From positions 124,001 through 188,000 of the forward strand of contig NZ_CP019070.1 of the NCBI RefSeq assembly GCF_001956695.1: a DNA stretch of 64,000 nucleotides, in the 5' to 3' direction. The position numbers were made by a program, and so were the translations under genes. This DNA is from Poseidonibacter parvus (GTDB lineage Bacteria; Campylobacterota; Campylobacteria; Campylobacterales; Arcobacteraceae). Shown one piece after another: positions 1-64,000 of the stretch; within the stretch, counting starts at the first letter, position 1, and every line of letters starts with the position of its first letter. The notes beneath the pieces were generated by a model. That model was given only the letters and a program-made list of their open reading frames with translations, searched no databases and was not told where the DNA came from.

Positions 1-2
1 AG

Positions 3-2642
3 TGGTCAGGAATTAGAATATTTGAAAAAGAGTTAAGAGAATTTACAAAAAGTGGAAAACAATTAAAAATTATCACTACTTCTTATATGGGAGCAACTGA
101 TTTAAAAGCGGTTGAATTTTTAGCAAGTTTACCAAATACTGAAATCAAAGTTTCATATAATACAGCAAATGAAAGATTGCATGCAAAATCTTATTTGTTT
201 TTTAGAGATACGGGATTTCATACGGGATATATAGGCTCTTCAAATATTTCAAAAAGTGCACTTACAAGTGGATTAGAATGGAATTTAAAAGTAACAAATT
301 CAGAAATTTCGCACATAATAAAAAAGTTTCAAAAAACTTTTGAAACATATTGGGAAGATAAAGAATTTGAAGTTTTTACACAAGAAAAAAAGCAAAAACT
401 TCAAACGGCACTAAAAAATGGTTCCATAAAAGATACAAATAATTTTTCAACCTTCTTTGATATAAAACCACATCATTATCAAGAAGAAATTTTAGAAGAA
501 CTTCAAGTACAAAGAGAGATTCATAAACGTTACAAAAATCTTTTAGTTGCTGCAACAGGAACTGGAAAAACAGTTATAAGTGCTTTTGATTATAAACGAT
601 TCAAACAAAATAATCCAAGTGCAAAACTTCTATTTGTAGCACATAGAAAGGAAATTTTAATACAAGCTAGAGCTACTTTTCAAGCGATATTAAAAGACAA
701 TAATTTTGGTGAATTATGGGTTGATGGAATTACTCCTTTAAGTTATGAGTATTTATTTACTTCTGTTCAGACTCTGCAAAATAATATTGAAAAACTCTCT
801 CTTACAAAAAACTATTATGATTTTATAATAATTGATGAAGTACATCACATAGCTGCAAAAAGTTATAGACCAATTTTGCAAAAATATGAAGCTAATATTC
901 TCTTAGGTCTTACTGCAACACCTGAGAGAATGGATAATGAAAATATTTTAGATGATTTTTGTGGAGTAACAGCTTCTGAGATTAGACTTCCTGAGGCATT
1001 AAATAGAAAACTGCTTTGTCCTTTCCAATATTTTGGGATTAGCGATAGTGTAGATTTACAAAATATAAAATGGCAAAATGGAAAATATCAAACTAGTGAA
1101 CTAAATGATGTTTTGTTAAGTGAAAAAAGAGTTGGTGAAATAATCACAAAATGTGAAGAATATCTAACAGATATAAATGATGTCTTGGCAATTGGCTTTT
1201 GTGTATCACAAGAACACGCAAAGTTTATGAGTGAGAAATTTAAGGAAGTTGGTTTAAAAGCAGATTTCCTTATAATTGGAAGTTCTAATAGAGATGATGT
1301 GAAATCAAGATTGTTAAAAAAAGAAATAAACTATTTATTTGTAGTTGATATCTTTAATGAAGGTGTTGACATTCCCCAAATTGATACCATATTATTTTTA
1401 CGTCCAACTGAGAGTTTAACTGTGTTTTTACAACAATTAGGAAGGGGACTTAGATTTACTGAAAACAAAGAGTGCTTGACTGTTTTAGATTTTGTTGGAA
1501 ATGCTAGAGATGAATATGATTTTGAAGGTAAATTTAGAAACTTAATTGGTAAAACTTCTAATAGTGTAAAAGATGAAATAGAAAATGAATTTCCTCATTT
1601 ACCTTTAGGATGTTTAATAGTTTTAGAAAAAAAAGCTAAAGAACATATTTTAAATAATATTAAAAAAGCAACTACACTTGGTAGAAGAAAATTAATATCA
1701 AAAATAAGAAATTATGAAAATCAGACAACTTTACCACTTACAATTAGAAATTTTACGAAGATAAATCATCTTTCTTTAGAAAATTTATATAAAAAAGATA
1801 GTTTTTCTAAATTGTGTTATGAAGCTGATATTGTAGAAGATTTTGATGAAGTTAATGAAAAAGAACTGATAAGAGCAATTTCTAAAAAATGGCTATTAAC
1901 AAGATCTCATAGTTATTTTGAATTTATTTTAGAACTTATAGATAATAATTTCGATTTTACAAAAGAAATTATGGAAAAAAATAAACAATCATTTTTGATG
2001 CTTTATTATGATTTCTTTCAAGACCCAAATAAGTTTAATAGTTTAGATGAGGGAATAAAATATATAGGGAATAATAAAATCTTAATTAAGGAATTAAAAG
2101 AGGTAATTGAAATTTTAATAGATAAAATCACTCATATTGAAAGGGATTTAGACTTACCATATTTTTGTCCAATAAAACTACATTCAAGATATACAAGAGA
2201 ACAGATTTTATCAGGTTTTGGACAAAACAGTTTTCAAAAAAAATCAAGTAGTAGAGAAGGTGTTTTAAATATAAAAGACAAAAATACTGAACTTTTATTT
2301 GTAACATTAGAAAAAACAGAAGATAGATATTCCCCTACAGCTATGTATGACGATTATGCAATAAATGACAGATTATTCCATTGGCAATCTCAAAACTCAA
2401 CTAAACCAGATTATCCAAAAGGTTTAAGTTATATTAATCACCAAAAAGAGAATAAAAATATTATCTTATTTGTAAGAGAATCAAATCATAATGAAAATAA
2501 AAATGTAATGACATATATATGTCTAGGGAAAGTTATTTATAAAAGTCATTATGGAAGTCAACCTATGAGTATTATATGGGAACTTGAAAATAAAATACCA
2601 CCATTTTTATGGAAAAATATTGCAAAAATGGCAGTTGGATAA
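3..2642 (+). CDS. PLD-like / DEAH-box helicase / DUF3427 protein, 5' end cut off
   Basis: The reading frame is open from the window edge, so the true start lies to the left; the ATG at 87 is internal. Domains in order: a phospholipase-D-like nuclease fold with an HAK (HxK) motif near base 180; a superfamily 2 helicase core with Walker A GTGKT near 555, a DEVHH box near 835, GLTATPERMD near 905 and the motif VI arginines in QQLGRGLR near 1430; and a C-terminal DUF3427 region (about 2170-2630) recognisable by FHWQSQ and ILFVRE. The family is a DNA or RNA helicase-nuclease fusion often found in accessory or defence regions. Substrate and role here are not known. The domain calls are firm; a defence role is inference from family habit and from the accessory neighbours. 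Confidence 0.9.
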   Translation, partial: WSGIRIFEKELREFTKSGKQLKIITTSYMGATDLKAVEFLASLPNTEIKVSYNTANERLHAKSYLFFRDTGFHTGYIGSSNISKSALTSGLEWNLKVTNSEISHIIKKFQKTFETYWEDKEFEVFTQEKKQKLQTALKNGSIKDTNNFSTFFDIKPHHYQEEILEELQVQREIHKRYKNLLVAATGTGKTVISAFDYKRFKQNNPSAKLLFVAHRKEILIQARATFQAILKDNNFGELWVDGITPLSYEYLFTSVQTLQNNIEKLSLTKNYYDFIIIDEVHHIAAKSYRPILQKYEANILLGLTATPERMDNENILDDFCGVTASEIRLPEALNRKLLCPFQYFGISDSVDLQNIKWQNGKYQTSELNDVLLSEKRVGEIITKCEEYLTDINDVLAIGFCVSQEHAKFMSEKFKEVGLKADFLIIGSSNRDDVKSRLLKKEINYLFVVDIFNEGVDIPQIDTILFLRPTESLTVFLQQLGRGLRFTENKECLTVLDFVGNARDEYDFEGKFRNLIGKTSNSVKDEIENEFPHLPLGCLIVLEKKAKEHILNNIKKATTLGRRKLISKIRNYENQTTLPLTIRNFTKINHLSLENLYKKDSFSKLCYEADIVEDFDEVNEKELIRAISKKWLLTRSHSYFEFILELIDNNFDFTKEIMEKNKQSFLMLYYDFFQDPNKFNSLDEGIKYIGNNKILIKELKEVIEILIDKITHIERDLDLPYFCPIKLHSRYTREQILSGFGQNSFQKKSSSREGVLNIKDKNTELLFVTLEKTEDRYSPTAMYDDYAINDRLFHWQSQNSTKPDYPKGLSYINHQKENKNIILFVRESNHNENKNVMTYICLGKVIYKSHYGSQPMSIIWELENKIPPFLWKNIAKMAVG

Positions 2643-2900
2643 ATAAAAAGAACCGCTGAGTTTATGTGGCTTTACATCATTAAACAATTTTAAAATAGAA
2701 TTCAAATATTGCAAATTAGTGTTACGATTTCTAATATCTTTTCTAAAAAATATTTTATATCAATTCTGAGATACGTCTTTGACAAATGCTACACTTTCTA
2801 GTGGTTGTAGTAGTGATAAAAATTGATTTGTGTTATATTCTTTGTTCTCTTCAATACTAGAAATTCCATTGATTATATTAAATATAAAAAATTTATAAAT
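2643..2900 (-). pseudogene. possible decayed gene remnant, reverse strand
   Basis: Read on the minus strand, one frame runs from three tandem TAA codons (2901-2909) through about 46 codons (including GISSIEENKEYNTNQFLSLL) to a TGA at 2760-2762. The same frame then continues for about 40 codons (RKDIRNRN, LQYLNSILKLFNDVKPHKL) into the end of the helicase gene. The peptide has ordinary coding composition, but there is no start codon and one in-frame stop. I do not recognise the family. It may instead be chance open frame in AT-rich DNA. Confidence 0.3.
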
Positions 2901-3121
2901 TTATTATTAATAAGATCTAATTATTTGTTTTCTCTAGTAAGATTAATATTTTATAAGATATAGTTTAATTAACTATTGATAAAAATTGTATATATCTTTT
3001 ATATAAGTTTTTTTAATATTAAAAGTTTGCTGTCTTAACTTATTGGCTTTGTTATTTTAGAGTCAAGTTTATTGCAAAATTTTACTACTTAATGAAGTTT
3101 ATCATTTTTAAGGAAAAAAAT
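2901..3121. other. AT-rich intergenic leader before the NRPS/PKS gene
   Basis: Very AT-rich with no convincing coding potential. It must hold the promoter of the NRPS/PKS gene, and several TATA-like strings occur at 2940-3005, but none has a clear partner -35 element, so I do not place one. The ribosome binding site AAGGA at 3110-3114 is the only firm signal. Confidence 0.5.
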
Positions 3122-6100
3122 ATGTCTGTTATAACAAATACCAACAACCCCTGGATAAGCTGCTATGAAACCAGAGAAAATGCAAAGATTCGTTTGATTT
3201 GTATTCCGCATGGTGGAGGAGGATCACATGTTTACAAAGAATGGGCAGAGAAATTACCTGATTTTATAGAAGTTTATGCACTTAATTTCCCAGGTCGAGG
3301 AAGCAGACGTGAAGAAAATGCAATTTGCAATATGTTTGAACTTCGTGATGAAATTGCTAATGTAATATCTCAAATTTCAGATAAACCTTATGTTATGTTT
3401 GGTCATAGTGTTGGTGCTTTAGTTGCTTACGAAGTTGCAAAAGAGATTGAAAAGCAAGGTATTATGCCACCACTTAGATTAATTCTATCAGCTCATAAGG
3501 CTCCTGAGGATTCAAAAGAAGATGAGCCTATGTATACGCTTAGCGATGAGGATTTAATGAGTAAAATCTTAGAGCTTGGTTTATTACCTGAGGATGTACT
3601 TGAAAATAAAGAATTACTTGATTTTATTTTGCCACCACTTAGAGCTGATTTTGAAATTTCAGAAACTTATGAGTATGAAAAAAGCGATGCTTTAACTATT
3701 CCAATAACTGCAACTTTTGGTAAAACTGATCCATTATTAAATGAACAAGATATACAAAAATGGGAAAAATATACAAATAGTGAATATAAAATCAAAGAGT
3801 ATGATGGCGATCATTTTTATACAGTATCAAAACAAGAACTTCTTTTTGATGATATTGTAAAAGAGTTAAAGCAAGATTTAAAAGCTCTTCCTCTTTCAAT
3901 TATGCACGGAATAAGTGCAGAGTATCCAAAGAAGTGTTTACATGAACTCTTTAAAGAACAAGCACTAAAAAACCCAGAAAAGATTGCAGCATTAGATGTT
4001 GATAAACAAATAAGCTTTAAAGAGTTAGACGAACAAACTGATTTATTAGCAAGAAAATTACAAACTTTAGGCTTAGGCGTTGATGATATTGGTGGAATTT
4101 ATACCCAGAGTTCAGTTGAATATATAATTGCATATTTAGGAATTTTAAAAGCAGGTGGGGCGTATATGCCTTTAGAGGTTGCTTATCCTACAGAATTGTT
4201 AAAAAAAGCATTAAATAAAGCTAAACCAAAAGTTATAGTAACGACAAATGAATATATTGAATTCTTGCCACAAAATGAGCAAATAGTATGTTTAGATGAG
4301 AATTGGCAAGAAAGATTAACAAAAGAAAATCTTCCAGAACTTTACGCAAATCAAGAGAAACCAGATATTGACTCACTTGCATATTGTGTTATGACTTCAG
4401 GTACAACAGGTGAACCAAAAGGGATTATTTGTCCTCATAGAGGTGCTGTAAATTCGTATTATTGGAGATATAACTATTATCCATATCAAGACAATGAAAG
4501 AGAAGCTTGTAATGTCTTTTTTGTATGGGAAGCTGTTCGTGCATTGCTTCAAGGTTTCCCTACTTATGTTATTCCTGATAGCTCAATTTACGATCCATGG
4601 AAATTAGTAAGCTTTTTAGAAGAGCATAAAATTACAAGAGTGCTTTTTACTCCTTCATTATTAGAGCAAATTTTAAATACTCCTTATATAGATTTAACAA
4701 ATCGTTTATCTGGCTTAAAAATTGTATGGTTAAATGGTGAAGTTGTACCAACTACATTAAAAAATAGATTCTTTGAAGTTTTCCCAGATTGTAAACTTTT
4801 AAATGATTATTCTGTTTCAGAAACTCATGATATTTGTACTTATGATTTAGCGCTTTTAGATGAAAGATACTCACCTAAGTTCTCAAGTGTTGGAAAACCA
4901 ATGTCAAATGTGAGCATTTATCTTTTAGATGAAGAACAAAATCCAGTTCCACAAGGTGTTAGTGCTGAAATTTACGTAGCAGGTGATTCACTTGCTAGAG
5001 GATATTTAGGAGATAAAGAAAAAACTGATGAGAGATTTGTAAAAGATACTATTAAAAATGATGGTTCAATTATGTTTCGTTCAGGTGATGCAGGACGATT
5101 CTTGCCAAATGTAGAATTGGAAATAAAAGGTAGAATTGAGTTTATGATTAAACTTCGTGGTTATACAGTTGTACCTGGTGCCGTTGAAGCTGCTATTAAT
5201 GATCATAGTGCAATTAACGCATGTGTTGTAGTTACAAAAGATAACCCTCAAACAAAACAACCTGATGCATTAGTAGCGTATTTAGTAAGCAATAAAAGCA
5301 TGGAAGATAATGAATTAATAATATCTCTAAGAGAGCATTTAAAAAACAACTTGCCTCATTATGAAATCCCATCTTATTTAATAGTTCTTGATGAATTACC
5401 ACTTAATAGTGTTACAGGAAAATTAGATAGAAAAAAATTACCAGATCCTGATGTTGCAGCCCACAAGGCTATAGAAAATGCACCAAAAATTGGTGGAACG
5501 TTAAATGAACAAATAATTATAGATGTATGGCAAGAAGTTTTAGGAACTCCTATAAACTCAGTTAAAGATAACTTTTTTGATTTAGGTGGGCATTCTTTAT
5601 TAGCAGTTAAAATATGTTTTGAGCTTTCACAAAAGCTTAATATTCAAGTTTCAGTTGTTGATATTTTTAATAAACCAACAGTTCAATCTCTTGCAGAGCT
5701 TATTGATTCAAAAAAAGATGGCGGAGGGCTTGCTCATCTTGAAAATATTACGAGTTCAAAAGATAAAGATAATCAAAATAGTTCAAGCGATTTAGCAATT
5801 ATCGGAATGGCTGGGGTTTTCCCAGGTGCAAAAAATGTTGATGAGTTTTGGGATAATCTGTGCAATAAAAATTGCTCTATTAAAGAATTAAGCAGTGAGT
5901 ATTTAGAAAGTATTGGTGTTAGTGCTGAGATTTATGAAGATGAAAATTACCGCGCATATGGGGCTTTAATAGATGACGTAGAGCATTTTGATTATCAATT
6001 TTGGAATTTAAGTAAAAAAGAGTCTGTTTTAATGGATCCTCAACATAGACTATTTTTACAATCTTGTTATCACGCACTAGAAAACGCAGGAATCAAGCCA

Positions 6101-9100
6101 GGTAAGGGCGAGAGAACTGGTGTGTTTGGTGGTTCTTATTCACCTCTTTATTTATTACACCAATTAGGCGGTGGTGGTTTTATGGATCCAACTGATCCTA
6201 TGGAATACCATTTAACTGAAACAGGAAATGATAAAGATTATTTAACAACTAGAGTTTCATATATGCTTGATTTACAAGGGCCTAGTATTGGAGTTCAGAC
6301 TTCTTGTTCAACTGCTCTTTCAGTTATTAGTTCAGCTTGTCAATCACTAGAACTTAATCAATGTGATATTGCTCTTGCAGGTGCTTCAAGTATTACTTTC
6401 CCTCAAGGTGGTTATCAATATGTTGAAGGTCACATAAACTCACTAGATGGAAAAGTAAGAACATTTGATGAAAAAGCTAGTGGAACTATTTTAGGTGATG
6501 GTGTTGGAGTTGTTGTTCTTAAAAGGTTAGATGATGCTCTAAGAGATAAAGATACTATCTATTCTGTTATAAAAGGTTATGCAACAAATAATGATGGTAT
6601 TGAAAAAGCTGGATATTCAGCTCCAGCAGTAAAAGGTCAACAAGTATCAGTAACACAAGCACTTGAAAACGCAAATGTAGGAGCAGATTCTATTAGCTAT
6701 ATAGAAGCTCATGGAACAGGAACCCTAGTAGGTGATCCAATTGAAATAAGAGCTTTAAGTGATGTTTATGAAAGATATACTGACAAGAAACAATATTGTG
6801 CTCTAGGCTCAGTTAAGCCAAATATCGGACATAGTAATATTGCTGCAGGAATGGCTGGTATTATGAAGGCAAGTTTATGTTTATATCATAAAACATTAGT
6901 ACCAAATATAAACTATGATAAACCAAATCCAGCAATGGATATTGAAAATTCTCCTTTTTATGTAAATACAGAGCTTAAAAAATGGGAAGTTGATGGAGAT
7001 TTCCCAAGACGAGCGGGAGTATCTTCTTTAGGAATTGGTGGGACAAATAATCACTTTATTCTAGAAGAAGCTCCAGAAGTTCAAATAAATGAAGATAAAC
7101 AAGAAAAAGATAAACAAGAAAAAGATAAAAATCATAATCTTTTCTTGCTTAGTGCAAAAAGTGAAAACTCACTAAAAGAAAATGCTCTATCAATAGCCAA
7201 CTTTATAGAGAAAAACCCAAATATTAGTTTAGATGATATTGAATATACGTTAAGAGAAACTAAACTATTTTATGAGTATCGAGTAGGAGTTTCTTGTACT
7301 GATAAAAACTCAGCAATTAAGGCTCTAAGAAATAGCGCAAAAGGTACTAAAGTTAGCAAACTTAGTTCAAAACAAATACAAAGTGATATAAAAAATGTTT
7401 TTGTTTTCTCAGGTCAAGGCTCACAGCATGAGTTTATGGGACTAGGACTATATCAAAATGAACCAAGATTTAAAAAATACTTTGATGAATGTTGTAAAAT
7501 TTTAGAAAAAGAATTAGGCGTTGATTTTAAAGAATTACTTTTTGAAAAAGGTGCAAAAGCATTTGAATATGCCTATTATACTCAGCCATTAATTGTAGCT
7601 CATCAGTACTCAATTGCTAAAACTTTAATGGATTGGGGAATAAAACCTGATGGACTTGCAGGTCATAGTATTGGCGAATATACAGCTGCACTTATTAGTG
7701 GAATATTTTCTCTTGAAGATACTTTAAAACTTGTAATAACAAGAGGTAAACAGATGCAAAAAGCAGGAGTTGGCACAATGCTTTCAGCCTCAATGCCATT
7801 ACTTGAAGCAAAAGAAATACTAAAAAAACATAATCAAGTTTCAATTGCCGTTATAAATACACCTAATAGTATTGTCTTCTCAGGAGAAGTTGAAGCTATT
7901 TTAAAACTACAAGAAGAGCTAAGAGCAAAAGATATAAAGTCTCAAAAAGTAAATGTTTCTCAAGCATTTCATTCACCAATGATGAGTGATGCTGCGCAAG
8001 AGTTAACAAAAGTAGTTAAAACAATAAAAAGAAATAAACCACAGATTCCTTTAATGTCAAATGTTACAGGAACTTGGATGAGTGAGAACCAAGTTAATGA
8101 TGACGAATATTGGGGAGCTCATATGCGCGAATGTGTGTATTTTTCTGATAATATTGAGGGATTATTGGCTAAAAGCCCAAGTAATGTAATTGAAGTTGGA
8201 GCTAATACAATTTTAACTACTGCAATGCGTAGTTTTACTGGGAAACTTGATAATAAACCTTTAGTTATTCCTAGTTCAAGACATCCAAAAAATACATCTA
8301 CAAATGATGCAGAAGCTCTAGATAATGTAATAGCTCAAATGTGGGTAAATGGTAGAGAAATTGACTGGAGTCTTTATAGTAATTATAAAGGAAATAGAAT
8401 TGCATTACCTGGATATTCATTTGAAAAAGTGAGTTGTTGGGCAACTAATACAAATCTAATGAGTGGTAGTGTAGAAACTAGTTCTAGCAAAGATGAGATG
8501 ATTAAAGATGTATCAAATCGTGGTTTTATTCCTTCTTGGACAAGAAGCGTTTTCCCAAATGTAAATGATGATTTAAAAGAGCAAAAATGGTTAGTTTTTG
8601 CTAAGGCAGATGAATTTTCAGATGATATTATAAAGTCATTAAAAGATAAAAATGCAAGTATTGAAGTAGTTTATCCAGAAGATGTAAAAATGGATGATGC
8701 TAATTCTTTTATAACGCTTTTTAATACTCTTAATAAAGAAGAAAAATATCCAAATAGAATACTTTATTTATGGACTTTAGGATTAAGTGAAGATGTAAAA
8801 GAACAGTTAGATATGAGTTTTTACCCACTACTTAATTTTACAAAAGGTTTAGCATCACAAAGCTCATTTGATACGCTTAAAGTGTGGATTCTAACTGATT
8901 ATACATTTAGCGTAAATGATGAAAAAACAAATCCAGTTAAAGCTACTCTTTTTGGTCCATCAATAGTTTTACCACAAGAATATTCTCAAATAGAATGTAG
9001 AATGATTGATGTCTTACCTGCTGAAATTAGCTCTACTGATACTAAAAGAAGAGTTTTAAATGAAATATCAGCTACAAACCCTGATATCGAGCCTTTTGTT

Positions 9101-10192
9101 GCAATTAGAGGTATTAAAAGATTTGTAAAAAGATATGAAAAAGCAGCAATTGCACCTGTAGAAAATCAAGATGGTTTTAAACAAGATGGAGTTTATATAA
9201 TCACTGGAGGACTAGGTAGAATTGCCAGAACTCTAAGTGAAAAATTAGCTACATTTAATGCAAAGTTAATCTTAACTACAAGAGGTAATGCAGATACGCA
9301 GAGGATTAAAGAACATATTCAAGTGCTTGAAAGTAAGGGTGCAAAAGTGCAGGTTCTTCAAGCCAATATGGGTGAATTTGATGATGTTGAGAATATTATC
9401 AATGTCGCAATTAAAGAATATGGAAAAATTGATGGAATATTCCATCTAGCAGGAGTTGCGGATTTAAGATATTTACCTGATATAGATAAAGAAATTTGTG
9501 AGTTAGAGTTTAATCCAAAAATTCATGGACTTTTAAATTTAGAGAATGTATTGAGTAAATTAATTGAAGAAAAAGATATCAAGCCTGATTTTGTGATGAT
9601 GTTCTCTTCTCTTGCTTCAATATTAGGTGGTTATAGTATGACTGCATATACAGCAGCTAATCGTTTTATGGATGCATTTACTCAAATAAATCCATATAGA
9701 CTTGGTATAAAATGGCTATGTACAAACTGGGATGATTGGGATTTTGAATACTCAAAAGAGCAAGTTAGCGCATATGAACAAACTGTTGCAAAATACTCTA
9801 TGAGCCCAGAAGATGGTATTGAGAGTATTCAAAGAGTAATTTCTATGAGTGAACCTCTTCAAATTCTAATTTCTACAAGAGATATGAATCCAAGAGTTGA
9901 GCAATGGTTACATCAAAAAGCGCAGGATGAAGAGGATTCAGAAAACAGTGATGAAAAACTAGCAGATGATTTAGTTCAAAGAGTTTCAAAAATTTACAAA
10001 GATGTATTAAGTATGCCTGAACTAAATGATGATGATAATTTCTTTAGTGTTGGGGGAGATAGCTTGATTGCAAGTCAAATTTTATTAAAACTTCGAAGAA
10101 ATTTAAAAGAATATAGCAGTAAGCTTACACTAGCTAGTGTGTTTGATTATCCTTCTGTAGAATCATTGGCTACTTGGCTAAAAGAGAACTAG
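3122..10192 (+). CDS. hybrid NRPS/PKS megasynthase, TE-A-PCP-KS-AT-KR-ACP
   Basis: A single 2356-residue assembly-line enzyme. Start chosen at 3122 because AAGGA lies 7 bases upstream; an in-frame ATG at 3092 lacks this. Order: type II-like thioesterase (Ser96 in GHSVG, Asp203, His231); adenylation domain about 270-775 (TSGTTGEPKG near 425); carrier with Ser825 in GGHSLL; ketosynthase with Cys1062 in TSCSTAL, His1197 in HGTGT and His1237 in NIGHS; acyltransferase with Ser1516 in GHSIGEY and a QAFHS motif of the malonyl-specific kind; ketoreductase with its GGLG nucleotide loop near 2028 and Tyr2176; last carrier with Ser2314 in GGDSL. There is no condensation domain and no C-terminal thioesterase. 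Expected chemistry: activate one acid, extend it with malonyl-CoA, reduce to a beta-hydroxy product. The N-terminal thioesterase may release or edit. All catalytic residues are intact; the product is unknown. Confidence 0.93.
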   Translation: MSVITNTNNPWISCYETRENAKIRLICIPHGGGGSHVYKEWAEKLPDFIEVYALNFPGRGSRREENAICNMFELRDEIANVISQISDKPYVMFGHSVGALVAYEVAKEIEKQGIMPPLRLILSAHKAPEDSKEDEPMYTLSDEDLMSKILELGLLPEDVLENKELLDFILPPLRADFEISETYEYEKSDALTIPITATFGKTDPLLNEQDIQKWEKYTNSEYKIKEYDGDHFYTVSKQELLFDDIVKELKQDLKALPLSIMHGISAEYPKKCLHELFKEQALKNPEKIAALDVDKQISFKELDEQTDLLARKLQTLGLGVDDIGGIYTQSSVEYIIAYLGILKAGGAYMPLEVAYPTELLKKALNKAKPKVIVTTNEYIEFLPQNEQIVCLDENWQERLTKENLPELYANQEKPDIDSLAYCVMTSGTTGEPKGIICPHRGAVNSYYWRYNYYPYQDNEREACNVFFVWEAVRALLQGFPTYVIPDSSIYDPWKLVSFLEEHKITRVLFTPSLLEQILNTPYIDLTNRLSGLKIVWLNGEVVPTTLKNRFFEVFPDCKLLNDYSVSETHDICTYDLALLDERYSPKFSSVGKPMSNVSIYLLDEEQNPVPQGVSAEIYVAGDSLARGYLGDKEKTDERFVKDTIKNDGSIMFRSGDAGRFLPNVELEIKGRIEFMIKLRGYTVVPGAVEAAINDHSAINACVVVTKDNPQTKQPDALVAYLVSNKSMEDNELIISLREHLKNNLPHYEIPSYLIVLDELPLNSVTGKLDRKKLPDPDVAAHKAIENAPKIGGTLNEQIIIDVWQEVLGTPINSVKDNFFDLGGHSLLAVKICFELSQKLNIQVSVVDIFNKPTVQSLAELIDSKKDGGGLAHLENITSSKDKDNQNSSSDLAIIGMAGVFPGAKNVDEFWDNLCNKNCSIKELSSEYLESIGVSAEIYEDENYRAYGALIDDVEHFDYQFWNLSKKESVLMDPQHRLFLQSCYHALENAGIKPGKGERTGVFGGSYSPLYLLHQLGGGGFMDPTDPMEYHLTETGNDKDYLTTRVSYMLDLQGPSIGVQTSCSTALSVISSACQSLELNQCDIALAGASSITFPQGGYQYVEGHINSLDGKVRTFDEKASGTILGDGVGVVVLKRLDDALRDKDTIYSVIKGYATNNDGIEKAGYSAPAVKGQQVSVTQALENANVGADSISYIEAHGTGTLVGDPIEIRALSDVYERYTDKKQYCALGSVKPNIGHSNIAAGMAGIMKASLCLYHKTLVPNINYDKPNPAMDIENSPFYVNTELKKWEVDGDFPRRAGVSSLGIGGTNNHFILEEAPEVQINEDKQEKDKQEKDKNHNLFLLSAKSENSLKENALSIANFIEKNPNISLDDIEYTLRETKLFYEYRVGVSCTDKNSAIKALRNSAKGTKVSKLSSKQIQSDIKNVFVFSGQGSQHEFMGLGLYQNEPRFKKYFDECCKILEKELGVDFKELLFEKGAKAFEYAYYTQPLIVAHQYSIAKTLMDWGIKPDGLAGHSIGEYTAALISGIFSLEDTLKLVITRGKQMQKAGVGTMLSASMPLLEAKEILKKHNQVSIAVINTPNSIVFSGEVEAILKLQEELRAKDIKSQKVNVSQAFHSPMMSDAAQELTKVVKTIKRNKPQIPLMSNVTGTWMSENQVNDDEYWGAHMRECVYFSDNIEGLLAKSPSNVIEVGANTILTTAMRSFTGKLDNKPLVIPSSRHPKNTSTNDAEALDNVIAQMWVNGREIDWSLYSNYKGNRIALPGYSFEKVSCWATNTNLMSGSVETSSSKDEMIKDVSNRGFIPSWTRSVFPNVNDDLKEQKWLVFAKADEFSDDIIKSLKDKNASIEVVYPEDVKMDDANSFITLFNTLNKEEKYPNRILYLWTLGLSEDVKEQLDMSFYPLLNFTKGLASQSSFDTLKVWILTDYTFSVNDEKTNPVKATLFGPSIVLPQEYSQIECRMIDVLPAEISSTDTKRRVLNEISATNPDIEPFVAIRGIKRFVKRYEKAAIAPVENQDGFKQDGVYIITGGLGRIARTLSEKLATFNAKLILTTRGNADTQRIKEHIQVLESKGAKVQVLQANMGEFDDVENIINVAIKEYGKIDGIFHLAGVADLRYLPDIDKEICELEFNPKIHGLLNLENVLSKLIEEKDIKPDFVMMFSSLASILGGYSMTAYTAANRFMDAFTQINPYRLGIKWLCTNWDDWDFEYSKEQVSAYEQTVAKYSMSPEDGIESIQRVISMSEPLQILISTRDMNPRVEQWLHQKAQDEEDSENSDEKLADDLVQRVSKIYKDVLSMPELNDDDNFFSVGGDSLIASQILLKLRRNLKEYSSKLTLASVFDYPSVESLATWLKEN

Positions 10193-10206
10193 CAACTTAA
10201 AGTTGC
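10192..10206. terminator. short palindrome between convergent genes
   Basis: GCAAC-TTAAA-GTTGC overlaps the last base of the NRPS/PKS stop codon and lies just before the end of the facing phosphopantetheinyl transferase gene. Its place between two gene tails fits a weak bidirectional terminator. There is no strong T-run. Confidence 0.4.
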
Positions 10207-10210
10207 CAGT

Positions 10211-10885
10211 TTATCTAAAGTTTTTATAGAAACTTTTATATTCTAAGAAGTTAAAATGTTCTTTACTGATTTTTGATTGCGAGCAAACAGAACAATAGTG
10301 TTTTTCATCTAAATTGAAGTTATAAAAATACCATTGTTTCTCGTCATTATCATTTTGAAAAACTTTTGCATAGTGTTTGTCGTATGGTTCAACTGTAAAA
10401 GATGATAAAGACTTATAAACACCAACTCCTAGTGCTTTAATGTAGCTTTCTTTTAGTGTCCAAATTTGGTAGAAATTTTCTAGTTTTCCATTTATATAGT
10501 CTGTTTCTTCTGTAGTTAATATCTCTTTATAGTCTGTTAAATCAATATCTTTGATCTGTTCTATATCTATTCCAATATTATTACTATCAATTACACAAGC
10601 TACCCAATCTCCAGAGTGAGTGATATTAAAATCTATATTTTCTAAGTTTTTTAAAAATGGTTTTCCCGTTGGAGATCTTTCAATGACTATATCTTTCTTA
10701 TCAATTCCATTTTTATCTAAAGCATAATAAAGCAAAGCAGAGCTTAAAAGTGAACGAATATAATCTTTTCTTTGATGATATTGTTTTGCATATTCAACTC
10801 TTTGAGCAGAAATTGTTTTTTCTAACATTGATAAATCATGATCATTGATATTAAAATCAAGTTTTAAAAAATATACATTTTGCAT
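10211..10885 (-). CDS. Sfp-type 4'-phosphopantetheinyl transferase
   Basis: Transfers phosphopantetheine from CoA to the conserved serine of carrier domains. The family signatures are visible: IGIDIEQI (Mg-binding acidic residues) and WTLKESYIKALG (the WxxKEAxxK-type motif). Length 224 residues is usual for Sfp-type enzymes, and longer than the AcpS type that serves fatty-acid synthesis. It lies tail to tail with the NRPS/PKS gene, whose Ser825 and Ser2314 are the obvious targets; that pairing is inference from position. It is the second gene of a two-gene unit, starting 7 bases after the upstream 154-residue gene. Confidence 0.92.
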   Translation of the reverse strand: MQNVYFLKLDFNINDHDLSMLEKTISAQRVEYAKQYHQRKDYIRSLLSSALLYYALDKNGIDKKDIVIERSPTGKPFLKNLENIDFNITHSGDWVACVIDSNNIGIDIEQIKDIDLTDYKEILTTEETDYINGKLENFYQIWTLKESYIKALGVGVYKSLSSFTVEPYDKHYAKVFQNDNDEKQWYFYNFNLDEKHYCSVCSQSKISKEHFNFLEYKSFYKNFR

Positions 10886-10892
10886 ATTTTCT

Positions 10893-11357
10893 TTAATCCA
10901 AGTCTTTTTTCATTTTAAGTCTTATGTTTTTTCTTTTTTGATGATATTCTTGCGAGTCTTCGTATTCGATATAATTATCATATCTTGCATGTTTGAAGCC
11001 AGTTTTTTTCTTATGCTTAATTGGACACCAAAATTCTTCTGTTCTTGAGCCTATTTCTGCGCAGTATTGAATTACACCATTTACATATCCACAAAAAACA
11101 CAAAAAACCTTTTCCATAAAATTTAAATGGCTTAAATGATGTCTATCTATTATAATGTATTTACTTCTTTTAACTTTTGGAATTTTGTATACAGGAAAGT
11201 TTATAGCTTGATATATGCTTGCAAAAATATCTGCAATTATTGCTGGTATTATCATCATTGCTATAAAAGGCATTGTAATTAAGTATGATATTTTAGTTCT
11301 TGCAAAGAATTTACTTGAGAAAAGTTTAACATCAGGTTTTTTGTCATTTTTATTCAT
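10893..11357 (-). CDS. conserved hypothetical protein with Cys-rich CPIKH motif
   Basis: 154 residues with no function I can assign. An N-terminal hydrophobic stretch (about residues 28-48, ITMPFIAMMIIPAIIADIF) suggests membrane attachment. The C-terminal half holds a cluster of Cys and charged residues: FCVFCGYVNG, a later Cys, then an E-x-x-x-R-T-E pattern ending CPIKH. I recall similar CPIKH proteins in other Proteobacteria but not a named role; metal binding is possible. It has a good ribosome binding site (TTAGGA) and is the promoter-proximal gene of the unit that includes the phosphopantetheinyl transferase, so a link to the NRPS/PKS product is possible but unproven. Confidence 0.75.
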   Translation of the reverse strand: MNKNDKKPDVKLFSSKFFARTKISYLITMPFIAMMIIPAIIADIFASIYQAINFPVYKIPKVKRSKYIIIDRHHLSHLNFMEKVFCVFCGYVNGVIQYCAEIGSRTEEFWCPIKHKKKTGFKHARYDNYIEYEDSQEYHQKRKNIRLKMKKDLD

Positions 11358-11676
11358 TTTATTCCTAAGTTTTGTTTGTAAAATACTATCAAAATGACTC
11401 TTAACCCTTAATTCACTTTTATATCACAATTAAAGAGTAACATTAAGAATATATGTGTTCTACATTTATAAATTTTAGTTTAAAATAATTAAAGTTTAAA
11501 ATCTTATGATTTCTTACATATTATTAATAACCCTTAATATGGTCTTTTTAATAAGAAAATACTTTTTTTAGAAAAATATATTTATAAAAATAATCACAAT
11601 TAAGCTTAGTTTTAATTATAAGTATGATACAATTAGTTAAATAGAATATTGTCTATTAATTATTTTAAGGAATAAA
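11358..11676. promoter_or_regulatory. divergent intergenic region with paired direct repeats, before the pilus locus
   Basis: A 319-base region between two divergent units. AACCCTTAAT occurs at 11403-11412 and 11529-11538; TCACAATTAA occurs at 11424-11433 and 11594-11603, in the same order and orientation. A TATGAT-like -10 near 11623 would serve the pilus operon. Repeated pairs of this kind suggest activator or repressor sites, but no regulator can be named. Confidence 0.45.
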
Positions 11677-12207
11677 ATGCCATATCTAGTTGGATCACTT
11701 ATAGCAATCGTAACTGCTATGACTATTTTATTTACAAGATATGAAGCGGATGATAGTACTATAAAAGCGGAACTTGAAAATATGAGAGTTATGTTTTCAA
11801 TGGTTGATGGTTTTGTTGAGACTTGTATTAATACAGATAGTAGTTGTTTAGATGATATTAGTTTTGAAAAGTTAAGTATTGCAGGAGTATTAATTAATAA
11901 TTCTGTTGTGTCAGGTAGTGGATTATCATCTACTGTAACTTTTCCACACAATGATGTTATTTGGCAAATAATTCCAAATAAAAATGCAAGTAATTCATAT
12001 AAATTATTAGTTGATATGAGGGCAAGTGCAGGCTTGATGAGTAAAGCTATTTTTTCTGAAAACTTCTCAAGTAGAGAATTTTGTGAAAAACCTCTTTTTG
12101 GTACAGCAGAACTAAAAGAAAATCAATTTGATGGTACAGATGATTTTGAAGATAGTGGTTCAAGCACAACAAGTGATGGATTTTTTGTCTGTACAGTATT
12201 TAAATAG
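11677..12207 (+). CDS. leaderless pilin-like protein, first gene of pilus locus
   Basis: 176 residues beginning MP and a hydrophobic helix (VGSLIAIVTAMTILF), followed by an amphipathic segment and a secreted-type C-terminal domain with four Cys. The shape matches a mature type IVb pilin: N-terminal helix anchoring a globular head. There is no basic leader, no Gly before the helix and no Glu at position 5, so a normal prepilin peptidase site is absent. The N-terminus resembles that of the next gene (MPQLIAMVIVVVGAM), so the two are probably related. Ribosome binding site AAGGA lies 6 bases before the ATG. Role as minor pilin is inference. Confidence 0.7.
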   Translation: MPYLVGSLIAIVTAMTILFTRYEADDSTIKAELENMRVMFSMVDGFVETCINTDSSCLDDISFEKLSIAGVLINNSVVSGSGLSSTVTFPHNDVIWQIIPNKNASNSYKLLVDMRASAGLMSKAIFSENFSSREFCEKPLFGTAELKENQFDGTDDFEDSGSSTTSDGFFVCTVFK

Positions 12208-12293
12208 TTTGGTGCGATTTATAGTATAAAAATAAATTGTTAAAATTTATGGTAGGTTGGTAGGAAAATTAAAATTAATAAAAAAGGATTAAA

Positions 12294-12950
12294 ATGCCAC
12301 AGTTAATAGCAATGGTTATAGTAGTAGTTGGAGCAATGATTTACATGTTTCAAACGTTTGGTGGAACAGGTGATAAGATTGAAGGTATTGCACAAAAGTC
12401 TAGTATTATGACAGAAATTAATAATATTAAAAATGGACTTCAGCTTGCAGCTAGAGATGAAGTTTTAAGAGCAACAGATAGTACAACCGCTGATAAAGTA
12501 GAAACTTTAGAAGGATTAGCTGAGTTAGAATATTTTGCTGATCAAATTAATGATGAGTTAGATGCTACAGCAACAACTGATACTGCAAATGTATATCAAG
12601 CAATTTCATTTGGTTCAGGAAATACGATGGAAATTTCACTTGTATTACCAGCTAAAGCTAATGCTACTACTCTTGCAAGACCAGGATTATTCATTGATAT
12701 TTCAAAAGGTTCATTAGCTACAAATGCAGGCTTCTTAGAAAAACAGTTAGTAGCAGATTTAGGTGCATTAGCAAGTATTGATGTAAATCAAACTTCAGCT
12801 ACATATAATACTACAATAGATGCAGCAGGTGATCTTACAACACCAGCAGCACTAGTCGCTGCTTCAGGTACTACTGCTGCAACAGATGAAGATGGTAAAT
12901 TTGTTATTTATTTTAAAGATTTACAACGTGGTGTTATTGATAATCAATAA
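12294..12950 (+). CDS. probable major pilin, leaderless type IVb-like
   Basis: 218 residues: MPQLIAMVIVVVGAM transmembrane helix, then a segment with TEINNIKNGLQ that recalls the alpha-1 helix of mature type IVb pilins such as TcpA, then an Ala/Thr-rich soluble domain without Cys. The simple composition, a strong AAAGGA ribosome binding site and two hairpins just after it fit a highly expressed structural subunit. As in the gene before, no leader peptide, no cleavage Gly and no Glu5 are present. The assignment rests on architecture and context; I cannot confirm it by alignment. Confidence 0.7.
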   Translation: MPQLIAMVIVVVGAMIYMFQTFGGTGDKIEGIAQKSSIMTEINNIKNGLQLAARDEVLRATDSTTADKVETLEGLAELEYFADQINDELDATATTDTANVYQAISFGSGNTMEISLVLPAKANATTLARPGLFIDISKGSLATNAGFLEKQLVADLGALASIDVNQTSATYNTTIDAAGDLTTPAALVAASGTTAATDEDGKFVIYFKDLQRGVIDNQ

Positions 12951-12963
12951 TAAAATAAAAATA

Positions 12964-12992
12964 AACACATTAGGCTTTTTAGCCTAAGTGTT
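12964..12992 (+). terminator. hairpin 1 after probable major pilin
   Basis: AACAC(A)TTAGGCT-TTTT-AGCCTAAGTGTT forms a 12-pair stem with one bulged A. No strong T-run follows, so it may act as a partial terminator or as a 3'-end stabiliser that raises the pilin message over the downstream genes. Confidence 0.7.
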
Positions 12993-13001
12993 ATCTAAAA
13001 C

Positions 13002-13036
13002 AAAAAATGAGTATTAATTCCTAATATTCATTTTTT
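13002..13036 (+). terminator. hairpin 2 after probable major pilin
   Basis: A 15-pair stem (one G-T pair) from A-run 13002-13007 to T-run 13031-13036 around loop ATTCC, ending in Ts. With hairpin 1 it sits in the 109-base gap between the major pilin and the next gene, and probably sets subunit ratios by partial termination. Confidence 0.65.
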
Positions 13037-13059
13037 ATTTTACAAAAGGGTAAATACAA

Positions 13060-13800
13060 ATGTTAGGAAATATATGGCTATCATCAGCACTCATTGTTAC
13101 AGCTATATATTCTGCATCGTCTTTATATAAGTCTTATTCAGATACCCAAGAAGCAAAGCAGATTCAAGAAAACTATCAAATAATATCTGATATAAAAACT
13201 CTTTTAGCAGAACAATACAATAAAAATCCAGATGAAGTAACTCGTGATGAAATTATGATGCATTTACCAGCTGGTGGAAATTGGGAAAAGGTACTTCTTT
13301 TAGATAGAAACAGTACAAGTACTCTTGAAAACGATGCATTAGTTGATGAAGATGGGAATTTTGTCTTAGACGAAAGTGAACAACTAAAACTTTTTGCTTT
13401 AAGAGCAAAATTAAGTAATTTGTCTGATTCAAATACTGAAAATACAGTTGATGGAGTACATACTTTTATTGTTGGAAAAGAAGAAAAAAATATAGTAAAT
13501 AAAAATATATCAATTGATGATAGTTTAGAAAAAGCCATTGAGTATTTAAGTACAGCTATTTTGTATTCAACTTTGACAAGTTCAGAGATTGAAGTAATAT
13601 TAGAAGATGCTATTGAAACATACACTCCACATAGTGACATATATCAAGATATGAAAACTAGTGAAACAGAAGTTATTGATGATGTTGAATTAGCAATTAG
13701 AAAAAAAGCGTTTTTTAAAAAAAGATTAGAAGAAGAGTTACTTTTAAATAAAAATGCAATGGAAACAAAACTATATTATCACTTGAAAGATTTATTATGA
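13060..13800 (+). CDS. pilin-like membrane-anchored protein
   Basis: 246 residues. One N-terminal helix (IWLSSALIVTAIYSASSLY) is followed by a long acidic, mostly helical region (EAKQIQENYQIISDIKTLL) with no other membrane segment. The helix plus amphipathic extension again resembles a mature pilin without leader, larger than its two predecessors; a minor or initiating pilin is a reasonable guess. Ribosome binding site AAGGG lies 8-9 bases upstream. The stop overlaps the start of the next gene (ATGA), so translation is probably coupled. Confidence 0.6.
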   Translation: MLGNIWLSSALIVTAIYSASSLYKSYSDTQEAKQIQENYQIISDIKTLLAEQYNKNPDEVTRDEIMMHLPAGGNWEKVLLLDRNSTSTLENDALVDEDGNFVLDESEQLKLFALRAKLSNLSDSNTENTVDGVHTFIVGKEEKNIVNKNISIDDSLEKAIEYLSTAILYSTLTSSEIEVILEDAIETYTPHSDIYQDMKTSETEVIDDVELAIRKKAFFKKRLEEELLLNKNAMETKLYYHLKDLL

Positions 13801-14543
13801 TTAAAATAATTTTAGTATTTTTAACACTTTTTATATCTCTAAATACTTTACATGCTGAAGATTCAGAATTTATACAACAACAAGAGTTATTCTTAAAGGT
13901 AAAAACGATTATTCAAGAAGAAGAGTCAATTGCTCGTGCTTATGAAAATTTTATATTAAATGAGAAGAAATTACCAACAACTTTTGCCCAACTTGTAACA
14001 GATGAGTACTTAGATAGCGGTTTTACTCTAACACCTTTTGTAGATGGAGAAACTGTATCTGTAAATGATTTTGGATTTAGAAAAGAGATAAATAACAGAC
14101 TTAAAGGTTCGTCATTAGAAGAAGATGAAAGTATACAAAGATTATATGAAAGTGATTTATTTAGAAAAAAAACATACTTTTATGATAGAGATGAAATAGG
14201 AATAAAACTTGAAGATGAGTTTGTAAATCATTTATATTTTTTAAGTTCAACTGCAGGATTTAATTTAATTAAGTGTGGTATAAGTCCTAAGAAAAAGTAT
14301 TGTTGGAATAAAGAAGATACAGATGAAAATGTTATATATATTTATCAAGAAGATGCTCAAACAAATTTACTGATGTATTACTCAGTAGATAATTTCAAAA
14401 CAGGCCCAATAATCATTACAAATGACACTTCTTTACATATAACTAGTGATGAGTTTAATTCAATTCCAAAAGGAGCTCTTTTATATGATACAGAAGCTGT
14501 AAAGTATATAAAAACTAGAGACTCTATTGAGGTGGTGAAATAA
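13797..14543 (+). CDS. periplasmic protein, pilus-locus paralogue family member 1
   Basis: 248 residues with a cleavable signal peptide ending LHA. After it comes a module shared by four proteins of this locus: an I-x-x-E-E-x-I-A-x-A helix (TIIQEEESIARAYENFIL), then LPTTFAQL and EYLDSGF. Further shared features are LYESDLFRKKT and a C-terminal KYIKT. One Cys pair (ECG..KKYCW region near 160-170) may form a disulfide. Function unknown; probably an exported pilus component or tip-complex subunit. It overlaps both neighbours by one to four bases, so it belongs to the pilus operon. Confidence 0.65.
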   Translation: MIKIILVFLTLFISLNTLHAEDSEFIQQQELFLKVKTIIQEEESIARAYENFILNEKKLPTTFAQLVTDEYLDSGFTLTPFVDGETVSVNDFGFRKEINNRLKGSSLEEDESIQRLYESDLFRKKTYFYDRDEIGIKLEDEFVNHLYFLSSTAGFNLIKCGISPKKKYCWNKEDTDENVIYIYQEDAQTNLLMYYSVDNFKTGPIIITNDTSLHITSDEFNSIPKGALLYDTEAVKYIKTRDSIEVVK

Positions 14544-15250
14544 TGAAAATATTAATAATACTTTATTTATTTTTTAATTTTCTAAATGCAAAAGATACCT
14601 TAGTAGTACAACAGCAAAATGTATTGTATGTTCAAAATCTAATAGAAGTAGAAGAAAAAATAGCAAGTAATTTTGAAAAATATTTACTAAATGAGTATTC
14701 AATACCAAGTTTAAATGATTTAATAGATGATGAATATTTAGGAAGTAATTTTACAACTACAAATAAATTCAGTTCAAGCGATATAGATTTTGTATCAGGT
14801 GATAATTTAAAAATAAAATATGCAATTACTAAAGATGTTCAATTATATGTTACTGCTTTATATGAAAGAGATTTATATAGAAATATGACTACAGTTTATA
14901 AAGATGAGAACACTCCAAGTAATTCATATGTTTCTTTTGAACTAGAATCAAAAGTTGCCGAAAATATTTTAGAGATTTTAGAAGCAGGTTCTAGTATTGC
15001 TAGTGAATGTTCTGCAACTTTAACAAATACTTACTGTATTACAAATTTAAGTGCAATAAGATGGTATGACTCAATTTCACGTTGGATTGAATATAGTAAT
15101 GAAGACTTTGAAGAAGGAAATGTGACAATTAGTACAACAGGTCTTTTGTCAAGTACAAAGTTAGATGAATTAAATGTGGGTGCCTTTGTTCTTGTAAATA
15201 ATGGCGATAAATATATAAAAACTCTTACAGATATTGCAAAGGTTGATTAA
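14543..15250 (+). CDS. periplasmic protein, pilus-locus paralogue family member 2
   Basis: 235 residues with signal peptide ending LNA. It is a tandem duplicate of the gene before by pattern: NLIEVEEKIASNFEKYLLNE, IPSLNDL, EYLGSNF, then LYERDLYRN and a terminal KYIKTLTDI. The Cys pair is at a similar place (about 155 and 165). Start ATG overlaps the previous stop (TAATG), and the next gene begins directly after its stop. Same likely role as its paralogue; the actual activity is unknown. Confidence 0.65.
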   Translation: MKILIILYLFFNFLNAKDTLVVQQQNVLYVQNLIEVEEKIASNFEKYLLNEYSIPSLNDLIDDEYLGSNFTTTNKFSSSDIDFVSGDNLKIKYAITKDVQLYVTALYERDLYRNMTTVYKDENTPSNSYVSFELESKVAENILEILEAGSSIASECSATLTNTYCITNLSAIRWYDSISRWIEYSNEDFEEGNVTISTTGLLSSTKLDELNVGAFVLVNNGDKYIKTLTDIAKVD

Positions 15251-18169
15251 ATGAAGTTTTTACTTTTACTTTTATTATTAATAAATATTAGCTTTGCAAA
15301 TAGTCAAAATATATCTAGAATGAATGCCTTAAAAAAAGTTATTCAAAAAGAAGAATATATTGCCTTAGCAATAAATAAATACATATTGCAAACAGGAACT
15401 ATTCCTAAAACAAATTTAAATAAATTAGATTGGGAAAAATTAGATCATGAAGATTACTTAGGAGAGAGTTTTAATAAAAAGAATCCTTTAACTTCTGAAG
15501 ATATAGATGTTTACTATGATACTCAAACTTACAATTTTTTTATTAGAGGTGTTGTTGTTGATATTGGAACAGAAGAAGAACCAGAATCATCTTATGATGA
15601 AGATTTAAAGTATCTTTATAACTTTTATAAAAGTAGAATATTTAGAGTAAATACAATAGCTCCACTAGATACAACAGAAGAAAAACTAAAAAAAGGCTCT
15701 CAAGTTCTTTATTCCTCAACTCAAAAAGAGATAATAAAAATACTTAGTTCAACAAGTGACAATACAATAAAACTTGATAGTCAAGAATGTGAAGTAAGTA
15801 GTTATTATTATGAATTAAAAGGAAAAGAATTAACTTACAAATACTGTAAAACGGTTGATAATCCAATTACTGTATATCAAGATTCTCCTATTTATGTTGA
15901 AGACTATACGGAATTAGAGTATATAAAAGCAAAAATCGGTGATAAGGCTTATGCCAAAAAAGATGGAACTTGGTACGAGTATTATTATCAAGGAGATACA
16001 AATCCTCCTTGGGTTGCAGTATATTTAGGTACAGCTATTAGCGCAGCTGATGAAGATGAAAATATTGAGGATTTAATACTTTCTTATATTCCTGATGCAA
16101 AAGATTTAGTTTTTAGACAAGATGGTGGATGTATGCTAGCAAATGGAGATATCTTTTGTTGGGGTAACAACAAGTATAAAAAAGCTGGGATTGAAAACTA
16201 CGGACAATTAGACACTTCTTTAAGTCCAGATTACGTTAATACTCCTGTAATGTTAAAAGTTCAAATTGATGATACAACTGAAATTAATGGTATAACTAGA
16301 TATGACAAGAATTGGTACAATAATCCATATAGAGTAAAATTTGAAAAGATGAGTATGAATAGTACTAATGTATGTGGAATATCACCAATTTTTTCATATT
16401 CAGTTGATGGGATTGCAAAAAAAATTGGAGGAGATTTATACTGTAATGGTAGTATTTCTTCTACATATTTTGAAGATATAGAAGAAGAGGTTAAAAGTAC
16501 TTCAATTTTAAAAAAGAATAGATTTTTTGCTTTAGGAAAAGATGATAAATTAAATAATGATAATGAAATATATTTGCAAGATATTGTGATGGTTGAAGAC
16601 ACAGCTGCAGTATTGTCAGAATCAGGAGATATTTATACTTTTGGACGAAATTATAAAGGCGCTCTAGGAATAGGAAGTGATGATAAGTTTATAATAGAAA
16701 ATACTCCACAGAAAATTGATACAGATATTATTTTTGAAAAAATCTTTGCCCTTCGAGACATAAAAGGATTTGGAGCTATTGATGAAGATAACTATTTTTG
16801 GATTTGGGGAGAGCGACCAAATGGTACTATTTATAATGAACCTACACTTTTAGATACCAGTAAAAGATTTGATAAAGATGCAATTTTTGTAAATACAAAT
16901 GAGTTTGTCTTAAAAGGTGTTGATAATGTCTTTTATAAAACAACAGAAGATAATTCTATTAGTTCGTTATCAGAAATTCCAAGCAGTGCAATAAGTGTAT
17001 CTATTTATGGAGATTTTTATACATATGTTAATGAAGATTTAGAGTTAAAAGGAAGTGCTAACTTACTTAAATGTATGCAATCAAATGAAATTTATGAATG
17101 TAGTGATGAGAATAAAAATATTTTTGCTTTGGCTATTGATAAACTAAATGAAAAATCAAATACAATAAATGGAAAAGATTTTGCAAACTTTTCAAATGTT
17201 TCTATTTTTAAATTAGATAGTGTAATAAAAGAAGAATTTGAAGATTTTGAAGATATTTCGAAAATAGATATTTCAGAAGAAACAGGATGGAAGGTGAAAA
17301 ACAAATCTGATGATAGTGAAATAGCACTTGATTCCTTTAGAACTTCATATCCACCAACTAATATATCTGCACAAGATGGACCTGATGATGCAGAGAGAAT
17401 CGATCCTTCTAGAATTCTAGGAATAATTAAAGTTGGAACAGAATATGTGGAAAAAACATACAATTTAGGTATTGAATATGCAAATAATGAAGTTGAAGTA
17501 GAGTTCGATTTCTTTGAGATTGATTCTTGGGATTATGAGAAATTTAATGTTGAATTAAATGGTGTTAACTTTATTGAGGACGGTTTTATTCATGATGATC
17601 ATGAGGTATTTACTGACTCGAGTGATACGGGAATAGCAGTTAAAAATTTAGTTACTGTATATACTCAAACTGGTGAAAATCGTAAATATAATGATGAAAA
17701 ATATCACTATAAATTAAGACATAAGTTAAATTCTAGTGGAGATTTAACAGTGAAATTTAGTACAAGATTATTAGTTCCGCCTGAACCTGGAGCATCTTCT
17801 GATAATGCAAATTATAATTATCTAGTTCAAGGACTAGCAGATGAATCTTGGGGAATTGATAATGTACATGTAAAAGTAAAAGAAACAAATAAAAAATTTG
17901 TGTGTGCAATGACAGGTTTTGCTAGTAACTCGCAAATGTATTGTTGGGGTAACACTGCAAGGAGTATACCTATTTTAAGCACATCTTTATATGATATGAG
18001 TAAAATAAATACTGTAAATAAATTATTTATTACTCAAGAGAATGAGAAAAAAGAAAAAATGTCTTACAGTCAATTTAATTCAATTGGTGAAAATGATTCT
18101 GAAGGGAATTTATTCCTTAAGTTTCCTACTTATATTGGAGGATTTGATTATGGTTTTTATTTTAAATAA
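15251..18169 (+). CDS. RCC1-like propeller / jelly-roll exported protein, candidate pilus adhesin (family member 3)
   Basis: 972 residues. Signal peptide (LLLLLLLINISFANS), then the locus-specific module (KKVIQKEEYIALAINKYIL), then a propeller with RCC1-type repeats: GDIFCWGNN near 300, GDIYTFGRN near 458, YFWIWGE near 515 and QMYCWGN near 895. Between the last repeats a beta-sandwich insertion at about 660-877 ends SWGIDNVHVKVK, a pattern I associate with adhesin or lectin-like jelly rolls. The C-terminus FPTYIGGFDYGF matches that of the other propeller protein of this locus. Paired Cys around the WG repeats suggest disulfides. Likely a surface or pilus-tip adhesin; PilY1-like function is inference from the propeller only. 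Confidence 0.75.
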   Translation: MKFLLLLLLLINISFANSQNISRMNALKKVIQKEEYIALAINKYILQTGTIPKTNLNKLDWEKLDHEDYLGESFNKKNPLTSEDIDVYYDTQTYNFFIRGVVVDIGTEEEPESSYDEDLKYLYNFYKSRIFRVNTIAPLDTTEEKLKKGSQVLYSSTQKEIIKILSSTSDNTIKLDSQECEVSSYYYELKGKELTYKYCKTVDNPITVYQDSPIYVEDYTELEYIKAKIGDKAYAKKDGTWYEYYYQGDTNPPWVAVYLGTAISAADEDENIEDLILSYIPDAKDLVFRQDGGCMLANGDIFCWGNNKYKKAGIENYGQLDTSLSPDYVNTPVMLKVQIDDTTEINGITRYDKNWYNNPYRVKFEKMSMNSTNVCGISPIFSYSVDGIAKKIGGDLYCNGSISSTYFEDIEEEVKSTSILKKNRFFALGKDDKLNNDNEIYLQDIVMVEDTAAVLSESGDIYTFGRNYKGALGIGSDDKFIIENTPQKIDTDIIFEKIFALRDIKGFGAIDEDNYFWIWGERPNGTIYNEPTLLDTSKRFDKDAIFVNTNEFVLKGVDNVFYKTTEDNSISSLSEIPSSAISVSIYGDFYTYVNEDLELKGSANLLKCMQSNEIYECSDENKNIFALAIDKLNEKSNTINGKDFANFSNVSIFKLDSVIKEEFEDFEDISKIDISEETGWKVKNKSDDSEIALDSFRTSYPPTNISAQDGPDDAERIDPSRILGIIKVGTEYVEKTYNLGIEYANNEVEVEFDFFEIDSWDYEKFNVELNGVNFIEDGFIHDDHEVFTDSSDTGIAVKNLVTVYTQTGENRKYNDEKYHYKLRHKLNSSGDLTVKFSTRLLVPPEPGASSDNANYNYLVQGLADESWGIDNVHVKVKETNKKFVCAMTGFASNSQMYCWGNTARSIPILSTSLYDMSKINTVNKLFITQENEKKEKMSYSQFNSIGENDSEGNLFLKFPTYIGGFDYGFYFK

Positions 18170-18178
18170 GGGAAAAGA

Positions 18179-19834
18179 ATGCATTATGCTTTAAGAAATG
18201 TTTCATTAATCACAATTGCTGTTTTCATGTTAACTGCTTGTTCAACAAAGAGTTATCACAATGAGATGACTACAGATGTTGAAAAGTTAGTTAATGAAAA
18301 AAGTTATGATAGAGTTAGAAACTCATACTCTGAAGAATTAGTATCAGAAAAAAATAAAAATAAAGAGTTTATAGATATTTTAAGTGACAAGTCACTAGGA
18401 GATGTTTTAAAAGAGTTAGAATTAATTGATGGTAATTTTTACTATTTAAAAAGTAGTGATATTTTAGTTCCTAAAAGTAGAATGAAGATTCATAATATGG
18501 CTGAATTAAATCAGTATTTAAATGCTGTACTTGATAAAGAACTTTTTATAAAAAAGAATGGTTCAATATATCTAGTTAAACTTTTAAGTACAAGTGAAAC
18601 AAAAAAACAATCAATTAAAGATATTCCTTTTAAGTTAAACGGTCAAATTTCAGTTGAAGAATTAATTAAATTAATAACTGCAGAATCTGGTTATGAAGTT
18701 TCAATTGGAAATTATATAAAAGACAAAGATGACTTCCAAAATAGTATTGTTTCTGTGAGATCTAAAAACTTAATAAATGCAATTAATTCTCTTGCTCATG
18801 CAAAAAATGTATATGTTGATATTGATTATGATAAAGAGATGATTAATATAAAAAGATATAAAGATGTTGTTGTTGAGTTAAATATTCCATTATTAAATAT
18901 TACAACTACAAATGAAACGTCATCAAGTGAGACTAGTGGTGAAAGTAAAGTTGAAAATAGTTCAGAAATTATTCTTTATGATGAGCTAGATAAAATGATG
19001 AAAAATATAATTGGTAATGATTCTATTTCTACATACCATATAGATAAAGCAAGTGGTCTTATTTTTATGAAAGCAACTAAGACTGTTGAGTCAGCAGTTA
19101 GAACAATTGCAAAAGCATATGAAGATAGTTTTGCAAGAGAAGCTACTATTGTATTTGAAAGAATTGAGCTAGTTTTAAATAAAAGTAGAGAATATGGAAT
19201 TGGTTCTGTTTCAAGAACAGCAGGTGCATCAGATTCTACTGGTGTTACAAAATCCTTAGCAACAGAAGGTGCCATCTCATTTCTTAACCAAGGTGCAACT
19301 AGATTGTTACAAGTTACAGGAACAATTGATAATCAAATAGGAAAAATTTTAAACTATAGTAAAAATGTAATGGTATTAAAAAATAATATTCCTTCTGTTC
19401 AATCAATTAGTCAAAATACAGACTATATAGAAAAAATTGAAACAACTGTTAATGATAATGTAACAACTTCAGAAGCTACTGTAAATACAATTAAAGATGG
19501 TACTTCAATAACTGCAATGGCTAAGATATCAAGAGATAAACTATTTTTAAATATTACTCCTAATATTAAAAAACTTATAAGTATTTCAGAGGCAACTGTT
19601 GGTGATTCTACTATTCAATTACCAGAATATAAAGACCAAAGTTACAATATTTCAAGAGAGATAAAAGTTGGTGAGACTTCAATTGTTGGTTCTATAATTG
19701 TTCATGATGATGCAAAAGAGTATGAAGGTATACTTCCTTTAGAAGGTTTTGCAATTGGTGGTAGTGATTCAAAATCTTATGTAAGAAGAGAAATAGTGTA
19801 TGTTGTTTCTGTAGAAAGTATTAAAGGCTTCTAA
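18179..19834 (+). CDS. type IVb pilus outer-membrane secretin, lipoprotein (BfpB/PilN-like)
   Basis: 551 residues, the normal length for BfpB- or PilN-type secretins. A lipobox LTAC places the lipidated residue at Cys21. An N-terminal region with secretin N-domain character (LSDKSLGDVLKELELIDGNF; NLINAINSLAHAKNVYVDID) precedes the secretin ring domain in the last 250 residues (RIELVLNKSREYGIG; FLNITPNIKK; GETSIVGSIIVHDD; YVVSVE). It would form the outer-membrane pore for the fibre. It lies 9 bases after the adhesin gene and 2 before the platform gene, in the same operon. Confidence 0.88.
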   Translation: MHYALRNVSLITIAVFMLTACSTKSYHNEMTTDVEKLVNEKSYDRVRNSYSEELVSEKNKNKEFIDILSDKSLGDVLKELELIDGNFYYLKSSDILVPKSRMKIHNMAELNQYLNAVLDKELFIKKNGSIYLVKLLSTSETKKQSIKDIPFKLNGQISVEELIKLITAESGYEVSIGNYIKDKDDFQNSIVSVRSKNLINAINSLAHAKNVYVDIDYDKEMINIKRYKDVVVELNIPLLNITTTNETSSSETSGESKVENSSEIILYDELDKMMKNIIGNDSISTYHIDKASGLIFMKATKTVESAVRTIAKAYEDSFAREATIVFERIELVLNKSREYGIGSVSRTAGASDSTGVTKSLATEGAISFLNQGATRLLQVTGTIDNQIGKILNYSKNVMVLKNNIPSVQSISQNTDYIEKIETTVNDNVTTSEATVNTIKDGTSITAMAKISRDKLFLNITPNIKKLISISEATVGDSTIQLPEYKDQSYNISREIKVGETSIVGSIIVHDDAKEYEGILPLEGFAIGGSDSKSYVRREIVYVVSVESIKGF

Positions 19835-19836
19835 TA

Positions 19837-20853
19837 ATGAGTATGTTTGCAGATCCATATGAACAATTCTTACTAGATTATTTAGTAACAAAACTAGAAA
19901 ATGGATCTAATACTAGAAAAGCTTTACTTTTGTATAAAGAACAAATCACAAAAGAAACAAGATTTAAAAAGAGACTTGATGCTGCTATTAAAGATATGGA
20001 AATAGGAAAGCATAAGCTTGAAGCAATTTTGCATAAAAACAAGTTTTTAAATGACTTTCAATACAGCCTAGTAGTAAATAGTACTAATACTGTTGATGGT
20101 TTAAAACTTGTACAATCTTTTGAAAAAGCAAACTCTAATTTATTACCTAAGATGATTAATCCTATATTTGTTCCATTATCAATCATTATTTTTTCTTTTT
20201 ATGGTTTGATTTTATATTTAGGAATGCTTGAAAAAGATTTAGTTGGTTTACGAAAACTAAACTCTGATGTAGAATCTTTTTTAGGAATTCCTGCATATTT
20301 TACTTATGATTTTGCATATATAGGACTTGGTATTTCTATTTTTATTACTTTATTTATACTACTTGGATACATATACACAGAAAAATATAAGCCAGCTTGG
20401 TTATATAAAGTCTTTAAAACTCAATGTTATTCAGATGGTAGATTTATGTTTAGAATTTTAAATGGTATGTTAAGTGCAGGTATTTCATTTCACAAGACAT
20501 CATTAATTCTTTCAAAAGATTACTTTAAAGTAGGACTTCGTCCATTTTTTGCAGAACTTGCTGATATTATTAATAAGAATAAAAAATTATTCTTGGTTTT
20601 TGAAAAGTATAACTTCCCACCCTTAATTACAGCAGATATCAAATTATCAGAATTAAGTAAAACAAGCTTTGCTGATGTTACAAAAGCACTATATCAAACA
20701 TGTGATACAATGTATGAAAAAAATATTGCATATATGGTTATTCAGTGGAGACTGATTTTTTGGTTAATAGCTATGCTTGTTACAGTAATAATAGGTTCAG
20801 ATATTATAAATTTAGTTATAAGTACATTTACTTTTAAAACTCTGTACCAATAA
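19837..20853 (+). CDS. pilus inner-membrane platform protein (GspF/PilC/BfpE-like)
   Basis: 338 residues. Three to four hydrophobic segments, at about 107-130 (NPIFVPLSIIIFSFYGLIL), 160-185 (YIGLGISIFITLFILLGYI) and 307-332 (FWLIAMLVTVIIGSDIINL), flank two cytoplasmic helical domains. The second holds a GspF-like core (RFMFRILNGMLSAGISFHK). This is the polytopic protein that couples the ATPase to pilin extraction from the membrane. The order secretin - platform - ATPase is normal for type IVb pilus and type II secretion loci. Confidence 0.85.
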   Translation: MSMFADPYEQFLLDYLVTKLENGSNTRKALLLYKEQITKETRFKKRLDAAIKDMEIGKHKLEAILHKNKFLNDFQYSLVVNSTNTVDGLKLVQSFEKANSNLLPKMINPIFVPLSIIIFSFYGLILYLGMLEKDLVGLRKLNSDVESFLGIPAYFTYDFAYIGLGISIFITLFILLGYIYTEKYKPAWLYKVFKTQCYSDGRFMFRILNGMLSAGISFHKTSLILSKDYFKVGLRPFFAELADIINKNKKLFLVFEKYNFPPLITADIKLSELSKTSFADVTKALYQTCDTMYEKNIAYMVIQWRLIFWLIAMLVTVIIGSDIINLVISTFTFKTLYQ

Positions 20854-20862
20854 GAAGAAAAA

Positions 20863-22521
20863 ATGATAAAAAATTTAATTAAAAAATACAAATCAAAAAA
20901 ACTTTCACTTTTAAATAAAAAGAGTAAAAAAATTAATATAAAAGAATATATTAAAGAAAAAAAGAGTTTAGTTACTGAATATGTGAAAAAAGAAGATGAG
21001 AAAGATGCTGTATTATCAACACTAATTGAAGATGTAATAAAAGAAAAGTTTAATTTTGCAGGTGGTTATGGAGATTTAATTGCAAACGAATCTAAGTATG
21101 CAGAGTTTGTTAGAGGATTAGGTTATGAATATTATGCTTCATATAATGAATTATCAAAATTATATCAAGATACATCATTTCAATTAGATGAGAGAAAATT
21201 AGAATTTTGTACAACTATGTATATTATTACACTTGAAGATAAGAAAACTAAAAATAAAGTTCTAGGAATTAGAGATGTCGTAAATTTAGATTTTGATGTT
21301 TTAAGTAAATTCTATTTTACAAAAATTGTAGTTTTAGGTGAGGGTGTATTATCTTCAGTATTTGGAGAAGACAGAGAGATTATATTTGGTTCTGGTGCAG
21401 ATACTGATAATGATGATGAAATTAATAAATATTTTGACAAGATGATGGGTCAAGCCATTTTACTTGGTGCTTCTGATATACATATTCAAAAGACAAATAG
21501 ATATGCTTCTTTATGGTTTAGAATTGATGGTATTAAAGTTGATATGGGAACAATGCCAATTGCAATTGCAAAAACAATTAAAAGAAGACTTGTTACTATG
21601 GCTGATCAAGAAGATTCTGATTTTGAATCAATTAATGGTGTTATAAACTATGATTATGGAAAGAAAAATATTAAATTCAGACTTGGTCTTATTAACTCTA
21701 AATTAAACTTTTCATTAGTTATGAGAATGATTGGTGGAAAAGGTGTTGTTTCTCATAATTTAAGGGGTCTTAATTATCCAGATGAAACAGTTGATATTCT
21801 TGATAACTTAACAAAATACTCAAATGGTATGATTCTAATTACTGGACAAGTTGGTTCTGGTAAAACTCACTTAATGTATGCACTTTTACAACAACTTGCA
21901 AAACAGCAGCAATATGTAATTACTATTGAAGATCCTGTTGAGTATGTTGATGAATCTTTCTTCCAAATTGACTTATCAGAGTTTGCAAGTGCTAGTGAAG
22001 AGTTTAAATATGGTTACCCTGAAGCAGTAGTTGATATTCTAAGACAAGATTCAAATATTATTCTAATTGGGGAAACAAGAGAACCAGAAACTGCATCACA
22101 ACTTGTAAATGCATCAAACTTAGGACAGTTAGTATTCTCTACTATGCATACGAACTCAGCACCTGCTACAGTATCAAGAATGACAAGTTCATTAGGTATT
22201 AATGAAGGGGATGTTGTAGATAACTTAAGAGGTATTGTATCTCAAAGATTAGTACGTAAACTTTGTGATTATTGTAAGATTGAAGATGGTGAAGGTGGTT
22301 ATAAAAAAGTTGGTTGTGAAGAGTGTAATAGTAGTGGATTTAAAGATAGGGTTCCTATTGCTGAGGTTATTAGATTCAAATTAGGATTTGGTGGAGATTT
22401 TGAGAATCCAGCTGAATATATGACAGTTGAAAAAGCATGTATGGCACAATATCATGCTGGTCTCATTACTAAAGCTGATGCAACTGCAATAATCAAAGGG
22501 GAGGAAGTATGGTACGATTAG
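20863..22521 (+). CDS. pilus assembly ATPase (GspE/PilB/BfpD-like)
   Basis: 552 residues. Catalytic features: Walker A ITGQVGSGKT at about 326-335; an Asp box DPVEYVDE near 357; Walker B region ILIGETREPE near 400; His box STMHTNS near 427; and a zinc-binding CxxC...CxxC (CDYC near 468, CEEC near 485). The central ASDIHIQ motif before the nucleotide site is also typical. It would hexamerise at the cytoplasmic face and power assembly. Only one such ATPase is present; there is no separate retraction ATPase in the locus, as in the Tcp system. It overlaps the next gene by 13 bases. Confidence 0.93.
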   Translation: MIKNLIKKYKSKKLSLLNKKSKKINIKEYIKEKKSLVTEYVKKEDEKDAVLSTLIEDVIKEKFNFAGGYGDLIANESKYAEFVRGLGYEYYASYNELSKLYQDTSFQLDERKLEFCTTMYIITLEDKKTKNKVLGIRDVVNLDFDVLSKFYFTKIVVLGEGVLSSVFGEDREIIFGSGADTDNDDEINKYFDKMMGQAILLGASDIHIQKTNRYASLWFRIDGIKVDMGTMPIAIAKTIKRRLVTMADQEDSDFESINGVINYDYGKKNIKFRLGLINSKLNFSLVMRMIGGKGVVSHNLRGLNYPDETVDILDNLTKYSNGMILITGQVGSGKTHLMYALLQQLAKQQQYVITIEDPVEYVDESFFQIDLSEFASASEEFKYGYPEAVVDILRQDSNIILIGETREPETASQLVNASNLGQLVFSTMHTNSAPATVSRMTSSLGINEGDVVDNLRGIVSQRLVRKLCDYCKIEDGEGGYKKVGCEECNSSGFKDRVPIAEVIRFKLGFGGDFENPAEYMTVEKACMAQYHAGLITKADATAIIKGEEVWYD

Positions 22522-23264
22522 TAGTAACAGATTTCCAAACTAAAGAAGACAATGAAACTTTCTATCTTAATGATGAATTTGATATTTCTCAGAAAATGTT
22601 CACTTATGATTCTTTTAAAAAACATAGTGTATATTTATCAAAGTATGAGGTTACAAATACAATATACTCTTTGAATTTATTATCAAGAAAATATTTAAAT
22701 AAAAACCAATTATTAGTACATATTACAGATAGTGAATATTTTATATTGTTTAATCATAAAACTGTATATTCCGCAAAGATAAATCAAAACTTTATTACTG
22801 ATGATATTATAAAATCAATTCTTATTACAAAACATATTGCGATGCTTTCAAGTGGTGGTAGTATAAAAAAATATTACTATGTGATTAGTTCAAAATATAA
22901 AAGTGCAGTTGAAAATATTTTAAAGCAGAATACAAAAAATGAAAAAAATGAGGAGATAGCTTATAGTTTAGGTAATGTTGAAGAACTAGTTAAACCTTTA
23001 AATGAGCTAGATACTTTTAAGTCACATTCTGCAAAAAATATTTTTGTTTTATTCTTTGTAATATTAATGGCATGGGTTATGTTTTTTGGTTTAGAGCAAT
23101 TAACAAAAAAATATATTTATAAAGAGCCTTTAGAAAAACTAAAAAGAGAAATAAAGATTGAAAAAAGATTAATACAAAGACAAAAGATTTTATTAAATAG
23201 AACTAATAAAAAATATAAAGAATTAACTGATTGTATTACTCCTATTGAGGTGAAGAATGATTAG
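22509..23264 (+). CDS. bitopic inner-membrane pilus protein (GspL/BfpC-like position)
   Basis: 251 residues: a cytoplasmic domain (1-170), one membrane helix at about 178-195 (FVLFFVILMAWVMFFG) and a charged coiled-coil tail outside. The cytoplasmic part has a beta-rich pattern that could be the actin-like fold of BfpC or GspL, but I see no firm motif. A strong GGGGAGG ribosome binding site lies inside the ATPase gene end, and the 13-base overlap suggests coupled translation. Together with the next protein it probably forms the assembly platform linking ATPase to periplasm. Confidence 0.65.
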   Translation: MVRLVVTDFQTKEDNETFYLNDEFDISQKMFTYDSFKKHSVYLSKYEVTNTIYSLNLLSRKYLNKNQLLVHITDSEYFILFNHKTVYSAKINQNFITDDIIKSILITKHIAMLSSGGSIKKYYYVISSKYKSAVENILKQNTKNEKNEEIAYSLGNVEELVKPLNELDTFKSHSAKNIFVLFFVILMAWVMFFGLEQLTKKYIYKEPLEKLKREIKIEKRLIQRQKILLNRTNKKYKELTDCITPIEVKND

Positions 23265-23751
23265 TATTAATAGTAAAAGATTTAAACTAATTATAAAATA
23301 TGGTTTGATTATATTTGTTGTTTATCTTATTGGGTTTGTCTTCTTTAAGTTAGCAAGTTTTTTTAAACTAGCATATGAAAAAGACCAGTTAACAACTGAG
23401 CTTCAAAGTAAAAAACAAGAAACACTTAGTTTAAAAAGAAAAGTTGTAAATGTAAAAGCTAAAATGGTAGAAGTTGAATCTAAATATATTAAAAAAGAGG
23501 AAATTGATACTAAAATAAAAGACATATATAAAAGAATGTCAGTATTAGATTATAATTTAAAATTTTTAGATTCAAAAAAAATGTGTATTGATAACTATAT
23601 AATAGTTACACAATTAACAGCAAGAAGTGAAAAAGGATTAAGAGCAGGTGAGGGAATTTTATCTTATTTAGGTGAGATGAAAAAGAGTGAAAATAATAAT
23701 ACTATTTATTTTGTAAATTATATATCAAAGCCAAAGGATATTAAAAAATGA
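23257..23751 (+). CDS. small bitopic coiled-coil protein (PilO/GspM-like position)
   Basis: 164 residues: short basic N-terminus, one membrane helix (LIIFVVYLIGFVFFKL, about 14-30), then a long Lys/Glu heptad region (LTTELQSKKQETLSLKRK) and a small periplasmic domain. This is the architecture of PilO- or GspM-type alignment-complex proteins. It overlaps the gene before by 8 bases and the gene after by 4. Sequence alone does not prove homology; the call rests on shape and position. Confidence 0.6.
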   Translation: MISINSKRFKLIIKYGLIIFVVYLIGFVFFKLASFFKLAYEKDQLTTELQSKKQETLSLKRKVVNVKAKMVEVESKYIKKEEIDTKIKDIYKRMSVLDYNLKFLDSKKMCIDNYIIVTQLTARSEKGLRAGEGILSYLGEMKKSENNNTIYFVNYISKPKDIKK

Positions 23752-25934
23752 TTTTTATTAAATTTTTTATTTTATTTTTACTATCATCATCTTTGTATTC
23801 AAATGAGATGTACTTTGATAATATATCTTTATCTAAAATAAAAAAAGTAATAAAAAAAGAAGAGCAAATTGCAAAAGCATATAAAACTTATGTTCTTAAA
23901 AATGCTTTAAAACCAACTTCTATTTCTAGTTTGGCAACTTATTTACCAGATGGTTTTAGTTATTCAAATTTATTTGGACAATCAATTTCTTTAGATGACA
24001 CGAACACTTATATCATAAGTTTAATTCCTTCAAATGTAAAATCATCACTATATGATAAGTACTATTCAAATGAAAATAGAGTTTATTCAAAAGCACCACT
24101 TAGTAAAGAAAATCATAATGTTTCAATTGTATTTTCTTCTAAAGAAGAGTATATTTTTAATAACTTGAGTTTAATTACTACAGATGATACATTGATTAAG
24201 AATAAATATTTATTAGATGATAAGGGAGTTCTTCATTGGTATGATGATAATGGAGATATATTATACTCTTTTGATGAAAAAATTATAGTTTATCCAACAG
24301 CTAATATGATTGATAATGGAAGTATTTCTTCAGAATTTAAAAATATTTTAGATAATGCTAATACATCTTTATCTCCAGGTCAACAGATATTTAATATGGA
24401 AGATGGCATAGCTCAAGAATATATTAATATTGGTGGAGACATAGGTATTATTAAACTTGGTGATACTACAAGAGATATTGGAGAGACAATTATCCAATTT
24501 ACTAGACGTGCTGGTGGAATGATAGTAAATGGAGATATTTATACTTGGGGAAATAATGCAAATCAAATTGTAGGATTAGGTACAAATAATTTTACAGGTT
24601 CTTCAGATAGTTATTATAAGTATCCAGTTATTACAGGTCTTATAAGAGCAAAAGCAAAAACATATAATAGTGATATTGATGATAAGAACTACTTCTCATC
24701 CCCTTTGAGACCAAAATTTGTAGATTTTTTCTCTACAGTTTATCATAGTACTTGTGGCGTTACAGTAGAAGGTGCTATATATTGTGGAGGAGCAAAAGGA
24801 AGTGCTGTTTCTTTTGGTAATAATTTTACTCACATAGTAAATTCAGATGGAAGCCTTGTTAATAGTACAGATCCAGAAATGTTATACAGAAGTAGATATT
24901 TTGATGGAAGTACTACAGATAAAAGTGCAAAAAAAATGTTTGCAAATAATCAATTATGGCTTATTCTATCTCAAGATGGCGATATTTATAGATGGGGTTA
25001 TGATCATAGTTCTGGATTTTCAGGTAATGGAAGTACTCAATTTAATTATTATAATAGAGATACAAATAAAGATCCTGAAAAAATAAGTGTTAGTAACAAT
25101 GGTACAAGTGTAAACTTTGATGACATAACATATCTTTTAACAATAGGATATAGAAAAATGGGTGCCTTATCACAAGATGGTGATATTTATATTTGGGGTA
25201 TAGAACCAAAAATTGCAGATGGAAGTTGTGAAGTTACATGGGAAGGTACTACTATGAACTTATGTGCCCCACTAAAAGTTGAAACAGATATAATTTTTAA
25301 AAGTATTAGTGGTGGATTAGAAGCTTTTTTAGCAGTATCAACTGACGATAAATTTTATAAAATATATCAACCTAAAAACAAAAAACCTATTATTTTATCT
25401 ATTGAAGATGAGATAAAAAGTTATTCAGACTATGTTGCTGAAGATGATATTGAACTATTATCAGTAGACTTTTCTAGTAAAACACCAATTTCTGAAGCAA
25501 CATGGAATACAGGAATAGTTTGGGTGAATAGTAAAAATGAACTTAAAGGTGATTATTTTACAAGTGAAAATGAAAATGATGATTTTTTTAAAGATGCCAT
25601 CTCAAAAATAAAATGGAAAAAGATTAAAGTAATTCAAGATGACAATGGTATGTGTGGAATTGATATCTACAATCAAATGTATTGTTGGGGTAAAATGTCA
25701 TTTTATAGAACAGTTGAAACATCATATATTGATTTAATGGGAAATACTTTTATGCTACCAGTATTTAACACAAATCTATATGATTTAGAAAAAGACTTTT
25801 TACTTGCAGAAGGTGGATATGATGGATATCTAACAAAGATGACATCAGGGGATTGGAATCCATCTAACAATGATTTTTTTATAAAATACCCAACATATAT
25901 AGGTGGATTTAATTATGAGTTTATATTTAAGTAA
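23748..25934 (+). CDS. RCC1-like propeller exported protein (family member 4)
   Basis: 728 residues. Signal peptide (FILFLLSSSLYSNE), then the locus module (KKVIKKEEQIAKAYKTYVL), then propeller repeats: GDIYTWGNN near 261, GAIYCGGA near 343, GDIYRWGYD near 410, GDIYIWGIE near 478 and QMYCWGK near 644. The C-terminus YPTYIGGFNYEF is nearly the same as in the 972-residue paralogue upstream, which has an extra jelly roll. Having two such proteins suggests alternative or paired tip proteins. It sits between the alignment-complex-like gene and the SH3 gene, inside the operon. Confidence 0.75.
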   Translation: MIFIKFFILFLLSSSLYSNEMYFDNISLSKIKKVIKKEEQIAKAYKTYVLKNALKPTSISSLATYLPDGFSYSNLFGQSISLDDTNTYIISLIPSNVKSSLYDKYYSNENRVYSKAPLSKENHNVSIVFSSKEEYIFNNLSLITTDDTLIKNKYLLDDKGVLHWYDDNGDILYSFDEKIIVYPTANMIDNGSISSEFKNILDNANTSLSPGQQIFNMEDGIAQEYINIGGDIGIIKLGDTTRDIGETIIQFTRRAGGMIVNGDIYTWGNNANQIVGLGTNNFTGSSDSYYKYPVITGLIRAKAKTYNSDIDDKNYFSSPLRPKFVDFFSTVYHSTCGVTVEGAIYCGGAKGSAVSFGNNFTHIVNSDGSLVNSTDPEMLYRSRYFDGSTTDKSAKKMFANNQLWLILSQDGDIYRWGYDHSSGFSGNGSTQFNYYNRDTNKDPEKISVSNNGTSVNFDDITYLLTIGYRKMGALSQDGDIYIWGIEPKIADGSCEVTWEGTTMNLCAPLKVETDIIFKSISGGLEAFLAVSTDDKFYKIYQPKNKKPIILSIEDEIKSYSDYVAEDDIELLSVDFSSKTPISEATWNTGIVWVNSKNELKGDYFTSENENDDFFKDAISKIKWKKIKVIQDDNGMCGIDIYNQMYCWGKMSFYRTVETSYIDLMGNTFMLPVFNTNLYDLEKDFLLAEGGYDGYLTKMTSGDWNPSNNDFFIKYPTYIGGFNYEFIFK

Positions 25935-25953
25935 AAGTTTTAAAAGGAAAAAA

Positions 25954-26967
25954 ATGAAGAGAATTAGTTTTATTATAGTATCTATTTTTGCAGTTATTAA
26001 TTTATATGCACAAGAAGGTGAGAAAGAGGCTATAAAGAATATTGATAAGTTAGATGTTTTAGACCAACAATCAAAAAATTTCTTTAAAAGTATTACAGGA
26101 CTTGAAAAAGATTATCTTGAAGAACAAATTGATTCAATTCAAAATAAAACAAATAATCCAAATAACATTAAGAATACAAATAAAAATACTCAAGGTATAT
26201 ATGTAGAAAAACCTGAAGTATCTCAAGAAGATTATGAAAAAAATGTATTTAAACACCAAAACGAAATGGCTAGATTAACTAGTGATTTTACAAGAACAAA
26301 TAAACTAAAAGATATTAAGATAAAAAGTATGTATTCTTTCAATGGAAAAGATTATGTGATTTTAAAAATAGACAGCAAAAAAAGTGCTGGAGCTAATAGT
26401 GAATTAAGTTCAAATATTGAAGGAAGATTTGTAAGAGGTGATAATATCTTAGGTCATAAAATTATAGATATTGACGTTAGAACAAAAACAGTAAAGTTAT
26501 ATAAAAAAGTTGATGAGGAGTATGGATATTTAATTTATTTAAATAATTATGGAACATCAGTTAGTGATTTAAAAAAAGAGCCTAAAGCAAAAATTATAAA
26601 AGCTGAAAAAGAAGAAAAAGCAAAGAAAAAAGAAAGTACAAAGATACGAGAGAAAAAAGTTTATAGCATAAAAGAATCTTTTGCAAAGATAAAAAACAAA
26701 GAGCTTAAAAAAGATTTATCTGAATGTTTATATACAGTTGATATACAGAATCTAAATGTTAGAAATACAAATGATTTAAATGCAACAATTTTAAGAGTTT
26801 TAAAAATAAATGACCAATTTACTATACAAGCAAAAAAAGGTAATTGGCTACATTTAGATACTATTTATAAGAAAAAATCTGGGGATGTTATGGTTGTTGA
26901 GAATGACTCAAATTGGGTTAAACTTATAGATGCTAATTTATTAGTAGATGATGAAAATTGTCAATAA
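25954..26967 (+). CDS. periplasmic SH3-like domain protein of pilus locus
   Basis: 337 residues. Start set at 25954 by AAGGA at 25944-25948 and by the signal peptide MKRISFIIVSIFAVINLYAQ; an earlier in-frame ATG at 25903 would overlap the preceding gene. The middle is charged and low in complexity (KAEKEEKAKKKES). A beta-rich stretch near 120-190 (VILKIDSKK, GDNILGHKIIDIDV) resembles the PilP/GspC type of pilot domain. The last 75 residues are an SH3b-like domain (NLNVRNTND, NDQFTIQAKKGNWLHL). It may link secretin to peptidoglycan or to the inner-membrane complex. Role is inferred. Confidence 0.65.
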   Translation: MKRISFIIVSIFAVINLYAQEGEKEAIKNIDKLDVLDQQSKNFFKSITGLEKDYLEEQIDSIQNKTNNPNNIKNTNKNTQGIYVEKPEVSQEDYEKNVFKHQNEMARLTSDFTRTNKLKDIKIKSMYSFNGKDYVILKIDSKKSAGANSELSSNIEGRFVRGDNILGHKIIDIDVRTKTVKLYKKVDEEYGYLIYLNNYGTSVSDLKKEPKAKIIKAEKEEKAKKKESTKIREKKVYSIKESFAKIKNKELKKDLSECLYTVDIQNLNVRNTNDLNATILRVLKINDQFTIQAKKGNWLHLDTIYKKKSGDVMVVENDSNWVKLIDANLLVDDENCQ

Positions 26968-26976
26968 GGCATAGCT

Positions 26977-28050
26977 TTGAGCAATAATATAAATGAATGT
27001 AAGGTAAAAATCAATCATCATATTAAAAATATTTCTGAAGAGATAAAACCATTTACTGATATATTCAATAAAATATTTGTATTCGATGAAATATTAATAA
27101 GTGAAAATGGTGGTAAAACAAAGTTAAATCGACAAATATTAAATGACCAACATGATTTAATGCAAAATAAAATTTTACTAATTAACTCTGAATTAGATCA
27201 ATCTTTAGATGTAGTTAAAACATATTTAGAAGTATTATTAATAGAATGTAATAAATCTAGTCAAATTGAAACGGTTAATTTAATATATGATGATAAGAAC
27301 TTCATAGATTTATTAGAAATGGATTTAGAGACTAAAGTTATTCCTCGTGCATCTAAAAAGAAGCTTTTACAAGATGTTCAGAATCTATCAAATATAAAAA
27401 ACAAGATATTTAATTTAAAATATCTTGTAACAATGTTTGATACAACAATAGTTTATAAATATCTAAATAAACTAGGAGTTGAGGATTTAATTAATAGTAC
27501 ATTTATTTTTGAGCTTATTGATACTTTTGCTTTACATTTTGAACAATTAAAGAAGTTTGAATATGTGATTAATAACTTTGATAAAGAAATTGATGATGTA
27601 AAAGATTTTTCTGTTCTTAACTATTTACTTGAATTACATAAAAGAAGATCTGATAATTATATTTATGCAAATTTTAGATATAAAATATCTTTAGATTATA
27701 ACATAGACTTAAACTTAAGAAAAAAAGTTAAAATGAATATTCTCTATCTTGAAAATATTATTTCATCATTTATCGAACAATCATGTATGGATTTAGTAAA
27801 AAAAGAGATGAAAAAAGGAAAAATTAATAAATTAATTGAAGTAAATATTTTTAAACATAAGAATAAACTTCAATTAGTAGTTAAAAATAATGGCTTTGAA
27901 GTAAAAAATATTCATACTTTATTTCTTTCTGATACTGAAAATAAATATATAATTGAAGCAAAAAACCTAGCAGGTATGCTAGGTGCAGCTATTGAAATAA
28001 CTGCTCTTGAAGATGAAGGAATGGCATACTCTTGCTCATTTAAAATCTAA
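26977..28050 (+). CDS. cytoplasmic protein with degenerate GHKL ATPase-like end, TTG start
   Basis: 357 residues. The only in-frame start near the end of the previous gene is TTG at 26977, with AAGG about 8 bases upstream. No signal peptide or membrane segment. The N-terminal two thirds is helical, like a dimerisation or Hpt-type bundle. The last 100 residues follow a histidine-kinase ATPase plan (SSFIEQ; LQLVVKNNGFEVKN; AKNLAGMLGAAIEITALEDEG), but the N and G boxes are degenerate and no phosphorylatable HExx motif is obvious. Possibly an anti-sigma or partner-switch regulator of the locus. Low certainty on function, good certainty that it is a gene. Confidence 0.6.
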   Translation: MSNNINECKVKINHHIKNISEEIKPFTDIFNKIFVFDEILISENGGKTKLNRQILNDQHDLMQNKILLINSELDQSLDVVKTYLEVLLIECNKSSQIETVNLIYDDKNFIDLLEMDLETKVIPRASKKKLLQDVQNLSNIKNKIFNLKYLVTMFDTTIVYKYLNKLGVEDLINSTFIFELIDTFALHFEQLKKFEYVINNFDKEIDDVKDFSVLNYLLELHKRRSDNYIYANFRYKISLDYNIDLNLRKKVKMNILYLENIISSFIEQSCMDLVKKEMKKGKINKLIEVNIFKHKNKLQLVVKNNGFEVKNIHTLFLSDTENKYIIEAKNLAGMLGAAIEITALEDEGMAYSCSFKI

Positions 28051-28055
28051 ATAGA

Positions 28056-28074
28056 ACTAAAGTTTTTCTTTAGT
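28056..28074. terminator. bidirectional terminator between pilus locus and purT
   Basis: ACTAAAG-TTTTT-CTTTAGT lies between two convergent stop codons. The T/A loop and position fit a modest bidirectional terminator, closing the 16-kb pilus operon. Confidence 0.6.
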
Positions 28075-28075
28075 C

Positions 28076-29245
28076 CTATTTGTCGTCAAAGTTTCCAATA
28101 ATCTCTTTTGCTTTTTGTAAGGCTTTATCACTTGAATCTTTATCAAATGTCAAAGCAACAGCCATTCTTCTTCCTATATGACTTTGTGGTTTTCCAAATA
28201 CTCTAATAATAGAATCTTTTGTAAATGATTGATCAAAAATATCAATTTGTGGATTAAATGTATCATTTCTTGCTTTATACGCAGCACTTGCGCCTGCTCC
28301 ATAATCAATATAATCTAAAGGCAGTCCTAATACGGCACGTACATGAAGTGCAAATTCACTCTGACTTTGTGTAATCATAGTAACCATTCCTGTATCATGT
28401 GGTCTTGGACTTACTTCAGAAAAATATACTTCATTTCCTTTTACAAACATCTCTACACCAAAAATACCACGACCACCAAGCCCATCAGTAACAGTTTTAG
28501 CAATATCTTGTGCTTTTTTCTTAGCCTCTTCGCTCATATTCATTGGTTGCCATGAGAAAATAAAGTCACCATCTTGCTGTATATGTCCAATTGGTTCACA
28601 AAATACTGTTTGCTTTTCATTTCTTACTGTTAACATAGTGATTTCATAATCAAAAGTAATAAACTCTTCAACAATTAATTCACTAGCATCACCTCTAGCT
28701 TCTTTTGCAATTTCCCAAGACTCTTGTAAATCATTTGCAGATTTGGCAACACTTTGTCCGTGACCTGAAGAGCTCATTACGGGTTTAATAACACAAGGGA
28801 AACCCATCTTTTGTGCTGCTTTTTCTAAACCTTCATAAGTGCTTACAAACTCATATCCACCAGTTTTAACTCCTAAATCAACTGCTGCAAATTCACGAAT
28901 GTTTTTTCTATTCATTGTTTTATTTACTGCATCAGCATTTGGAATTACATGAAAACCTTCTTCTTCAGCTGTAAAAAGTGCTTGAATATTAATAGCTTCA
29001 ACTTCAGGTAGAATATATGTAGGTTTTTCTCTTCTTATTACATCTAAAATCTCTTCTTTATTTTTCATATTAATTGTATAAGATTTATTTGCTACTAACT
29101 GTGCAGGTGCGTTATTATAGCTATCAACGGCAATTGTCTCAATACCTAATCTTTGTGCTTCAATCACTACTTCTTTCCCAAGTTCTCCACTTCCTAAAAG
29201 CATTATTTTTATTGAGTCAGATTTTAATGGTGCTGTAAAATTCAT
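28076..29245 (-). CDS. purT: formate-dependent phosphoribosylglycinamide formyltransferase
   Basis: PurT makes formyl-GAR from GAR, formate and ATP, the folate-independent third step of purine synthesis. 389 residues, full length for the ATP-grasp family. Clear family marks are [11 protein letters not shown] at the N-terminus, [12 protein letters not shown] in the ATP-grasp loop, [15 protein letters not shown], and [11 protein letters not shown] near the metal site. Preceded by AAGGA. It faces the pilus operon across a hairpin and stands alone or leads into the genes after it by 15 bases. Confidence 0.95.
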
Positions 29246-29260
29246 TTATTTTCCTTATGT

Positions 29261-29992
29261 TTATTTAATTTGTTGATAAAATCTTTTATCATATTTCTTT
29301 AGATTGTTTTTTAAAATTACTTTTTTTAAAATTCTTAAATATTCTTCTGCAATTCCTGAATAGTTTATCATAGTTTGTGAAAGTTTAAGACCTGTTGGTT
29401 TCTTATTTTTTAATCTTATTGCATATCTTTCTTTATGAAAAGCTTTATAGGCATTATTCCTATTAAGGTTTAGCATATAAGCATTAACTGAGGCTTGCAT
29501 TGTTTTAAACACTCTAATAAAGTGTTTAGCTCCAGCGTTTCTTTGTTTTGGAATCATTCCAATTTTTGAATTATATGTCCAATGCCCGAATATATTATTT
29601 GCTTCTTTTACAAAACGACTTTTCCCCCAACCACTTTCAATCGCAGCTTGAGATAGACTCAACGCTGGAGGAATTACATCAATTTTACTCATATAAGATT
29701 TTAAATCATAAAGCTTTTTAATTCGGTATTTTTTCTTTATTTTTAAAAGTTTTAAGAATTCATCTGAATTAGTATCAATATTCAATAAGTTAGAATTTAA
29801 TATATTTTTTACAAAATTTCTTTCTTTTAAAATCTTTTCATTTTCATTTTTACTTAGTTTATAAATATATTCGAAAAAATAAATCTTTTGCTTTTCTCTA
29901 TCTTTAATCTCAAAATACTCTTTTGGCATACCTTTTGCAAAAATAGCTGAGCTAAATAGTAAGATAAAGAATAAAAGTTTATTTATTAACAT
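29261..29992 (-). CDS. Bax-like glucosaminidase-domain protein
   Basis: 243 residues from the ATG at 29992, chosen because it begins a signal peptide (LLFFILLFSSAIFA) one base after the dapF stop; a longer frame would run back through dapF. The domain is of the Bax/mannosyl-glycoprotein endo-beta-N-acetylglucosaminidase type: LSQAAIESGWGKSRF carries the catalytic Glu, followed by NNIFGHW and MLNLNRN. It probably cuts peptidoglycan glycan strands in the periplasm. Translation is likely coupled to dapF, as no good separate ribosome binding site is seen. Confidence 0.82.
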   Translation of the reverse strand: MLINKLLFFILLFSSAIFAKGMPKEYFEIKDREKQKIYFFEYIYKLSKNENEKILKERNFVKNILNSNLLNIDTNSDEFLKLLKIKKKYRIKKLYDLKSYMSKIDVIPPALSLSQAAIESGWGKSRFVKEANNIFGHWTYNSKIGMIPKQRNAGAKHFIRVFKTMQASVNAYMLNLNRNNAYKAFHKERYAIRLKNKKPTGLKLSQTMINYSGIAEEYLRILKKVILKNNLKKYDKRFYQQIK

Positions 29993-29993
29993 T

Positions 29994-30743
29994 TTAAAAA
30001 CTTGTAGTAAAAACTTTTTTAACAGCACCTTTGAAATAAATAGTACTATCAATCAAAGATAAAGTAAGTTCTTCCCCACTTTTTGGGTAAACAAAAGTTT
30101 TGTCTTTTACTAAATTTAGATTATTTGCTCTTAAAAAACAAGCTGCCATTCCAGTTCCACAAGCTTGCGTTTCACCTTCAACACCTCTTTCATAAGTTCT
30201 TACTTTTAAAACTTTTCCATCTTTACTATCTTCTATTTTTGCAAAGTTAACATTTGCATTATGTTCATATCTCATTTTTGCACACAAGTCATGGTCATAC
30301 TTTTCTAAGTCATCTACAATGGTTACCAAATGTGGAACCCCAGTATCCACTAAATACCAAGTGAATCCTTCTTGCTTGAACTCTTCTTTTATAACAATTG
30401 GAGCTGTTAATTGTGTTTCAACGATTGAATTTTCAACAATAGATTTTATTAAACCTGCACCAGTTAAAAAGTTCATAGTACTAGGTGCTAAATCATTTGT
30501 ATACGCATAATGTGCACAAGCTCTCGTACCATTCCCACACATTGAAGCATCACTTCCATCACTATTGTAAAATAACCACTCGAAATCTGCATTTTCATTT
30601 GGAACTAGCACAATTAAGCCATCAGCACCAATACCTTCTGTTCTATTACAAAGTTTTATAGCTTCTTGTGAATAATCTTTTTTTGTAAATGTATGAAAGA
30701 TTACAAAATCATTTCCACTTGCAGAATATTTTGTATATGTCAT
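29994..30743 (-). CDS. dapF: diaminopimelate epimerase
   Basis: Converts LL- to meso-diaminopimelate for lysine and peptidoglycan. 249 residues, somewhat short for the family. Both catalytic cysteines are in their signatures: SMCGNGTRAC and QACGTGMAAC. The N-terminal KYSASGNDFV motif is also typical. It overlaps coaE by 4 bases (ATGA) and is followed after one base by the Bax-like gene, so coaE-dapF-bax is one operon joining CoA and cell-wall functions. Confidence 0.96.
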   Translation of the reverse strand: MTYTKYSASGNDFVIFHTFTKKDYSQEAIKLCNRTEGIGADGLIVLVPNENADFEWLFYNSDGSDASMCGNGTRACAHYAYTNDLAPSTMNFLTGAGLIKSIVENSIVETQLTAPIVIKEEFKQEGFTWYLVDTGVPHLVTIVDDLEKYDHDLCAKMRYEHNANVNFAKIEDSKDGKVLKVRTYERGVEGETQACGTGMAACFLRANNLNLVKDKTFVYPKSGEELTLSLIDSTIYFKGAVKKVFTTSF

Positions 30744-31330
30744 GTAGTTACCTTTATAATTTTTTTAATTTCATTTTCTAAATGTCTTAAATCTTTTGAG
30801 TTATCTATTATCAAATCAGATAAGCTCTTTTTTTCTTCAATATCCATTTGATTTGACATTTTTAATTTTGCTTCATCTTCACTAATATTATCTCTGTTCA
30901 TTAATCTTTTTGTTTGTATATCTTTTGGAGTATATACTAGTAAAGATTTTGGTATTGGATAATGCATTTTTTCAAAAAATAAAGGAATATCTATAAAGTA
31001 TGTTTTATTTTTTTCTTCTAATAATTTTGATTCTTCAATAATTTGCTTTTCTATTAAAGGATGAAGAAGTGCTTCTAGTTTCAATTTATTTTCTTCATTA
31101 GAAAATATAATTTTTCCTAGCTCTTTTCTTATTACTTTTCCATCTAAGACATATTTGTCTCCAAACATTGAAGCTATTTCATTTGAACTTTCATCTAATA
31201 ATTTGTGTGCAATTTTATCCGCATCAATTATAGAAAAACTATGTTCTTTTAAAATGTTACAAACAGTACTTTTACCTGTTGAAATTCCACCTGTTAAGGC
31301 GATTGCATTTTTAAATAAATTTTTACTCAT
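30740..31330 (-). CDS. coaE: dephospho-CoA kinase
   Basis: Last step of CoA synthesis: phosphorylates the ribose 3'-OH of dephospho-CoA. 196 residues, the usual size. P-loop GGISTGKST near residue 15; DADKIAH follows as in all CoaE proteins; lid region KRLMNRD with the basic residues. First gene of the coaE-dapF-bax unit, divergent from purM across about 150 bases. Confidence 0.94.
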   Translation of the reverse strand: MSKNLFKNAIALTGGISTGKSTVCNILKEHSFSIIDADKIAHKLLDESSNEIASMFGDKYVLDGKVIRKELGKIIFSNEENKLKLEALLHPLIEKQIIEESKLLEEKNKTYFIDIPLFFEKMHYPIPKSLLVYTPKDIQTKRLMNRDNISEDEAKLKMSNQMDIEEKKSLSDLIIDNSKDLRHLENEIKKIIKVTT

Positions 31331-31478
31331 AAAAACAATTCTACAATAATAAATATTTATTTAAATTGAAGGAAGTGTTTGTCTTTTAGGGCATTAATAT
31401 TTATAAACATTTAGATATAATACAAAAATATTTAAAAATTAATCTAAGATTAAAGATAAGCTATTAAAAAGGTGAATA

Positions 31479-32474
31479 ATGAGCACAGTAAGTTACAAAG
31501 ACGCAGGCGTTGATATCGATGCAGGAAATCAGTTCGTAGAAAATATTAAACCACATGTTAAATCTACAATGATCCCTGGTGTTCTTGGTGGTATTGGTTC
31601 TTTTGCTGGTGCTTTTGAATTACCACAAGGTTACAAACAACCAGTTATTCTATCAGGTACTGATGGTGTTGGAACAAAATTAAAGTTAGCAATTGATGCT
31701 AAACAATTTGATACAGTTGGAATTGACTTAGTTGCAATGTGTACAAATGATTTATTATGTAATTTTGGAGAACCATTATTTTTCCTAGATTATTATGCAA
31801 CTGCAAAACTTGAAGTTGAAGAAGCAACTTCTGTTGTAAAAGGTATTGCTGAAGGATGTATTAGATCTGAGTGTGCACTTGTTGGTGGTGAAACTGCAGA
31901 AATGCCAGGAATGTATAAAGACGGCGATTTTGATTTAGCTGGTTTTTGTGTTGGAATTGCAGAAAAAGAAGAGCTAAATAGAATTGAAAAAATTGAAGTA
32001 GGAGATACTTTAATTGCCTTACCATCTTCTGGTGTTCATTCAAACGGTTTCTCTCTTGTTAGAAAACTATTATTAGAAAAATTAGGAATGAGTTTAGATG
32101 ATGATTTCCAAGGTAAGCCTTTAAAAGATGTATTATTAGAGCCAACTAGAATTTATGTAAAAGAATTCAAAGCTAATAAAGAAAATATCAATGCCTTAGC
32201 ACATATTACAGGTGGTGGAATTACAGAAAACTTACCAAGAGTTTTACCTGATAATTTAAAAGCTGTTGTAAAAAGAGATTCAATTAAAGTATTACCTATT
32301 TTTGAATTTATGGGACAACATGTAGAACTTGAAGAAATGTACAGAACATTCAATATGGGTGTTGGTATGGTTTTAGTTGTAAATCCTGCAAATGTTGATG
32401 CAGTTCTAGCTAACACTGATGGTTATGTTATTGGTGAAATTGCAGCTGGAGAAAAAGGTGTTGAATTTATTTAA
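31479..32474 (+). CDS. purM: phosphoribosylformylglycinamidine cyclo-ligase
   Basis: AIR synthetase, fifth step of purine synthesis. 331 residues. Typical marks: SYKDAGVDIDAG at the N-terminus, LSGTDGVGTKLKLA, GGETAEMPGMY and the ATP-binding HITGGGITENLPR. Preceded by AAGGTGA. A strong terminator follows. It is the second purine gene of this window after purT, and purA lies 11 kb on. Confidence 0.96.
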   Translation: MSTVSYKDAGVDIDAGNQFVENIKPHVKSTMIPGVLGGIGSFAGAFELPQGYKQPVILSGTDGVGTKLKLAIDAKQFDTVGIDLVAMCTNDLLCNFGEPLFFLDYYATAKLEVEEATSVVKGIAEGCIRSECALVGGETAEMPGMYKDGDFDLAGFCVGIAEKEELNRIEKIEVGDTLIALPSSGVHSNGFSLVRKLLLEKLGMSLDDDFQGKPLKDVLLEPTRIYVKEFKANKENINALAHITGGGITENLPRVLPDNLKAVVKRDSIKVLPIFEFMGQHVELEEMYRTFNMGVGMVLVVNPANVDAVLANTDGYVIGEIAAGEKGVEFI

Positions 32475-32500
32475 TAAATTCAATTTCTTCTTTTAGATTT

Positions 32501-32534
32501 AAAGCCTAAACTCAAAAGAGTTTAGGCTTTTTTT
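32501..32534. terminator. strong bidirectional terminator after purM
   Basis: A perfect 13-pair stem AAAGCCTAAACTC / GAGTTTAGGCTTT with an AAAA loop, followed by a T-run on the plus strand and an A-flanked start that gives Ts on the minus strand. It overlaps the end of the facing GAPDH-like gene. Confidence 0.9.
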
Positions 32535-33553
32535 ATGTCCTTATAAAACTTTAAAATATCTACAACTTTTGATGCATAGCCCCATTCATTATCATACCAA
32601 AGTAAAAGTTTAATCATTTTTCCATTTTTTACATCTGTATAACGGTGGTCAATAATAGTTGTATATTTTTCTTTTTTAAAATCACTTGAAACTAAAGGTT
32701 CATTATTATTTAGCATTACTTTAAATTCTTGATTATTTTCATACTCTTCGAAAATATCGATAATTTCTTCTTTTGAAGAAGCTTTCTCCACAAATAATGT
32801 TACGTTTATAGCTCCTACTGTATCAGTTGGAACACGAAGTGAACTTGAAGAAATTAAAGTAGAATTAAACTTAGGTAATACATATGAACAAGCTTTTATA
32901 GTTGTAGTTTTGTTTGGAATAATATTTTGTGTAGAAGACCTTCCAAACTCAAAATTATATTCAACATTTCTTGTCTCACTAGCAACAAAACTTCCATCTA
33001 AAACTCTTTGATGATTTAGTAAAGGATGAACTGTAACAATATCAGCACACAATATTTGCTTTTTATCATCAAGTAGTTTTAGTGCGGGAAGTAGTGCTGT
33101 TGCATTACAAGAACTTGTTGAAATTACTTTATGCTCTTTATAATCTAGTTCTTTCTCATTTGCTCCCAAGATTACATTTATGTCAGCTTTTGAGTTTGGA
33201 TGTGTTAAAAATATAGCTTGGACATCCAAACTTTTTAAAAGTTTTATATCCTCTTTTTTTCCACTTGAATCGATTATAATATCAATATTTGATAAATCAA
33301 TATCACTTAATGTTTTAAAATTAAGTACTTCTATTTTTGTAAAACTATTTTTTATAAAGTTCTTATTTACAATTTTAAACTTATCCTCTAAAGCTCCATA
33401 TGTTGAATCATAGTTTATTGAATAAACTATATTTTCAAGGTAAGGATTTATTTCATTAATAGCTAGGATGTCAAAGTCTTTATTTTGCATTAGCTGTTTT
33501 AAAACAGCTTTTCCAATTCTTCCTATACCATTTATTAATACTCTTGTTTTCAT
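32522..33553 (-). CDS. glyceraldehyde-3-phosphate dehydrogenase family protein
   Basis: 343 residues. N-terminal NAD fold INGIGRIGKAV; catalytic Cys in STSSCNATALLP; catalytic His in TVHPLLNHQ; substrate loop RVPTDTVGAINVT; C-terminal WYDNEWGYASKVVD. The active-site string is altered from the usual SCTTNC to SCNATA, so it may be an erythrose-4-phosphate dehydrogenase or another paralogue rather than the main glycolytic enzyme. Its 3' end lies inside the terminator hairpin shared with purM. Function within the family is uncertain. Confidence 0.85.
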   Translation of the reverse strand: MKTRVLINGIGRIGKAVLKQLMQNKDFDILAINEINPYLENIVYSINYDSTYGALEDKFKIVNKNFIKNSFTKIEVLNFKTLSDIDLSNIDIIIDSSGKKEDIKLLKSLDVQAIFLTHPNSKADINVILGANEKELDYKEHKVISTSSCNATALLPALKLLDDKKQILCADIVTVHPLLNHQRVLDGSFVASETRNVEYNFEFGRSSTQNIIPNKTTTIKACSYVLPKFNSTLISSSSLRVPTDTVGAINVTLFVEKASSKEEIIDIFEEYENNQEFKVMLNNNEPLVSSDFKKEKYTTIIDHRYTDVKNGKMIKLLLWYDNEWGYASKVVDILKFYKDIKKA

Positions 33554-33676
33554 AAGCTAAAACCTATACAAATTATTTTTTAGGATTGTATCATAAAAGG
33601 GAAATTTTGAAAATAGTATTATTTTGATACAATCATCTTTTATATAAGATTTTATTATATTAATTTATAACTTTTT

Positions 33677-33690
33677 TTGATATAAATCAA
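33677..33690 (+). promoter_or_regulatory. FNR/CRP-type box upstream of cytochrome c gene
   Basis: TTGAT-ATAA-ATCAA is a perfect match to the FNR consensus TTGAT-N4-ATCAA. It lies 46 bases before the cytochrome c start codon, a fitting place for oxygen- or nitrosative-stress-linked control. Confidence 0.6.
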
Positions 33691-33736
33691 TAAAAAATCT
33701 TTTCATGTTTGCTAAAGTTCTAAGAAAGGATTAAAA

Positions 33737-34066
33737 ATGAAAACGATTATCGTTATGTTTATTGCTTTATTAGGAATAAGCCTTCAAGCAGATGTAGAAA
33801 ATGGAAAAAAACAATATCTAGCAAATTGCGCTATATGTCATACTGTAAATGGTGGAAGTGCATTTGGAAAAGATTTTAATATTGTATCTTATACAAGAAA
33901 AAAAGAAGATATTAAGGCTTATATAAAAGATCCTTATTCTAATTTTGAAAGATTTGGTTATAGCGCAAATGCAATGCCAACATTACCTTTAAAAGAAAAA
34001 GATATTGATGATATTACAGATTATATAGACTCTTTACAACCGTTTAAAGTGTGGATGAAGAAATAG
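33737..34066 (+). CDS. small periplasmic class I cytochrome c
   Basis: 109 residues. Signal peptide MKTIIVMFIALLGISLQA; heme attachment motif CAICH at 31-35; a likely axial Met in NAMPTLPL near 85; terminal helix DIDDITDYIDSL. This is the size of a c553- or SoxX-like electron carrier. Ribosome binding site AAGGA is present, with an FNR-type box further upstream. Its stop codon directly abuts that of the facing LysE-type gene, with no spacer and no visible terminator. Confidence 0.88.
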   Translation: MKTIIVMFIALLGISLQADVENGKKQYLANCAICHTVNGGSAFGKDFNIVSYTRKKEDIKAYIKDPYSNFERFGYSANAMPTLPLKEKDIDDITDYIDSLQPFKVWMKK

Positions 34067-34690
34067 TTATGCTCTTTTTGTCATTGACATAAAAATAGCT
34101 GCAATTATTAAAAAAGCTCCAGTTATTCTGTTTTGAATTTTCATAGCTTTTACATCTTTTATTAAAAATTTTAGTCTTGAAGCCATAGAAGAGTATCCTG
34201 TCATTACAATAATATCAATAACACATAAAGTAAGACAAATTATTCCAAATTGTAGCCATAATGATTCATTAGGATTTAAAAACTGTGGTATGAAAGCTAC
34301 TAAAAAAACTGTAGCTTTAGGATTAGTTACATTTATAAGAGTTGCACTTACAAAAGCTTTTTTAGCACTATAGTCTTTTATTTGTTCCCCATCTTTGGCC
34401 AGTTCTACTTTTTCAAATATTTTAGATAATCCCATATATACTAAGTATAAAACACCAATCCATTTAATTATTGTAAATACTAAAACAGATTTTGCAATAA
34501 TAGCTCCTAAGCCAATTACAACAATAAATGTTTGGATTAAAAGTCCAGCTTGTAATCCAAAAATAGCAGCATAAGATCTTTTAAGACCATATTTAATTCC
34601 ATAGTTCATTGAAACAACAGCCCCTGCTCCAGGAGAGATTGAAATAGCAATAGTTGCTAAAAGTAGCGTTAACCAAACATTTAGTTCCAT
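34067..34690 (-). CDS. LysE/RhtB-family amino-acid exporter
   Basis: About 207 residues from ATG 34690, chosen because AAGGA lies just upstream and the first helix follows at once; an ATG 24 bases earlier would put a charged stretch in front. Motifs: SPGAGAVVSMNYGIKYG near the N-terminus and NPKATVFLVAFIPQFL in the middle, both typical of RhtB exporters. Six hydrophobic segments. It diverges from the TetR gene over 138 bases, so the TetR operator could also affect it. Confidence 0.88.
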   Translation of the reverse strand: MELNVWLTLLLATIAISISPGAGAVVSMNYGIKYGLKRSYAAIFGLQAGLLIQTFIVVIGLGAIIAKSVLVFTIIKWIGVLYLVYMGLSKIFEKVELAKDGEQIKDYSAKKAFVSATLINVTNPKATVFLVAFIPQFLNPNESLWLQFGIICLTLCVIDIIVMTGYSSMASRLKFLIKDVKAMKIQNRITGAFLIIAAIFMSMTKRA

Positions 34691-34784
34691 GGAAGTTTCC
34701 TTTTTATTTGGCAAATTATATCACAAAAGTATTTTAGAGATATTCCTGTCATATATATTTATTGTAAATTTTATAAAAATGTAT

Positions 34785-34818
34785 TATAATATTATAAAAA
34801 CTAACCAAACGGTTAGTT
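34785..34818 (+). promoter_or_regulatory. TetR promoter and palindromic operator
   Basis: A TATAAT -10 at 34785-34790 is followed by the perfect palindrome AACTAACC-AAAC-GGTTAGTT at 34799-34818, ten bases before the regulator's ATG. This is where a TetR repressor would block its own promoter. Confidence 0.75.
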
Positions 34819-34828
34819 AGGATTTGGA

Positions 34829-35449
34829 ATGACAAAAAAAGAGAAAATATTAATCATTGCAGAAGAAGAGTTTGCTAAACATGGTTATGATGCAGTAAGT
34901 ATGAATGATTTAGTAAAAAAACTTGATATGAATAAAGCTACGATTTATTATCACTATAAAGATAAAAAAAGTTTATATCAGACAATAGTTAAAAAAGCAA
35001 TTACTAAATCTAATGAAAATATAAAAAAGATATTTGAACAAGAAAAAGAGAATAAAACTCTTTTAAGAGATTATGTAAATGCAATTATTTTAACAATAAA
35101 AGAAAATCCTAATATTGTTCCAATTGCTCTGCGAGAATTAGCAAATTTTGGAGCTAATATTGATGAAAGCTTCATTCCTTTTGTTGAAGAAGAAGTTAGT
35201 GCTTTACAGAAAGTATTAGATGGTTTTGATTTAAAAGAGGAATATAAAAATATGAATATTTATGCTTTCTATTCTTTTATTACTGGAACTATAAATAGTT
35301 TCTATGGCATTCAAATGTCAGACCTTCCTCTTGGAAATGATGAGGATTTAAAACAAAATAGCAAAAAGACTCTAGATTTTATTTCACATTTTATCTCAAA
35401 TATAATCATAGATGCAATAGTAAAAACAAGGAATCAAAATGAAATATAG
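34829..35449 (+). CDS. TetR-family transcriptional repressor of RND efflux operon
   Basis: 206 residues. N-terminal helix-turn-helix: EEFAKHGYDAVSMNDL, then KATIYYHYKDKKSLYQ, the classic TetR recognition region. The C-terminal ligand domain is helical and not assignable to a ligand. It overlaps the following membrane-fusion gene by 11 bases and sits next to a perfect palindrome, so autoregulation of the tetR-RND operon is likely. Confidence 0.92.
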   Translation: MTKKEKILIIAEEEFAKHGYDAVSMNDLVKKLDMNKATIYYHYKDKKSLYQTIVKKAITKSNENIKKIFEQEKENKTLLRDYVNAIILTIKENPNIVPIALRELANFGANIDESFIPFVEEEVSALQKVLDGFDLKEEYKNMNIYAFYSFITGTINSFYGIQMSDLPLGNDEDLKQNSKKTLDFISHFISNIIIDAIVKTRNQNEI

Positions 35450-36521
35450 AATATTATCAATCTTAGTAGTATCAGCAGTATTATTAACTGGATGTATTAA
35501 TGAAAAAGAAGAGGTGATAGAAAAACCAAGTACAAAAGTTGTAAAAATACTCGATTTAAAAAATAGCGAGAATTTTTCTAGGTCTTTTTCTTATCCTTCT
35601 GAAGTTTATGCTTTTCAAGATTCAAGTTTAGCTTTTGAAGTAAATGGAAAAGTTGTAAAGTTTTATTATAAAGAAGGACAAAAGATAAAAAAAGGTTCTG
35701 TTATTGCAAAACTTGATGATGCAATATATAAAGCAAACTATAATGCAGCTCGTGCTAATTACAATCAAGCTCTTGCTGATTATAATAGATATAAAAAACT
35801 TTATGAATCAAAATCAGTTGCAAAAATACAGTTTGAAAAACAAAGACAAAACCTACAACTTACAAAAGCAGCTATTCAAGTTGCAAAGAAAAATTTAGAT
35901 GAAACAAAATTGCTTGCTGAGTTTGATGGAGTTATTGCAAAAAAAATGGTTAATGATTATGCAAGAATTACAGCAAAACAAGCAATTGTAAGACTTCAAG
36001 ATAATTCATCATATAAAGTTAAGTTCTTTGTTCCTGAAAGTGATATTAGAAAAGTAAAAGGCGAGTTAAGTGTAGAGCATATTGAAAGTTTAGTAGATTT
36101 TTATATCACTCTTGGAAATGATAAAGATAAAAAATATAAAGCAAAACTAATAGATATTTCAACAACAGCTGAAAAAGTGACTCGAACATTTGAAGCAACC
36201 TTGCAAATGCAAGTTCAAGATAGTGTAACAATTTTACCAGGAATGACTGCACAAGTTAATGTAATTGAAAAAGAACAACATAAAAAAAGAGTTTTTATTC
36301 CTTATAAATCAATATTTACAAATACAAATAACAGTTCACTTATTTGGGCAGTTAATGAAGATAATAGGGTATATAAACAAGAGATAAAAATAGGAAATAT
36401 ATCTGGCGATTTAGTTGAGGTTTTAAGTGGACTTGATGGTGTATCAAAAATTGTAACATCAGGAATTAGGTTTTTACAAAACAATGATGAGGTAAAAGCT
36501 TATGAGAAAATAGGTGAATAA
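35439..36521 (+). CDS. RND efflux membrane-fusion (periplasmic adaptor) lipoprotein
   Basis: 360 residues. Lipobox LLTGC near residue 19. The adaptor layout is visible: lipoyl half-motif (FEVNGKVVKFYYKEGQKIKKG), a helical hairpin (YNRYKKLYESKSVAKIQFEK), the second lipoyl half (FDGVIAKKMVNDYARI), and a beta-barrel with LPGMTAQVNV. It would bridge the RND pump to an outer-membrane channel; no tolC-like gene is in this operon. It ends one base before the pump gene. Confidence 0.93.
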   Translation: MKYRILSILVVSAVLLTGCINEKEEVIEKPSTKVVKILDLKNSENFSRSFSYPSEVYAFQDSSLAFEVNGKVVKFYYKEGQKIKKGSVIAKLDDAIYKANYNAARANYNQALADYNRYKKLYESKSVAKIQFEKQRQNLQLTKAAIQVAKKNLDETKLLAEFDGVIAKKMVNDYARITAKQAIVRLQDNSSYKVKFFVPESDIRKVKGELSVEHIESLVDFYITLGNDKDKKYKAKLIDISTTAEKVTRTFEATLQMQVQDSVTILPGMTAQVNVIEKEQHKKRVFIPYKSIFTNTNNSSLIWAVNEDNRVYKQEIKIGNISGDLVEVLSGLDGVSKIVTSGIRFLQNNDEVKAYEKIGE

Positions 36522-36522
36522 A

Positions 36523-39500
36523 ATGGATTTTGCAAAATTTAGTTTAAAAAACAAATTGTTAATTTATGTACTTACAATTATAGGTGTTGCCTATGGTTTA
36601 ATTGTTTATGAGCAAATAGGTAAACTTCAAGATCCTGAATTTACTATAAAAGATGCCTTAGTAATTACAAACTATCCAGGGGCAAGTGCAATTGAAGTAG
36701 AAAAAGAAGTTTCAAATAGATTAGAAGAAAGTATTCAAACTCTTCCTTTTGTAAAAAAAATAGTTACAAAAAACTCTTCTGAACAATCTTTTATAATTGT
36801 AACTATGAAAGATAAGTATAAAGCTGATGAGTTAAAGCAAATTTGGGATGAATTAAGAAAAAAAGTTACTACAACATATCTGCCTCCAAGAGTTCAAACG
36901 CCTTATATAAATGATGATTTTGGTGATGTATATGGAATAATGCTTGCTATTTATGGGGATGAATATACTTATGAAGAATTAAAAGATTATGTAGATTTTT
37001 TGAAAAAAGAGTTTATTTTAGTTGATGGAGTTGGTAAGGTCGATACTTATGGAGAACAACAACGTGCTTTAATTGTTGAAATAAATAAAGAAAAATTATC
37101 TCAATTAGGTATAACAAAAAACGCAATTATTCAAGAATTAAATTTAAAAAACCTTATTCCTAATTTTGGGAAAATAAATATAGGAACAGAATTTATAAGA
37201 GTAAAAGCAGATGGTTTTAAAGATATAAAAGAGCTAGAAAATATTGTAATAAAAGGAAATAATAGTCAAGCTCAAATATTTTTAAAAGACATTGCAGTAA
37301 TTAAAGATTCATATCAAGAGCCTTATTCAGAGATTTTAAAATATGATGGTCATAAGTCAATTGCTATTGGTATTTCCACTTCTGAAGGTGGAAATGTTGT
37401 AAAAATGGGTGAACTTATAAATGAAAAATTAAAACAACTAGAATCAAAAAAACCTCTTGGTATTCAAATAGGAACTATTTCAAATCAAGCTAGTGATGTT
37501 TCTTTATCAATAAACTCTTTTATGATAAATTTAGTACAAGCTGTTGCCATTGTAATTGTAGTTCTACTTATATTTATGGGATTAAGATCTGGTTTAATAA
37601 TAGGAAGTGTTTTACTTGTAACTATTGTTATTACTTTTATTTTTATGCCATTATTTGATGTTTTACTAGAAAGAGTCTCTTTGGGGGCTTTAATTATTGC
37701 ACTTGGAATGCTTGTTGATAATGCCATTGTTGTAGTTGATGGTATTTTAGTTCGAATAAATAAAGGAATGGATGCAAAAGAAGCTTCAAGTCAAGTCGTA
37801 AAACAAACAGCCTTACCACTTCTTGCAGCAACTATTGTAGCAATTCTAGCTTTTGGAGCTATTGGTTTATCTGATGATGCTACAGGTGAGTTTACTCAAT
37901 CCCTTTTTTATGTTGTATTGATTTCTCTACTTTTATCTTGGGTTACTGCTATGACATTAACTCCAATTTTAGCAGTGCAGTTTTTAAAACCTTCAAATCA
38001 AAAGAAAAAAAATAATGAAGAAGAAAAAGAAGAATATACTTCATTTATCTATAAATCATACTCAGCACTTTTAAAATTTGCAATTAATCATAGATTTATC
38101 ATAATTATAATTGCACTTGCAATGTTTACAGCTTCCATTATGGGCTTTAAATATGTAAAACAAAGTTTTTTCCCTGATTCTTCACGGCCTCAGATTATTG
38201 TTGATTATTTTCTTCCTCAAGGAAGTTCGATTGAAACAACATCTAAGTATGTGAGTTCTTTAAATAAAGATATTCTAAATATACATGGAGTTAAGCATAT
38301 TTCTACTTTTGTAGGAAGTGGTGCATTAAGGTTTCTTCTTACTTATGATCCTGAAAAACCAAATTCTGCTTTTGCCCAAATGTTAATTGATGTAGAAGAT
38401 TATAAGCACTCTGATAAAATAATTAAAGATATTGAAACTTTAGGAAAAAATAGATACCCAGATATGAATGTATATGGAAAAAAATTTATTTTAGGACCTG
38501 GAGGTGGAGGAAAAGTTCAGGCAAAAATATTTGGTAATGATTTAGATAAACTCAGAGTTTATGAAGAAAAAGTTTATAAAATTATAGAACAATCACCATA
38601 TTCAAAAGGTACTAGAAGCGATTGGAGAAATAAAGTAAAAGTCTTAAAACCTGTGATCTCTTATGAAAAAGCTAATTTAAATGGCATTACAAAAGATTCA
38701 ATTGCCAATGCAATATTAGATACTTTCCAAGGTAGAACAATTGGGATTTATCGAGATGGGAAAGAGCTTTTACCTATAATTTTAAGATCAACACAAAGTG
38801 AAAGAAGTGACATAAAAAATATTGAAAGTATTCAAATATTTTCAAATGTTGCAAATAAAATGATTCCTTTAAAGCAATTAATTACTTCATATGAAACAGT
38901 TTTTGAAGATGATATTATTTATAAATATAATAGAACAAGAGCAATTACAATTCACTCAGACCCAATTGAAGGTAAACTTGCAAATGATTTACTTTTTGAT
39001 GTAAAAGACAAAATTGATAGTATTGATTTTGAAGATGGATATTATGTGCAATGGCATGGACAATATAAAAGTTCAAAAGATTCACAAAAACCAATTATTG
39101 AATCTTTACCACTATTTTTTATTATTATGGTTTTAATTATAATTGCGTTATTTAACTCAATTAAAAAAACATTAGTAATTTGGTTGGCTGTTCCTTTCGC
39201 ACTTATTGGTGTTGTAATTGGTTTACTTGTTATGGATTTACCTTTTGGGTTTATGTCCCTACTTGGTTTTTTATCTCTTTCGGGAATGTTAATTAAAAAT
39301 GCAATTGTTTTAATTGATGAAATAACACTAGAAAATGAAATAAATAAAATGCCTTTAAACAAAGCCATTCATCATTCAGGAATCAATAGATTAAGAGCTG
39401 TTACAATGGCTGCACTTACGACAGCTTTAGGAATGATTCCTTTAGTCTCAGATCCATTTTTTGCATCAATGGCAGTTGTTATAATATTTGGTTTAGTAGT

Positions 39501-39570
39501 AGCTACTTTCTTAACAATGATTTTAGTTCCTGTATTTTATGCAATAATTTTTAAAGCTGAGAAATTATAA
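36523..39570 (+). CDS. RND efflux transporter (AcrB/MdtB-type permease)
   Basis: 1015 residues from ATG 36523, which has AGGTGA five bases upstream; a GTG nine bases earlier is less likely. Twelve membrane helices in two halves with two large periplasmic loops. TM4 has the proton-relay aspartates in LGMLVDNAIVVVDG. The porter domain shows YPGASAIEVEKEV near the N-terminus. The second half carries GFLSLSGMLIKNAIVLIDE. Drives export of drugs or toxic compounds by proton motive force. Its stop overlaps the next start (TAATG). Confidence 0.95.
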   Translation: MDFAKFSLKNKLLIYVLTIIGVAYGLIVYEQIGKLQDPEFTIKDALVITNYPGASAIEVEKEVSNRLEESIQTLPFVKKIVTKNSSEQSFIIVTMKDKYKADELKQIWDELRKKVTTTYLPPRVQTPYINDDFGDVYGIMLAIYGDEYTYEELKDYVDFLKKEFILVDGVGKVDTYGEQQRALIVEINKEKLSQLGITKNAIIQELNLKNLIPNFGKINIGTEFIRVKADGFKDIKELENIVIKGNNSQAQIFLKDIAVIKDSYQEPYSEILKYDGHKSIAIGISTSEGGNVVKMGELINEKLKQLESKKPLGIQIGTISNQASDVSLSINSFMINLVQAVAIVIVVLLIFMGLRSGLIIGSVLLVTIVITFIFMPLFDVLLERVSLGALIIALGMLVDNAIVVVDGILVRINKGMDAKEASSQVVKQTALPLLAATIVAILAFGAIGLSDDATGEFTQSLFYVVLISLLLSWVTAMTLTPILAVQFLKPSNQKKKNNEEEKEEYTSFIYKSYSALLKFAINHRFIIIIIALAMFTASIMGFKYVKQSFFPDSSRPQIIVDYFLPQGSSIETTSKYVSSLNKDILNIHGVKHISTFVGSGALRFLLTYDPEKPNSAFAQMLIDVEDYKHSDKIIKDIETLGKNRYPDMNVYGKKFILGPGGGGKVQAKIFGNDLDKLRVYEEKVYKIIEQSPYSKGTRSDWRNKVKVLKPVISYEKANLNGITKDSIANAILDTFQGRTIGIYRDGKELLPIILRSTQSERSDIKNIESIQIFSNVANKMIPLKQLITSYETVFEDDIIYKYNRTRAITIHSDPIEGKLANDLLFDVKDKIDSIDFEDGYYVQWHGQYKSSKDSQKPIIESLPLFFIIMVLIIIALFNSIKKTLVIWLAVPFALIGVVIGLLVMDLPFGFMSLLGFLSLSGMLIKNAIVLIDEITLENEINKMPLNKAIHHSGINRLRAVTMAALTTALGMIPLVSDPFFASMAVVIIFGLVVATFLTMILVPVFYAIIFKAEKL

Positions 39571-40874
39571 TGAAAGACTTATTAAAAAAATTATGGTTTC
39601 AAGTAATTATTGGAATGTTTTTAGGTGTAGGAATTGGATTATTACTTTCACCTACTGCTTTTGCTTTAATATCAAAAGACTTAGCTTTTGCAATTGCTCC
39701 TTGGGTTGCATTAGTTGGTAATATTTTTTTAGCTTTAATTCAAATGATTGTAATTCCCTTGGTTATGAGTTCAATTATTTTAGGAATTACAAGTGCAGAG
39801 GATACTCAAACATTAAAAGTATTAGGTTTGAAAATTGCTCCATATTTTGTATTTACAACAATAACCGCAGTTACAATTGGAATTTGTATAACATATTTTA
39901 TACAACCAGGAAATTTTGTATCTGCTGATATTATAAATCAAATTTCATCTACACAAGTTGTTTTAAAAGAGACATCAGTTTTAAAGGATATTTCTATTCC
40001 TGATATGATTGTTGATTTAATTCCTGTAAATAGTGTAAAAGAAAGACTTGATGGTAATATTTTAGCTTTTGTAATTTTATCTATTTTTATAGGTGTGGCT
40101 TTAATGAGTATGAAAGAAGATGATGCAAAACCTTTAAAAGACTTAGCAAAATCTTTACAAGCTTTTTCTCTAACTGTTGTTTCATGGGCTATGAAATTAG
40201 CACCATATGCAGTTTTTGGATTGTTATGTAATATCACAATTAAAATTGGTTTTGATGCGATTTCTTCAATGTCGATGTATGTATTTACTGTGATTTTAGG
40301 CTTGCTTGCTCTTCTTTGTTTTTATTTGATTATTGTTTATTTAAGTTCAAATATTAAACCTTTAGACTTTTTAAAAAGAATAAGAGAAGTTCAATTAATG
40401 GCTTTTTCAACTTCTTCTTCAGCTGCTGTAATGCCTTTGTCTATGAAAACAGCAGAAGAAGAGTTAAATATTCCAAGTCCTATTTCTAAGTTTGTAATAC
40501 CTTTGGGAGCTACAATTAATATGGATGGAACAGCACTTTATCAAGTAAGTGCTGCAATATTTTTAACACAACTTTTTGGAATTGATTTAGATTTAATTGA
40601 TGTTGTTATTTTAGCAGTTACAACTGTTGGTGCTTCAATTGGAGCGCCTAGTACTCCCGGAGTTGGAATAATAATACTTGCAACAATTCTTCAAGGTTTA
40701 GGTGTACCACCTGATGGGGTTGCACTTATTTTAGGAGTTGATAGAATTTTAGATATGTGTAGAACGACTATAAATGTAACAGGAGATTTAACAGCTACAA
40801 TTGTTATGAAAAAATTAGTTTCACTTTCAAGTAATTCTGAAGAATTAGCAAGAAAAATAAGTGATAAAAGCTAA
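39570..40874 (+). CDS. dicarboxylate/amino acid:cation symporter (DAACS family)
   Basis: 434 residues, GltP/DctA type. The family signature motifs are present: a serine-rich re-entrant loop FSTSSSAAVMPLSM near 280, GATINMDGTALY near 313, and GVDRILDMCRTTINVTGD near the C-terminus. Takes up glutamate, aspartate or C4-dicarboxylates with Na+ or H+. Its translational overlap with the RND pump puts it in the TetR-controlled operon, an unusual partner; it may instead simply share the transcript. Confidence 0.93.
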   Translation: MKDLLKKLWFQVIIGMFLGVGIGLLLSPTAFALISKDLAFAIAPWVALVGNIFLALIQMIVIPLVMSSIILGITSAEDTQTLKVLGLKIAPYFVFTTITAVTIGICITYFIQPGNFVSADIINQISSTQVVLKETSVLKDISIPDMIVDLIPVNSVKERLDGNILAFVILSIFIGVALMSMKEDDAKPLKDLAKSLQAFSLTVVSWAMKLAPYAVFGLLCNITIKIGFDAISSMSMYVFTVILGLLALLCFYLIIVYLSSNIKPLDFLKRIREVQLMAFSTSSSAAVMPLSMKTAEEELNIPSPISKFVIPLGATINMDGTALYQVSAAIFLTQLFGIDLDLIDVVILAVTTVGASIGAPSTPGVGIIILATILQGLGVPPDGVALILGVDRILDMCRTTINVTGDLTATIVMKKLVSLSSNSEELARKISDKS

Positions 40875-40885
40875 GACTTGAGAAG

Positions 40886-40913
40886 ATTAGGGATTTAATT
40901 TTAAATCCCTAAT
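40886..40913. terminator. bidirectional terminator after symporter gene
   Basis: ATTAGGGATTTAA / TTAAATCCCTAAT is a perfect 13-pair inverted repeat with a two-base centre, between the convergent symporter and yceI genes. Confidence 0.75.
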
Positions 40914-40922
40914 TAGCTTAAA

Positions 40923-41492
40923 TTATTGAGCTTTAACACCTGCTAATTCGATGATTAGTTTTACTTTTTCACCAATAGCAACACCACCTGCTTCTAATAA
41001 AGAGTTATATTTAATTCCGTAATCAAATCTATTAACCTCTCCTTCAAGTGTAACACCAACTCTAATTTTTCCTCTTGTATCTTTGATTGTTCTTCCACTT
41101 GTTTCTACTTCAAGTTCAACGTCTTTTGTAACACCTCTCATAGTAAGTTTTCCAAAAGCTTTATCTCCATCAACTTTATTTAATACAAAAGTAATTTCTG
41201 GAAATTGTTCTGCTGCAAAGAAATCAGATTCTTTTAAGTGATTATCTCTTTTTGCATTTGCTGTATTAATAGAAGCTACTTCAACAGTACCTTTTAGAGA
41301 TTCTAAAACATTTTTAGTTTCGTCATACTCAAATGAACCTTTAAAATTATCAAATTGTCCAGTAACATTTGAAATCATCATGTGTTTTACTTTAAATCCA
41401 ACACTTGAGTGAGTCTTATCTACATTAAATGTTGCTCCAAAAAGTGCACTTGCTGTTAATATCGATGCTAATCCTAATTTTACTAATTTCAT
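40923..41492 (-). CDS. YceI-family periplasmic protein
   Basis: 189 residues. Signal peptide ending ALFGA, then the lipocalin-like YceI domain: FNVDKTHSSVGFKVKHM, a middle DNHLKESDFFAAEQFPEI, KLTMRGVTKDVEL and a final barrel strand. The family binds isoprenoid or amide lipids in the periplasm; the ligand here is unknown. It has the best promoter in the window and AAGGA before the start. Confidence 0.93.
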   Translation of the reverse strand: MKLVKLGLASILTASALFGATFNVDKTHSSVGFKVKHMMISNVTGQFDNFKGSFEYDETKNVLESLKGTVEVASINTANAKRDNHLKESDFFAAEQFPEITFVLNKVDGDKAFGKLTMRGVTKDVELEVETSGRTIKDTRGKIRVGVTLEGEVNRFDYGIKYNSLLEAGGVAIGEKVKLIIELAGVKAQ

Positions 41493-41532
41493 TTTTTTTC
41501 CTTTTTATAATTAAGTTTGTTATGTAAAATTT

Positions 41533-41562
41533 ATTATACATATAATCAATAATGATTGTCAA
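41533..41562 (-). promoter_or_regulatory. near-consensus sigma-70 promoter of yceI
   Basis: On the minus strand TTGACA (41562-41557), an 18-base spacer, then TATAAT (41538-41533), about 40 bases before the ATG. The spacer contains AATCA-ATAA-TGATT, a small inverted repeat that may bind a regulator. Confidence 0.7.
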
Positions 41563-41652
41563 GTTTAATAAGAAGATTTTTTAACCTTTTCATAATAAAG
41601 ACTTAGATAAAATAATACGTTTTGCTATAAAGAAAGAAATAAGGAAACTAAT

Positions 41653-42762
41653 ATGTTATTAACTCCAGGACCTACTCCTGTACCAGAATTCGTAAGAAAA
41701 GCCATGGCTGATATTACAATTCATCATAGAACTCCAGAGTTTGAAGCTATTTTTGCCCAAACTAGAGAACTATTATTTGAACTATATGGAATGGATGAAG
41801 TTGTAATGCTTGCATCTAGTGGTTCAGGAGCTATGGAAGCTTGTATCACAAACTTAACACACAAAAAAGCCCTTACTATTAATTCAGGAAAATTTGGTGA
41901 AAGATTTGGAAAAATATGCAAAGCTTTTGACATTGAATATACTGAAATTAAAAATGAATGGAATAAAGCAGTATCAGTCGAAGAAGTACTGTATGCTTTA
42001 GATCAAGACCAAGATATTGATGCAATATTTATTCAAATTTGTGAAAGTGCTGGAGGATTAAGACATCCAGTAGAAGAAATTGCACAAGCTGTTAAAAAGT
42101 TGAATAGAGATATATCTATTATTGCTGATGGAATCACTGCAATTGGTGTTGAAAAAATTGATACCTCAAAACTAGATGCTGTAATTACAGGTAGTCAAAA
42201 AGCTTTAATGCTTCCACCAGGACTTGCAGTAATTGGTTTATCAAATGATGCAGTTGCAAAAATAGAAAAAAAATCAAGAGGTTTTTATTTTAATTTAGCA
42301 ACTGAAATTAAACAACAAAGAAAAAATACAACAGCTTGGACAGCTGCCACAACACTTATTATAGGTTTACGAGAAATTTTATCTAATATAAAAGAAAATG
42401 GTGGTTTTGATGCACTTTATACTAAAACTGCATTAAGAGCTAAGTCTTCAAGAAAAGCATTAAAAGCAATTGGTTGTGAAATATATCCAACAACTCCTGC
42501 TAATTCTATGACTACTGTGTATACAGAACATGCACCAGCTATTAGAAAAATATTAAAAACAAAATATGATGTAAATATAGCAGGTGGACAAGATCATATA
42601 AAAACATTAATTTTTAGAATTAATCATATGGGATTAGTTGAAGATAATGAAGCTGCATGGGTTTTAAATGCAGTTGAGTTAGCACTTGATGAATTAAAAA
42701 TAAGAGAATTTGATGGAACTGCAAATAGAGTATTTTCTACAAATATGTTCAAAGGAAATTAG
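41653..42762 (+). CDS. class V PLP-dependent aminotransferase (serine/alanine-glyoxylate type)
   Basis: 369 residues. N-terminal LLTPGPTPVP is diagnostic of the alanine-glyoxylate/serine-pyruvate group. PLP site: SSGSGAMEA for phosphate, IADGITAIG with the pyridine-binding Asp, and Lys in GSQKALMLPPG. C-terminal part has HIKTLIFRINHMG. It could serve serine or glycine metabolism. First gene of a run continuing with hisZ, purA, DUF507 and carA, with 5 bases to hisZ. Confidence 0.9.
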   Translation: MLLTPGPTPVPEFVRKAMADITIHHRTPEFEAIFAQTRELLFELYGMDEVVMLASSGSGAMEACITNLTHKKALTINSGKFGERFGKICKAFDIEYTEIKNEWNKAVSVEEVLYALDQDQDIDAIFIQICESAGGLRHPVEEIAQAVKKLNRDISIIADGITAIGVEKIDTSKLDAVITGSQKALMLPPGLAVIGLSNDAVAKIEKKSRGFYFNLATEIKQQRKNTTAWTAATTLIIGLREILSNIKENGGFDALYTKTALRAKSSRKALKAIGCEIYPTTPANSMTTVYTEHAPAIRKILKTKYDVNIAGGQDHIKTLIFRINHMGLVEDNEAAWVLNAVELALDELKIREFDGTANRVFSTNMFKGN

Positions 42763-42767
42763 AATAA

Positions 42768-44868
<2,101 letters not shown>

Positions 44869-44872
44869 TATC

Positions 44873-45424
44873 ATGAGAATGAAGACACACCATACACCAT
44901 ATATTTCAAGAAGAATTACAAGAGATTTACTTACTTGCGAATTTGTTGAAATTAGAAAAGAAAAACATAGTATTGAAGCTCAAGTTGAAAGAATCTTAGA
45001 TGAAGATATTGATAAAGAGTATGATTTAGACGAAAAAGTTGATAATATTCTTGATGAACAAGAAGAAGAAATAGAATTCCATAATGCTGATAGAAGACAG
45101 CTTTTTTGGATGACTAAAAAAAGATTAGCAAATGATTTTGGTGTAATATTAAATAATGAAGATAGATTTTCAGATATTGCACATCAAATTTTAGATTATT
45201 TATGGGATGAAGATTATATTCATTATAGATGTTCAGATAATCAAATTAAAAATGTAATTTTTGCTTCTATTGACCAATTTATGAAAGGTTTTGAAGAAGC
45301 AGATTCTGATGTATTAGCAAAACTTAAAACATATAAAAGAAAGCTAATACCGGGAACTGAAGATTATGACGTTGTTTATCATAGATTATATGAAGAAGAA
45401 TTAATAAAAAGGGGATTGATTTAA
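44873..45424 (+). CDS. DUF507-family protein
   Basis: 183 residues, acidic, no signal peptide and no membrane segment. It follows the DUF507 plan: two similar helical halves beginning ISRRITRDLL and DRRQLFWMTKKRLANDF, with a strongly acidic middle (EYDLDEKVDNILDEQEEE). Function unknown. Campylobacterota often carry it beside purA and carA, as here, four bases after purA and one base before carA. The ATG at 44873 has AAGGGG upstream; an ATG two codons on is also possible. Confidence 0.85.
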   Translation: MRMKTHHTPYISRRITRDLLTCEFVEIRKEKHSIEAQVERILDEDIDKEYDLDEKVDNILDEQEEEIEFHNADRRQLFWMTKKRLANDFGVILNNEDRFSDIAHQILDYLWDEDYIHYRCSDNQIKNVIFASIDQFMKGFEEADSDVLAKLKTYKRKLIPGTEDYDVVYHRLYEEELIKRGLI

Positions 45425-45425
45425 T

Positions 45426-46547
45426 ATGCAAAAAGTATGGATATATTTAGAAAACGGAACATTTTTAGAAGCTAAGTCATTTGGAGCATCTGGAACATCT
45501 GTTGGTGAAATAGTTTTTAATACATCATTAACTGGTTACCAAGAAATTATTTCTGACCCATCTTACGCAGGACAATTTGTAACTTTTACTATGCCAGAAA
45601 TTGGTAATGTTGGTGTTAATGCAAATGATATGGAAAGTAATACTTGTCACTGTAAAGGTGTATTAGTTAGAAATTACCATAATGATTATTCAAACTATAG
45701 AGGTGAAGATAATTTAGATTCATTATTAAAAGAACATAATGTTTTAGGTATTTGTTCTATTGATACAAGATATTTAACTAAAATGTTAAGAGATGAAGGA
45801 GCTATGATGATGATAGCTTCTACAGAAATATCTTCAAAAGAAGAACTAGCTAAACAATTAGCAGCATCTCCTAGAATTGAAGATATTAATTATATTGAAC
45901 AAGTATCAACTAAAGAGCCTTATATTCATAAATTTGGAGCATGGAATCATCAAGAACTATCTTATAACAAAGCTGTTATGAGTGATAAAAAAGTTGTAGT
46001 AGTTGATTTTGGAGTTAAAAGAAATATCTTAAATGAATTAGTTGAGTCTGGTCTTGAAGTTGAAGTAATTCCATCTTCATTTAAAGCAGCTGATTTAATA
46101 GCAAGATTTGAAGCAAAAGAAATTGGTGGTATTTTCCTTTCAAATGGACCAGGTGATCCTTTAACACTAACAGAAGAAAAAAAGCAAGTTCAATTATTAA
46201 TTGATGCTAATATTCCAATGTTTGCAATTTGTTTAGGTCATCAAATGTTATCAATTGCTCATGGTTTTGATACATACAAGTTAAAATTTGGACAACATGG
46301 TGGTAACCATCCTGTAGCAAATCCAGATAATGTAGTTGAAATAACTGCACAAAATCATAACTATAATGTTCCTGATAATATTATTGAAATAGCAGAAATA
46401 ACACACCAAAATTTATTTGATAATACAATTGAAGGTGTAAAATATAAAAATAAAGAGATTTTCTCAGTGCAACATCACCCAGAAGCTAGTCCAGGGCCGC
46501 ATGAGTCGAAGTATATCTTCAACGAATTCGCCAAGATTGTAAAATAA
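45426..46547 (+). CDS. carA: carbamoyl-phosphate synthase small subunit
   Basis: Glutamine amidotransferase subunit supplying ammonia to CarB for arginine and pyrimidines. 373 residues. N-terminal TGYQEIISDPSYAGQ; class I amidotransferase domain with FLSNGPGDP, catalytic Cys in FAICLGHQML, and His/Glu in VQHHPEASPGP. The last 17 codons (from 46491) are oddly GC-rich at third positions (GGG, CCG, TCG, ATC, TTC, AAC, GCC) against AT-rich codons elsewhere, and the end of the gene is part of a large palindrome. Confidence 0.96.
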   Translation: MQKVWIYLENGTFLEAKSFGASGTSVGEIVFNTSLTGYQEIISDPSYAGQFVTFTMPEIGNVGVNANDMESNTCHCKGVLVRNYHNDYSNYRGEDNLDSLLKEHNVLGICSIDTRYLTKMLRDEGAMMMIASTEISSKEELAKQLAASPRIEDINYIEQVSTKEPYIHKFGAWNHQELSYNKAVMSDKKVVVVDFGVKRNILNELVESGLEVEVIPSSFKAADLIARFEAKEIGGIFLSNGPGDPLTLTEEKKQVQLLIDANIPMFAICLGHQMLSIAHGFDTYKLKFGQHGGNHPVANPDNVVEITAQNHNYNVPDNIIEIAEITHQNLFDNTIEGVKYKNKEIFSVQHHPEASPGPHESKYIFNEFAKIVK

Positions 46548-46675
46548 GTCATCTTATTTTTGCAATTTCTGCGTTAAAAGTCTAAATTCACGCGTCACGT
46601 ACTTGATGTACGCTCCTTATGAATTTAGACTTTTGCCTTGAACTTACAAAAAACAATAACTTCTTTGACAATCTT
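46533..46675. repeat. large imperfect palindromic element after carA
   Basis: A perfect 15-base arm pair AAAAGTCTAAATTCA (46576-46590) and TGAATTTAGACTTTT (46620-46634) flanks a 29-base loop containing CGTAC-TTGAT-GTACG. Weaker arms extend outward (TTTTTGCAA near 46557 against TTACAAAAAA near 46650) to AAGATTGT (46533-46540, inside carA) and ACAATCTT (46668-46675). The inner GTAC core is more GC-rich than its surroundings. Probably a dispersed intergenic repeat; copy number cannot be seen here. Confidence 0.7.
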
Positions 46676-46710
46676 TTATAAATTTTAAAGGTTGAAGTTT
46701 TTATGCAATA

Positions 46711-46745
46711 AAAAAGGGAAAGAGTAAAAACTCTTTCCCTTTTTT
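46711..46745. terminator. strong bidirectional terminator between carA and pgpA
   Basis: AAAAAGGGAAAGAG-TAAAAA-CTCTTTCCCTTTTT: a 14-pair stem with a T-run on both strands. Confidence 0.92.
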
Positions 46746-46773
46746 ATTGCTTTGATTAAATGTAGGTTATATT

Positions 46774-47250
46774 TTATAATACATACATTGTTAATAACTG
46801 ATATGTTCCTGATGTTGCAACACCTGCTGCAATTCCTGCAACGATATCATCACCCATAACTCCCCAGCCACCTTTTACATCTCTATCAATTCTTCCAATA
46901 ACTGAAGGTTTCCAAATATCAAAGATTCTAAAGTATATAAATGCAAGTGGAGCCATTATGATCATGTTTTCTTGTGTAATTCCACAAATAGATATTGCAA
47001 TCCACATCCCTGCTAATTCATCAATTACAATCTCTTTTCCATCATGTTGTCCAACTTCTTCTTCATATATATTAATTTGCTTTACAGCGATTACTGAGAT
47101 TAATAGTGATAGTAAAAAAATAGTTGATACATGCACGTATTGTATTAGAGGAAGTACTAATAATAAAGAAATAAAAGAACCAACTGTTCCAGGTGCTACT
47201 GGACTTAATCCTGAAAATCCTACTGTTAAAAAAAACTTTCTTAAATTCAA
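46774..47250 (-). CDS. pgpA: phosphatidylglycerophosphatase A
   Basis: Removes the terminal phosphate of phosphatidylglycerol phosphate in the inner membrane. 158 residues. Family marks: SPVAPGTVGSF at the start, HDGKEIVIDELAGMW with the acidic metal ligands, FRIFDIWKP, and GGWGVMGDDIVAGI near the end. Three to four hydrophobic helices. Nine bases after the HP1021-type regulator gene, in the ispDF operon. Confidence 0.95.
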   Translation of the reverse strand: MNLRKFFLTVGFSGLSPVAPGTVGSFISLLLVLPLIQYVHVSTIFLLSLLISVIAVKQINIYEEEVGQHDGKEIVIDELAGMWIAISICGITQENMIIMAPLAFIYFRIFDIWKPSVIGRIDRDVKGGWGVMGDDIVAGIAAGVATSGTYQLLTMYVL

Positions 47251-47259
47251 ATTCGATCC

Positions 47260-48156
47260 TTATTTTTTCTTTTCAATACCAAGTTTTTTTCTTTTTTCCC
47301 AAAGTGATTTTCTTGAAATTCCTAATTTTTTAGAAAGTTCTGTATCTGGGTATTTTGATTGGTATGATAAAACCATTAATTTTACATAATCATTAATTGT
47401 CATAATATTTGTATTACTCATTAATAAGTTTCCATCGTTAAACTCCACTTTTCTAAATGGAAAATCATCTTCAGTTTCAAGTGATGAAATAACACAATCT
47501 TTATCTTCAATAAGTTTGATTAAATTTTCTTTAGCACTTCTTTTTAATGAATGATAATCAGTTAGGTATATAATAGTTTTCTTATCTTCAATAGCATTTA
47601 ATTGCTTTTGCCATGTATTGTTTCCAAGTGAAATAAAACTAATTGGTTTATCTAGTTTACGTGATAATTCAAATACTAATTTATCTGCACATTTTTGTGA
47701 GTTTGATTCTATTAATGAAGGAAAAGATGGTGGTAATAAAACATCACTACTATCAATATCTGCCATCATGAAATCAATATATTCACGTAATGTTTGAAGC
47801 TCTCTTTTCATAGAACGGCACTCTTTATAATGATAAATTTTTCTTACTAACTCATCCATAATAAATGGCTTCATAATATAATCTTTTGCACCATCTTTAA
47901 TAGGGTTTGTTACAGTTTCATCAGATATATAAGAAACTAATAGAAGTATAATTGATTTTTTTTCACTATATCTTTTAATTATGTTTTTACATAAAGGTGC
48001 TGGAAGTGAAGTTGAAAGTAATACAATATCGTAATCTTTTGTAAGATTATCAATATTTGGTGATTCTATATAATCACAACTATGTCCATCATCTAATAAT
48101 CTTGAAACTACTTTTTGTGCTAAATAGATTTCATTTTCTATAATTAATATATTCAT
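47260..48156 (-). CDS. HP1021/Cj1608-type atypical orphan response regulator
   Basis: 298 residues. N-terminal receiver fold (NILIIENEIYLAQKVV, DYIMKPF) in which the phospho-acceptor Asp is replaced by Ser48 (DIVLLSTSLP), so control by phosphorylation is unlikely. C-terminal helix-turn-helix: TELSKKLGISRKSLWEKRKKLG. Position between ispDF and pgpA matches, from memory, C. jejuni Cj1608 and H. pylori HP1021; the Arcobacter member is Abu0127. Those proteins act in replication initiation and in redox- or metabolism-linked transcription. Five Cys residues could be redox-sensitive. Overlaps ispDF by 4 bases. Confidence 0.88.
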   Translation of the reverse strand: MNILIIENEIYLAQKVVSRLLDDGHSCDYIESPNIDNLTKDYDIVLLSTSLPAPLCKNIIKRYSEKKSIILLLVSYISDETVTNPIKDGAKDYIMKPFIMDELVRKIYHYKECRSMKRELQTLREYIDFMMADIDSSDVLLPPSFPSLIESNSQKCADKLVFELSRKLDKPISFISLGNNTWQKQLNAIEDKKTIIYLTDYHSLKRSAKENLIKLIEDKDCVISSLETEDDFPFRKVEFNDGNLLMSNTNIMTINDYVKLMVLSYQSKYPDTELSKKLGISRKSLWEKRKKLGIEKKK

Positions 48157-49277
48157 TTATTTTTCCAGTCATAATATTTTAAAGTTGCAATACTTTGTAC
48201 TGCAACACCTTCACTTCTTCCTATAAAGCCCATTTTCTCTGCAGTTGTTGCTTTAATATTTACGAAGGGTTTTTCAATTCCTAATAGCTTTGAAATAGAA
48301 TTTTTAATTTCATTTTTATGAGGGTTTATTTTCGGTATTTGAGCTATTATTGTTAAATCAACATTTACAATTTCGTAACCAACATTATAAATAAATTCAA
48401 CAATATTTTTTAATAGAATTTTTGAGTCAATATCTTTAAATTCAGCAGAAGTATCTGGGAAAAACTCACCAATATCTCCTGCTCCAGAAGCACCTAACAA
48501 TGCATCTATTAAAGAATGAATCAATACATCACCATCGCTATGTGCTTTGAATCCATAATCTGTAGGTAGTTTTATACCACCTAAGAACATATCTCTTTTG
48601 TCTTCAAATTGATGTATATCAAAACCGGTTCCTGTAAAGAAGTTATTTGAAGGAGCTTTCAAAGAAGGTAAGCTATCTAATTCATCCCCAAAAGTAAGTT
48701 TTTTACTTTCAATACTTCCTTTAATATATTTAATACTTCCATTACCTGCTTTAATAGCAGAACTATCATCTGTATATTCTATTTTAGTATTTAATGATTC
48801 TTTTAATATTTTAGTGTTTGAAAGTTGAGGCGTTTGTATTAATTTAACTTTTTCTCTGTTTATTGTTTTATCTTCATAGACTACAGTATCAGAAACATTT
48901 AAGACAGGTACTATACAATCAGCATTGTCTTTATTTTCTAATAACTCAATAATTACACTTTTGGGGATACAAGCACGTGCAACATCTGAAATCATAACAT
49001 GAGATGTTGTTACTTCTTTTAGAGAGTTTACAATAGATTCTTGCCGTGTACTACCACCTTCAATAAAAGTAAAATCATCGCAAAAGTTTTTCATATAGTT
49101 TAATTCGTTTTTGTGTGAGCACACAATTACTTTTTCAAAATTTGAGTAAGATGAAAGTTTTCTTGTAACATTAAGCCATAATGGTTCATTTTCAATTCTT
49201 AGCCATTGTTTCTTTGTATTATGCTTGAATCTACTAGAATTCCCTGCACATAAGACTATTAAAGTAACATTTTGCAA
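48153..49277 (-). CDS. ispDF: bifunctional MEP cytidylyltransferase / MECDP synthase
   Basis: Two steps of the non-mevalonate isoprenoid pathway in one protein of 374 residues. IspD half (about 1-210): LCAGNSSRF nucleotide loop, VMISDVARAC, and IQTPQL. IspF half (about 217-374): GTGFDIHQF with zinc ligands, GFKAHSDGDVLIHSLIDALLGA, GDIGEFFPDT and KATTAEKMGFIGR. The fused form is normal in Campylobacterota. It heads the ispDF-HP1021-pgpA unit. Confidence 0.96.
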   Translation of the reverse strand: MQNVTLIVLCAGNSSRFKHNTKKQWLRIENEPLWLNVTRKLSSYSNFEKVIVCSHKNELNYMKNFCDDFTFIEGGSTRQESIVNSLKEVTTSHVMISDVARACIPKSVIIELLENKDNADCIVPVLNVSDTVVYEDKTINREKVKLIQTPQLSNTKILKESLNTKIEYTDDSSAIKAGNGSIKYIKGSIESKKLTFGDELDSLPSLKAPSNNFFTGTGFDIHQFEDKRDMFLGGIKLPTDYGFKAHSDGDVLIHSLIDALLGASGAGDIGEFFPDTSAEFKDIDSKILLKNIVEFIYNVGYEIVNVDLTIIAQIPKINPHKNEIKNSISKLLGIEKPFVNIKATTAEKMGFIGRSEGVAVQSIATLKYYDWKNK

Positions 49278-49334
49278 ATATTTCCTTTGTGTAAAAAAGT
49301 TACATATTATAGTTGAATGTTACTTATGCAAAAG

Positions 49335-50156
49335 TTAAGAGTTGTTTTCAATCTCTTCTTTTATAGCATCTAGAGAGTTTAAAAAGTGCTCCAAATCAAA
49401 ATCATATTCAACAACTTTTTTCATAGCCAGTTCAATAGCTTTATCATTTAATGGGTTCCTTATATCTGCTAGAATTTTTACTATTTCTAATATTTGAACT
49501 TTTTTTATAAACTCTTTTGGACAATTTTCTAAATCACCAACAAAACCTATTGAAAAAACTAAATTATGACCCAAAGACCAATTTTTAAATATATTGGCTG
49601 TAATTCTTGCACAAGTAAAACCTGTAAACTCTTTTTCACAAAATGTAATATCATTTTTTTCATCAAGCATTTTTAAAAAATCTTCTGTTTGTTTTTTCTC
49701 TTGAATCACTTCTGAAATAACAAACTTACCTGTTTCTTGAAGAAATGCAGGCAATAATAATTCATCTTTTAAATCAAAATCAATACTAGAAATCCAATTA
49801 TTGACAATTTTTGAAGCTAAGGCACTAGAGTAAATAAAATCTTCAGTAGATACAGCATAAGCACATAGATTTGATTTTAGAGTTTCTTGAATTACACTTC
49901 CCATAGCAATAGAAATAGTAAAATTCATACCTAGTAAATGTATTGCACGACTAAGAGTATCAACTTTACTTCTAAAACCAAACATTGAAGAATTAGCTAC
50001 TCTTAAAATAGTAGTAACCATTAAAGGATCTTTTTCTATTATTTTTATTAGTTTTTCAGGACTTGAGTTTTCAACTTTCTTAAAATCATCTAATTCTAAG
50101 ATAGTACTTGGTAAAGGAGGCAGATTATCTATCTTTTCTATTAAGTTTTTCTTCAT
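49335..50156 (-). CDS. HDOD-domain signalling protein
   Basis: 273 residues made of one HDOD domain: LPPLPSTILELDDF near the start, DPLMVTTILRVANSSMFGF, and IHLLGMNFTISIAMGSVI. The catalytic HD pair of true HD phosphohydrolases is missing, as usual in this family. HDOD proteins act as signalling scaffolds in motility or stress; the partner here is unknown. Stands alone in the minus strand with its own start (ATG after a weak AGGAAA). Confidence 0.9.
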   Translation of the reverse strand: MKKNLIEKIDNLPPLPSTILELDDFKKVENSSPEKLIKIIEKDPLMVTTILRVANSSMFGFRSKVDTLSRAIHLLGMNFTISIAMGSVIQETLKSNLCAYAVSTEDFIYSSALASKIVNNWISSIDFDLKDELLLPAFLQETGKFVISEVIQEKKQTEDFLKMLDEKNDITFCEKEFTGFTCARITANIFKNWSLGHNLVFSIGFVGDLENCPKEFIKKVQILEIVKILADIRNPLNDKAIELAMKKVVEYDFDLEHFLNSLDAIKEEIENNS

Positions 50157-50235
50157 GCATTTCCTAATTTAAATTCATAACTACTTGTAATTAATAATTA
50201 TATAGAAAAAAAACTTATATAAGTAACTTTTTTTA

Positions 50236-51177
50236 TTAAGATGTGTATATTTCAATTTCTGGATATGTGCTTTTTAATTTCTCATTTTCTTTTTTTGGCA
50301 TTACACAAATTGCAGTTGCAAGTGCATCTGCTAGTGTAGCGTTGTTTGCTTTTACTGTCGCACTTTTTATATAATTTGCACTTGTTCTCGTTTTTGTATC
50401 AAATAGATGATGATATCTTTTACTAAACATTGTTCCATATCCACCTGAACTTGCCATTGCTTGGTTATTTAGTTTTAAATAAGGAGTATTTACTAGATAT
50501 GGTGTTGCAATATTCCAATCTCTTTGTTCATTATACCCACCAATTGAATTTAGTTCACCTAAATCAACTAAGACATTTGTAAAACCTTTTTGTCTTAAAA
50601 TAGAAGTGATTTTATCAGTGATATATCCTTGTGCAATACCATTTAAAGTAATTTGTACATTTGGTTTTTTAAAGCTTATTTTATCTTCTTTAATTTGTAT
50701 ATTTTTATAAGATATTAAGTTTTTTGCTTCTTTAATAGCTTTTTTTAATTTATTCCTATTATTGGAATATTTCGCATGAGCCACCCATAATGGCTGAACT
50801 GTTACATCAAAAGCACCATTTGTTTTTATAGAAATATCTTCTGCAAATTTTAGAACTTCAACTAGTTCTTTTGGAGAATTCTCTAAATTTCCATTTTTAT
50901 TTAATAAACAAATAGATGAGTTTGGAATAAATAAAGAAAAAATATTTTCTAATCTTTTTATTTCATTTATACAAATATCAAGTGTATCTTTAGCATAAAG
51001 CTTATTTTTATGAAATAAAGTCATATTAGATTGGGCACCTAAGGCAATTCCACTCCAAGATATTTTTTCTCTTTCATTTGCATTTAAAATATTTGGAGTT
51101 AATGAAAAAGCAAGAGAACATGCAGATATTTTTAAAAATTTTCTTCTTGATAATATACTTTTATTTGTTTTATGCAT
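50236..51177 (-). CDS. apbE: FAD:protein FMN transferase, Tat-exported
   Basis: 313 residues. Tat-type signal (SRRKFLKI). ApbE motifs: GALGAQSNMTLF-like start region (ALGAQ), NGAFDVTVQPLW, ITLNGIAQGYITDKI with the acidic and Gly residues, VDLGEL, and HHLFDTKTR-type cofactor site followed by ATVKANNATLADALATAI. It attaches FMN to Ser/Thr of a target protein in the periplasm. It overlaps by 8 bases the nosR-like gene, whose SKATAS motif is the expected target. Confidence 0.94.
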   Translation of the reverse strand: MHKTNKSILSRRKFLKISACSLAFSLTPNILNANEREKISWSGIALGAQSNMTLFHKNKLYAKDTLDICINEIKRLENIFSLFIPNSSICLLNKNGNLENSPKELVEVLKFAEDISIKTNGAFDVTVQPLWVAHAKYSNNRNKLKKAIKEAKNLISYKNIQIKEDKISFKKPNVQITLNGIAQGYITDKITSILRQKGFTNVLVDLGELNSIGGYNEQRDWNIATPYLVNTPYLKLNNQAMASSGGYGTMFSKRYHHLFDTKTRTSANYIKSATVKANNATLADALATAICVMPKKENEKLKSTYPEIEIYTS

Positions 51178-53224
51178 TTTCTTTTCTCCAGTTTTTAATT
51201 AACATGTCTTTTTCTTTTTGCGCATCTTTTTTTAGAATTTTGCAAAGATTAGAATCGCTATATATTTGTACGCAATCTAAACATTGAAAACAATCAGCAT
51301 ATTTAATATTTCCACTTTTTTTATCAATAGCCTGATAATTACAAGATTTATGACAATTGTTACATGGGTTACCACACTCAAATCTTCGTGGTAACCAATC
51401 AAGTATTTTTAAACGACCCATTAATGATAAGAATGCTCCTAATGGACAGATATATCTACAAAACCCTTTAAATAAGAACATTCCTAAAAATAGCCAAAAT
51501 AGTGCATATAACACATAAGGTATTTCTCTATCAAAGATTAAAGTAATAGATGTTTTAAAAGGCTCAATTTCTACTAGGTATTCACTAATATTTGGTGCAA
51601 AAATTACGGATAAAATTAAACTAGCAAGCACTAGATATTTAATATTTACAAGCTTATCATTTAAATTTTCACTAAATCTAATTCTAGGAAGTTTAAGTAG
51701 CCTTCCTAAATAATGAGAGAACTCTTGAAGTGTCCCATAAGGACATAACCATCCACAAAATGTTCCTCTTCCCCAAATTACCAGTGAAATAAAAACAAAA
51801 AACCAAATTATAAGTGAAAATGGATCATATAGTAAAAACATCAAGCTTTGAGAATTTACAATTGCTTTTACTACACCTAAAACAGTAACCATACTAAGTT
51901 GACCCTGTCCAAACCAACCTATAAAAAATAGTGTAAATATTAAAAGTATACTTCTTTTATATCTTAAATTTGAAAGTAATGCTTGATATTTATAAAGCAT
52001 AACAAACAAAATAGTTAAAAAAATTGTAAGAACTATTAACTTTGTTTTTTGTTCATAAATAGAACTAAGCCATAAAGGTGTTTTTTCTTCTTTTTTAGGA
52101 ATTAAAAAATACTTTTTAGGTAAATCCATAGTAAGTGTTAAATCTTTAACTATAGGAGTTCCATATAAAGTGTCATTTCCTCTAACAATCTTAGTATTTA
52201 AAGTCCAAGAACTTGATGGATCAAAATCAAATCTTTTATCAACTTGTAAAATTACATCTTGCTCAAAATTTGGAATACCATCTTTTAAATTTACTTCATA
52301 ATCTCCATCTCTAATATTTAAAGCAAAACCTTCTTGTTTTATTTCAAGTGTATCAGGAGAAGTATTTCTTACAAATTCTTCTCCTAAAATATCATGTGAA
52401 CCATTTGCAAGAACAAGTATGGCCTCTTCTGTATCTAGAAGTTGACCATCTAATTCATCTTGTGTTGATTGTTTGATAATATTTCTTGAAAGGGTAGGAA
52501 TGCTTAAATCAGCTACATATATATCAACAAATAATTCCTTTTCTTCATCTTCATCTAATTCATTAAAATATTCTGTATCAATAAATAATTCTTCTGCTTG
52601 TTTTTTTGTGATTTTTATATTTTTTACAAGTTTTTTATCAAGAAGCTCTTGCCATGAGTACTTTTCAAAAAGGTCTTTTTTAGGATTAGAAATAGCTTTA
52701 GGTGCAACTCCTGAAAGTTTTTCTTTTGCAATCTTTATTCCAGATGCTAAAATACTATCATTTGCAATTTTTACAGAAGCTGTTGCTTTACTTACTCCGT
52801 CAATATGAACAGAGCTACCACTACCATTTCCTCCACCAACTTTTATATTATCTTTTAAAGATTTACCTTTGTATTGATTTAAAAATTCAATAAAAGGAGC
52901 AACTCCCAAACCTGAAACAAATACAGGTTCATCTTGTTCCAATAATGTAACATCAAGAAAGTTTCCTTCTGTATCCATTTGCACAAGCATATTCATCTTT
53001 CCACCAGAAAAGCCTGCAATTGGCGCTAAATCATGAGTTTCAAAGATATAAGAATGTAAAGTATTATTCTTATCCAAAACTTCCCATAAAGCTAAAGTAG
53101 TATCTTTCTCACCAAGCTGTAGAGGTTCTTTAAGATAATTACTAATCTGTTCTTTACTCATAGAAGCATTTATGTTGTTAATAGATACAAAAAAAATAAA
53201 TATAATAAAAAATAAACGAAACAT
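51170..53224 (-). CDS. NosR/NirI-type flavo-iron-sulfur membrane protein
   Basis: 684 residues. Signal peptide; periplasmic FMN-binding domain with a flavinylation motif (DGVSKATAS, about 140-150); a second soluble domain; several membrane helices; cytoplasmic motifs CGWLCPYG and CRYICPLG; and a C-terminal pair of 4Fe-4S sites (CGNPCNNCHKSC; CFQCLDC). This is the NosR plan: electrons from the quinone pool to a periplasmic acceptor, in known cases supporting N2O reductase. No nosZ or other nos gene is seen here, so the partner may lie elsewhere or differ. Paired with apbE. Confidence 0.9.
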   Translation of the reverse strand: MFRLFFIIFIFFVSINNINASMSKEQISNYLKEPLQLGEKDTTLALWEVLDKNNTLHSYIFETHDLAPIAGFSGGKMNMLVQMDTEGNFLDVTLLEQDEPVFVSGLGVAPFIEFLNQYKGKSLKDNIKVGGGNGSGSSVHIDGVSKATASVKIANDSILASGIKIAKEKLSGVAPKAISNPKKDLFEKYSWQELLDKKLVKNIKITKKQAEELFIDTEYFNELDEDEEKELFVDIYVADLSIPTLSRNIIKQSTQDELDGQLLDTEEAILVLANGSHDILGEEFVRNTSPDTLEIKQEGFALNIRDGDYEVNLKDGIPNFEQDVILQVDKRFDFDPSSSWTLNTKIVRGNDTLYGTPIVKDLTLTMDLPKKYFLIPKKEEKTPLWLSSIYEQKTKLIVLTIFLTILFVMLYKYQALLSNLRYKRSILLIFTLFFIGWFGQGQLSMVTVLGVVKAIVNSQSLMFLLYDPFSLIIWFFVFISLVIWGRGTFCGWLCPYGTLQEFSHYLGRLLKLPRIRFSENLNDKLVNIKYLVLASLILSVIFAPNISEYLVEIEPFKTSITLIFDREIPYVLYALFWLFLGMFLFKGFCRYICPLGAFLSLMGRLKILDWLPRRFECGNPCNNCHKSCNYQAIDKKSGNIKYADCFQCLDCVQIYSDSNLCKILKKDAQKEKDMLIKNWRKENA

Positions 53225-53377
53225 AAAACTCCTTTAGTTTTTTAAGTAAATAAAGAGTATATAATATGAATATAGCTTAAGATTAGCGATAATTAAAAAT
53301 TTAATTTTTAATTAAGACAATAATTATCCTATTTTAATTATAATACAAAAATATAAAAAATATAAAGGAATTTTTCT

Positions 53378-54553
53378 ATGGCAAATATCGAAGATATTAA
53401 AAAAGAATTAGAGAAAGTAAAATATCCTGGTTTTGCAAAATCAATTATTGAATTTGGTTTTGTTAAGGATGTTAAAATAGACGGTGAAAACTGTTTAATT
53501 TCTCTTGATATTACATCAAGTGCAAAAGATGTTGAAGAACAATTAACAAAAGATATAAACGCATGTATTAGTGCTATTGGAATGAAAGCAACACTTAATT
53601 TCAATAAGCCAGCAGCTCCAAAACAAAGTAGTAATACTGTAAGTGGTAATAACATTGCACCACAAATTAAAAAAATTGTAATGGTAAGTTCAGGAAAAGG
53701 TGGAGTTGGGAAATCAACTACAACTGTAAACTTAGCAGTAGCAGCAGCAATGCAAGGTAAAAAAGTTGGTATCTTAGATGCTGATATTTATGGACCAAAT
53801 ATTCCACGTATGATGGGTTTAAATGGTAAAGAAGTAGAAGTAATTGGTGATAAAGCTAAACCTTTAAACGCATACGGTGTTGATGTAATGTCAATGGGTG
53901 TTTTAATGGAAGAAGGACAAGCTGTAATCTGGAGAGGTTCTATGATTATGAAAGCTATCCAGCAATTATTAAGAGATATTTTATGGGAAAACTTAGATAT
54001 CTTATTTATTGATATGCCTCCAGGAACTGGTGATGCACAATTAACTCTAGCTCAAAGTGTACCTGTTGCTGCTGGAATTAATGTTACAACTCCTCAACAT
54101 GTTGCTCTTGATGATTCGAGAAGATCATTAGATATGTTTGAAAAATTACATATTCCAGTAGCTGGTGTTGTTGAAAATATGAGTGGATTTATTTGTCCAT
54201 CTTGTAATACTGAATCAGATATCTTTGGAATGGGAACTTGTGATGCATTAGCTGATCAATATAATACTCAAGTATTAGGTTCATTACCAATTGAGCCTGC
54301 TATTAGAGAAGGTGGAGATGCTGGTAAACCAATCGTATATTTTGCACCTGAAAGTGTTTCAGCAAAAAGATATATGGAAGCAGCAGCTAAAGTAATTACT
54401 TTTGTTGATTCTATTGATGATGATAGAACTAATGAAGATATTCAACCTACAACACCTCCAGGTGTAAGTGCGTGTTCAACAACAGCTGCAGCTGCTCCTA
54501 AAAAAGAGCAATCAAGTGGTGAAAGTTGTGGTACAGGATGTGGTTGTCACTAA
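53378..54553 (+). CDS. Mrp/ApbC (NBP35-type) Fe-S cluster carrier ATPase
   Basis: 391 residues. N-terminal DUF59/MIP18 domain, then a deviant Walker A SSGKGGVGKST near 105, LDADIYGPNIPRM, FIDMPPGTGDAQL and VENMSGFICPSC with the CxxC cluster ligands. A Cys-rich tail (SCGTGCGCH) is extra. Transfers 4Fe-4S clusters to apoproteins. Preceded by AAGGAA. Mrp sits near ispDF in related genomes, and here it is four kilobases away. Confidence 0.94.
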   Translation: MANIEDIKKELEKVKYPGFAKSIIEFGFVKDVKIDGENCLISLDITSSAKDVEEQLTKDINACISAIGMKATLNFNKPAAPKQSSNTVSGNNIAPQIKKIVMVSSGKGGVGKSTTTVNLAVAAAMQGKKVGILDADIYGPNIPRMMGLNGKEVEVIGDKAKPLNAYGVDVMSMGVLMEEGQAVIWRGSMIMKAIQQLLRDILWENLDILFIDMPPGTGDAQLTLAQSVPVAAGINVTTPQHVALDDSRRSLDMFEKLHIPVAGVVENMSGFICPSCNTESDIFGMGTCDALADQYNTQVLGSLPIEPAIREGGDAGKPIVYFAPESVSAKRYMEAAAKVITFVDSIDDDRTNEDIQPTTPPGVSACSTTAAAAPKKEQSSGESCGTGCGCH

Positions 54554-54574
54554 TTGACAATCATTTATTGAAAT

Positions 54575-54611
54575 AAAAAAAGGGAAGATATTTGATATCT
54601 TCCCTTTTTTA
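54575..54611. terminator. strong terminator after mrp/apbC
   Basis: A-run, AGGGAAGATAT-TTG-ATATCTTCCCT, T-run: a long perfect stem with Ts on both strands, between the convergent mrp and hisIE genes. Confidence 0.92.
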
Positions 54612-54636
54612 ATGTATTGTTTAAATTAAAATATAA

Positions 54637-55320
54637 CTATTTGGCAGTTCTAGAATTTTTTTCTTCAATTCCAGACATTCCAAAACGTCTAGCTAATTCT
54701 TGTTTTACTCTATCTGGGCTTACATTTTTAGATGCAAGTGCAACTAAAACATGGTAAGTAATATCAGCAGCTTCATAAATAATTTCTTCAGTGTCATTAT
54801 CTTTTATTGCAAAAGTAAATTCGCCTGATTCTTCAACTATTTTCTTAAGCATAGAATTTTCTTCACCTTGAAGAAGTTTTGCCGTATAAGATGTTTTTGG
54901 ATCATCATTTTTTTTCTCTAATATTGTATGGTATAAAGTATCAATAACTCCGTAAGCTGCTGTTGTATCAACTTCAACAGGAAGTACTTCTTCATTTGTT
55001 TTCATACTAGTAAAGAAACATGATTTTCTTCCTGTATGACAAGCAACACCATTTTGTTTAACTTTTAGTAAAATTGTATCATCATCGCAATCAATCATAA
55101 TATCTAGAACTTCTTGAGTATGTCCAGAACTTTCACCTTTTTTCCAAATTCTTTGCTTACTTCTACTAAAGTAATGAGCAATATTTGTTTCGAGTGTAAG
55201 ACTTAAAGCTTCTTTATCCATATATGCAAGCATTAAAACTTCATTTGTACTAGCTTCTTGTGTTACAACAGGAATTAAGCCATCCATTTTTTCCCAGTCA
55301 ATTTTATCTATTTGATTCAT
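54637..55320 (-). CDS. hisIE: bifunctional phosphoribosyl-AMP cyclohydrolase / phosphoribosyl-ATP pyrophosphatase
   Basis: Steps two and three of histidine synthesis in one 227-residue protein. HisI half: HYFSRSKQRIWKKGESSGH, DCDDDTILLKV with metal ligands, and GVACHTGRKSCFF with zinc Cys. HisE half (about 130-227): KIVEESGEFTFAIKD with the MazG-like EExxE acidic helix and YEAADITYHVLVAL. Last gene of the short minus-strand run after the small secreted protein. Confidence 0.96.
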   Translation of the reverse strand: MNQIDKIDWEKMDGLIPVVTQEASTNEVLMLAYMDKEALSLTLETNIAHYFSRSKQRIWKKGESSGHTQEVLDIMIDCDDDTILLKVKQNGVACHTGRKSCFFTSMKTNEEVLPVEVDTTAAYGVIDTLYHTILEKKNDDPKTSYTAKLLQGEENSMLKKIVEESGEFTFAIKDNDTEEIIYEAADITYHVLVALASKNVSPDRVKQELARRFGMSGIEEKNSRTAK

Positions 55321-55331
55321 TATATAATGCC

Positions 55332-55595
55332 TTAAAATTTTTTATCAACATCTAGTTTTAATCTATCTATTTGTTTTTTTTCTTTATCTACATCTACATC
55401 TAAATTTATTGCAGAATCTTTTTTCCTAATTTCAGAAGGTAGCTCAACTGGTTTATCGTATCTATCTTCTAGTTGATATTTTTCTTCAACTATTTCAGGG
55501 TTTAGATTTAGTTTTTTTTCTTCTAGTAGATTTGCATTCACAAAAAGTGTAAATAAAAAAAGTTTGATTAGTATTAATATTGTAGCTTTTTTCAT
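55332..55595 (-). CDS. small exported hypothetical protein
   Basis: 87 residues: a signal peptide (ATILILIKLFLFTLFVNA) and a short, highly charged mature part (LEDRYDKPVELPSE; DVDVDKEKKQIDRLKLDVDKK). No known domain recognised and no Cys. It lies between hisIE and the SPFH gene, 11 bases before hisIE. No clear ribosome binding site precedes the ATG, which directly follows a hairpin. Probably a real gene, because signal peptide and coding bias agree, but function is unknown. Confidence 0.6.
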   Translation of the reverse strand: MKKATILILIKLFLFTLFVNANLLEEKKLNLNPEIVEEKYQLEDRYDKPVELPSEIRKKDSAINLDVDVDKEKKQIDRLKLDVDKKF

Positions 55596-55603
55596 GATAA
55601 GAA

Positions 55604-55625
55604 AAGAGTAGATTTCTCTACTCTT
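55604..55625 (-). terminator. hairpin after SPFH gene
   Basis: AAGAGTAGA-TTTC-TCTACTCTT with a T-run on the minus strand, between the SPFH gene stop and the small exported protein gene start. It may act as a terminator or cover the ribosome entry of the next gene. Confidence 0.6.
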
Positions 55626-55630
55626 CCTCC

Positions 55631-56719
55631 TTATTGGCTAACTGCCGTGTCTCTTGATTTATTTTTAGTATCAACCCAAATATTTGGAGTTGAACCACCA
55701 GGTGTTAAGAAGATTTTTGCATCCTTATTAACTTTAAGCGCTTCATTAAATTTACCTTGTACATCAATTTGTTGCATATGTAAAAGATTTGGTGTTAAAG
55801 ATTTTGCAATTGCTTCATTAGCTGCTGCTTGTGCTTTTGCTTCAATAGTAACTGCATCTGCTCTACCTTGTGCTTCAATTCTGTTTGCTTCAGCATCACC
55901 AATAGCTTTAGCAGCTCTTTTTTCAGCTTCTTGTTTTGTTCTTAAAACTTCGTATTTTACTCTTTCAGATTCTTGATTTGCAATTTGAACTCTTTCAATT
56001 TGCTCTTTAATCTTAGTTGGTAAAACAATTTCTCTTAATTGAACTGATTGTAAAATTACTGGTTGACCATTTAAAGAATTAATATCTTCTTCAATACCAG
56101 TTTGAATTTTTACAGCAATTTCATTTCTTTTTGTTGGTAATTCTTCAGCTGTGTAACTTCCTACAACATTTCTTACAACATCTCTTACAACAGGGTTAAT
56201 AATTTTATCTTCCCAAGAAAGTCCCCAGTTAGCAATTGTATTTGGAGCACCATCTGCTGTTAATCTATATTGAACAGTTAACTCAATTGAAACAGGTAAA
56301 CCTCTAGCATCAAGAATAGAAATTGCTGGGTTAATTCTAATTCCAGAATCAAATCCACTGATTTCTTCAACTGATTTGTAGTTCATCAATCTTACTTTTG
56401 TATCAACTAAGATAACTTTTTGAAATACTGGAATATAGAAATGGAAACCAGGTCTTAATGGCTCTTCTGTATATTTACCTGTAGTTACTTTAATACCCAC
56501 TTGTCCTGATTCAACAATTACAAAAGGTTTAAATATAAATAAAGCAGCTATAAGTGCAATAATTACATAAATTAATCCTGCTTTTTTACCTAAATTTTTA
56601 AAAAATTCAGGTGGCTCAAAAGGAGGTTGATAATTACCACCTCCACCATTATTATTAGATGAACTTCCTCCACCGTTTTGTTGTTGTTTTTTCTTAAAAT
56701 AGTCGTTATCTATTGGCAT
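55631..56719 (-). CDS. SPFH/prohibitin-family membrane protein (HflK/HflC-like)
   Basis: 362 residues. Short Gly/Asn/Pro-rich cytoplasmic start (GGGSSSNNNGGGG), one membrane helix (AGLIYVIIALIAALFIF, about 48-65), then the SPFH/band 7 domain (VESGQVGIKVTTGKY; LRPGFHFYIPVF) and a long coiled coil (TKQEAEKRAAKAIGDAEANR). Such proteins form large membrane assemblies and often control FtsH protease. No ftsH is adjacent. The Asn/Gly-rich start resembles HflK proteins. Confidence 0.9.
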   Translation of the reverse strand: MPIDNDYFKKKQQQNGGGSSSNNNGGGGNYQPPFEPPEFFKNLGKKAGLIYVIIALIAALFIFKPFVIVESGQVGIKVTTGKYTEEPLRPGFHFYIPVFQKVILVDTKVRLMNYKSVEEISGFDSGIRINPAISILDARGLPVSIELTVQYRLTADGAPNTIANWGLSWEDKIINPVVRDVVRNVVGSYTAEELPTKRNEIAVKIQTGIEEDINSLNGQPVILQSVQLREIVLPTKIKEQIERVQIANQESERVKYEVLRTKQEAEKRAAKAIGDAEANRIEAQGRADAVTIEAKAQAAANEAIAKSLTPNLLHMQQIDVQGKFNEALKVNKDAKIFLTPGGSTPNIWVDTKNKSRDTAVSQ

Positions 56720-56815
56720 AAATATTCCTTAAAATTTTATATTTTATTTATTGGCTTCTTTTGAAGCACAAAAGAGCAAAATAAACTTTGATCTATTGTA
56801 CTTCAAAAAAATGTT

Positions 56816-57736
56816 TTAATTAATGTAAGTTAAATCTTTAATGTATTTAGGATTCTTACCTGCAACTACATCAAAATATGCTGTTTGTAAAGCTTCAGTA
56901 ATTGGACCTCTTTCACCTTTTCCAATAATTCTTGCATCAATATCTCTAATTGGAGTTACTTCAACAGCAGTTCCTGTAAAGAATGCTTCATCTGCAATAT
57001 AAACTTCTTCTCTTGTTAATCTTCTTCTTACAACTTCATAACCTAAATCTTGTGCTAAATCAATTACCGTAGCTTGTGTGATTGACTCTAATGAGTTATC
57101 ATTTGGAGGAGTAATAATTACGCCATCTCTAACAATAAAGAAACAAGCTCCAGAAGCTTCAGCAATATAACCTTGGTCATCTCTTAATAATGCTTCATCA
57201 TATCCACATTCAACTGCTTCACCTTTAGCCATTTGAGAGTTTAAGTAATTTGCAACTGCTTTTGCTTTACCCATTCCAGAAGTATTAGAATTTCTAGTCA
57301 TTGATGCAATTTTTACTCTTACACCTTTTTTCATTCCTTCTTCACCTAAATATGCTCCCCATTCCCATGCAGAAATAGAAACATTTACAGGTGCTTCTTT
57401 ATGGTAAAGTCCCATAACTCCATAACCTAAATAAACTAATGGTCTTATATAAGCACCTTCAGTTAATTCATTTTTTTGTAATAATTCAATTTGAGCTTTA
57501 TTTAATTCATCTTCAGTAAAAGGAACATCAATTAATGTCATTTTTGCTGATCTTAAAAGTCTTTTAGTATGTTCTTCTAATTTGAAAATAGCACATCTAC
57601 CATCATGAGTTTTATATGCTTTTGTACCTTCAATAGCACCATTTCCATAATGAAGTGTATGAGAAAGTACATGAACTTTAGCATCATGCCAAGCTACAAA
57701 TTCTCCGTCCATCCAAATATATTTTGCTTCAGTCAT
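56816..57736 (-). CDS. ilvE: branched-chain amino-acid aminotransferase
   Basis: Fold-type IV PLP transaminase for the last step of Leu, Ile and Val synthesis. 306 residues. Marks: IWMDGEFVAWHDAKVHVLSH, HYGNGAIEGTKAY, the PLP Lys in GMGKAKAVANYLNS, YDEALLRDDQGYIAEASG, and TGTAVEVTPIRDID near the end. Divergent from the lipoprotein gene; starts after a weak AGGAAT. Confidence 0.96.
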   Translation of the reverse strand: MTEAKYIWMDGEFVAWHDAKVHVLSHTLHYGNGAIEGTKAYKTHDGRCAIFKLEEHTKRLLRSAKMTLIDVPFTEDELNKAQIELLQKNELTEGAYIRPLVYLGYGVMGLYHKEAPVNVSISAWEWGAYLGEEGMKKGVRVKIASMTRNSNTSGMGKAKAVANYLNSQMAKGEAVECGYDEALLRDDQGYIAEASGACFFIVRDGVIITPPNDNSLESITQATVIDLAQDLGYEVVRRRLTREEVYIADEAFFTGTAVEVTPIRDIDARIIGKGERGPITEALQTAYFDVVAGKNPKYIKDLTYIN

Positions 57737-57890
57737 TGTATAAATTCCTATTAGATTTAATTTAAGATATTATTTTATCTAAGATAATATTAAAAAATGA
57801 TGGCATAAGATATTTCTTGTGAATTTTATTTGAATTAGCGTGTATTTATGGTATATTATCAAAAAAATTAATAGGGTACAAATCTACAAT

Positions 57891-58589
57891 ATGAATTACA
57901 AAAATATTATAAAAACAATCTCTTCTTTGACATTAATTCTTCTTTTATCAGGGTGTACACATAAACTTATTACTTATGATAAAGATGGAAATATAATTGA
58001 AGATTTAAGCGAAACAAAAACAGAGAAAATAGAAAAAATTATATATAAAAGACCAGCAGTTTCTTTGTTATTAAAAAACAGAATAAGAGATGTTTTAAAA
58101 GCAATGTCTAAAAATGATTTAATTAAATTAAATCAAGAATATATCCATCCTTCATTTGGGTTTTACAACTTATATAAAATTGATGGGGCAAAAGTTATTG
58201 TTGAGCAAAAAATGATCTATAATATTGTAGATGAAGAAACAGAAGAGATTTCTCATATAATTTCTAGAGTAAAGCCAAAATCTACAAGTTTAAAAATAAT
58301 TGAAAAAAATGTTAAGTTTGATTGTAGTCCAAATGACGATGCTTTTTATGGATGGAATGATGATGGTTTATTTTTATCAAATAAAAGTGATTTTCCTCTT
58401 TTAAAAATGATGAAAAACTATAGTACTTATAAACAAAAAGATTTTCAAAAAGCAGAACAAATCGAAAATACTAGTTATAAAGTTGTTTTAACTCCTGAGT
58501 TATCTTTTTATTTAACTTTTATTGATAATAATTGGTATATAACATTAATAGATAGAATTACTACAGATTGTAGTTCACCAGATTACTAA
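57891..58589 (+). CDS. hypothetical lipoprotein
   Basis: 232 residues from ATG 57891, chosen because it opens directly onto a lipoprotein signal (KTISSLTLILLLSGC, lipid Cys at about 22). The frame is open upstream to a GTG at 57840, but that would add a non-signal stretch. The mature part is alpha/beta with one Cys pair (DCSPND; TDCSSPDY). A short motif EYIHPSFGFYNLY suggests a conserved family I do not recognise. No strong ribosome binding site. Confidence 0.7.
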   Translation: MNYKNIIKTISSLTLILLLSGCTHKLITYDKDGNIIEDLSETKTEKIEKIIYKRPAVSLLLKNRIRDVLKAMSKNDLIKLNQEYIHPSFGFYNLYKIDGAKVIVEQKMIYNIVDEETEEISHIISRVKPKSTSLKIIEKNVKFDCSPNDDAFYGWNDDGLFLSNKSDFPLLKMMKNYSTYKQKDFQKAEQIENTSYKVVLTPELSFYLTFIDNNWYITLIDRITTDCSSPDY

Positions 58590-58594
58590 AACTA

Positions 58595-58613
58595 TTTGCA
58601 ACTAAGTTGCAAA
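58595..58613. promoter_or_regulatory. Fur/Zur-like 7-1-7 palindrome overlapping ribA promoter
   Basis: TTTGCAACT-A-AGTTGCAAA is a perfect 9-1-9 palindrome containing TGCAACT-N-AGTTGCA. Its TTGCAA (58596-58601) also serves as a -35, 16 bases before TATAAA at 58618-58623, so a bound protein would block ribA. The same core occurs twice before znuA. Confidence 0.7.
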
Positions 58614-58654
58614 TAAGTATAAAATGATAAAATTCTCCTAAAAAAAGGAGAATT

Positions 58655-59218
58655 ATGTCTCTTCAAATTTCAAATATAGCAAAACTTCCAACACAATATG
58701 GTAACTTTAAAATACAGTCATTCAAAGAAAATGAACTTGAACACTTTATTATTTTTACAGAAGAATTACCCTTAATTCCTTTTATACGAATTCATTCTGA
58801 GTGTTTAACAGGAGATGTTTTTAAAAGTATAAAATGTGATTGTGGAGAACAACTTGATTTTGCAATGAAAAAGATTGCAAAAGAGGGTGGTATGATAATT
58901 TATTTAAGACAAGAAGGTAGAGGAATTGGACTTTTCAATAAAGTTAATGCATATGCTTTTCAAGACCATGGCTTTAATACAATTGAAGCAAATGAGAAAT
59001 TAGGTTTTGAAGCTGATTTAAGAAAATTTGACTTAGTTCCTAAGATATTAAAAGAGTTTAAAATAGATAAAATTAAACTGATGACAAATAATCCACGAAA
59101 ATTAAGCGCTTTAGAAGATATTGAAATAGTTGAGAGAATTCCAGTTTTAATAAGTTCTTGTGAATATAACTATGAGTATTTAAAAGTAAAAAAAGAAGAG
59201 TTAGGTCATCTTTTATAA
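58655..59218 (+). CDS. ribA: GTP cyclohydrolase II
   Basis: First step of riboflavin synthesis from GTP. 187 residues, a stand-alone RibA without a fused RibB. Zinc ligands are in HSECLTGDVFKSIKCDCGEQL; substrate site RQEGRGIGLFNK; MTNNPRK and RIPVLI near the end are also typical. Strong AAAGGAG ribosome binding site. The upstream palindrome, shared with znuA, points to metal-responsive control. Ends in the terminator shared with znuA. Confidence 0.96.
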   Translation: MSLQISNIAKLPTQYGNFKIQSFKENELEHFIIFTEELPLIPFIRIHSECLTGDVFKSIKCDCGEQLDFAMKKIAKEGGMIIYLRQEGRGIGLFNKVNAYAFQDHGFNTIEANEKLGFEADLRKFDLVPKILKEFKIDKIKLMTNNPRKLSALEDIEIVERIPVLISSCEYNYEYLKVKKEELGHLL

Positions 59219-59243
59219 AGTAAAACCTTTTAAGGTTTTACTT
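59218..59243. terminator. bidirectional terminator between ribA and znuA
   Basis: AAGTAAAACCTT-TT-AAGGTTTTACTT, a perfect 12-pair inverted repeat that overlaps both stop codons. Confidence 0.85.
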
Positions 59244-60179
59244 ATTATTTGCTATTGTATTTGCAACATGTATTAGGTTTTTTGACCAATTTGTAGCAAG
59301 TGGTGTTTCTTTGATAACTTTTATTTTTAATTCATCTGCAATTACTTTTGCACTTTTATCAGAAAATTCACTTTGTGTAAATATTGCTTTTATATTTTCT
59401 TTTTTTGCTTCTTCAATAATTCTTTTTAACATTTTAGGTTTAGGCTCTTTCCCTTCAACTTCAATTGGAAATTGAACTAGATTATAATCTTTTGCGAAAT
59501 ATCCCCATGCTGGATGGAAAACCATAAATTTAGAGTCTTTTGGTATTTTAGAAAAAATCTCTTTTATTTTTTTATCTGTTTGATTTATTTCTTCTAAAAA
59601 ATTATTATAATTATTTAAATAATAATCTTTATTTGAAGCATCAATTTCAACTAAAGTATCATAAATATTTTTTGCCATAATTTTTACATTTTGAGGACTT
59701 GTCCAAGTGTGTGGATCTTCTTTATATTTTACTTCTTCTTTATGTTCATCATGTTCATCGTGTTCATCGTGTTCATCGTGATGTGCATGTTCCTTATGCT
59801 TTTTATGTTCATGAGAATCATGCTCATTGTGTTTATCACCATGATGATGATTGTGCTTTTTCATCATTATTCTTTTTATATCTTTTGTCATTTCAACAAA
59901 TTTCATATTTTTGTTTTGATTCGCAAATTTTTCAAGCCAAGTATCTTCAAATCCAAAACCAATTGGGAAATATATATCAGCCTTTGAAATATGTACCATT
60001 TGTGATGGTTTTGGTTCATAAGAGTGAGGATTACTTCCTGGTGTAACCATTGCAACGACATTAATTTTATCTGCTCCAATTTTTTCTACAAATGTTTGTT
60101 GAGGTAAAATACTAACTACTATATTTGTTTGTGCATAAACAAAATTTACTAATAAAATAAATGGGATTAAAAATCTCAT
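59238..60179 (-). CDS. znuA: zinc ABC transporter substrate-binding protein (ZnuA-like)
   Basis: 313 residues. Signal peptide ending VYA; metal-binding cluster A-I plan with IVVSILPQQTFVEKIG, NPHSYEPKPSQM (His ligand), a His/Asp-rich flexible loop at about 105-155 (HNHHHGDKHNEHDSHEHKK, then four DEH units), EDPHTWTSP, and FHPAWGYFAKDY. The His-rich loop is the usual zinc-sensing feature of ZnuA. The znuB and znuC genes are not adjacent. Expression is likely metal-controlled through two palindromes upstream. Confidence 0.93.
   Translation of the reverse strand: MRFLIPFILLVNFVYAQTNIVVSILPQQTFVEKIGADKINVVAMVTPGSNPHSYEPKPSQMVHISKADIYFPIGFGFEDTWLEKFANQNKNMKFVEMTKDIKRIMMKKHNHHHGDKHNEHDSHEHKKHKEHAHHDEHDEHDEHDEHKEEVKYKEDPHTWTSPQNVKIMAKNIYDTLVEIDASNKDYYLNNYNNFLEEINQTDKKIKEIFSKIPKDSKFMVFHPAWGYFAKDYNLVQFPIEVEGKEPKPKMLKRIIEEAKKENIKAIFTQSEFSDKSAKVIADELKIKVIKETPLATNWSKNLIHVANTIANNK
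59744..59779. repeat. 9-base tandem repeat in the His-rich loop of znuA
   Basis: Four units of GTTCATCGT-type repeat (first unit GTTCATCAT) encode repeated Asp-Glu-His on the minus strand. In-frame gain or loss of units would change loop length without a frameshift. Confidence 0.85.
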
Positions 60180-60199
60180 ATAATTCTCCTTTTATATAT

Positions 60200-60214
60200 T
60201 GCAACCAAGTTGCA
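60200..60214. promoter_or_regulatory. Fur/Zur-like palindrome, znuA proximal
   Basis: TGCAACC-A-AGTTGCA, one mismatch to the 7-1-7 core. It lies 20 bases before the znuA ATG, over the predicted transcript start. Confidence 0.65.
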
Positions 60215-60245
60215 TTTGTGGAATAATAATAAAAAATTTATTAAA

Positions 60246-60260
60246 TGCAACTTAGTTGCA
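60246..60260. promoter_or_regulatory. Fur/Zur-like palindrome, between znuA and methyltransferase
   Basis: TGCAACT-T-AGTTGCA, a perfect 7-1-7 palindrome. It overlaps a TTGCAT that is 16 bases from TATTAT on the znuA strand, and lies 16 bases before a TATAAT (60277-60282) on the other strand, so it could govern both divergent genes. Confidence 0.7.
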
Positions 60261-60322
60261 CTTAATAAATTAATGATATAATAAGTAAAATACAAAATTA
60301 AGTAAAATAACAAGGTTTAAAT

Positions 60323-60919
60323 ATGAGTCAACAAGAGTTTTGGAATAGTAAATTTTCAAGAGATGGTTTTTTATATGGTACAAAACCAAATGCATTTATC
60401 TCTTCTAAAATAAAACTTTTAAGAGATAAATCACAAGTACTATGCTTAGGTGAAGGTGAAGGAAGAAATGCAATATTTTTTGCAAAAAAAGGCTATGAAG
60501 TCACAGCTTTAGATGCTTCAGATATTGGATTATCAAAACTTCAACAAAGAGCAACAGAAGAAAATTTGAATATTCATACTTTGTGTTTAGATTTAAATGA
60601 ATGGGATACAAGTCATAAATATGATGTAATCGTAGCTTCTTATTTACATATGCATAAAGAAGATAGAATATCATTATTTGAAAAAATTGAAGAATCTTTA
60701 AATGATGATGGTTACTTTATTGGTGAATTCTTTTCTACAAAACAAATAAACTATTCAAGTGGTGGCCCAAGGGATGAAGACTTACTATATACTGTTGATG
60801 ATTTTAAAAAATCTTTTGCCTTATGTGATAAAGAAATATATGAACAAGTTACAATACTTGATGAAGGAAAAGGTCATCAAGGCGAAGCTTGTGTTATTAG
60901 AGTAGTAATACAAAAATAG
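60323..60919 (+). CDS. class I SAM-dependent methyltransferase
   Basis: 198 residues. Motif I CLGEGEGRNAIFFAKKGY, motif II acidic VTALDAS, motif III-like YDVIVASYLHMH. TehB-like and related small-molecule methyltransferases share this plan, with an N-terminal WNSKFSRDGFLYGTKPN. Substrate unknown. Start ATG follows AAGGTT. Divergent from znuA across 143 bases holding two palindromes, so metal-linked control is possible. Confidence 0.85.
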   Translation: MSQQEFWNSKFSRDGFLYGTKPNAFISSKIKLLRDKSQVLCLGEGEGRNAIFFAKKGYEVTALDASDIGLSKLQQRATEENLNIHTLCLDLNEWDTSHKYDVIVASYLHMHKEDRISLFEKIEESLNDDGYFIGEFFSTKQINYSSGGPRDEDLLYTVDDFKKSFALCDKEIYEQVTILDEGKGHQGEACVIRVVIQK

Positions 60920-61054
60920 CATATATTAAAAAATCTAATCAATACTCTATTACTAGGGTATTGACCCAATAATCGCTTAACAGAAATTTAACGAAAATTT
61001 GAATACACTCCAAATAATTAATAGAAATAAAAAATATAAAAAATAGAGAATAAA

Positions 61055-64000
61055 ATGTTAGAAAAAATACAAAATATCATAAAAGAAAAAATACTAATAA
61101 TAGATGGAGCAATGGGAACACAGCTTCAAATATCTGATATCAAAGCAGAAGAGTGGATGTATGAAGGCGTTGATTTAGAAGGTTGTAACGAACTTCTAAA
61201 TTTAACCGCTCCTCATATCTTACGAAATATTCATGATAATTATGCAAGTGCTGGTTCTAATTTAATTACTACAAATACTTTTGGTTCAATGCCTTGGGTT
61301 TTAGATGAATACGATATTCCTCAGACTTCTTATGAATTATCGAAATTAGGAGCACAACTTGCAAAAGAAGCTTGTGTAAAATATGAAACACCTGATAATC
61401 CAAAATTTGTGTTAGGTTCTGTTGGACCTGGTACTAAACTTCCTTCACTTGGACATATAAAATATGATGAAATGTATGAGGGATATAAAATAATGGCTCA
61501 AGGGCTTGCTGATGGTGGAACGGACGTTTTCTTACTTGAAACTTGTCAAGATCCTTTACAAATAAAAGCAGCACTTCATGCACTAAATGATGCAGCTCCA
61601 CAAATTCCAATTATGGTATCAGTAACAATTGAAATGACAGGAACAATGCTAATTGGAACAGATGCACAAACAATTGCAGCTATTATGGCTCCTTTTAATA
61701 TTTTATCACTTGGTTTTAACTGTGGAACGGGTCCTAAGCAAGTTCATAAACATGTAAAATCATTAAGCGAAGTTTCAAAGTTTCCAATTTCTGTTCATGC
61801 AAATGCGGGACTTCCTCAAAATAAAGGTGGAGTTTCTTATTATCCAATGGGACCAGAAGAGTTTACAAAACTACAAAAAGAGTTTTTAGAAATTAATGGG
61901 GTTGCATTTTTAGGTGGATGTTGTGGAACAACTCCTGAACATATAAAAGTACTTTCTCAAACAGTTAAAGATATAAAACCTTTAAAACCTTGTGGATTCT
62001 TAAAAGCATCGTTAGCCTCACTATTTAGTACAGTAACTTTAAAGCAAGAACCTGCACCACTTCTTATAGGTGAACGTTCAAACGCTACAGGTTCAAAAGC
62101 CTTTAGAGAATTACTAAAAGCAAATGATTATGAGGGAACTTTAACTGTTGGACAACAACAAGTAAGAGCAGGGGCACATATTATTGATGTATCTGTTGGG
62201 TTTGCAGGTCGAGATGAAAGAGAAGATATGGATAAGGTTGTTGAGCTTTATTCTCAAAAGATATCACTTCCTTTAATGCCAGATTCTACACAAATTTATG
62301 CACTTGAAGCAGCACTTAAACAAATTGGTGGAAGACCAATTATTAACTCTGTTAACTTAGAGGATGGAGAAGAGAAATTTGATGCTGTTTGTAAGTTAGC
62401 TAAAAAATTTGGAGCTGCTTTAGTATGTCTTACAATTGATGAAGTTGGAATGGCAAAAACTAAAGAAGATAAAATTAGAATTGCTGAGCGTATTTATGAC
62501 TTATGTGTAAATAGACACGGTTTTGATCCTCATGATTTAGTATTTGATATGCTTACATTTACTATAGGTTCTGGTGATGATGAATATAGAACAGCAGGTA
62601 TTGAAACACTTGAAGCTATTAGAGAATTCCAAATACTTCATCCTGAAGTAGGTACTACTCTTGGACTTTCAAATATCTCTTTTGGTTTAGACATAAAAGC
62701 TAGAGCTTATTTAAATTCTATTTATTTAGATTATTGTGTGCAAGCTGGTTTAACATCTGCTATTGTAAATGTAAAGCATATTTTACCTCTTAATAAAATC
62801 TCTGAAGCAGATAAAAAAGCTTGTGATGATTTAATCTTTAATAATCAAGAAAGTGGTGATCCTTTATTTACTTTTATTGAGCACTTTTCAAACGTTGATG
62901 ATTTAGAAGAACAAAGTGATGAAGAATACCAAAATCTTGAACCTATTGAGAAAGTTAAGAAGTTATTACTTGATGGTGATAAAGATAGATTACTTCCTTT
63001 AGTTGAAGAATTAAGACATGATGTAAAACCAGAAATAATAGTAAATGAATGGCTAATTGATGGTATGAAAATCATTGGTGAATTATTTGGTTCTGGACAA
63101 ATGCAATTACCATTTGTATTGCAAAGTGCAGAAACTATGAAAGCTACAGTTGATGCTTTAAATCCATATTTACCAAAAGAAGAAAAAGCTAGTGAAACTG
63201 TAATTGTAGTAGGAACTGTAAAAGGTGATGTTCATGATGTTGGTAAGAATTTAGTTGATATTATTCTTTCAAACAATGGATTTAAAGTTATAAACATTGG
63301 GATAAAAGCTGATTTAAACTCTTTCTTAATAGCTGCAAAAGAGCATAAAGCACAAGCTATTGGAATGAGTGGATTACTTGTAAAATCAACTGCTGTTATG
63401 AAAGAAAACTTAGAAGAGTTACAAAAAATGGGTATTGATATTCCAGTACTTATTGGTGGAGCAGCACTTACAAAAGGTTTTGTAAATGATTTTTGTAGAC
63501 CTATTTATGATGGACCAATTTTCTATTGTAGAGATGCCTTTGATGGTGTAATTTCTATGCAAAGAATTGAAGAAGGTGACTTAGAAAATACTGCTTTAGC
63601 AGCTGATTTAATTGAAGTAGCAGATACAAGTGATAAAGTTGAAAAGGAAGAGGTTGTAATTCCTCCTTATGAAGAGATATCATTACCTCCTAAAGCACCT
63701 TTTGTTTTTCCTCCTTTATGGGATAGAATTGGAAAAAGTGGAAGTGCAATAGATAAAGAGTTAGTATTTAAATGGATAAACCATAGAGTTTTATTTAGAC
63801 AAAGATGGGGATATAAAAGAGGGAAACAAGATAGAGATGCTTTCTTAAAATATGAAGAAGAAACAGTAGAGCCATTATATAGAAAACTAAAAGATGATTT
63901 ACTTGATAAAGATATCTTTGATCCTATTGCTATATATGCTTATTATCCTTGTATTTCTCATGATAATAAACTTTATATTTTTTCTAAAGAACATTTATTT
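61055..64000 (+). CDS. metH: cobalamin-dependent methionine synthase, 3' end beyond the window
   Basis: 982 codons are present and the frame is still open at the edge. Domains in order: homocysteine-binding barrel (IDGAMGTQLQ; zinc ligands including GGCCGTTPEH near 290); pterin-binding barrel (IGERSNATGSKAF, near 340); cobalamin cap and Rossmann domains (GDVHDVGKN with the B12-ligating His, near 727; MSGLLVKSTAVM); and the first part of the activation domain (WGYKRGK). Transfers methyl from methyltetrahydrofolate to homocysteine. The start is 135 bases after the methyltransferase gene; I saw no SAM or cobalamin riboswitch in that gap. Confidence 0.96.
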   Translation, partial: MLEKIQNIIKEKILIIDGAMGTQLQISDIKAEEWMYEGVDLEGCNELLNLTAPHILRNIHDNYASAGSNLITTNTFGSMPWVLDEYDIPQTSYELSKLGAQLAKEACVKYETPDNPKFVLGSVGPGTKLPSLGHIKYDEMYEGYKIMAQGLADGGTDVFLLETCQDPLQIKAALHALNDAAPQIPIMVSVTIEMTGTMLIGTDAQTIAAIMAPFNILSLGFNCGTGPKQVHKHVKSLSEVSKFPISVHANAGLPQNKGGVSYYPMGPEEFTKLQKEFLEINGVAFLGGCCGTTPEHIKVLSQTVKDIKPLKPCGFLKASLASLFSTVTLKQEPAPLLIGERSNATGSKAFRELLKANDYEGTLTVGQQQVRAGAHIIDVSVGFAGRDEREDMDKVVELYSQKISLPLMPDSTQIYALEAALKQIGGRPIINSVNLEDGEEKFDAVCKLAKKFGAALVCLTIDEVGMAKTKEDKIRIAERIYDLCVNRHGFDPHDLVFDMLTFTIGSGDDEYRTAGIETLEAIREFQILHPEVGTTLGLSNISFGLDIKARAYLNSIYLDYCVQAGLTSAIVNVKHILPLNKISEADKKACDDLIFNNQESGDPLFTFIEHFSNVDDLEEQSDEEYQNLEPIEKVKKLLLDGDKDRLLPLVEELRHDVKPEIIVNEWLIDGMKIIGELFGSGQMQLPFVLQSAETMKATVDALNPYLPKEEKASETVIVVGTVKGDVHDVGKNLVDIILSNNGFKVINIGIKADLNSFLIAAKEHKAQAIGMSGLLVKSTAVMKENLEELQKMGIDIPVLIGGAALTKGFVNDFCRPIYDGPIFYCRDAFDGVISMQRIEEGDLENTALAADLIEVADTSDKVEKEEVVIPPYEEISLPPKAPFVFPPLWDRIGKSGSAIDKELVFKWINHRVLFRQRWGYKRGKQDRDAFLKYEEETVEPLYRKLKDDLLDKDIFDPIAIYAYYPCISHDNKLYIFSKEHLF

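Follow-up and report, generated by a model that had tools for sequence, protein, structure and literature searches.

The stretch of DNA analysed here (the window) comprises 64,000 nucleotides from Poseidonibacter parvus and contains, at 11677-28050, a pilus locus of 14 genes that include those for a secretin-, a platform- and an ATPase-like protein, as the original prediction had said. The first three open reading frames, p1, p2 and p3, lie exactly where they had been placed (11677-12207, 12294-12950 and 13060-13800), and the products of all three begin at or beside a hydrophobic helix, again as predicted. The genes of the locus are as follows.

11677-12207, + strand: p1, type IV pilin-like subunit of 176 aa without a leader (MPYLVGSLIAIVTAMTILFTRYEADDS...)
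12294-12950, + strand: p2, type IV pilin-like subunit of 218 aa without a leader (MPQLIAMVIVVVGAMIYMFQTFGGTGDKI...)
13060-13800, + strand: p3, membrane-anchored protein of uncertain role, 246 aa (MLGNIWLSSALIV...)
13797-14543, + strand: s1, accessory protein; N-terminal signal sequence of ordinary appearance, then a helix
14543-15250, + strand: s2, with a layout that resembles s1
15251-18169, + strand: rcc1, 972-aa exported RCC1-repeat protein (RCC1 above the Pfam cut-off)
18179-19834, + strand: secretin-like lipoprotein, MshL-related (TIGR02519, E 7.6e-9, under the equivalog cut-off)
19837-20853, + strand: inner-membrane platform protein, T2SSF/PilC-like (PF00482, E 0.01, under the cut-off)
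20863-22521, + strand: extension ATPase of the GspE/PilB type (PF00437, E 5e-65)
22509-23264, + strand: putative PilN-position assembly protein with a single late TM segment (by position)
23257-23751, + strand: putative PilO-position assembly protein with an N-terminal TM segment and a coiled coil (by position)
23748-25934, + strand: rcc2, second exported RCC1-like protein (PF25390, E 8.7e-14, under the cut-off)
25903-26967, + strand: PilP-position periplasmic protein (weak SH3 match)
26977-28050, + strand: cytoplasmic protein, the conserved last gene of the locus, with a C terminus that by eye is histidine-kinase-ATPase-like

Two components of a type IV filament machine, the extension ATPase and a secretin, are thus present; the secretin was recognized with the MshL profile, matched over 286-518 at 35 bits against a cut-off of 250 bits, and this sub-threshold match is the only one to any MSHA component. 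The platform gene is conserved in 25 of 104 genomes of the family, and its place in the locus agrees with a platform role. The PilN-, PilO- and PilP-type names are suggested by gene position; the PilN-position protein had no profile match, and the true start of the PilP-position gene probably lies downstream of the listed GTG. Searches with s1 gave no match in Pfam or NCBIfam, and s2 gave nothing above the cut-off in Pfam. The two RCC1 proteins (15251-18169 and 23748-25934) are both large and exported and have similar N- and C-terminal ends; by analogy with PilY1, the presence of beta-propeller-like proteins in a pilus locus suggests a role at the tip or surface, with rcc1 as a candidate tip or surface protein. 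A stretch like 'IQKEEYIALAINKYILQTGTIPK' is common to s1, s2, rcc1 and rcc2, in each case after the signal sequence (13797-15250, 15251, 23748), and resembles the post-helix region of a pilin, but lacks the membrane helix. Directly upstream of the locus, translations read by eye point to a large hybrid NRPS/PKS-like gene (3092-10192), adjoined by a phosphopantetheinyl transferase-like gene (10211-10885).

We compared the N termini of p1 and p2 with those of their orthologues in two alignments of 23 rows each, the p2 alignment holding the window and 22 loci and the p1 alignment the window, 21 loci and a further p1-like gene, from locus L060. In p2, M1, P2 and A6 are invariant (23/23) and no residue before D27 is charged; in p1, position 2 holds Pro in 18 rows, Ala in 4 and Gly in 1, residue 6 is always Ser, Ala or Gly (Ser in 15/23), and the first charge comes at position 21, or at 27 in one row. 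Position 6, which would be +5 of a mature pilin, is Ala, Ser or Gly in all rows of both alignments, so that the Glu that is usual, though not universal, at +5 of type IV pilins is found in none, and none of the 23 p1 and 23 p2 rows has a leader that closes with Gly or Ala (−1). For two of the three proteins, then, the claim that leader, Gly at −1 and Glu5 are missing stands. The p1 genes of L046 (2189) and L049 (1756) start with TTG, and residue 2 is still Pro.

The original prediction had named an alternative upstream start encoding a leader as one finding that would overturn it, and no such leader was found in the p1 and p2 orthologues. No p2 orthologue has an in-frame ATG, GTG or TTG upstream, the open stretch before the nearest in-frame stop being 1-18 codons long; an in-frame upstream start codon is present in three p1 loci, and no upstream stretch of either gene terminates in Gly or Ala. 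A Shine-Dalgarno-like site precedes the start of 23/23 p2 and 21/21 p1 genes. Hidden upstream starts are in this way ruled out for p2 and for nearly all p1 genes. A scan for prepilin motifs detected no canonical prepilin in the locus of the window and a single match in the 22 related loci, a 60-aa antisense frame that is implausible as a prepilin and a chance match; the same scan was positive in each of four sister loci (see below) and in most other pilin loci of the genome. Because orthologue starts, upstream stretches and motif scan agree, the lack of a leader in p1 and p2 counts as a conserved property, and at the level of the genes it is a firm observation. Against this background the suggestion that the true start lies upstream, or that a leader is joined by a frameshift to give a normal prepilin, can draw on the in-frame upstream starts of three p1 and three p3 orthologues, but it is contradicted by the p2 genes, with in-frame stops as near as 1 codon, by the Shine-Dalgarno-like sites at the annotated starts and by the lack of any upstream stretch ending in Gly or Ala; judged from these comparative sequence data, we regard an artefact of this kind as highly improbable.

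The third protein behaves differently. No relation between p3 and p2 was detected by sequence comparison, the minimal locus L060 has no p3 gene, and residue 3 is Gly, Ala or Ser in all 22 rows of the p3 alignment. Because of this constancy, p3 could carry a leader of three residues, and the claim of three leaderless pilin-like subunits holds for p1 and p2, p3 being on the sequence evidence a membrane-anchored protein of uncertain role.

Evidence that p1 and p2 are pilins comes mainly from structure prediction, one of the checks first proposed, which gave models resembling pilins; structures unlike pilins, the other finding that would have overturned the claim, did not turn up. The AlphaFold models (mean pLDDT 86.8 for p1 and 80.4 for p2) show a predicted hydrophobic N terminus running into a helix of ∼53 residues followed by a beta-sheet head; in p2, the helix is single and unbroken from residue 2 to 54. 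Foldseek alone returned nothing significant for either protein, and VIA-align was run on Foldseek's candidates. The best match of p1 is PilS (3fhu, Z 8.2, rmsd 3.9, 120 residues) and that of p2 is the CofA pilus (9iuf, Z 7.9, rmsd 5.6, 164 residues, p2 model residues 3-208 superposing on CofA 1-208), Z values of 7.9-8.2 being middling on the tool's own scale. For p1, the next rows are 7t31 (Z 7.5) and 8qqj (Z 5.6), so that all three top rows are type IV pilins, and the first non-pilin rows are Arp2/3 chains at Z 5.0; for p2, the top eight chains are all type IV pilins (Z 7.9 to 3.8, including CofA, PilA1, FimA and CofB), and the first unrelated row has Z 3.5. The two proteins are homologous over their length, with Met1 aligned on Met1 (hhalign 95.7%, E 9e-9), so that, for all the moderate Z values, pilins head the list for two related proteins. 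Cys 136 and Cys 172, near the C terminus of p1, are invariant across orthologues; two Cys residues frame the C-terminal part of many pilins in the same way, as the D-region. Median identity among p2 sequences is 85% in the N-terminal part and 41% in the head, and in the nearest relatives 93% versus 38-52%, with the ATPase at 94%. Such a combination, a head that changes fast on a conserved N-terminal helix, is what one expects of the subunit of a surface filament, and we regard p2 as the candidate major subunit. A profile search of PDB sequences with the p1 and p2 alignments did not match pilins, and Pfam, NCBIfam and PHROGs hold no family for p1, p2 or p3; the assignment of p1 and p2 as pilins is nevertheless well supported by the models.

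The leaderless locus was found in 25 of 104 Arcobacteraceae genomes, and in a sample of 397 genomes from the phylum p2 occurred only in this family. No p2 relatives were found in viral contigs, and a plasmid search with the ATPase gave distant matches only, among them a Nitratiruptor plasmid locus (L125) that carries the annotation of a type II secretion system and was set aside. The minimal locus L060 keeps p1, p2, the secretin, platform and ATPase genes and the N-, O- and P-position genes, lacks the RCC1 genes as well as p3, and has p1 and p2 directly upstream of the secretin. Beside it, on the opposite strand (15154-16275), lies the gene for a 373-aa p1-like protein (MPFLIAVILAIALCIIIIFTKYDG...) whose C-terminal extension contains an internal repeat; the protein may be a minor pilin with an extra domain and without a leader.

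In four sister loci (L063, L064, L065 and L156), canonical prepilins (e.g., MKKG/ITLIEIILAIV and MSYKKA/FTMVELVVT, the slash marking the cut) accompany related secretin, platform and ATPase genes, and one genome, G052, holds both kinds, the leaderless L062 and the canonical L064. In the ATPase tree, the 4 sister rows and 17 leaderless-locus rows fall on one side, apart from the other ATPases (100/100); the leaderless group itself has modest support (80/54), several branches are long, and the outgroup is not cleanly one-sided. Because sister and outgroup systems use leaders and the ATPase tree joins the two groups, the simplest history is that the leader was probably lost in the Arcobacteraceae lineage. 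Profile comparisons of p1 and p2 with the sister prepilins are weak (A1 against A7, E 0.003 with the N-terminal register shifted; A2 against A6, likewise weak at 61.8%), so the precise match of positions −1, +1 and +5 depends on superposition and on one motif: in structure alignments, residue 3 of the p2 model falls on the first residue of mature CofA and of mature FimA, and MAFFT matches the LIA of p2 to the LIE of the sister prepilins. Taken as they stand, these alignments suggest that the p2 N terminus lies within about two residues of that of a mature pilin.

That the locus contains no prepilin peptidase, as originally noted, is correct; the genome, however, encodes one elsewhere. A single A24 prepilin peptidase with both domains lies among housekeeping genes at 2.72 Mb (G000:C1:2721637), outside the pilus locus, and canonical prepilins for other systems are encoded at other loci of the same genome, one of them at 880 kb, apart from the other pilin gene clusters; the genome also has two further GspE/PilB-type ATPases. 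An A24 gene is present in 25/25 genomes carrying the leaderless locus, that is, no carrier without a prepilin peptidase was found among the 25, and genomic co-occurrence therefore cannot show peptidase independence. MSH loci, too, lack a prepilin peptidase gene of their own, which is located elsewhere (PMC6668835). Since the genome encodes the enzyme elsewhere and all carriers have an A24 gene, its absence from the locus carries by itself little weight, and the argument rests on the subunits.

The interpretation that we favour, and consider likely, is that a type IV pilus-like machine is encoded here, with p1 and p2 as subunits that are made leaderless and polymerized without a prepilin peptidase step. 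Translation would begin where the peptidase normally cuts, the start replacing the cleavage site: the initiator Met would occupy the place of the Gly or Ala at −1, residue 2 would correspond to mature +1, and Ala, Ser or Gly would stand in place of Glu at mature +5. The hydrophobic N-terminal helix would itself be the signal anchor, with the N terminus inside and the head outside. Methionine aminopeptidase removes the initiator Met when position 2 is Pro, Ala or Gly; Met removal is therefore predicted for p1 and p2, and the enzyme would expose one of these three residues. The ATPase and platform of the locus would then draw p1 and p2 into a filament and out through its secretin. The exposed Pro of p2 and most p1 proteins, a secondary amine, might, speculatively, be a stand-in for the N-methylated residue. 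We infer Met removal, topology, filament assembly and peptidase independence from the genes and models, and assembly of p1 and p2 without the peptidase is a reasonable inference. The original prediction of a machine that assembles unprocessed pilins thus survives in that p1 and p2 are leaderless, pilin-like and encoded beside the machinery, and "unprocessed" is probably inexact, given the predicted loss of Met, after which the subunit would have mature length.

Two other readings accept the starts as annotated. The housekeeping prepilin peptidase might cut p1 and p2 after residue 6 (MPQLIA/MII), or p3 after residue 3 (MLG/NIW), which would make these segments very short uncharged leaders; the small residue 6 throughout both alignments (Ala in all p2, Ser, Ala or Gly in all p1), the Gly, Ala or Ser at p3 residue 3 (22/22) and the two-domain A24 enzyme of the genome are in keeping with this. 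We nonetheless think such cryptic processing unlikely: known leaders are hydrophilic and invariably end in Gly or Ala (PMC10191384), whereas residue 6 is Ser in 15 of 23 p1 rows and the first 20-26 residues of p1 and p2 are uncharged, a cut after residue 6 would leave the predicted helix shorter than its 53 residues, and it is residue 3 of the model that superposes on the mature start of CofA and FimA. Just as doubtful, in our estimate, is the view that p1 and p2 are pilin-derived membrane proteins outside the filament, with a canonical prepilin encoded elsewhere as the true fibre subunit. Candidates for that part do exist in the genome, including the isolated prepilin at 880 kb, but in the minimal locus L060 the secretin gene follows directly on p1 and p2, none of the 22 related loci has a canonical prepilin that is credible, and the contrast between an invariant N-terminal helix and a rapidly changing head fits a surface filament subunit.

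No type IV filament is held to form unless prepilin peptidase cleaves the leader, which also serves both to define pilins and to find them (PMC10191384, PMC6668835); in known systems, processing comes before assembly (PMC10191384). With polymerization of leaderless p1 and p2 as the preferred reading, the locus may well represent a type IV filament lineage that does without prepilin peptidase, in which pilins are made at mature length and neither leader cleavage nor Glu5 is needed. If true, such a lineage would show which parts are essential among leader, N-methylation and Glu5, and would imply that leader-based pilin finders miss systems of this kind; the sister systems with ordinary prepilins offer a natural comparison, in G052 within one genome. 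A leaderless type IV pilin, or a locus of this sort, is unreported in the open-access literature that we searched.

Among known systems, the closest are the type IVb pilins, such as CofA of enterotoxigenic E. coli and PilS of Salmonella Typhi: they provide the best structural matches of the p2 and p1 models, they share with p1 and p2 the predicted long helix and beta head, and their genes likewise adjoin those for secretin, platform and ATPase. Known type IV pilins, however, have a prepilin leader ending in Gly or Ala and often Glu5, and p1 and p2 are without both. The MSHA (mannose-sensitive haemagglutinin) pilus system is similar in that MshL is the best named match of the secretin and in that MSH loci are also free of a peptidase gene (PMC6668835); it differs in that MSH pilins carry class III leaders and the leaderless locus has RCC1 proteins, and the MshL match falls far under the cut-off of its family. 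Tip minor pilins of the GspK/PilK type also lack Glu5 (PMC10191384) but keep a cleaved leader, whereas p1 and p2 have neither leader nor Glu5. The sister Campylobacterota systems L063, L064, L065 and L156 are alike in machinery and kind of locus and occur in related genomes, and their pilins are canonical. The system described here is thus one that would work like a type IV filament system and whose subunits lack one of the features by which type IV pilins are defined.

Follow-up and report, generated by a model that had tools for sequence, protein, structure and literature searches.

Gene content and organization of the locus

The window analyzed is a stretch of 64,000 nucleotides from Poseidonibacter parvus (contig NZ_CP019070.1, positions 124,001 to 188,000). 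Between positions 11677 and 28050 of this window, the list of open reading frames (ORFs) gives 14 co-oriented ORFs on one strand, where the first-pass annotation had counted twelve genes. These genes (A to N) and the stem-loops between B and C are listed below, with the evidence in brackets.

11677–12207, + strand: A, leaderless pilin-like protein, 176 aa (alignment, hhalign with B, start analysis)
12294–12950, + strand: B, leaderless pilin-like protein and candidate major pilin, 218 aa (alignment, AF2 model, VIA-align, start analysis)
12964–13042, + strand: two stem-loops, terminator- or processing-like (between B and C)
13060–13800, + strand: C, membrane-anchored minor-subunit candidate, 246 aa (hydrophobic N-terminus lacking charged residues; no leader)
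13797–14543, + strand: D, secreted protein with a shared module, 248 aa (profile comparison)
14543–15250, + strand: E, secreted protein with a shared module, 235 aa (profile comparison)
15251–18169, + strand: F, RCC1 propeller protein and tip/adhesin candidate, 972 aa (Pfam RCC1, 6.7e-8)
18179–19834, + strand: G, secretin lipoprotein, 551 aa (MshL match, lipobox, tree)
19837–20853, + strand: H, inner-membrane platform, 338 aa (weak T2SSF match, profile searches, tree)
20863–22521, + strand: I, Zn-type extension ATPase, 552 aa (T2SSE, PF00437, 5.2e-65; Walker A, GE.R, and tetracysteine motifs)
22509–23264, + strand: J, bitopic GspL/BfpC-like protein, 251 aa (position and topology only)
23257–23751, + strand: K, bitopic coiled-coil PilO-like protein, 164 aa (position and topology)
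23748–25934, + strand: L, shared module (residues 1–240) followed by an RCC1-type propeller (245–728), tip/adhesin candidate (AF2, VIA)
25954–26967, + strand: M, secreted protein with a bacterial SH3-like C-terminus (SH3_3, PDB SH3 match, alignment)
26977–28050, + strand: N, conserved, cytoplasmic-looking protein, 357 aa (homolog alignment)

The genes are clustered in the manner of type IVb systems. The tight overlaps that were earlier taken to mark a single operon are seen at the junctions from C to N (−13 to +19 nt); larger gaps follow A (86 nt) and B (109 nt), the only genes with wider spacing behind them. The second of the two B–C stem-loops covaries. With these strong hairpins 3′ of it, B would probably be the major pilin and be expressed at a higher level than the genes that follow. 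The ATG at 25954 was taken as the start of M, in place of the GTG at 25903, because the homologs of M begin at that ATG. Rfam gave no matches in the window. Sigma-70-like sites occur in the window at the same level as in shuffled sequence, and therefore no promoter is claimed.

The full cassette is present in the same order in 20 of the 24 related Arcobacteraceae loci, which indicates that the arrangement is more than chance; among the other four, two are cut by contig ends, one is reduced, and one is rearranged. The locus ATPase was found in 25 of 104 genomes of the family. Platform profile searches over the order (398 genomes) and over the class (397 genomes) each recovered 15 genomes, 14 of them from the family of the window. 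A contig scan with B, the only search extending beyond the class, recovered 10 loci.

Components of the assembly machinery

The secretin, platform, and single ATPase noted in the first-pass annotation were all confirmed, the ATPase by Pfam, the platform by profile, and the secretin by an NCBIfam match below the cut-off. Among 25 locus ATPases, the Walker A and GE.R motifs are present in all and the tetracysteine motif in 24. A T2SSE protein of 454 aa is also encoded at 2.21 Mb of the same genome. For H, the Pfam T2SSF match (0.01) is below the cut-off, but the assignment is clear by profile: the H-family profile recovers its own kin and the sister loci that carry canonical prepilins (canonical loci hereafter), one platform of which matches T2SSF over the cut-off (4.2e-6). 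The secretin G matches NCBIfam MshL at 7.6e-9 with 35 bits, below the 250-bit cut-off, and has no match to Pfam PF00263. A lipobox was found by a strict pattern in 24 of the 27 secretins tested, including that of the window; in the other three, a Cys close to residue 20 stands in a different context.

The GspL-like and PilO-like proteins proposed earlier are retained as J and K on position and topology. They are named on this basis only, because hhalign comparisons of the J and K proteins of the canonical loci with each other, run on single sequences, gave nothing. A DivIC-like coil was found below the cut-off in K of six of nine members. The SH3_3 match of M (2.3e-4) is also below the cut-off and is accompanied by a PDB SH3 match (6e-5); its middle part appears PilP/GspC-like by eye. 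Judged from these predicted components, namely an ATPase, a platform, a lipoprotein secretin, and proteins in the GspL and PilO positions, the locus is a type IV filament machine.

Accessory and propeller proteins

In agreement with the repeated periplasmic modules described previously, D and E show homology to each other and to residues 1–240 of L (E 1e-17 to 1e-40). The N-terminus of F resembles these by eye and by tblastn, and F also has an inserted region. Profile comparison of C with A, B, D, E, and L gave nothing significant. Propeller proteins had likewise been predicted, and this prediction was supported by the Pfam RCC1 match of F, which is over the cut-off, and by the AF2 model of L (pLDDT 79), which is RCC1-like (VIA Z 19.9 to the RCC1-type UVR8). 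A tblastn match to F was obtained in 20 of 20 loci, although the match in L042 is its L gene because this contig is cut. The GHKL-like regulator suggested for N found no support: none of 20 N homologs matches any GHKL model at E ≤ 0.1.

By eye, D, E, F, L, and M have ordinary signal peptides. Together with the co-encoding of two large propeller proteins and the presence of a single extension ATPase but no retraction ATPase within the locus, these signals would fit a secretion machine, in which a short pseudopilus of A and B pushes F and L (and D and E) out through the secretin; some T4b systems do export secreted colonization factors. We consider this explanation unlikely. A secreted protein with the D/E/L module is also encoded in the canonical locus L077 (E 3.6e-5 with L), such that D, E, and L fit subunits better than cargo, and locus L054 retains A, B, and the machine, with no propeller gene found. 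Propellers are also not unique to this locus. PilX2 of Saccharibacteria TM7x is reported to be a pilin-type protein that carries a seven-bladed RCC1 propeller and for which no PilD signal is predicted, but the major pilins there keep PilD signals, whereas A and B both lack them here (PMC12206443).

Pilin-like proteins A and B

A and B are homologous to each other (hhalign 95%, E 8.6e-9). A has a hydrophobic, uncharged N-terminus that begins Met-Pro-Tyr, and a C-terminal Cys pair (C136 and C172) that is invariant in a 22-row alignment; B begins Met-Pro-Gln. Lys and Arg are absent from the first six residues of A (22/22) and B (23/23, one row being contig-cut), unlike in D, E, F, and L. A small residue at position 2 is not confined to A and B, and is also found in J (23/23) and H (19/24). 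Glu5 is likewise absent from the pilin-like proteins of the branch to which the window belongs.

The AF2 model of B (pLDDT 82) resembles a pilin, with a 53-residue spine helix (residues 2–54) and an alpha/beta head. Type IV pilins take the top two places in VIA-align, and nothing except pilins rises above background, but both matches are weak (Z 7.0 and 4.5) and within the range of common arrangements. Foldseek gave no match for B at E ≤ 0.001 (best E 1.3), and its hhalign comparison with canonical pilins was not significant (E 0.068, probability 0.5%). Searches of Pfam, NCBIfam, and PDB sequences with B, and of Pfam and NCBIfam with A, returned nothing usable.

The absence of a significant sequence match between B and known pilins could indicate that A and B are membrane accessory proteins, and that the true pilins bear leaders, are encoded elsewhere, and are processed by PilD. 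Outside its T2SS cluster, the same genome does encode a canonical prepilin at 880,091, and there is a weaker one at 1,279,675. Nevertheless, this possibility appears improbable given the spine helix in the B model and the conserved Cys pair of A. Moreover, A and B adjoin the secretin in L054 at the place taken by the canonical pilin in L094, L076, and L077, and the distant leaderless locus L055 retains both genes even though other parts are rearranged.

Absence of the prepilin leader

The suggestion that these pilins are leaderless was borne out together with their relatives by an analysis of start codons in 23 rows each of A and B. For B, an in-frame stop lies 2–19 codons upstream in all 23 rows with no ATG, GTG, or TTG in between. 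For A, 20 of 23 rows have no upstream in-frame start, and the other three have a TTG at 2, 9, or 11 codons. A Shine-Dalgarno-like motif immediately precedes the start in all 46 rows, and residue −1 in the sequence upstream is never Gly or Ala. Accordingly, neither protein carries a class III signal peptide (a leader ending in Gly or Ala) or the long leader of type IVb pilins. Prepilins have been described as "invariably" carrying the class III signal (PMC10191384), and a search of open-licence papers found neither leaderless type IV pilins nor this locus described.

An ordinary MSHA or T4b pilus with misjudged pilin start codons may be suspected from the MshL match of the secretin and from MSH systems reported in Epsilon-proteobacteria (PMC6668835). 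We regard this explanation as extremely improbable. An in-frame stop two codons before the start, present for B in L047 and for A in L035, L043, and L050, leaves no space for a leader and refutes a misjudged start unless unusual start codons are combined with stop read-through. In addition, the MshL score reaches 35 of 250 bits, and no MshM-like gene is found among the 14 genes.

No N_methyl (PF07963) match was found in the 135.7–152.1 kb region of the genome, while five prepilins elsewhere exceed the cut-off. The genome has one prepilin peptidase, located outside the locus, and also has a T2SS. Since 101 of the 104 family genomes have a prepilin peptidase, its co-occurrence with the locus cannot show independence.

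Relationship to other type IV filament systems

Phylogenetic placement had been proposed as a check. The trees covered T2SS, HofB/HofC, and, as the only type IVb representatives among R64, Bfp, and Tcp, IncI (R64-type) rows. The secretin and platform group with canonical Campylobacterota loci, away from T2SS and HofB/HofC and not with the IncI rows. Scores of leaderless against canonical proteins are 102–157 bits for the secretin and 37–70 bits for the platform, compared with at most 36 and 30 bits, respectively, against T2SS, HofC, and IncI. The secretin scores 140–149 bits against that of L077, which itself matches TIGR02520 below the cut-off (1.6e-13), and T2SS secretins split off in the secretin tree at 100/99. 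The ATPase differs in that its pairwise scores are higher with GspE (152–195 bits) than with canonical sister loci (90–132 bits), and its tree is long-branched. With the IncI row included, a grouping of leaderless and T2SS/HofB ATPases apart from canonical ones was rejected (p-AU 0.0036), subject to a long-branch caveat: this row falls with T2SS on a very long branch, and its placement is unsure in the other trees. Without it, the tree has three unrooted clades and is uninformative on the sister group.

The canonical loci L076, L077, and L094 share the homologous lipoprotein secretin and platform, as well as the secretin-pilin-platform-J-K-ATPase layout. However, the canonical prepilins that adjoin the secretin in these loci have Gly/Ala-terminated leaders and Glu5, and no RCC1 protein was seen in the parts of these loci that were inspected. 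Type IVb pili (the R64/IncI thin pilus, Bfp, Tcp, and Cof) have a clustered operon, a lipoprotein secretin, a single extension ATPase, and a tip adhesin. The locus resembles them in each of these respects, the tip adhesin being a candidate here, but has neither a prepilin leader nor a prepilin peptidase gene. It differs from the R64/IncI thin pilus in that the secretin and platform score at background against IncI rows. With the T2SS (that of its own genome and E. coli K-12 Gsp), it shares the ATPase family, a secretin, a platform, and a GspL-like bitopic protein; here, leaderless A and B replace GspG-K, and GspG-type leader-bearing pseudopilins were not found in the locus. Of the new type IVb-like subclass proposed in the first-pass annotation, the T4b-like layout and the distinct status stand, but the accessory set is not the main novelty. 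On present sequence evidence, the chief novelty is the lost prepilin leader rather than the list of accessory genes.

Proposed mechanism and implications

Taken together, these results suggest that the locus probably encodes a Campylobacterota type IV filament (pilus-type) machine whose pilins lost the prepilin leader. The absence of the leader, the conservation, and the family relationships rest on sequence comparison, and the propeller fold on a model. A and B would be translated directly at mature length, starting with Met-Pro/Ala/Gly, and would insert N-in through a hydrophobic stretch of about 20 residues. As residue 2 suggests, methionine aminopeptidase, not prepilin peptidase, would expose the mature N-terminus, mostly proline. 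Like the N-methyl-Phe found in ordinary pilins, an N-terminal proline is a secondary amine. Based on homology, gene order, and topology, ATPase I may drive platform H such that A/B subunits are extracted into the filament, and J, K, and M may couple this extraction to the lipoprotein secretin G. C, D, and E may form a starting or tip complex with F and L, whose RCC1 propellers may bind a target surface or ligand. There is perhaps an even chance that this filament is made wholly without prepilin peptidase, with mature-length pilins, an aminopeptidase-exposed proline, and no Glu5, having evolved from a peptidase-needing Campylobacterota pilus.

Cleavage of the leader by prepilin peptidase is regarded as a step common to the biogenesis of all type IV filaments (PMC10191384). 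If the proposal is true, a surface fiber is made by an undescribed shortcut in which the subunits need no front tag to be cut off, and genome surveys miss such filaments, as detection programs depend on the leader. A lineage without the leader and Glu5 would also test what both features are for. Genome G052, which holds both a leaderless locus and a sister locus with a canonical prepilin, provides a natural comparison.

Organization and conservation of the locus

The locus comprises 14 genes on the same strand, where the first-pass annotation had counted twelve.

11677-28050, one strand: genes A-N

Spacing from C onward ranges from an overlap of 13 nt to a gap of 19 nt, and wider gaps occur only 3' of A and B (86 and 109 nt, respectively). 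Judged from relatives, M starts at 25954 rather than 25903. In 20 related loci, the left neighbors (a 4'-phosphopantetheinyl transferase gene and a small ORF) do not reappear; the right neighbor, a purT-like ATP-grasp gene, is present in 13 of them, once as a contig-end fragment. The transferase gene (10211-10885; ACPS match, 1.3e-16) follows a gene for a 2366-aa hybrid synthetase-type protein (3092-10192), peptide/polyketide-like by reading of its sequence.

When the extension ATPase I was used as the query against 104 genomes of the family, matches at E<=1e-40 were found in 66, and an orthologue (at least 480 bits) in only 25, including the genome under study. The other matching genomes have a T2SS-type paralogue that is about 34% identical. 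Among the loci of the 24 other orthologue-bearing genomes, 20 have an identical A-N order, with A of L050 based on a 26-bit match and D of L049 on a reading of the frame. Contig ends truncate loci L042 and L052. In L054, a short N is present alongside A, B, G, H, I, J, K, and M; C, D, E, F, and L were searched for there and none was found. Poseidonibacter lekithochrous and Arcobacter vandammei are among the named carriers. L055 is rearranged and retains G, H, I, A, B, a C-like protein, and an RCC1 protein.

Several loci have irregularities. The system of L050 is probably dead in that genome because its platform gene (9061-11393, minus strand) is split by an insertion of about 1.3 kb, whose long frame, by eye, is IS256-type transposase-like. 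In L053 (10844-12482, plus strand), the ATPase gene is frameshifted into two frames with a break near residue 420, which may be either decay or a sequencing error. The metagenome contig L082 carries the locus and is titled Helicobacter pylori, yet its content is Arcobacteraceae-like; this record is probably mislabelled.

Machine components and their relatives

The ATPase I is of the GspE/PilB type (5.2e-65); its Walker A and GE.R motifs are present in 25 of 25 rows and the tetracysteine motif in 24 of 25. H is the platform protein (marginal Pfam match, 0.01), and the secretin G has a lipobox and a weak MshL match. J and K are GspL-like and PilO-like by place and topology only, while M has an SH3-like end and a middle part that by eye resembles PilP/GspC. 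Elsewhere, the genome under study encodes an isolated canonical prepilin (G000:C1 880,091) and one more full-length T2SSE ATPase, its third (454 aa; G000:C1 2,210,312).

Platform profile searches of 398 genomes of the order and 397 of the class matched 15 genomes each. Beyond the leaderless loci, three more emerged from these searches: L076, from another family; L077; and L094, a second locus in a genome that also has a leaderless one. In these canonical loci, the same kind of secretin adjoins a pilin whose leader is ordinary (KAISMVEV, KKGITLIEI, and KKGFSLVEL); N_methyl (PF07963) matches to the pilins of L077 and L076 are below the cut-off. Pairwise scores between leaderless and canonical loci are 102-157 bits for the secretin and 37-70 bits for the platform, compared with at most 36 and 30 bits, respectively, against T2SS, HofC, and R64-type IncI rows.

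The first-pass annotation had proposed a possible new subclass, and this interpretation was supported in part. In trees from which Bfp and Tcp were left out, leaderless and canonical loci are joined for the secretin (100/97), weakly for the platform (68/63), and for the ATPase (100/99; alternative p-AU 0.0036), the last with long branches and a single T4b reference. However, the pairwise ATPase scores favor GspE (152-195 bits) over the canonical loci (90-132 bits).

Probable absence of a prepilin leader in A and B

The claim that the pilins are leaderless was borne out in relatives by upstream stops, start codons, and residue -1. For B, ATG, GTG, and TTG are absent between the start and an in-frame stop 2-19 codons upstream in 23 of 23 rows. 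For A, an upstream start codon is absent in 20 of 23 rows, the exceptions being L054, L044, and L039, which have a TTG 2, 9, and 11 codons upstream, respectively. An SD-like motif lies immediately 5' of every A and B start, and no Gly or Ala is found at residue -1 in the rows examined. A leader is impossible in B of L047 and in A of L035, L043, and L050 because the stop is just two codons upstream of the initiation codon. All B rows have Pro as residue 2, and all A rows have Pro, Ala, or Gly; such small residues are compatible with methionine removal, though they also occur at this position in J and in most rows of H. In the A and B alignments, the first six residues contain no Lys or Arg and Glu5 is absent. 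PF07963 matches none of the 14 locus genes; elsewhere in the genome it finds five prepilins over the cut-off, and the prepilin peptidase has clients in the T2SS of the same genome. On these sequence features, A and B are very likely leaderless.

The two proteins are homologous (hhalign 95%, E 8.6e-9). The B model (pLDDT 82) has a helix at residues 2-54 and an alpha/beta head. Foldseek with this model returned nothing significant; among 150 re-aligned chains, the top two are type IV pilins, namely 4pe2 (Z 7.0, 122 aligned, 3.7 A) and 3sok (Z 4.5, 115 aligned, 4.1 A; model 3-211 on chain 1-129), and the third is unrelated (Z 3.4). A has an invariant Cys pair at its C-terminal end, a feature common to many pilin heads. 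By profile, the match of B to canonical pilins is not significant (E 0.068). A and B are likely, though not proven, to be pilins.

The chances that a filament is made without prepilin peptidase appear about even. One published account gives the prepilin leader rule as invariable (PMC10191384); the leaderless locus contradicts the rule as worded there.

Stem-loops between B and C

12964-13042: tandem stem-loops between B and C, also in most loci

In an alignment of 18 loci (L043, L047, L048, and L052 left out), 93.1% of cells of the second stem-loop are paired and 10 of 16 pairs have changed on both sides, which was equalled by none of 500 shuffles and by no slid version. No Rfam family reached its gathering threshold in the window. 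The structures fit a terminator or processing site separating the pilin mRNA.

Module and propeller proteins

One module is shared by D, E, and the first 240 residues of L (E 1e-17 to 1e-40); the canonical locus L077 has it too (E 3.6e-5 against L). Beyond the module, L is an RCC1-type propeller (Z 19.9 over 320 residues; model pLDDT 79), and F has an RCC1 match over the cut-off. These proteins may form an adhesive or ligand-binding tip. A published report describes a pilin of TM7x that bears an RCC1 propeller and lacks a PilD signal (PMC12206443).

At its end, L054, in which no RCC1/propeller gene was found, encodes a second A-like leaderless protein of 373 aa (14518-15639, minus strand). Its C-terminus has two apparent copies of an extra domain of about 90 residues, and the protein looks like a modular pilin.
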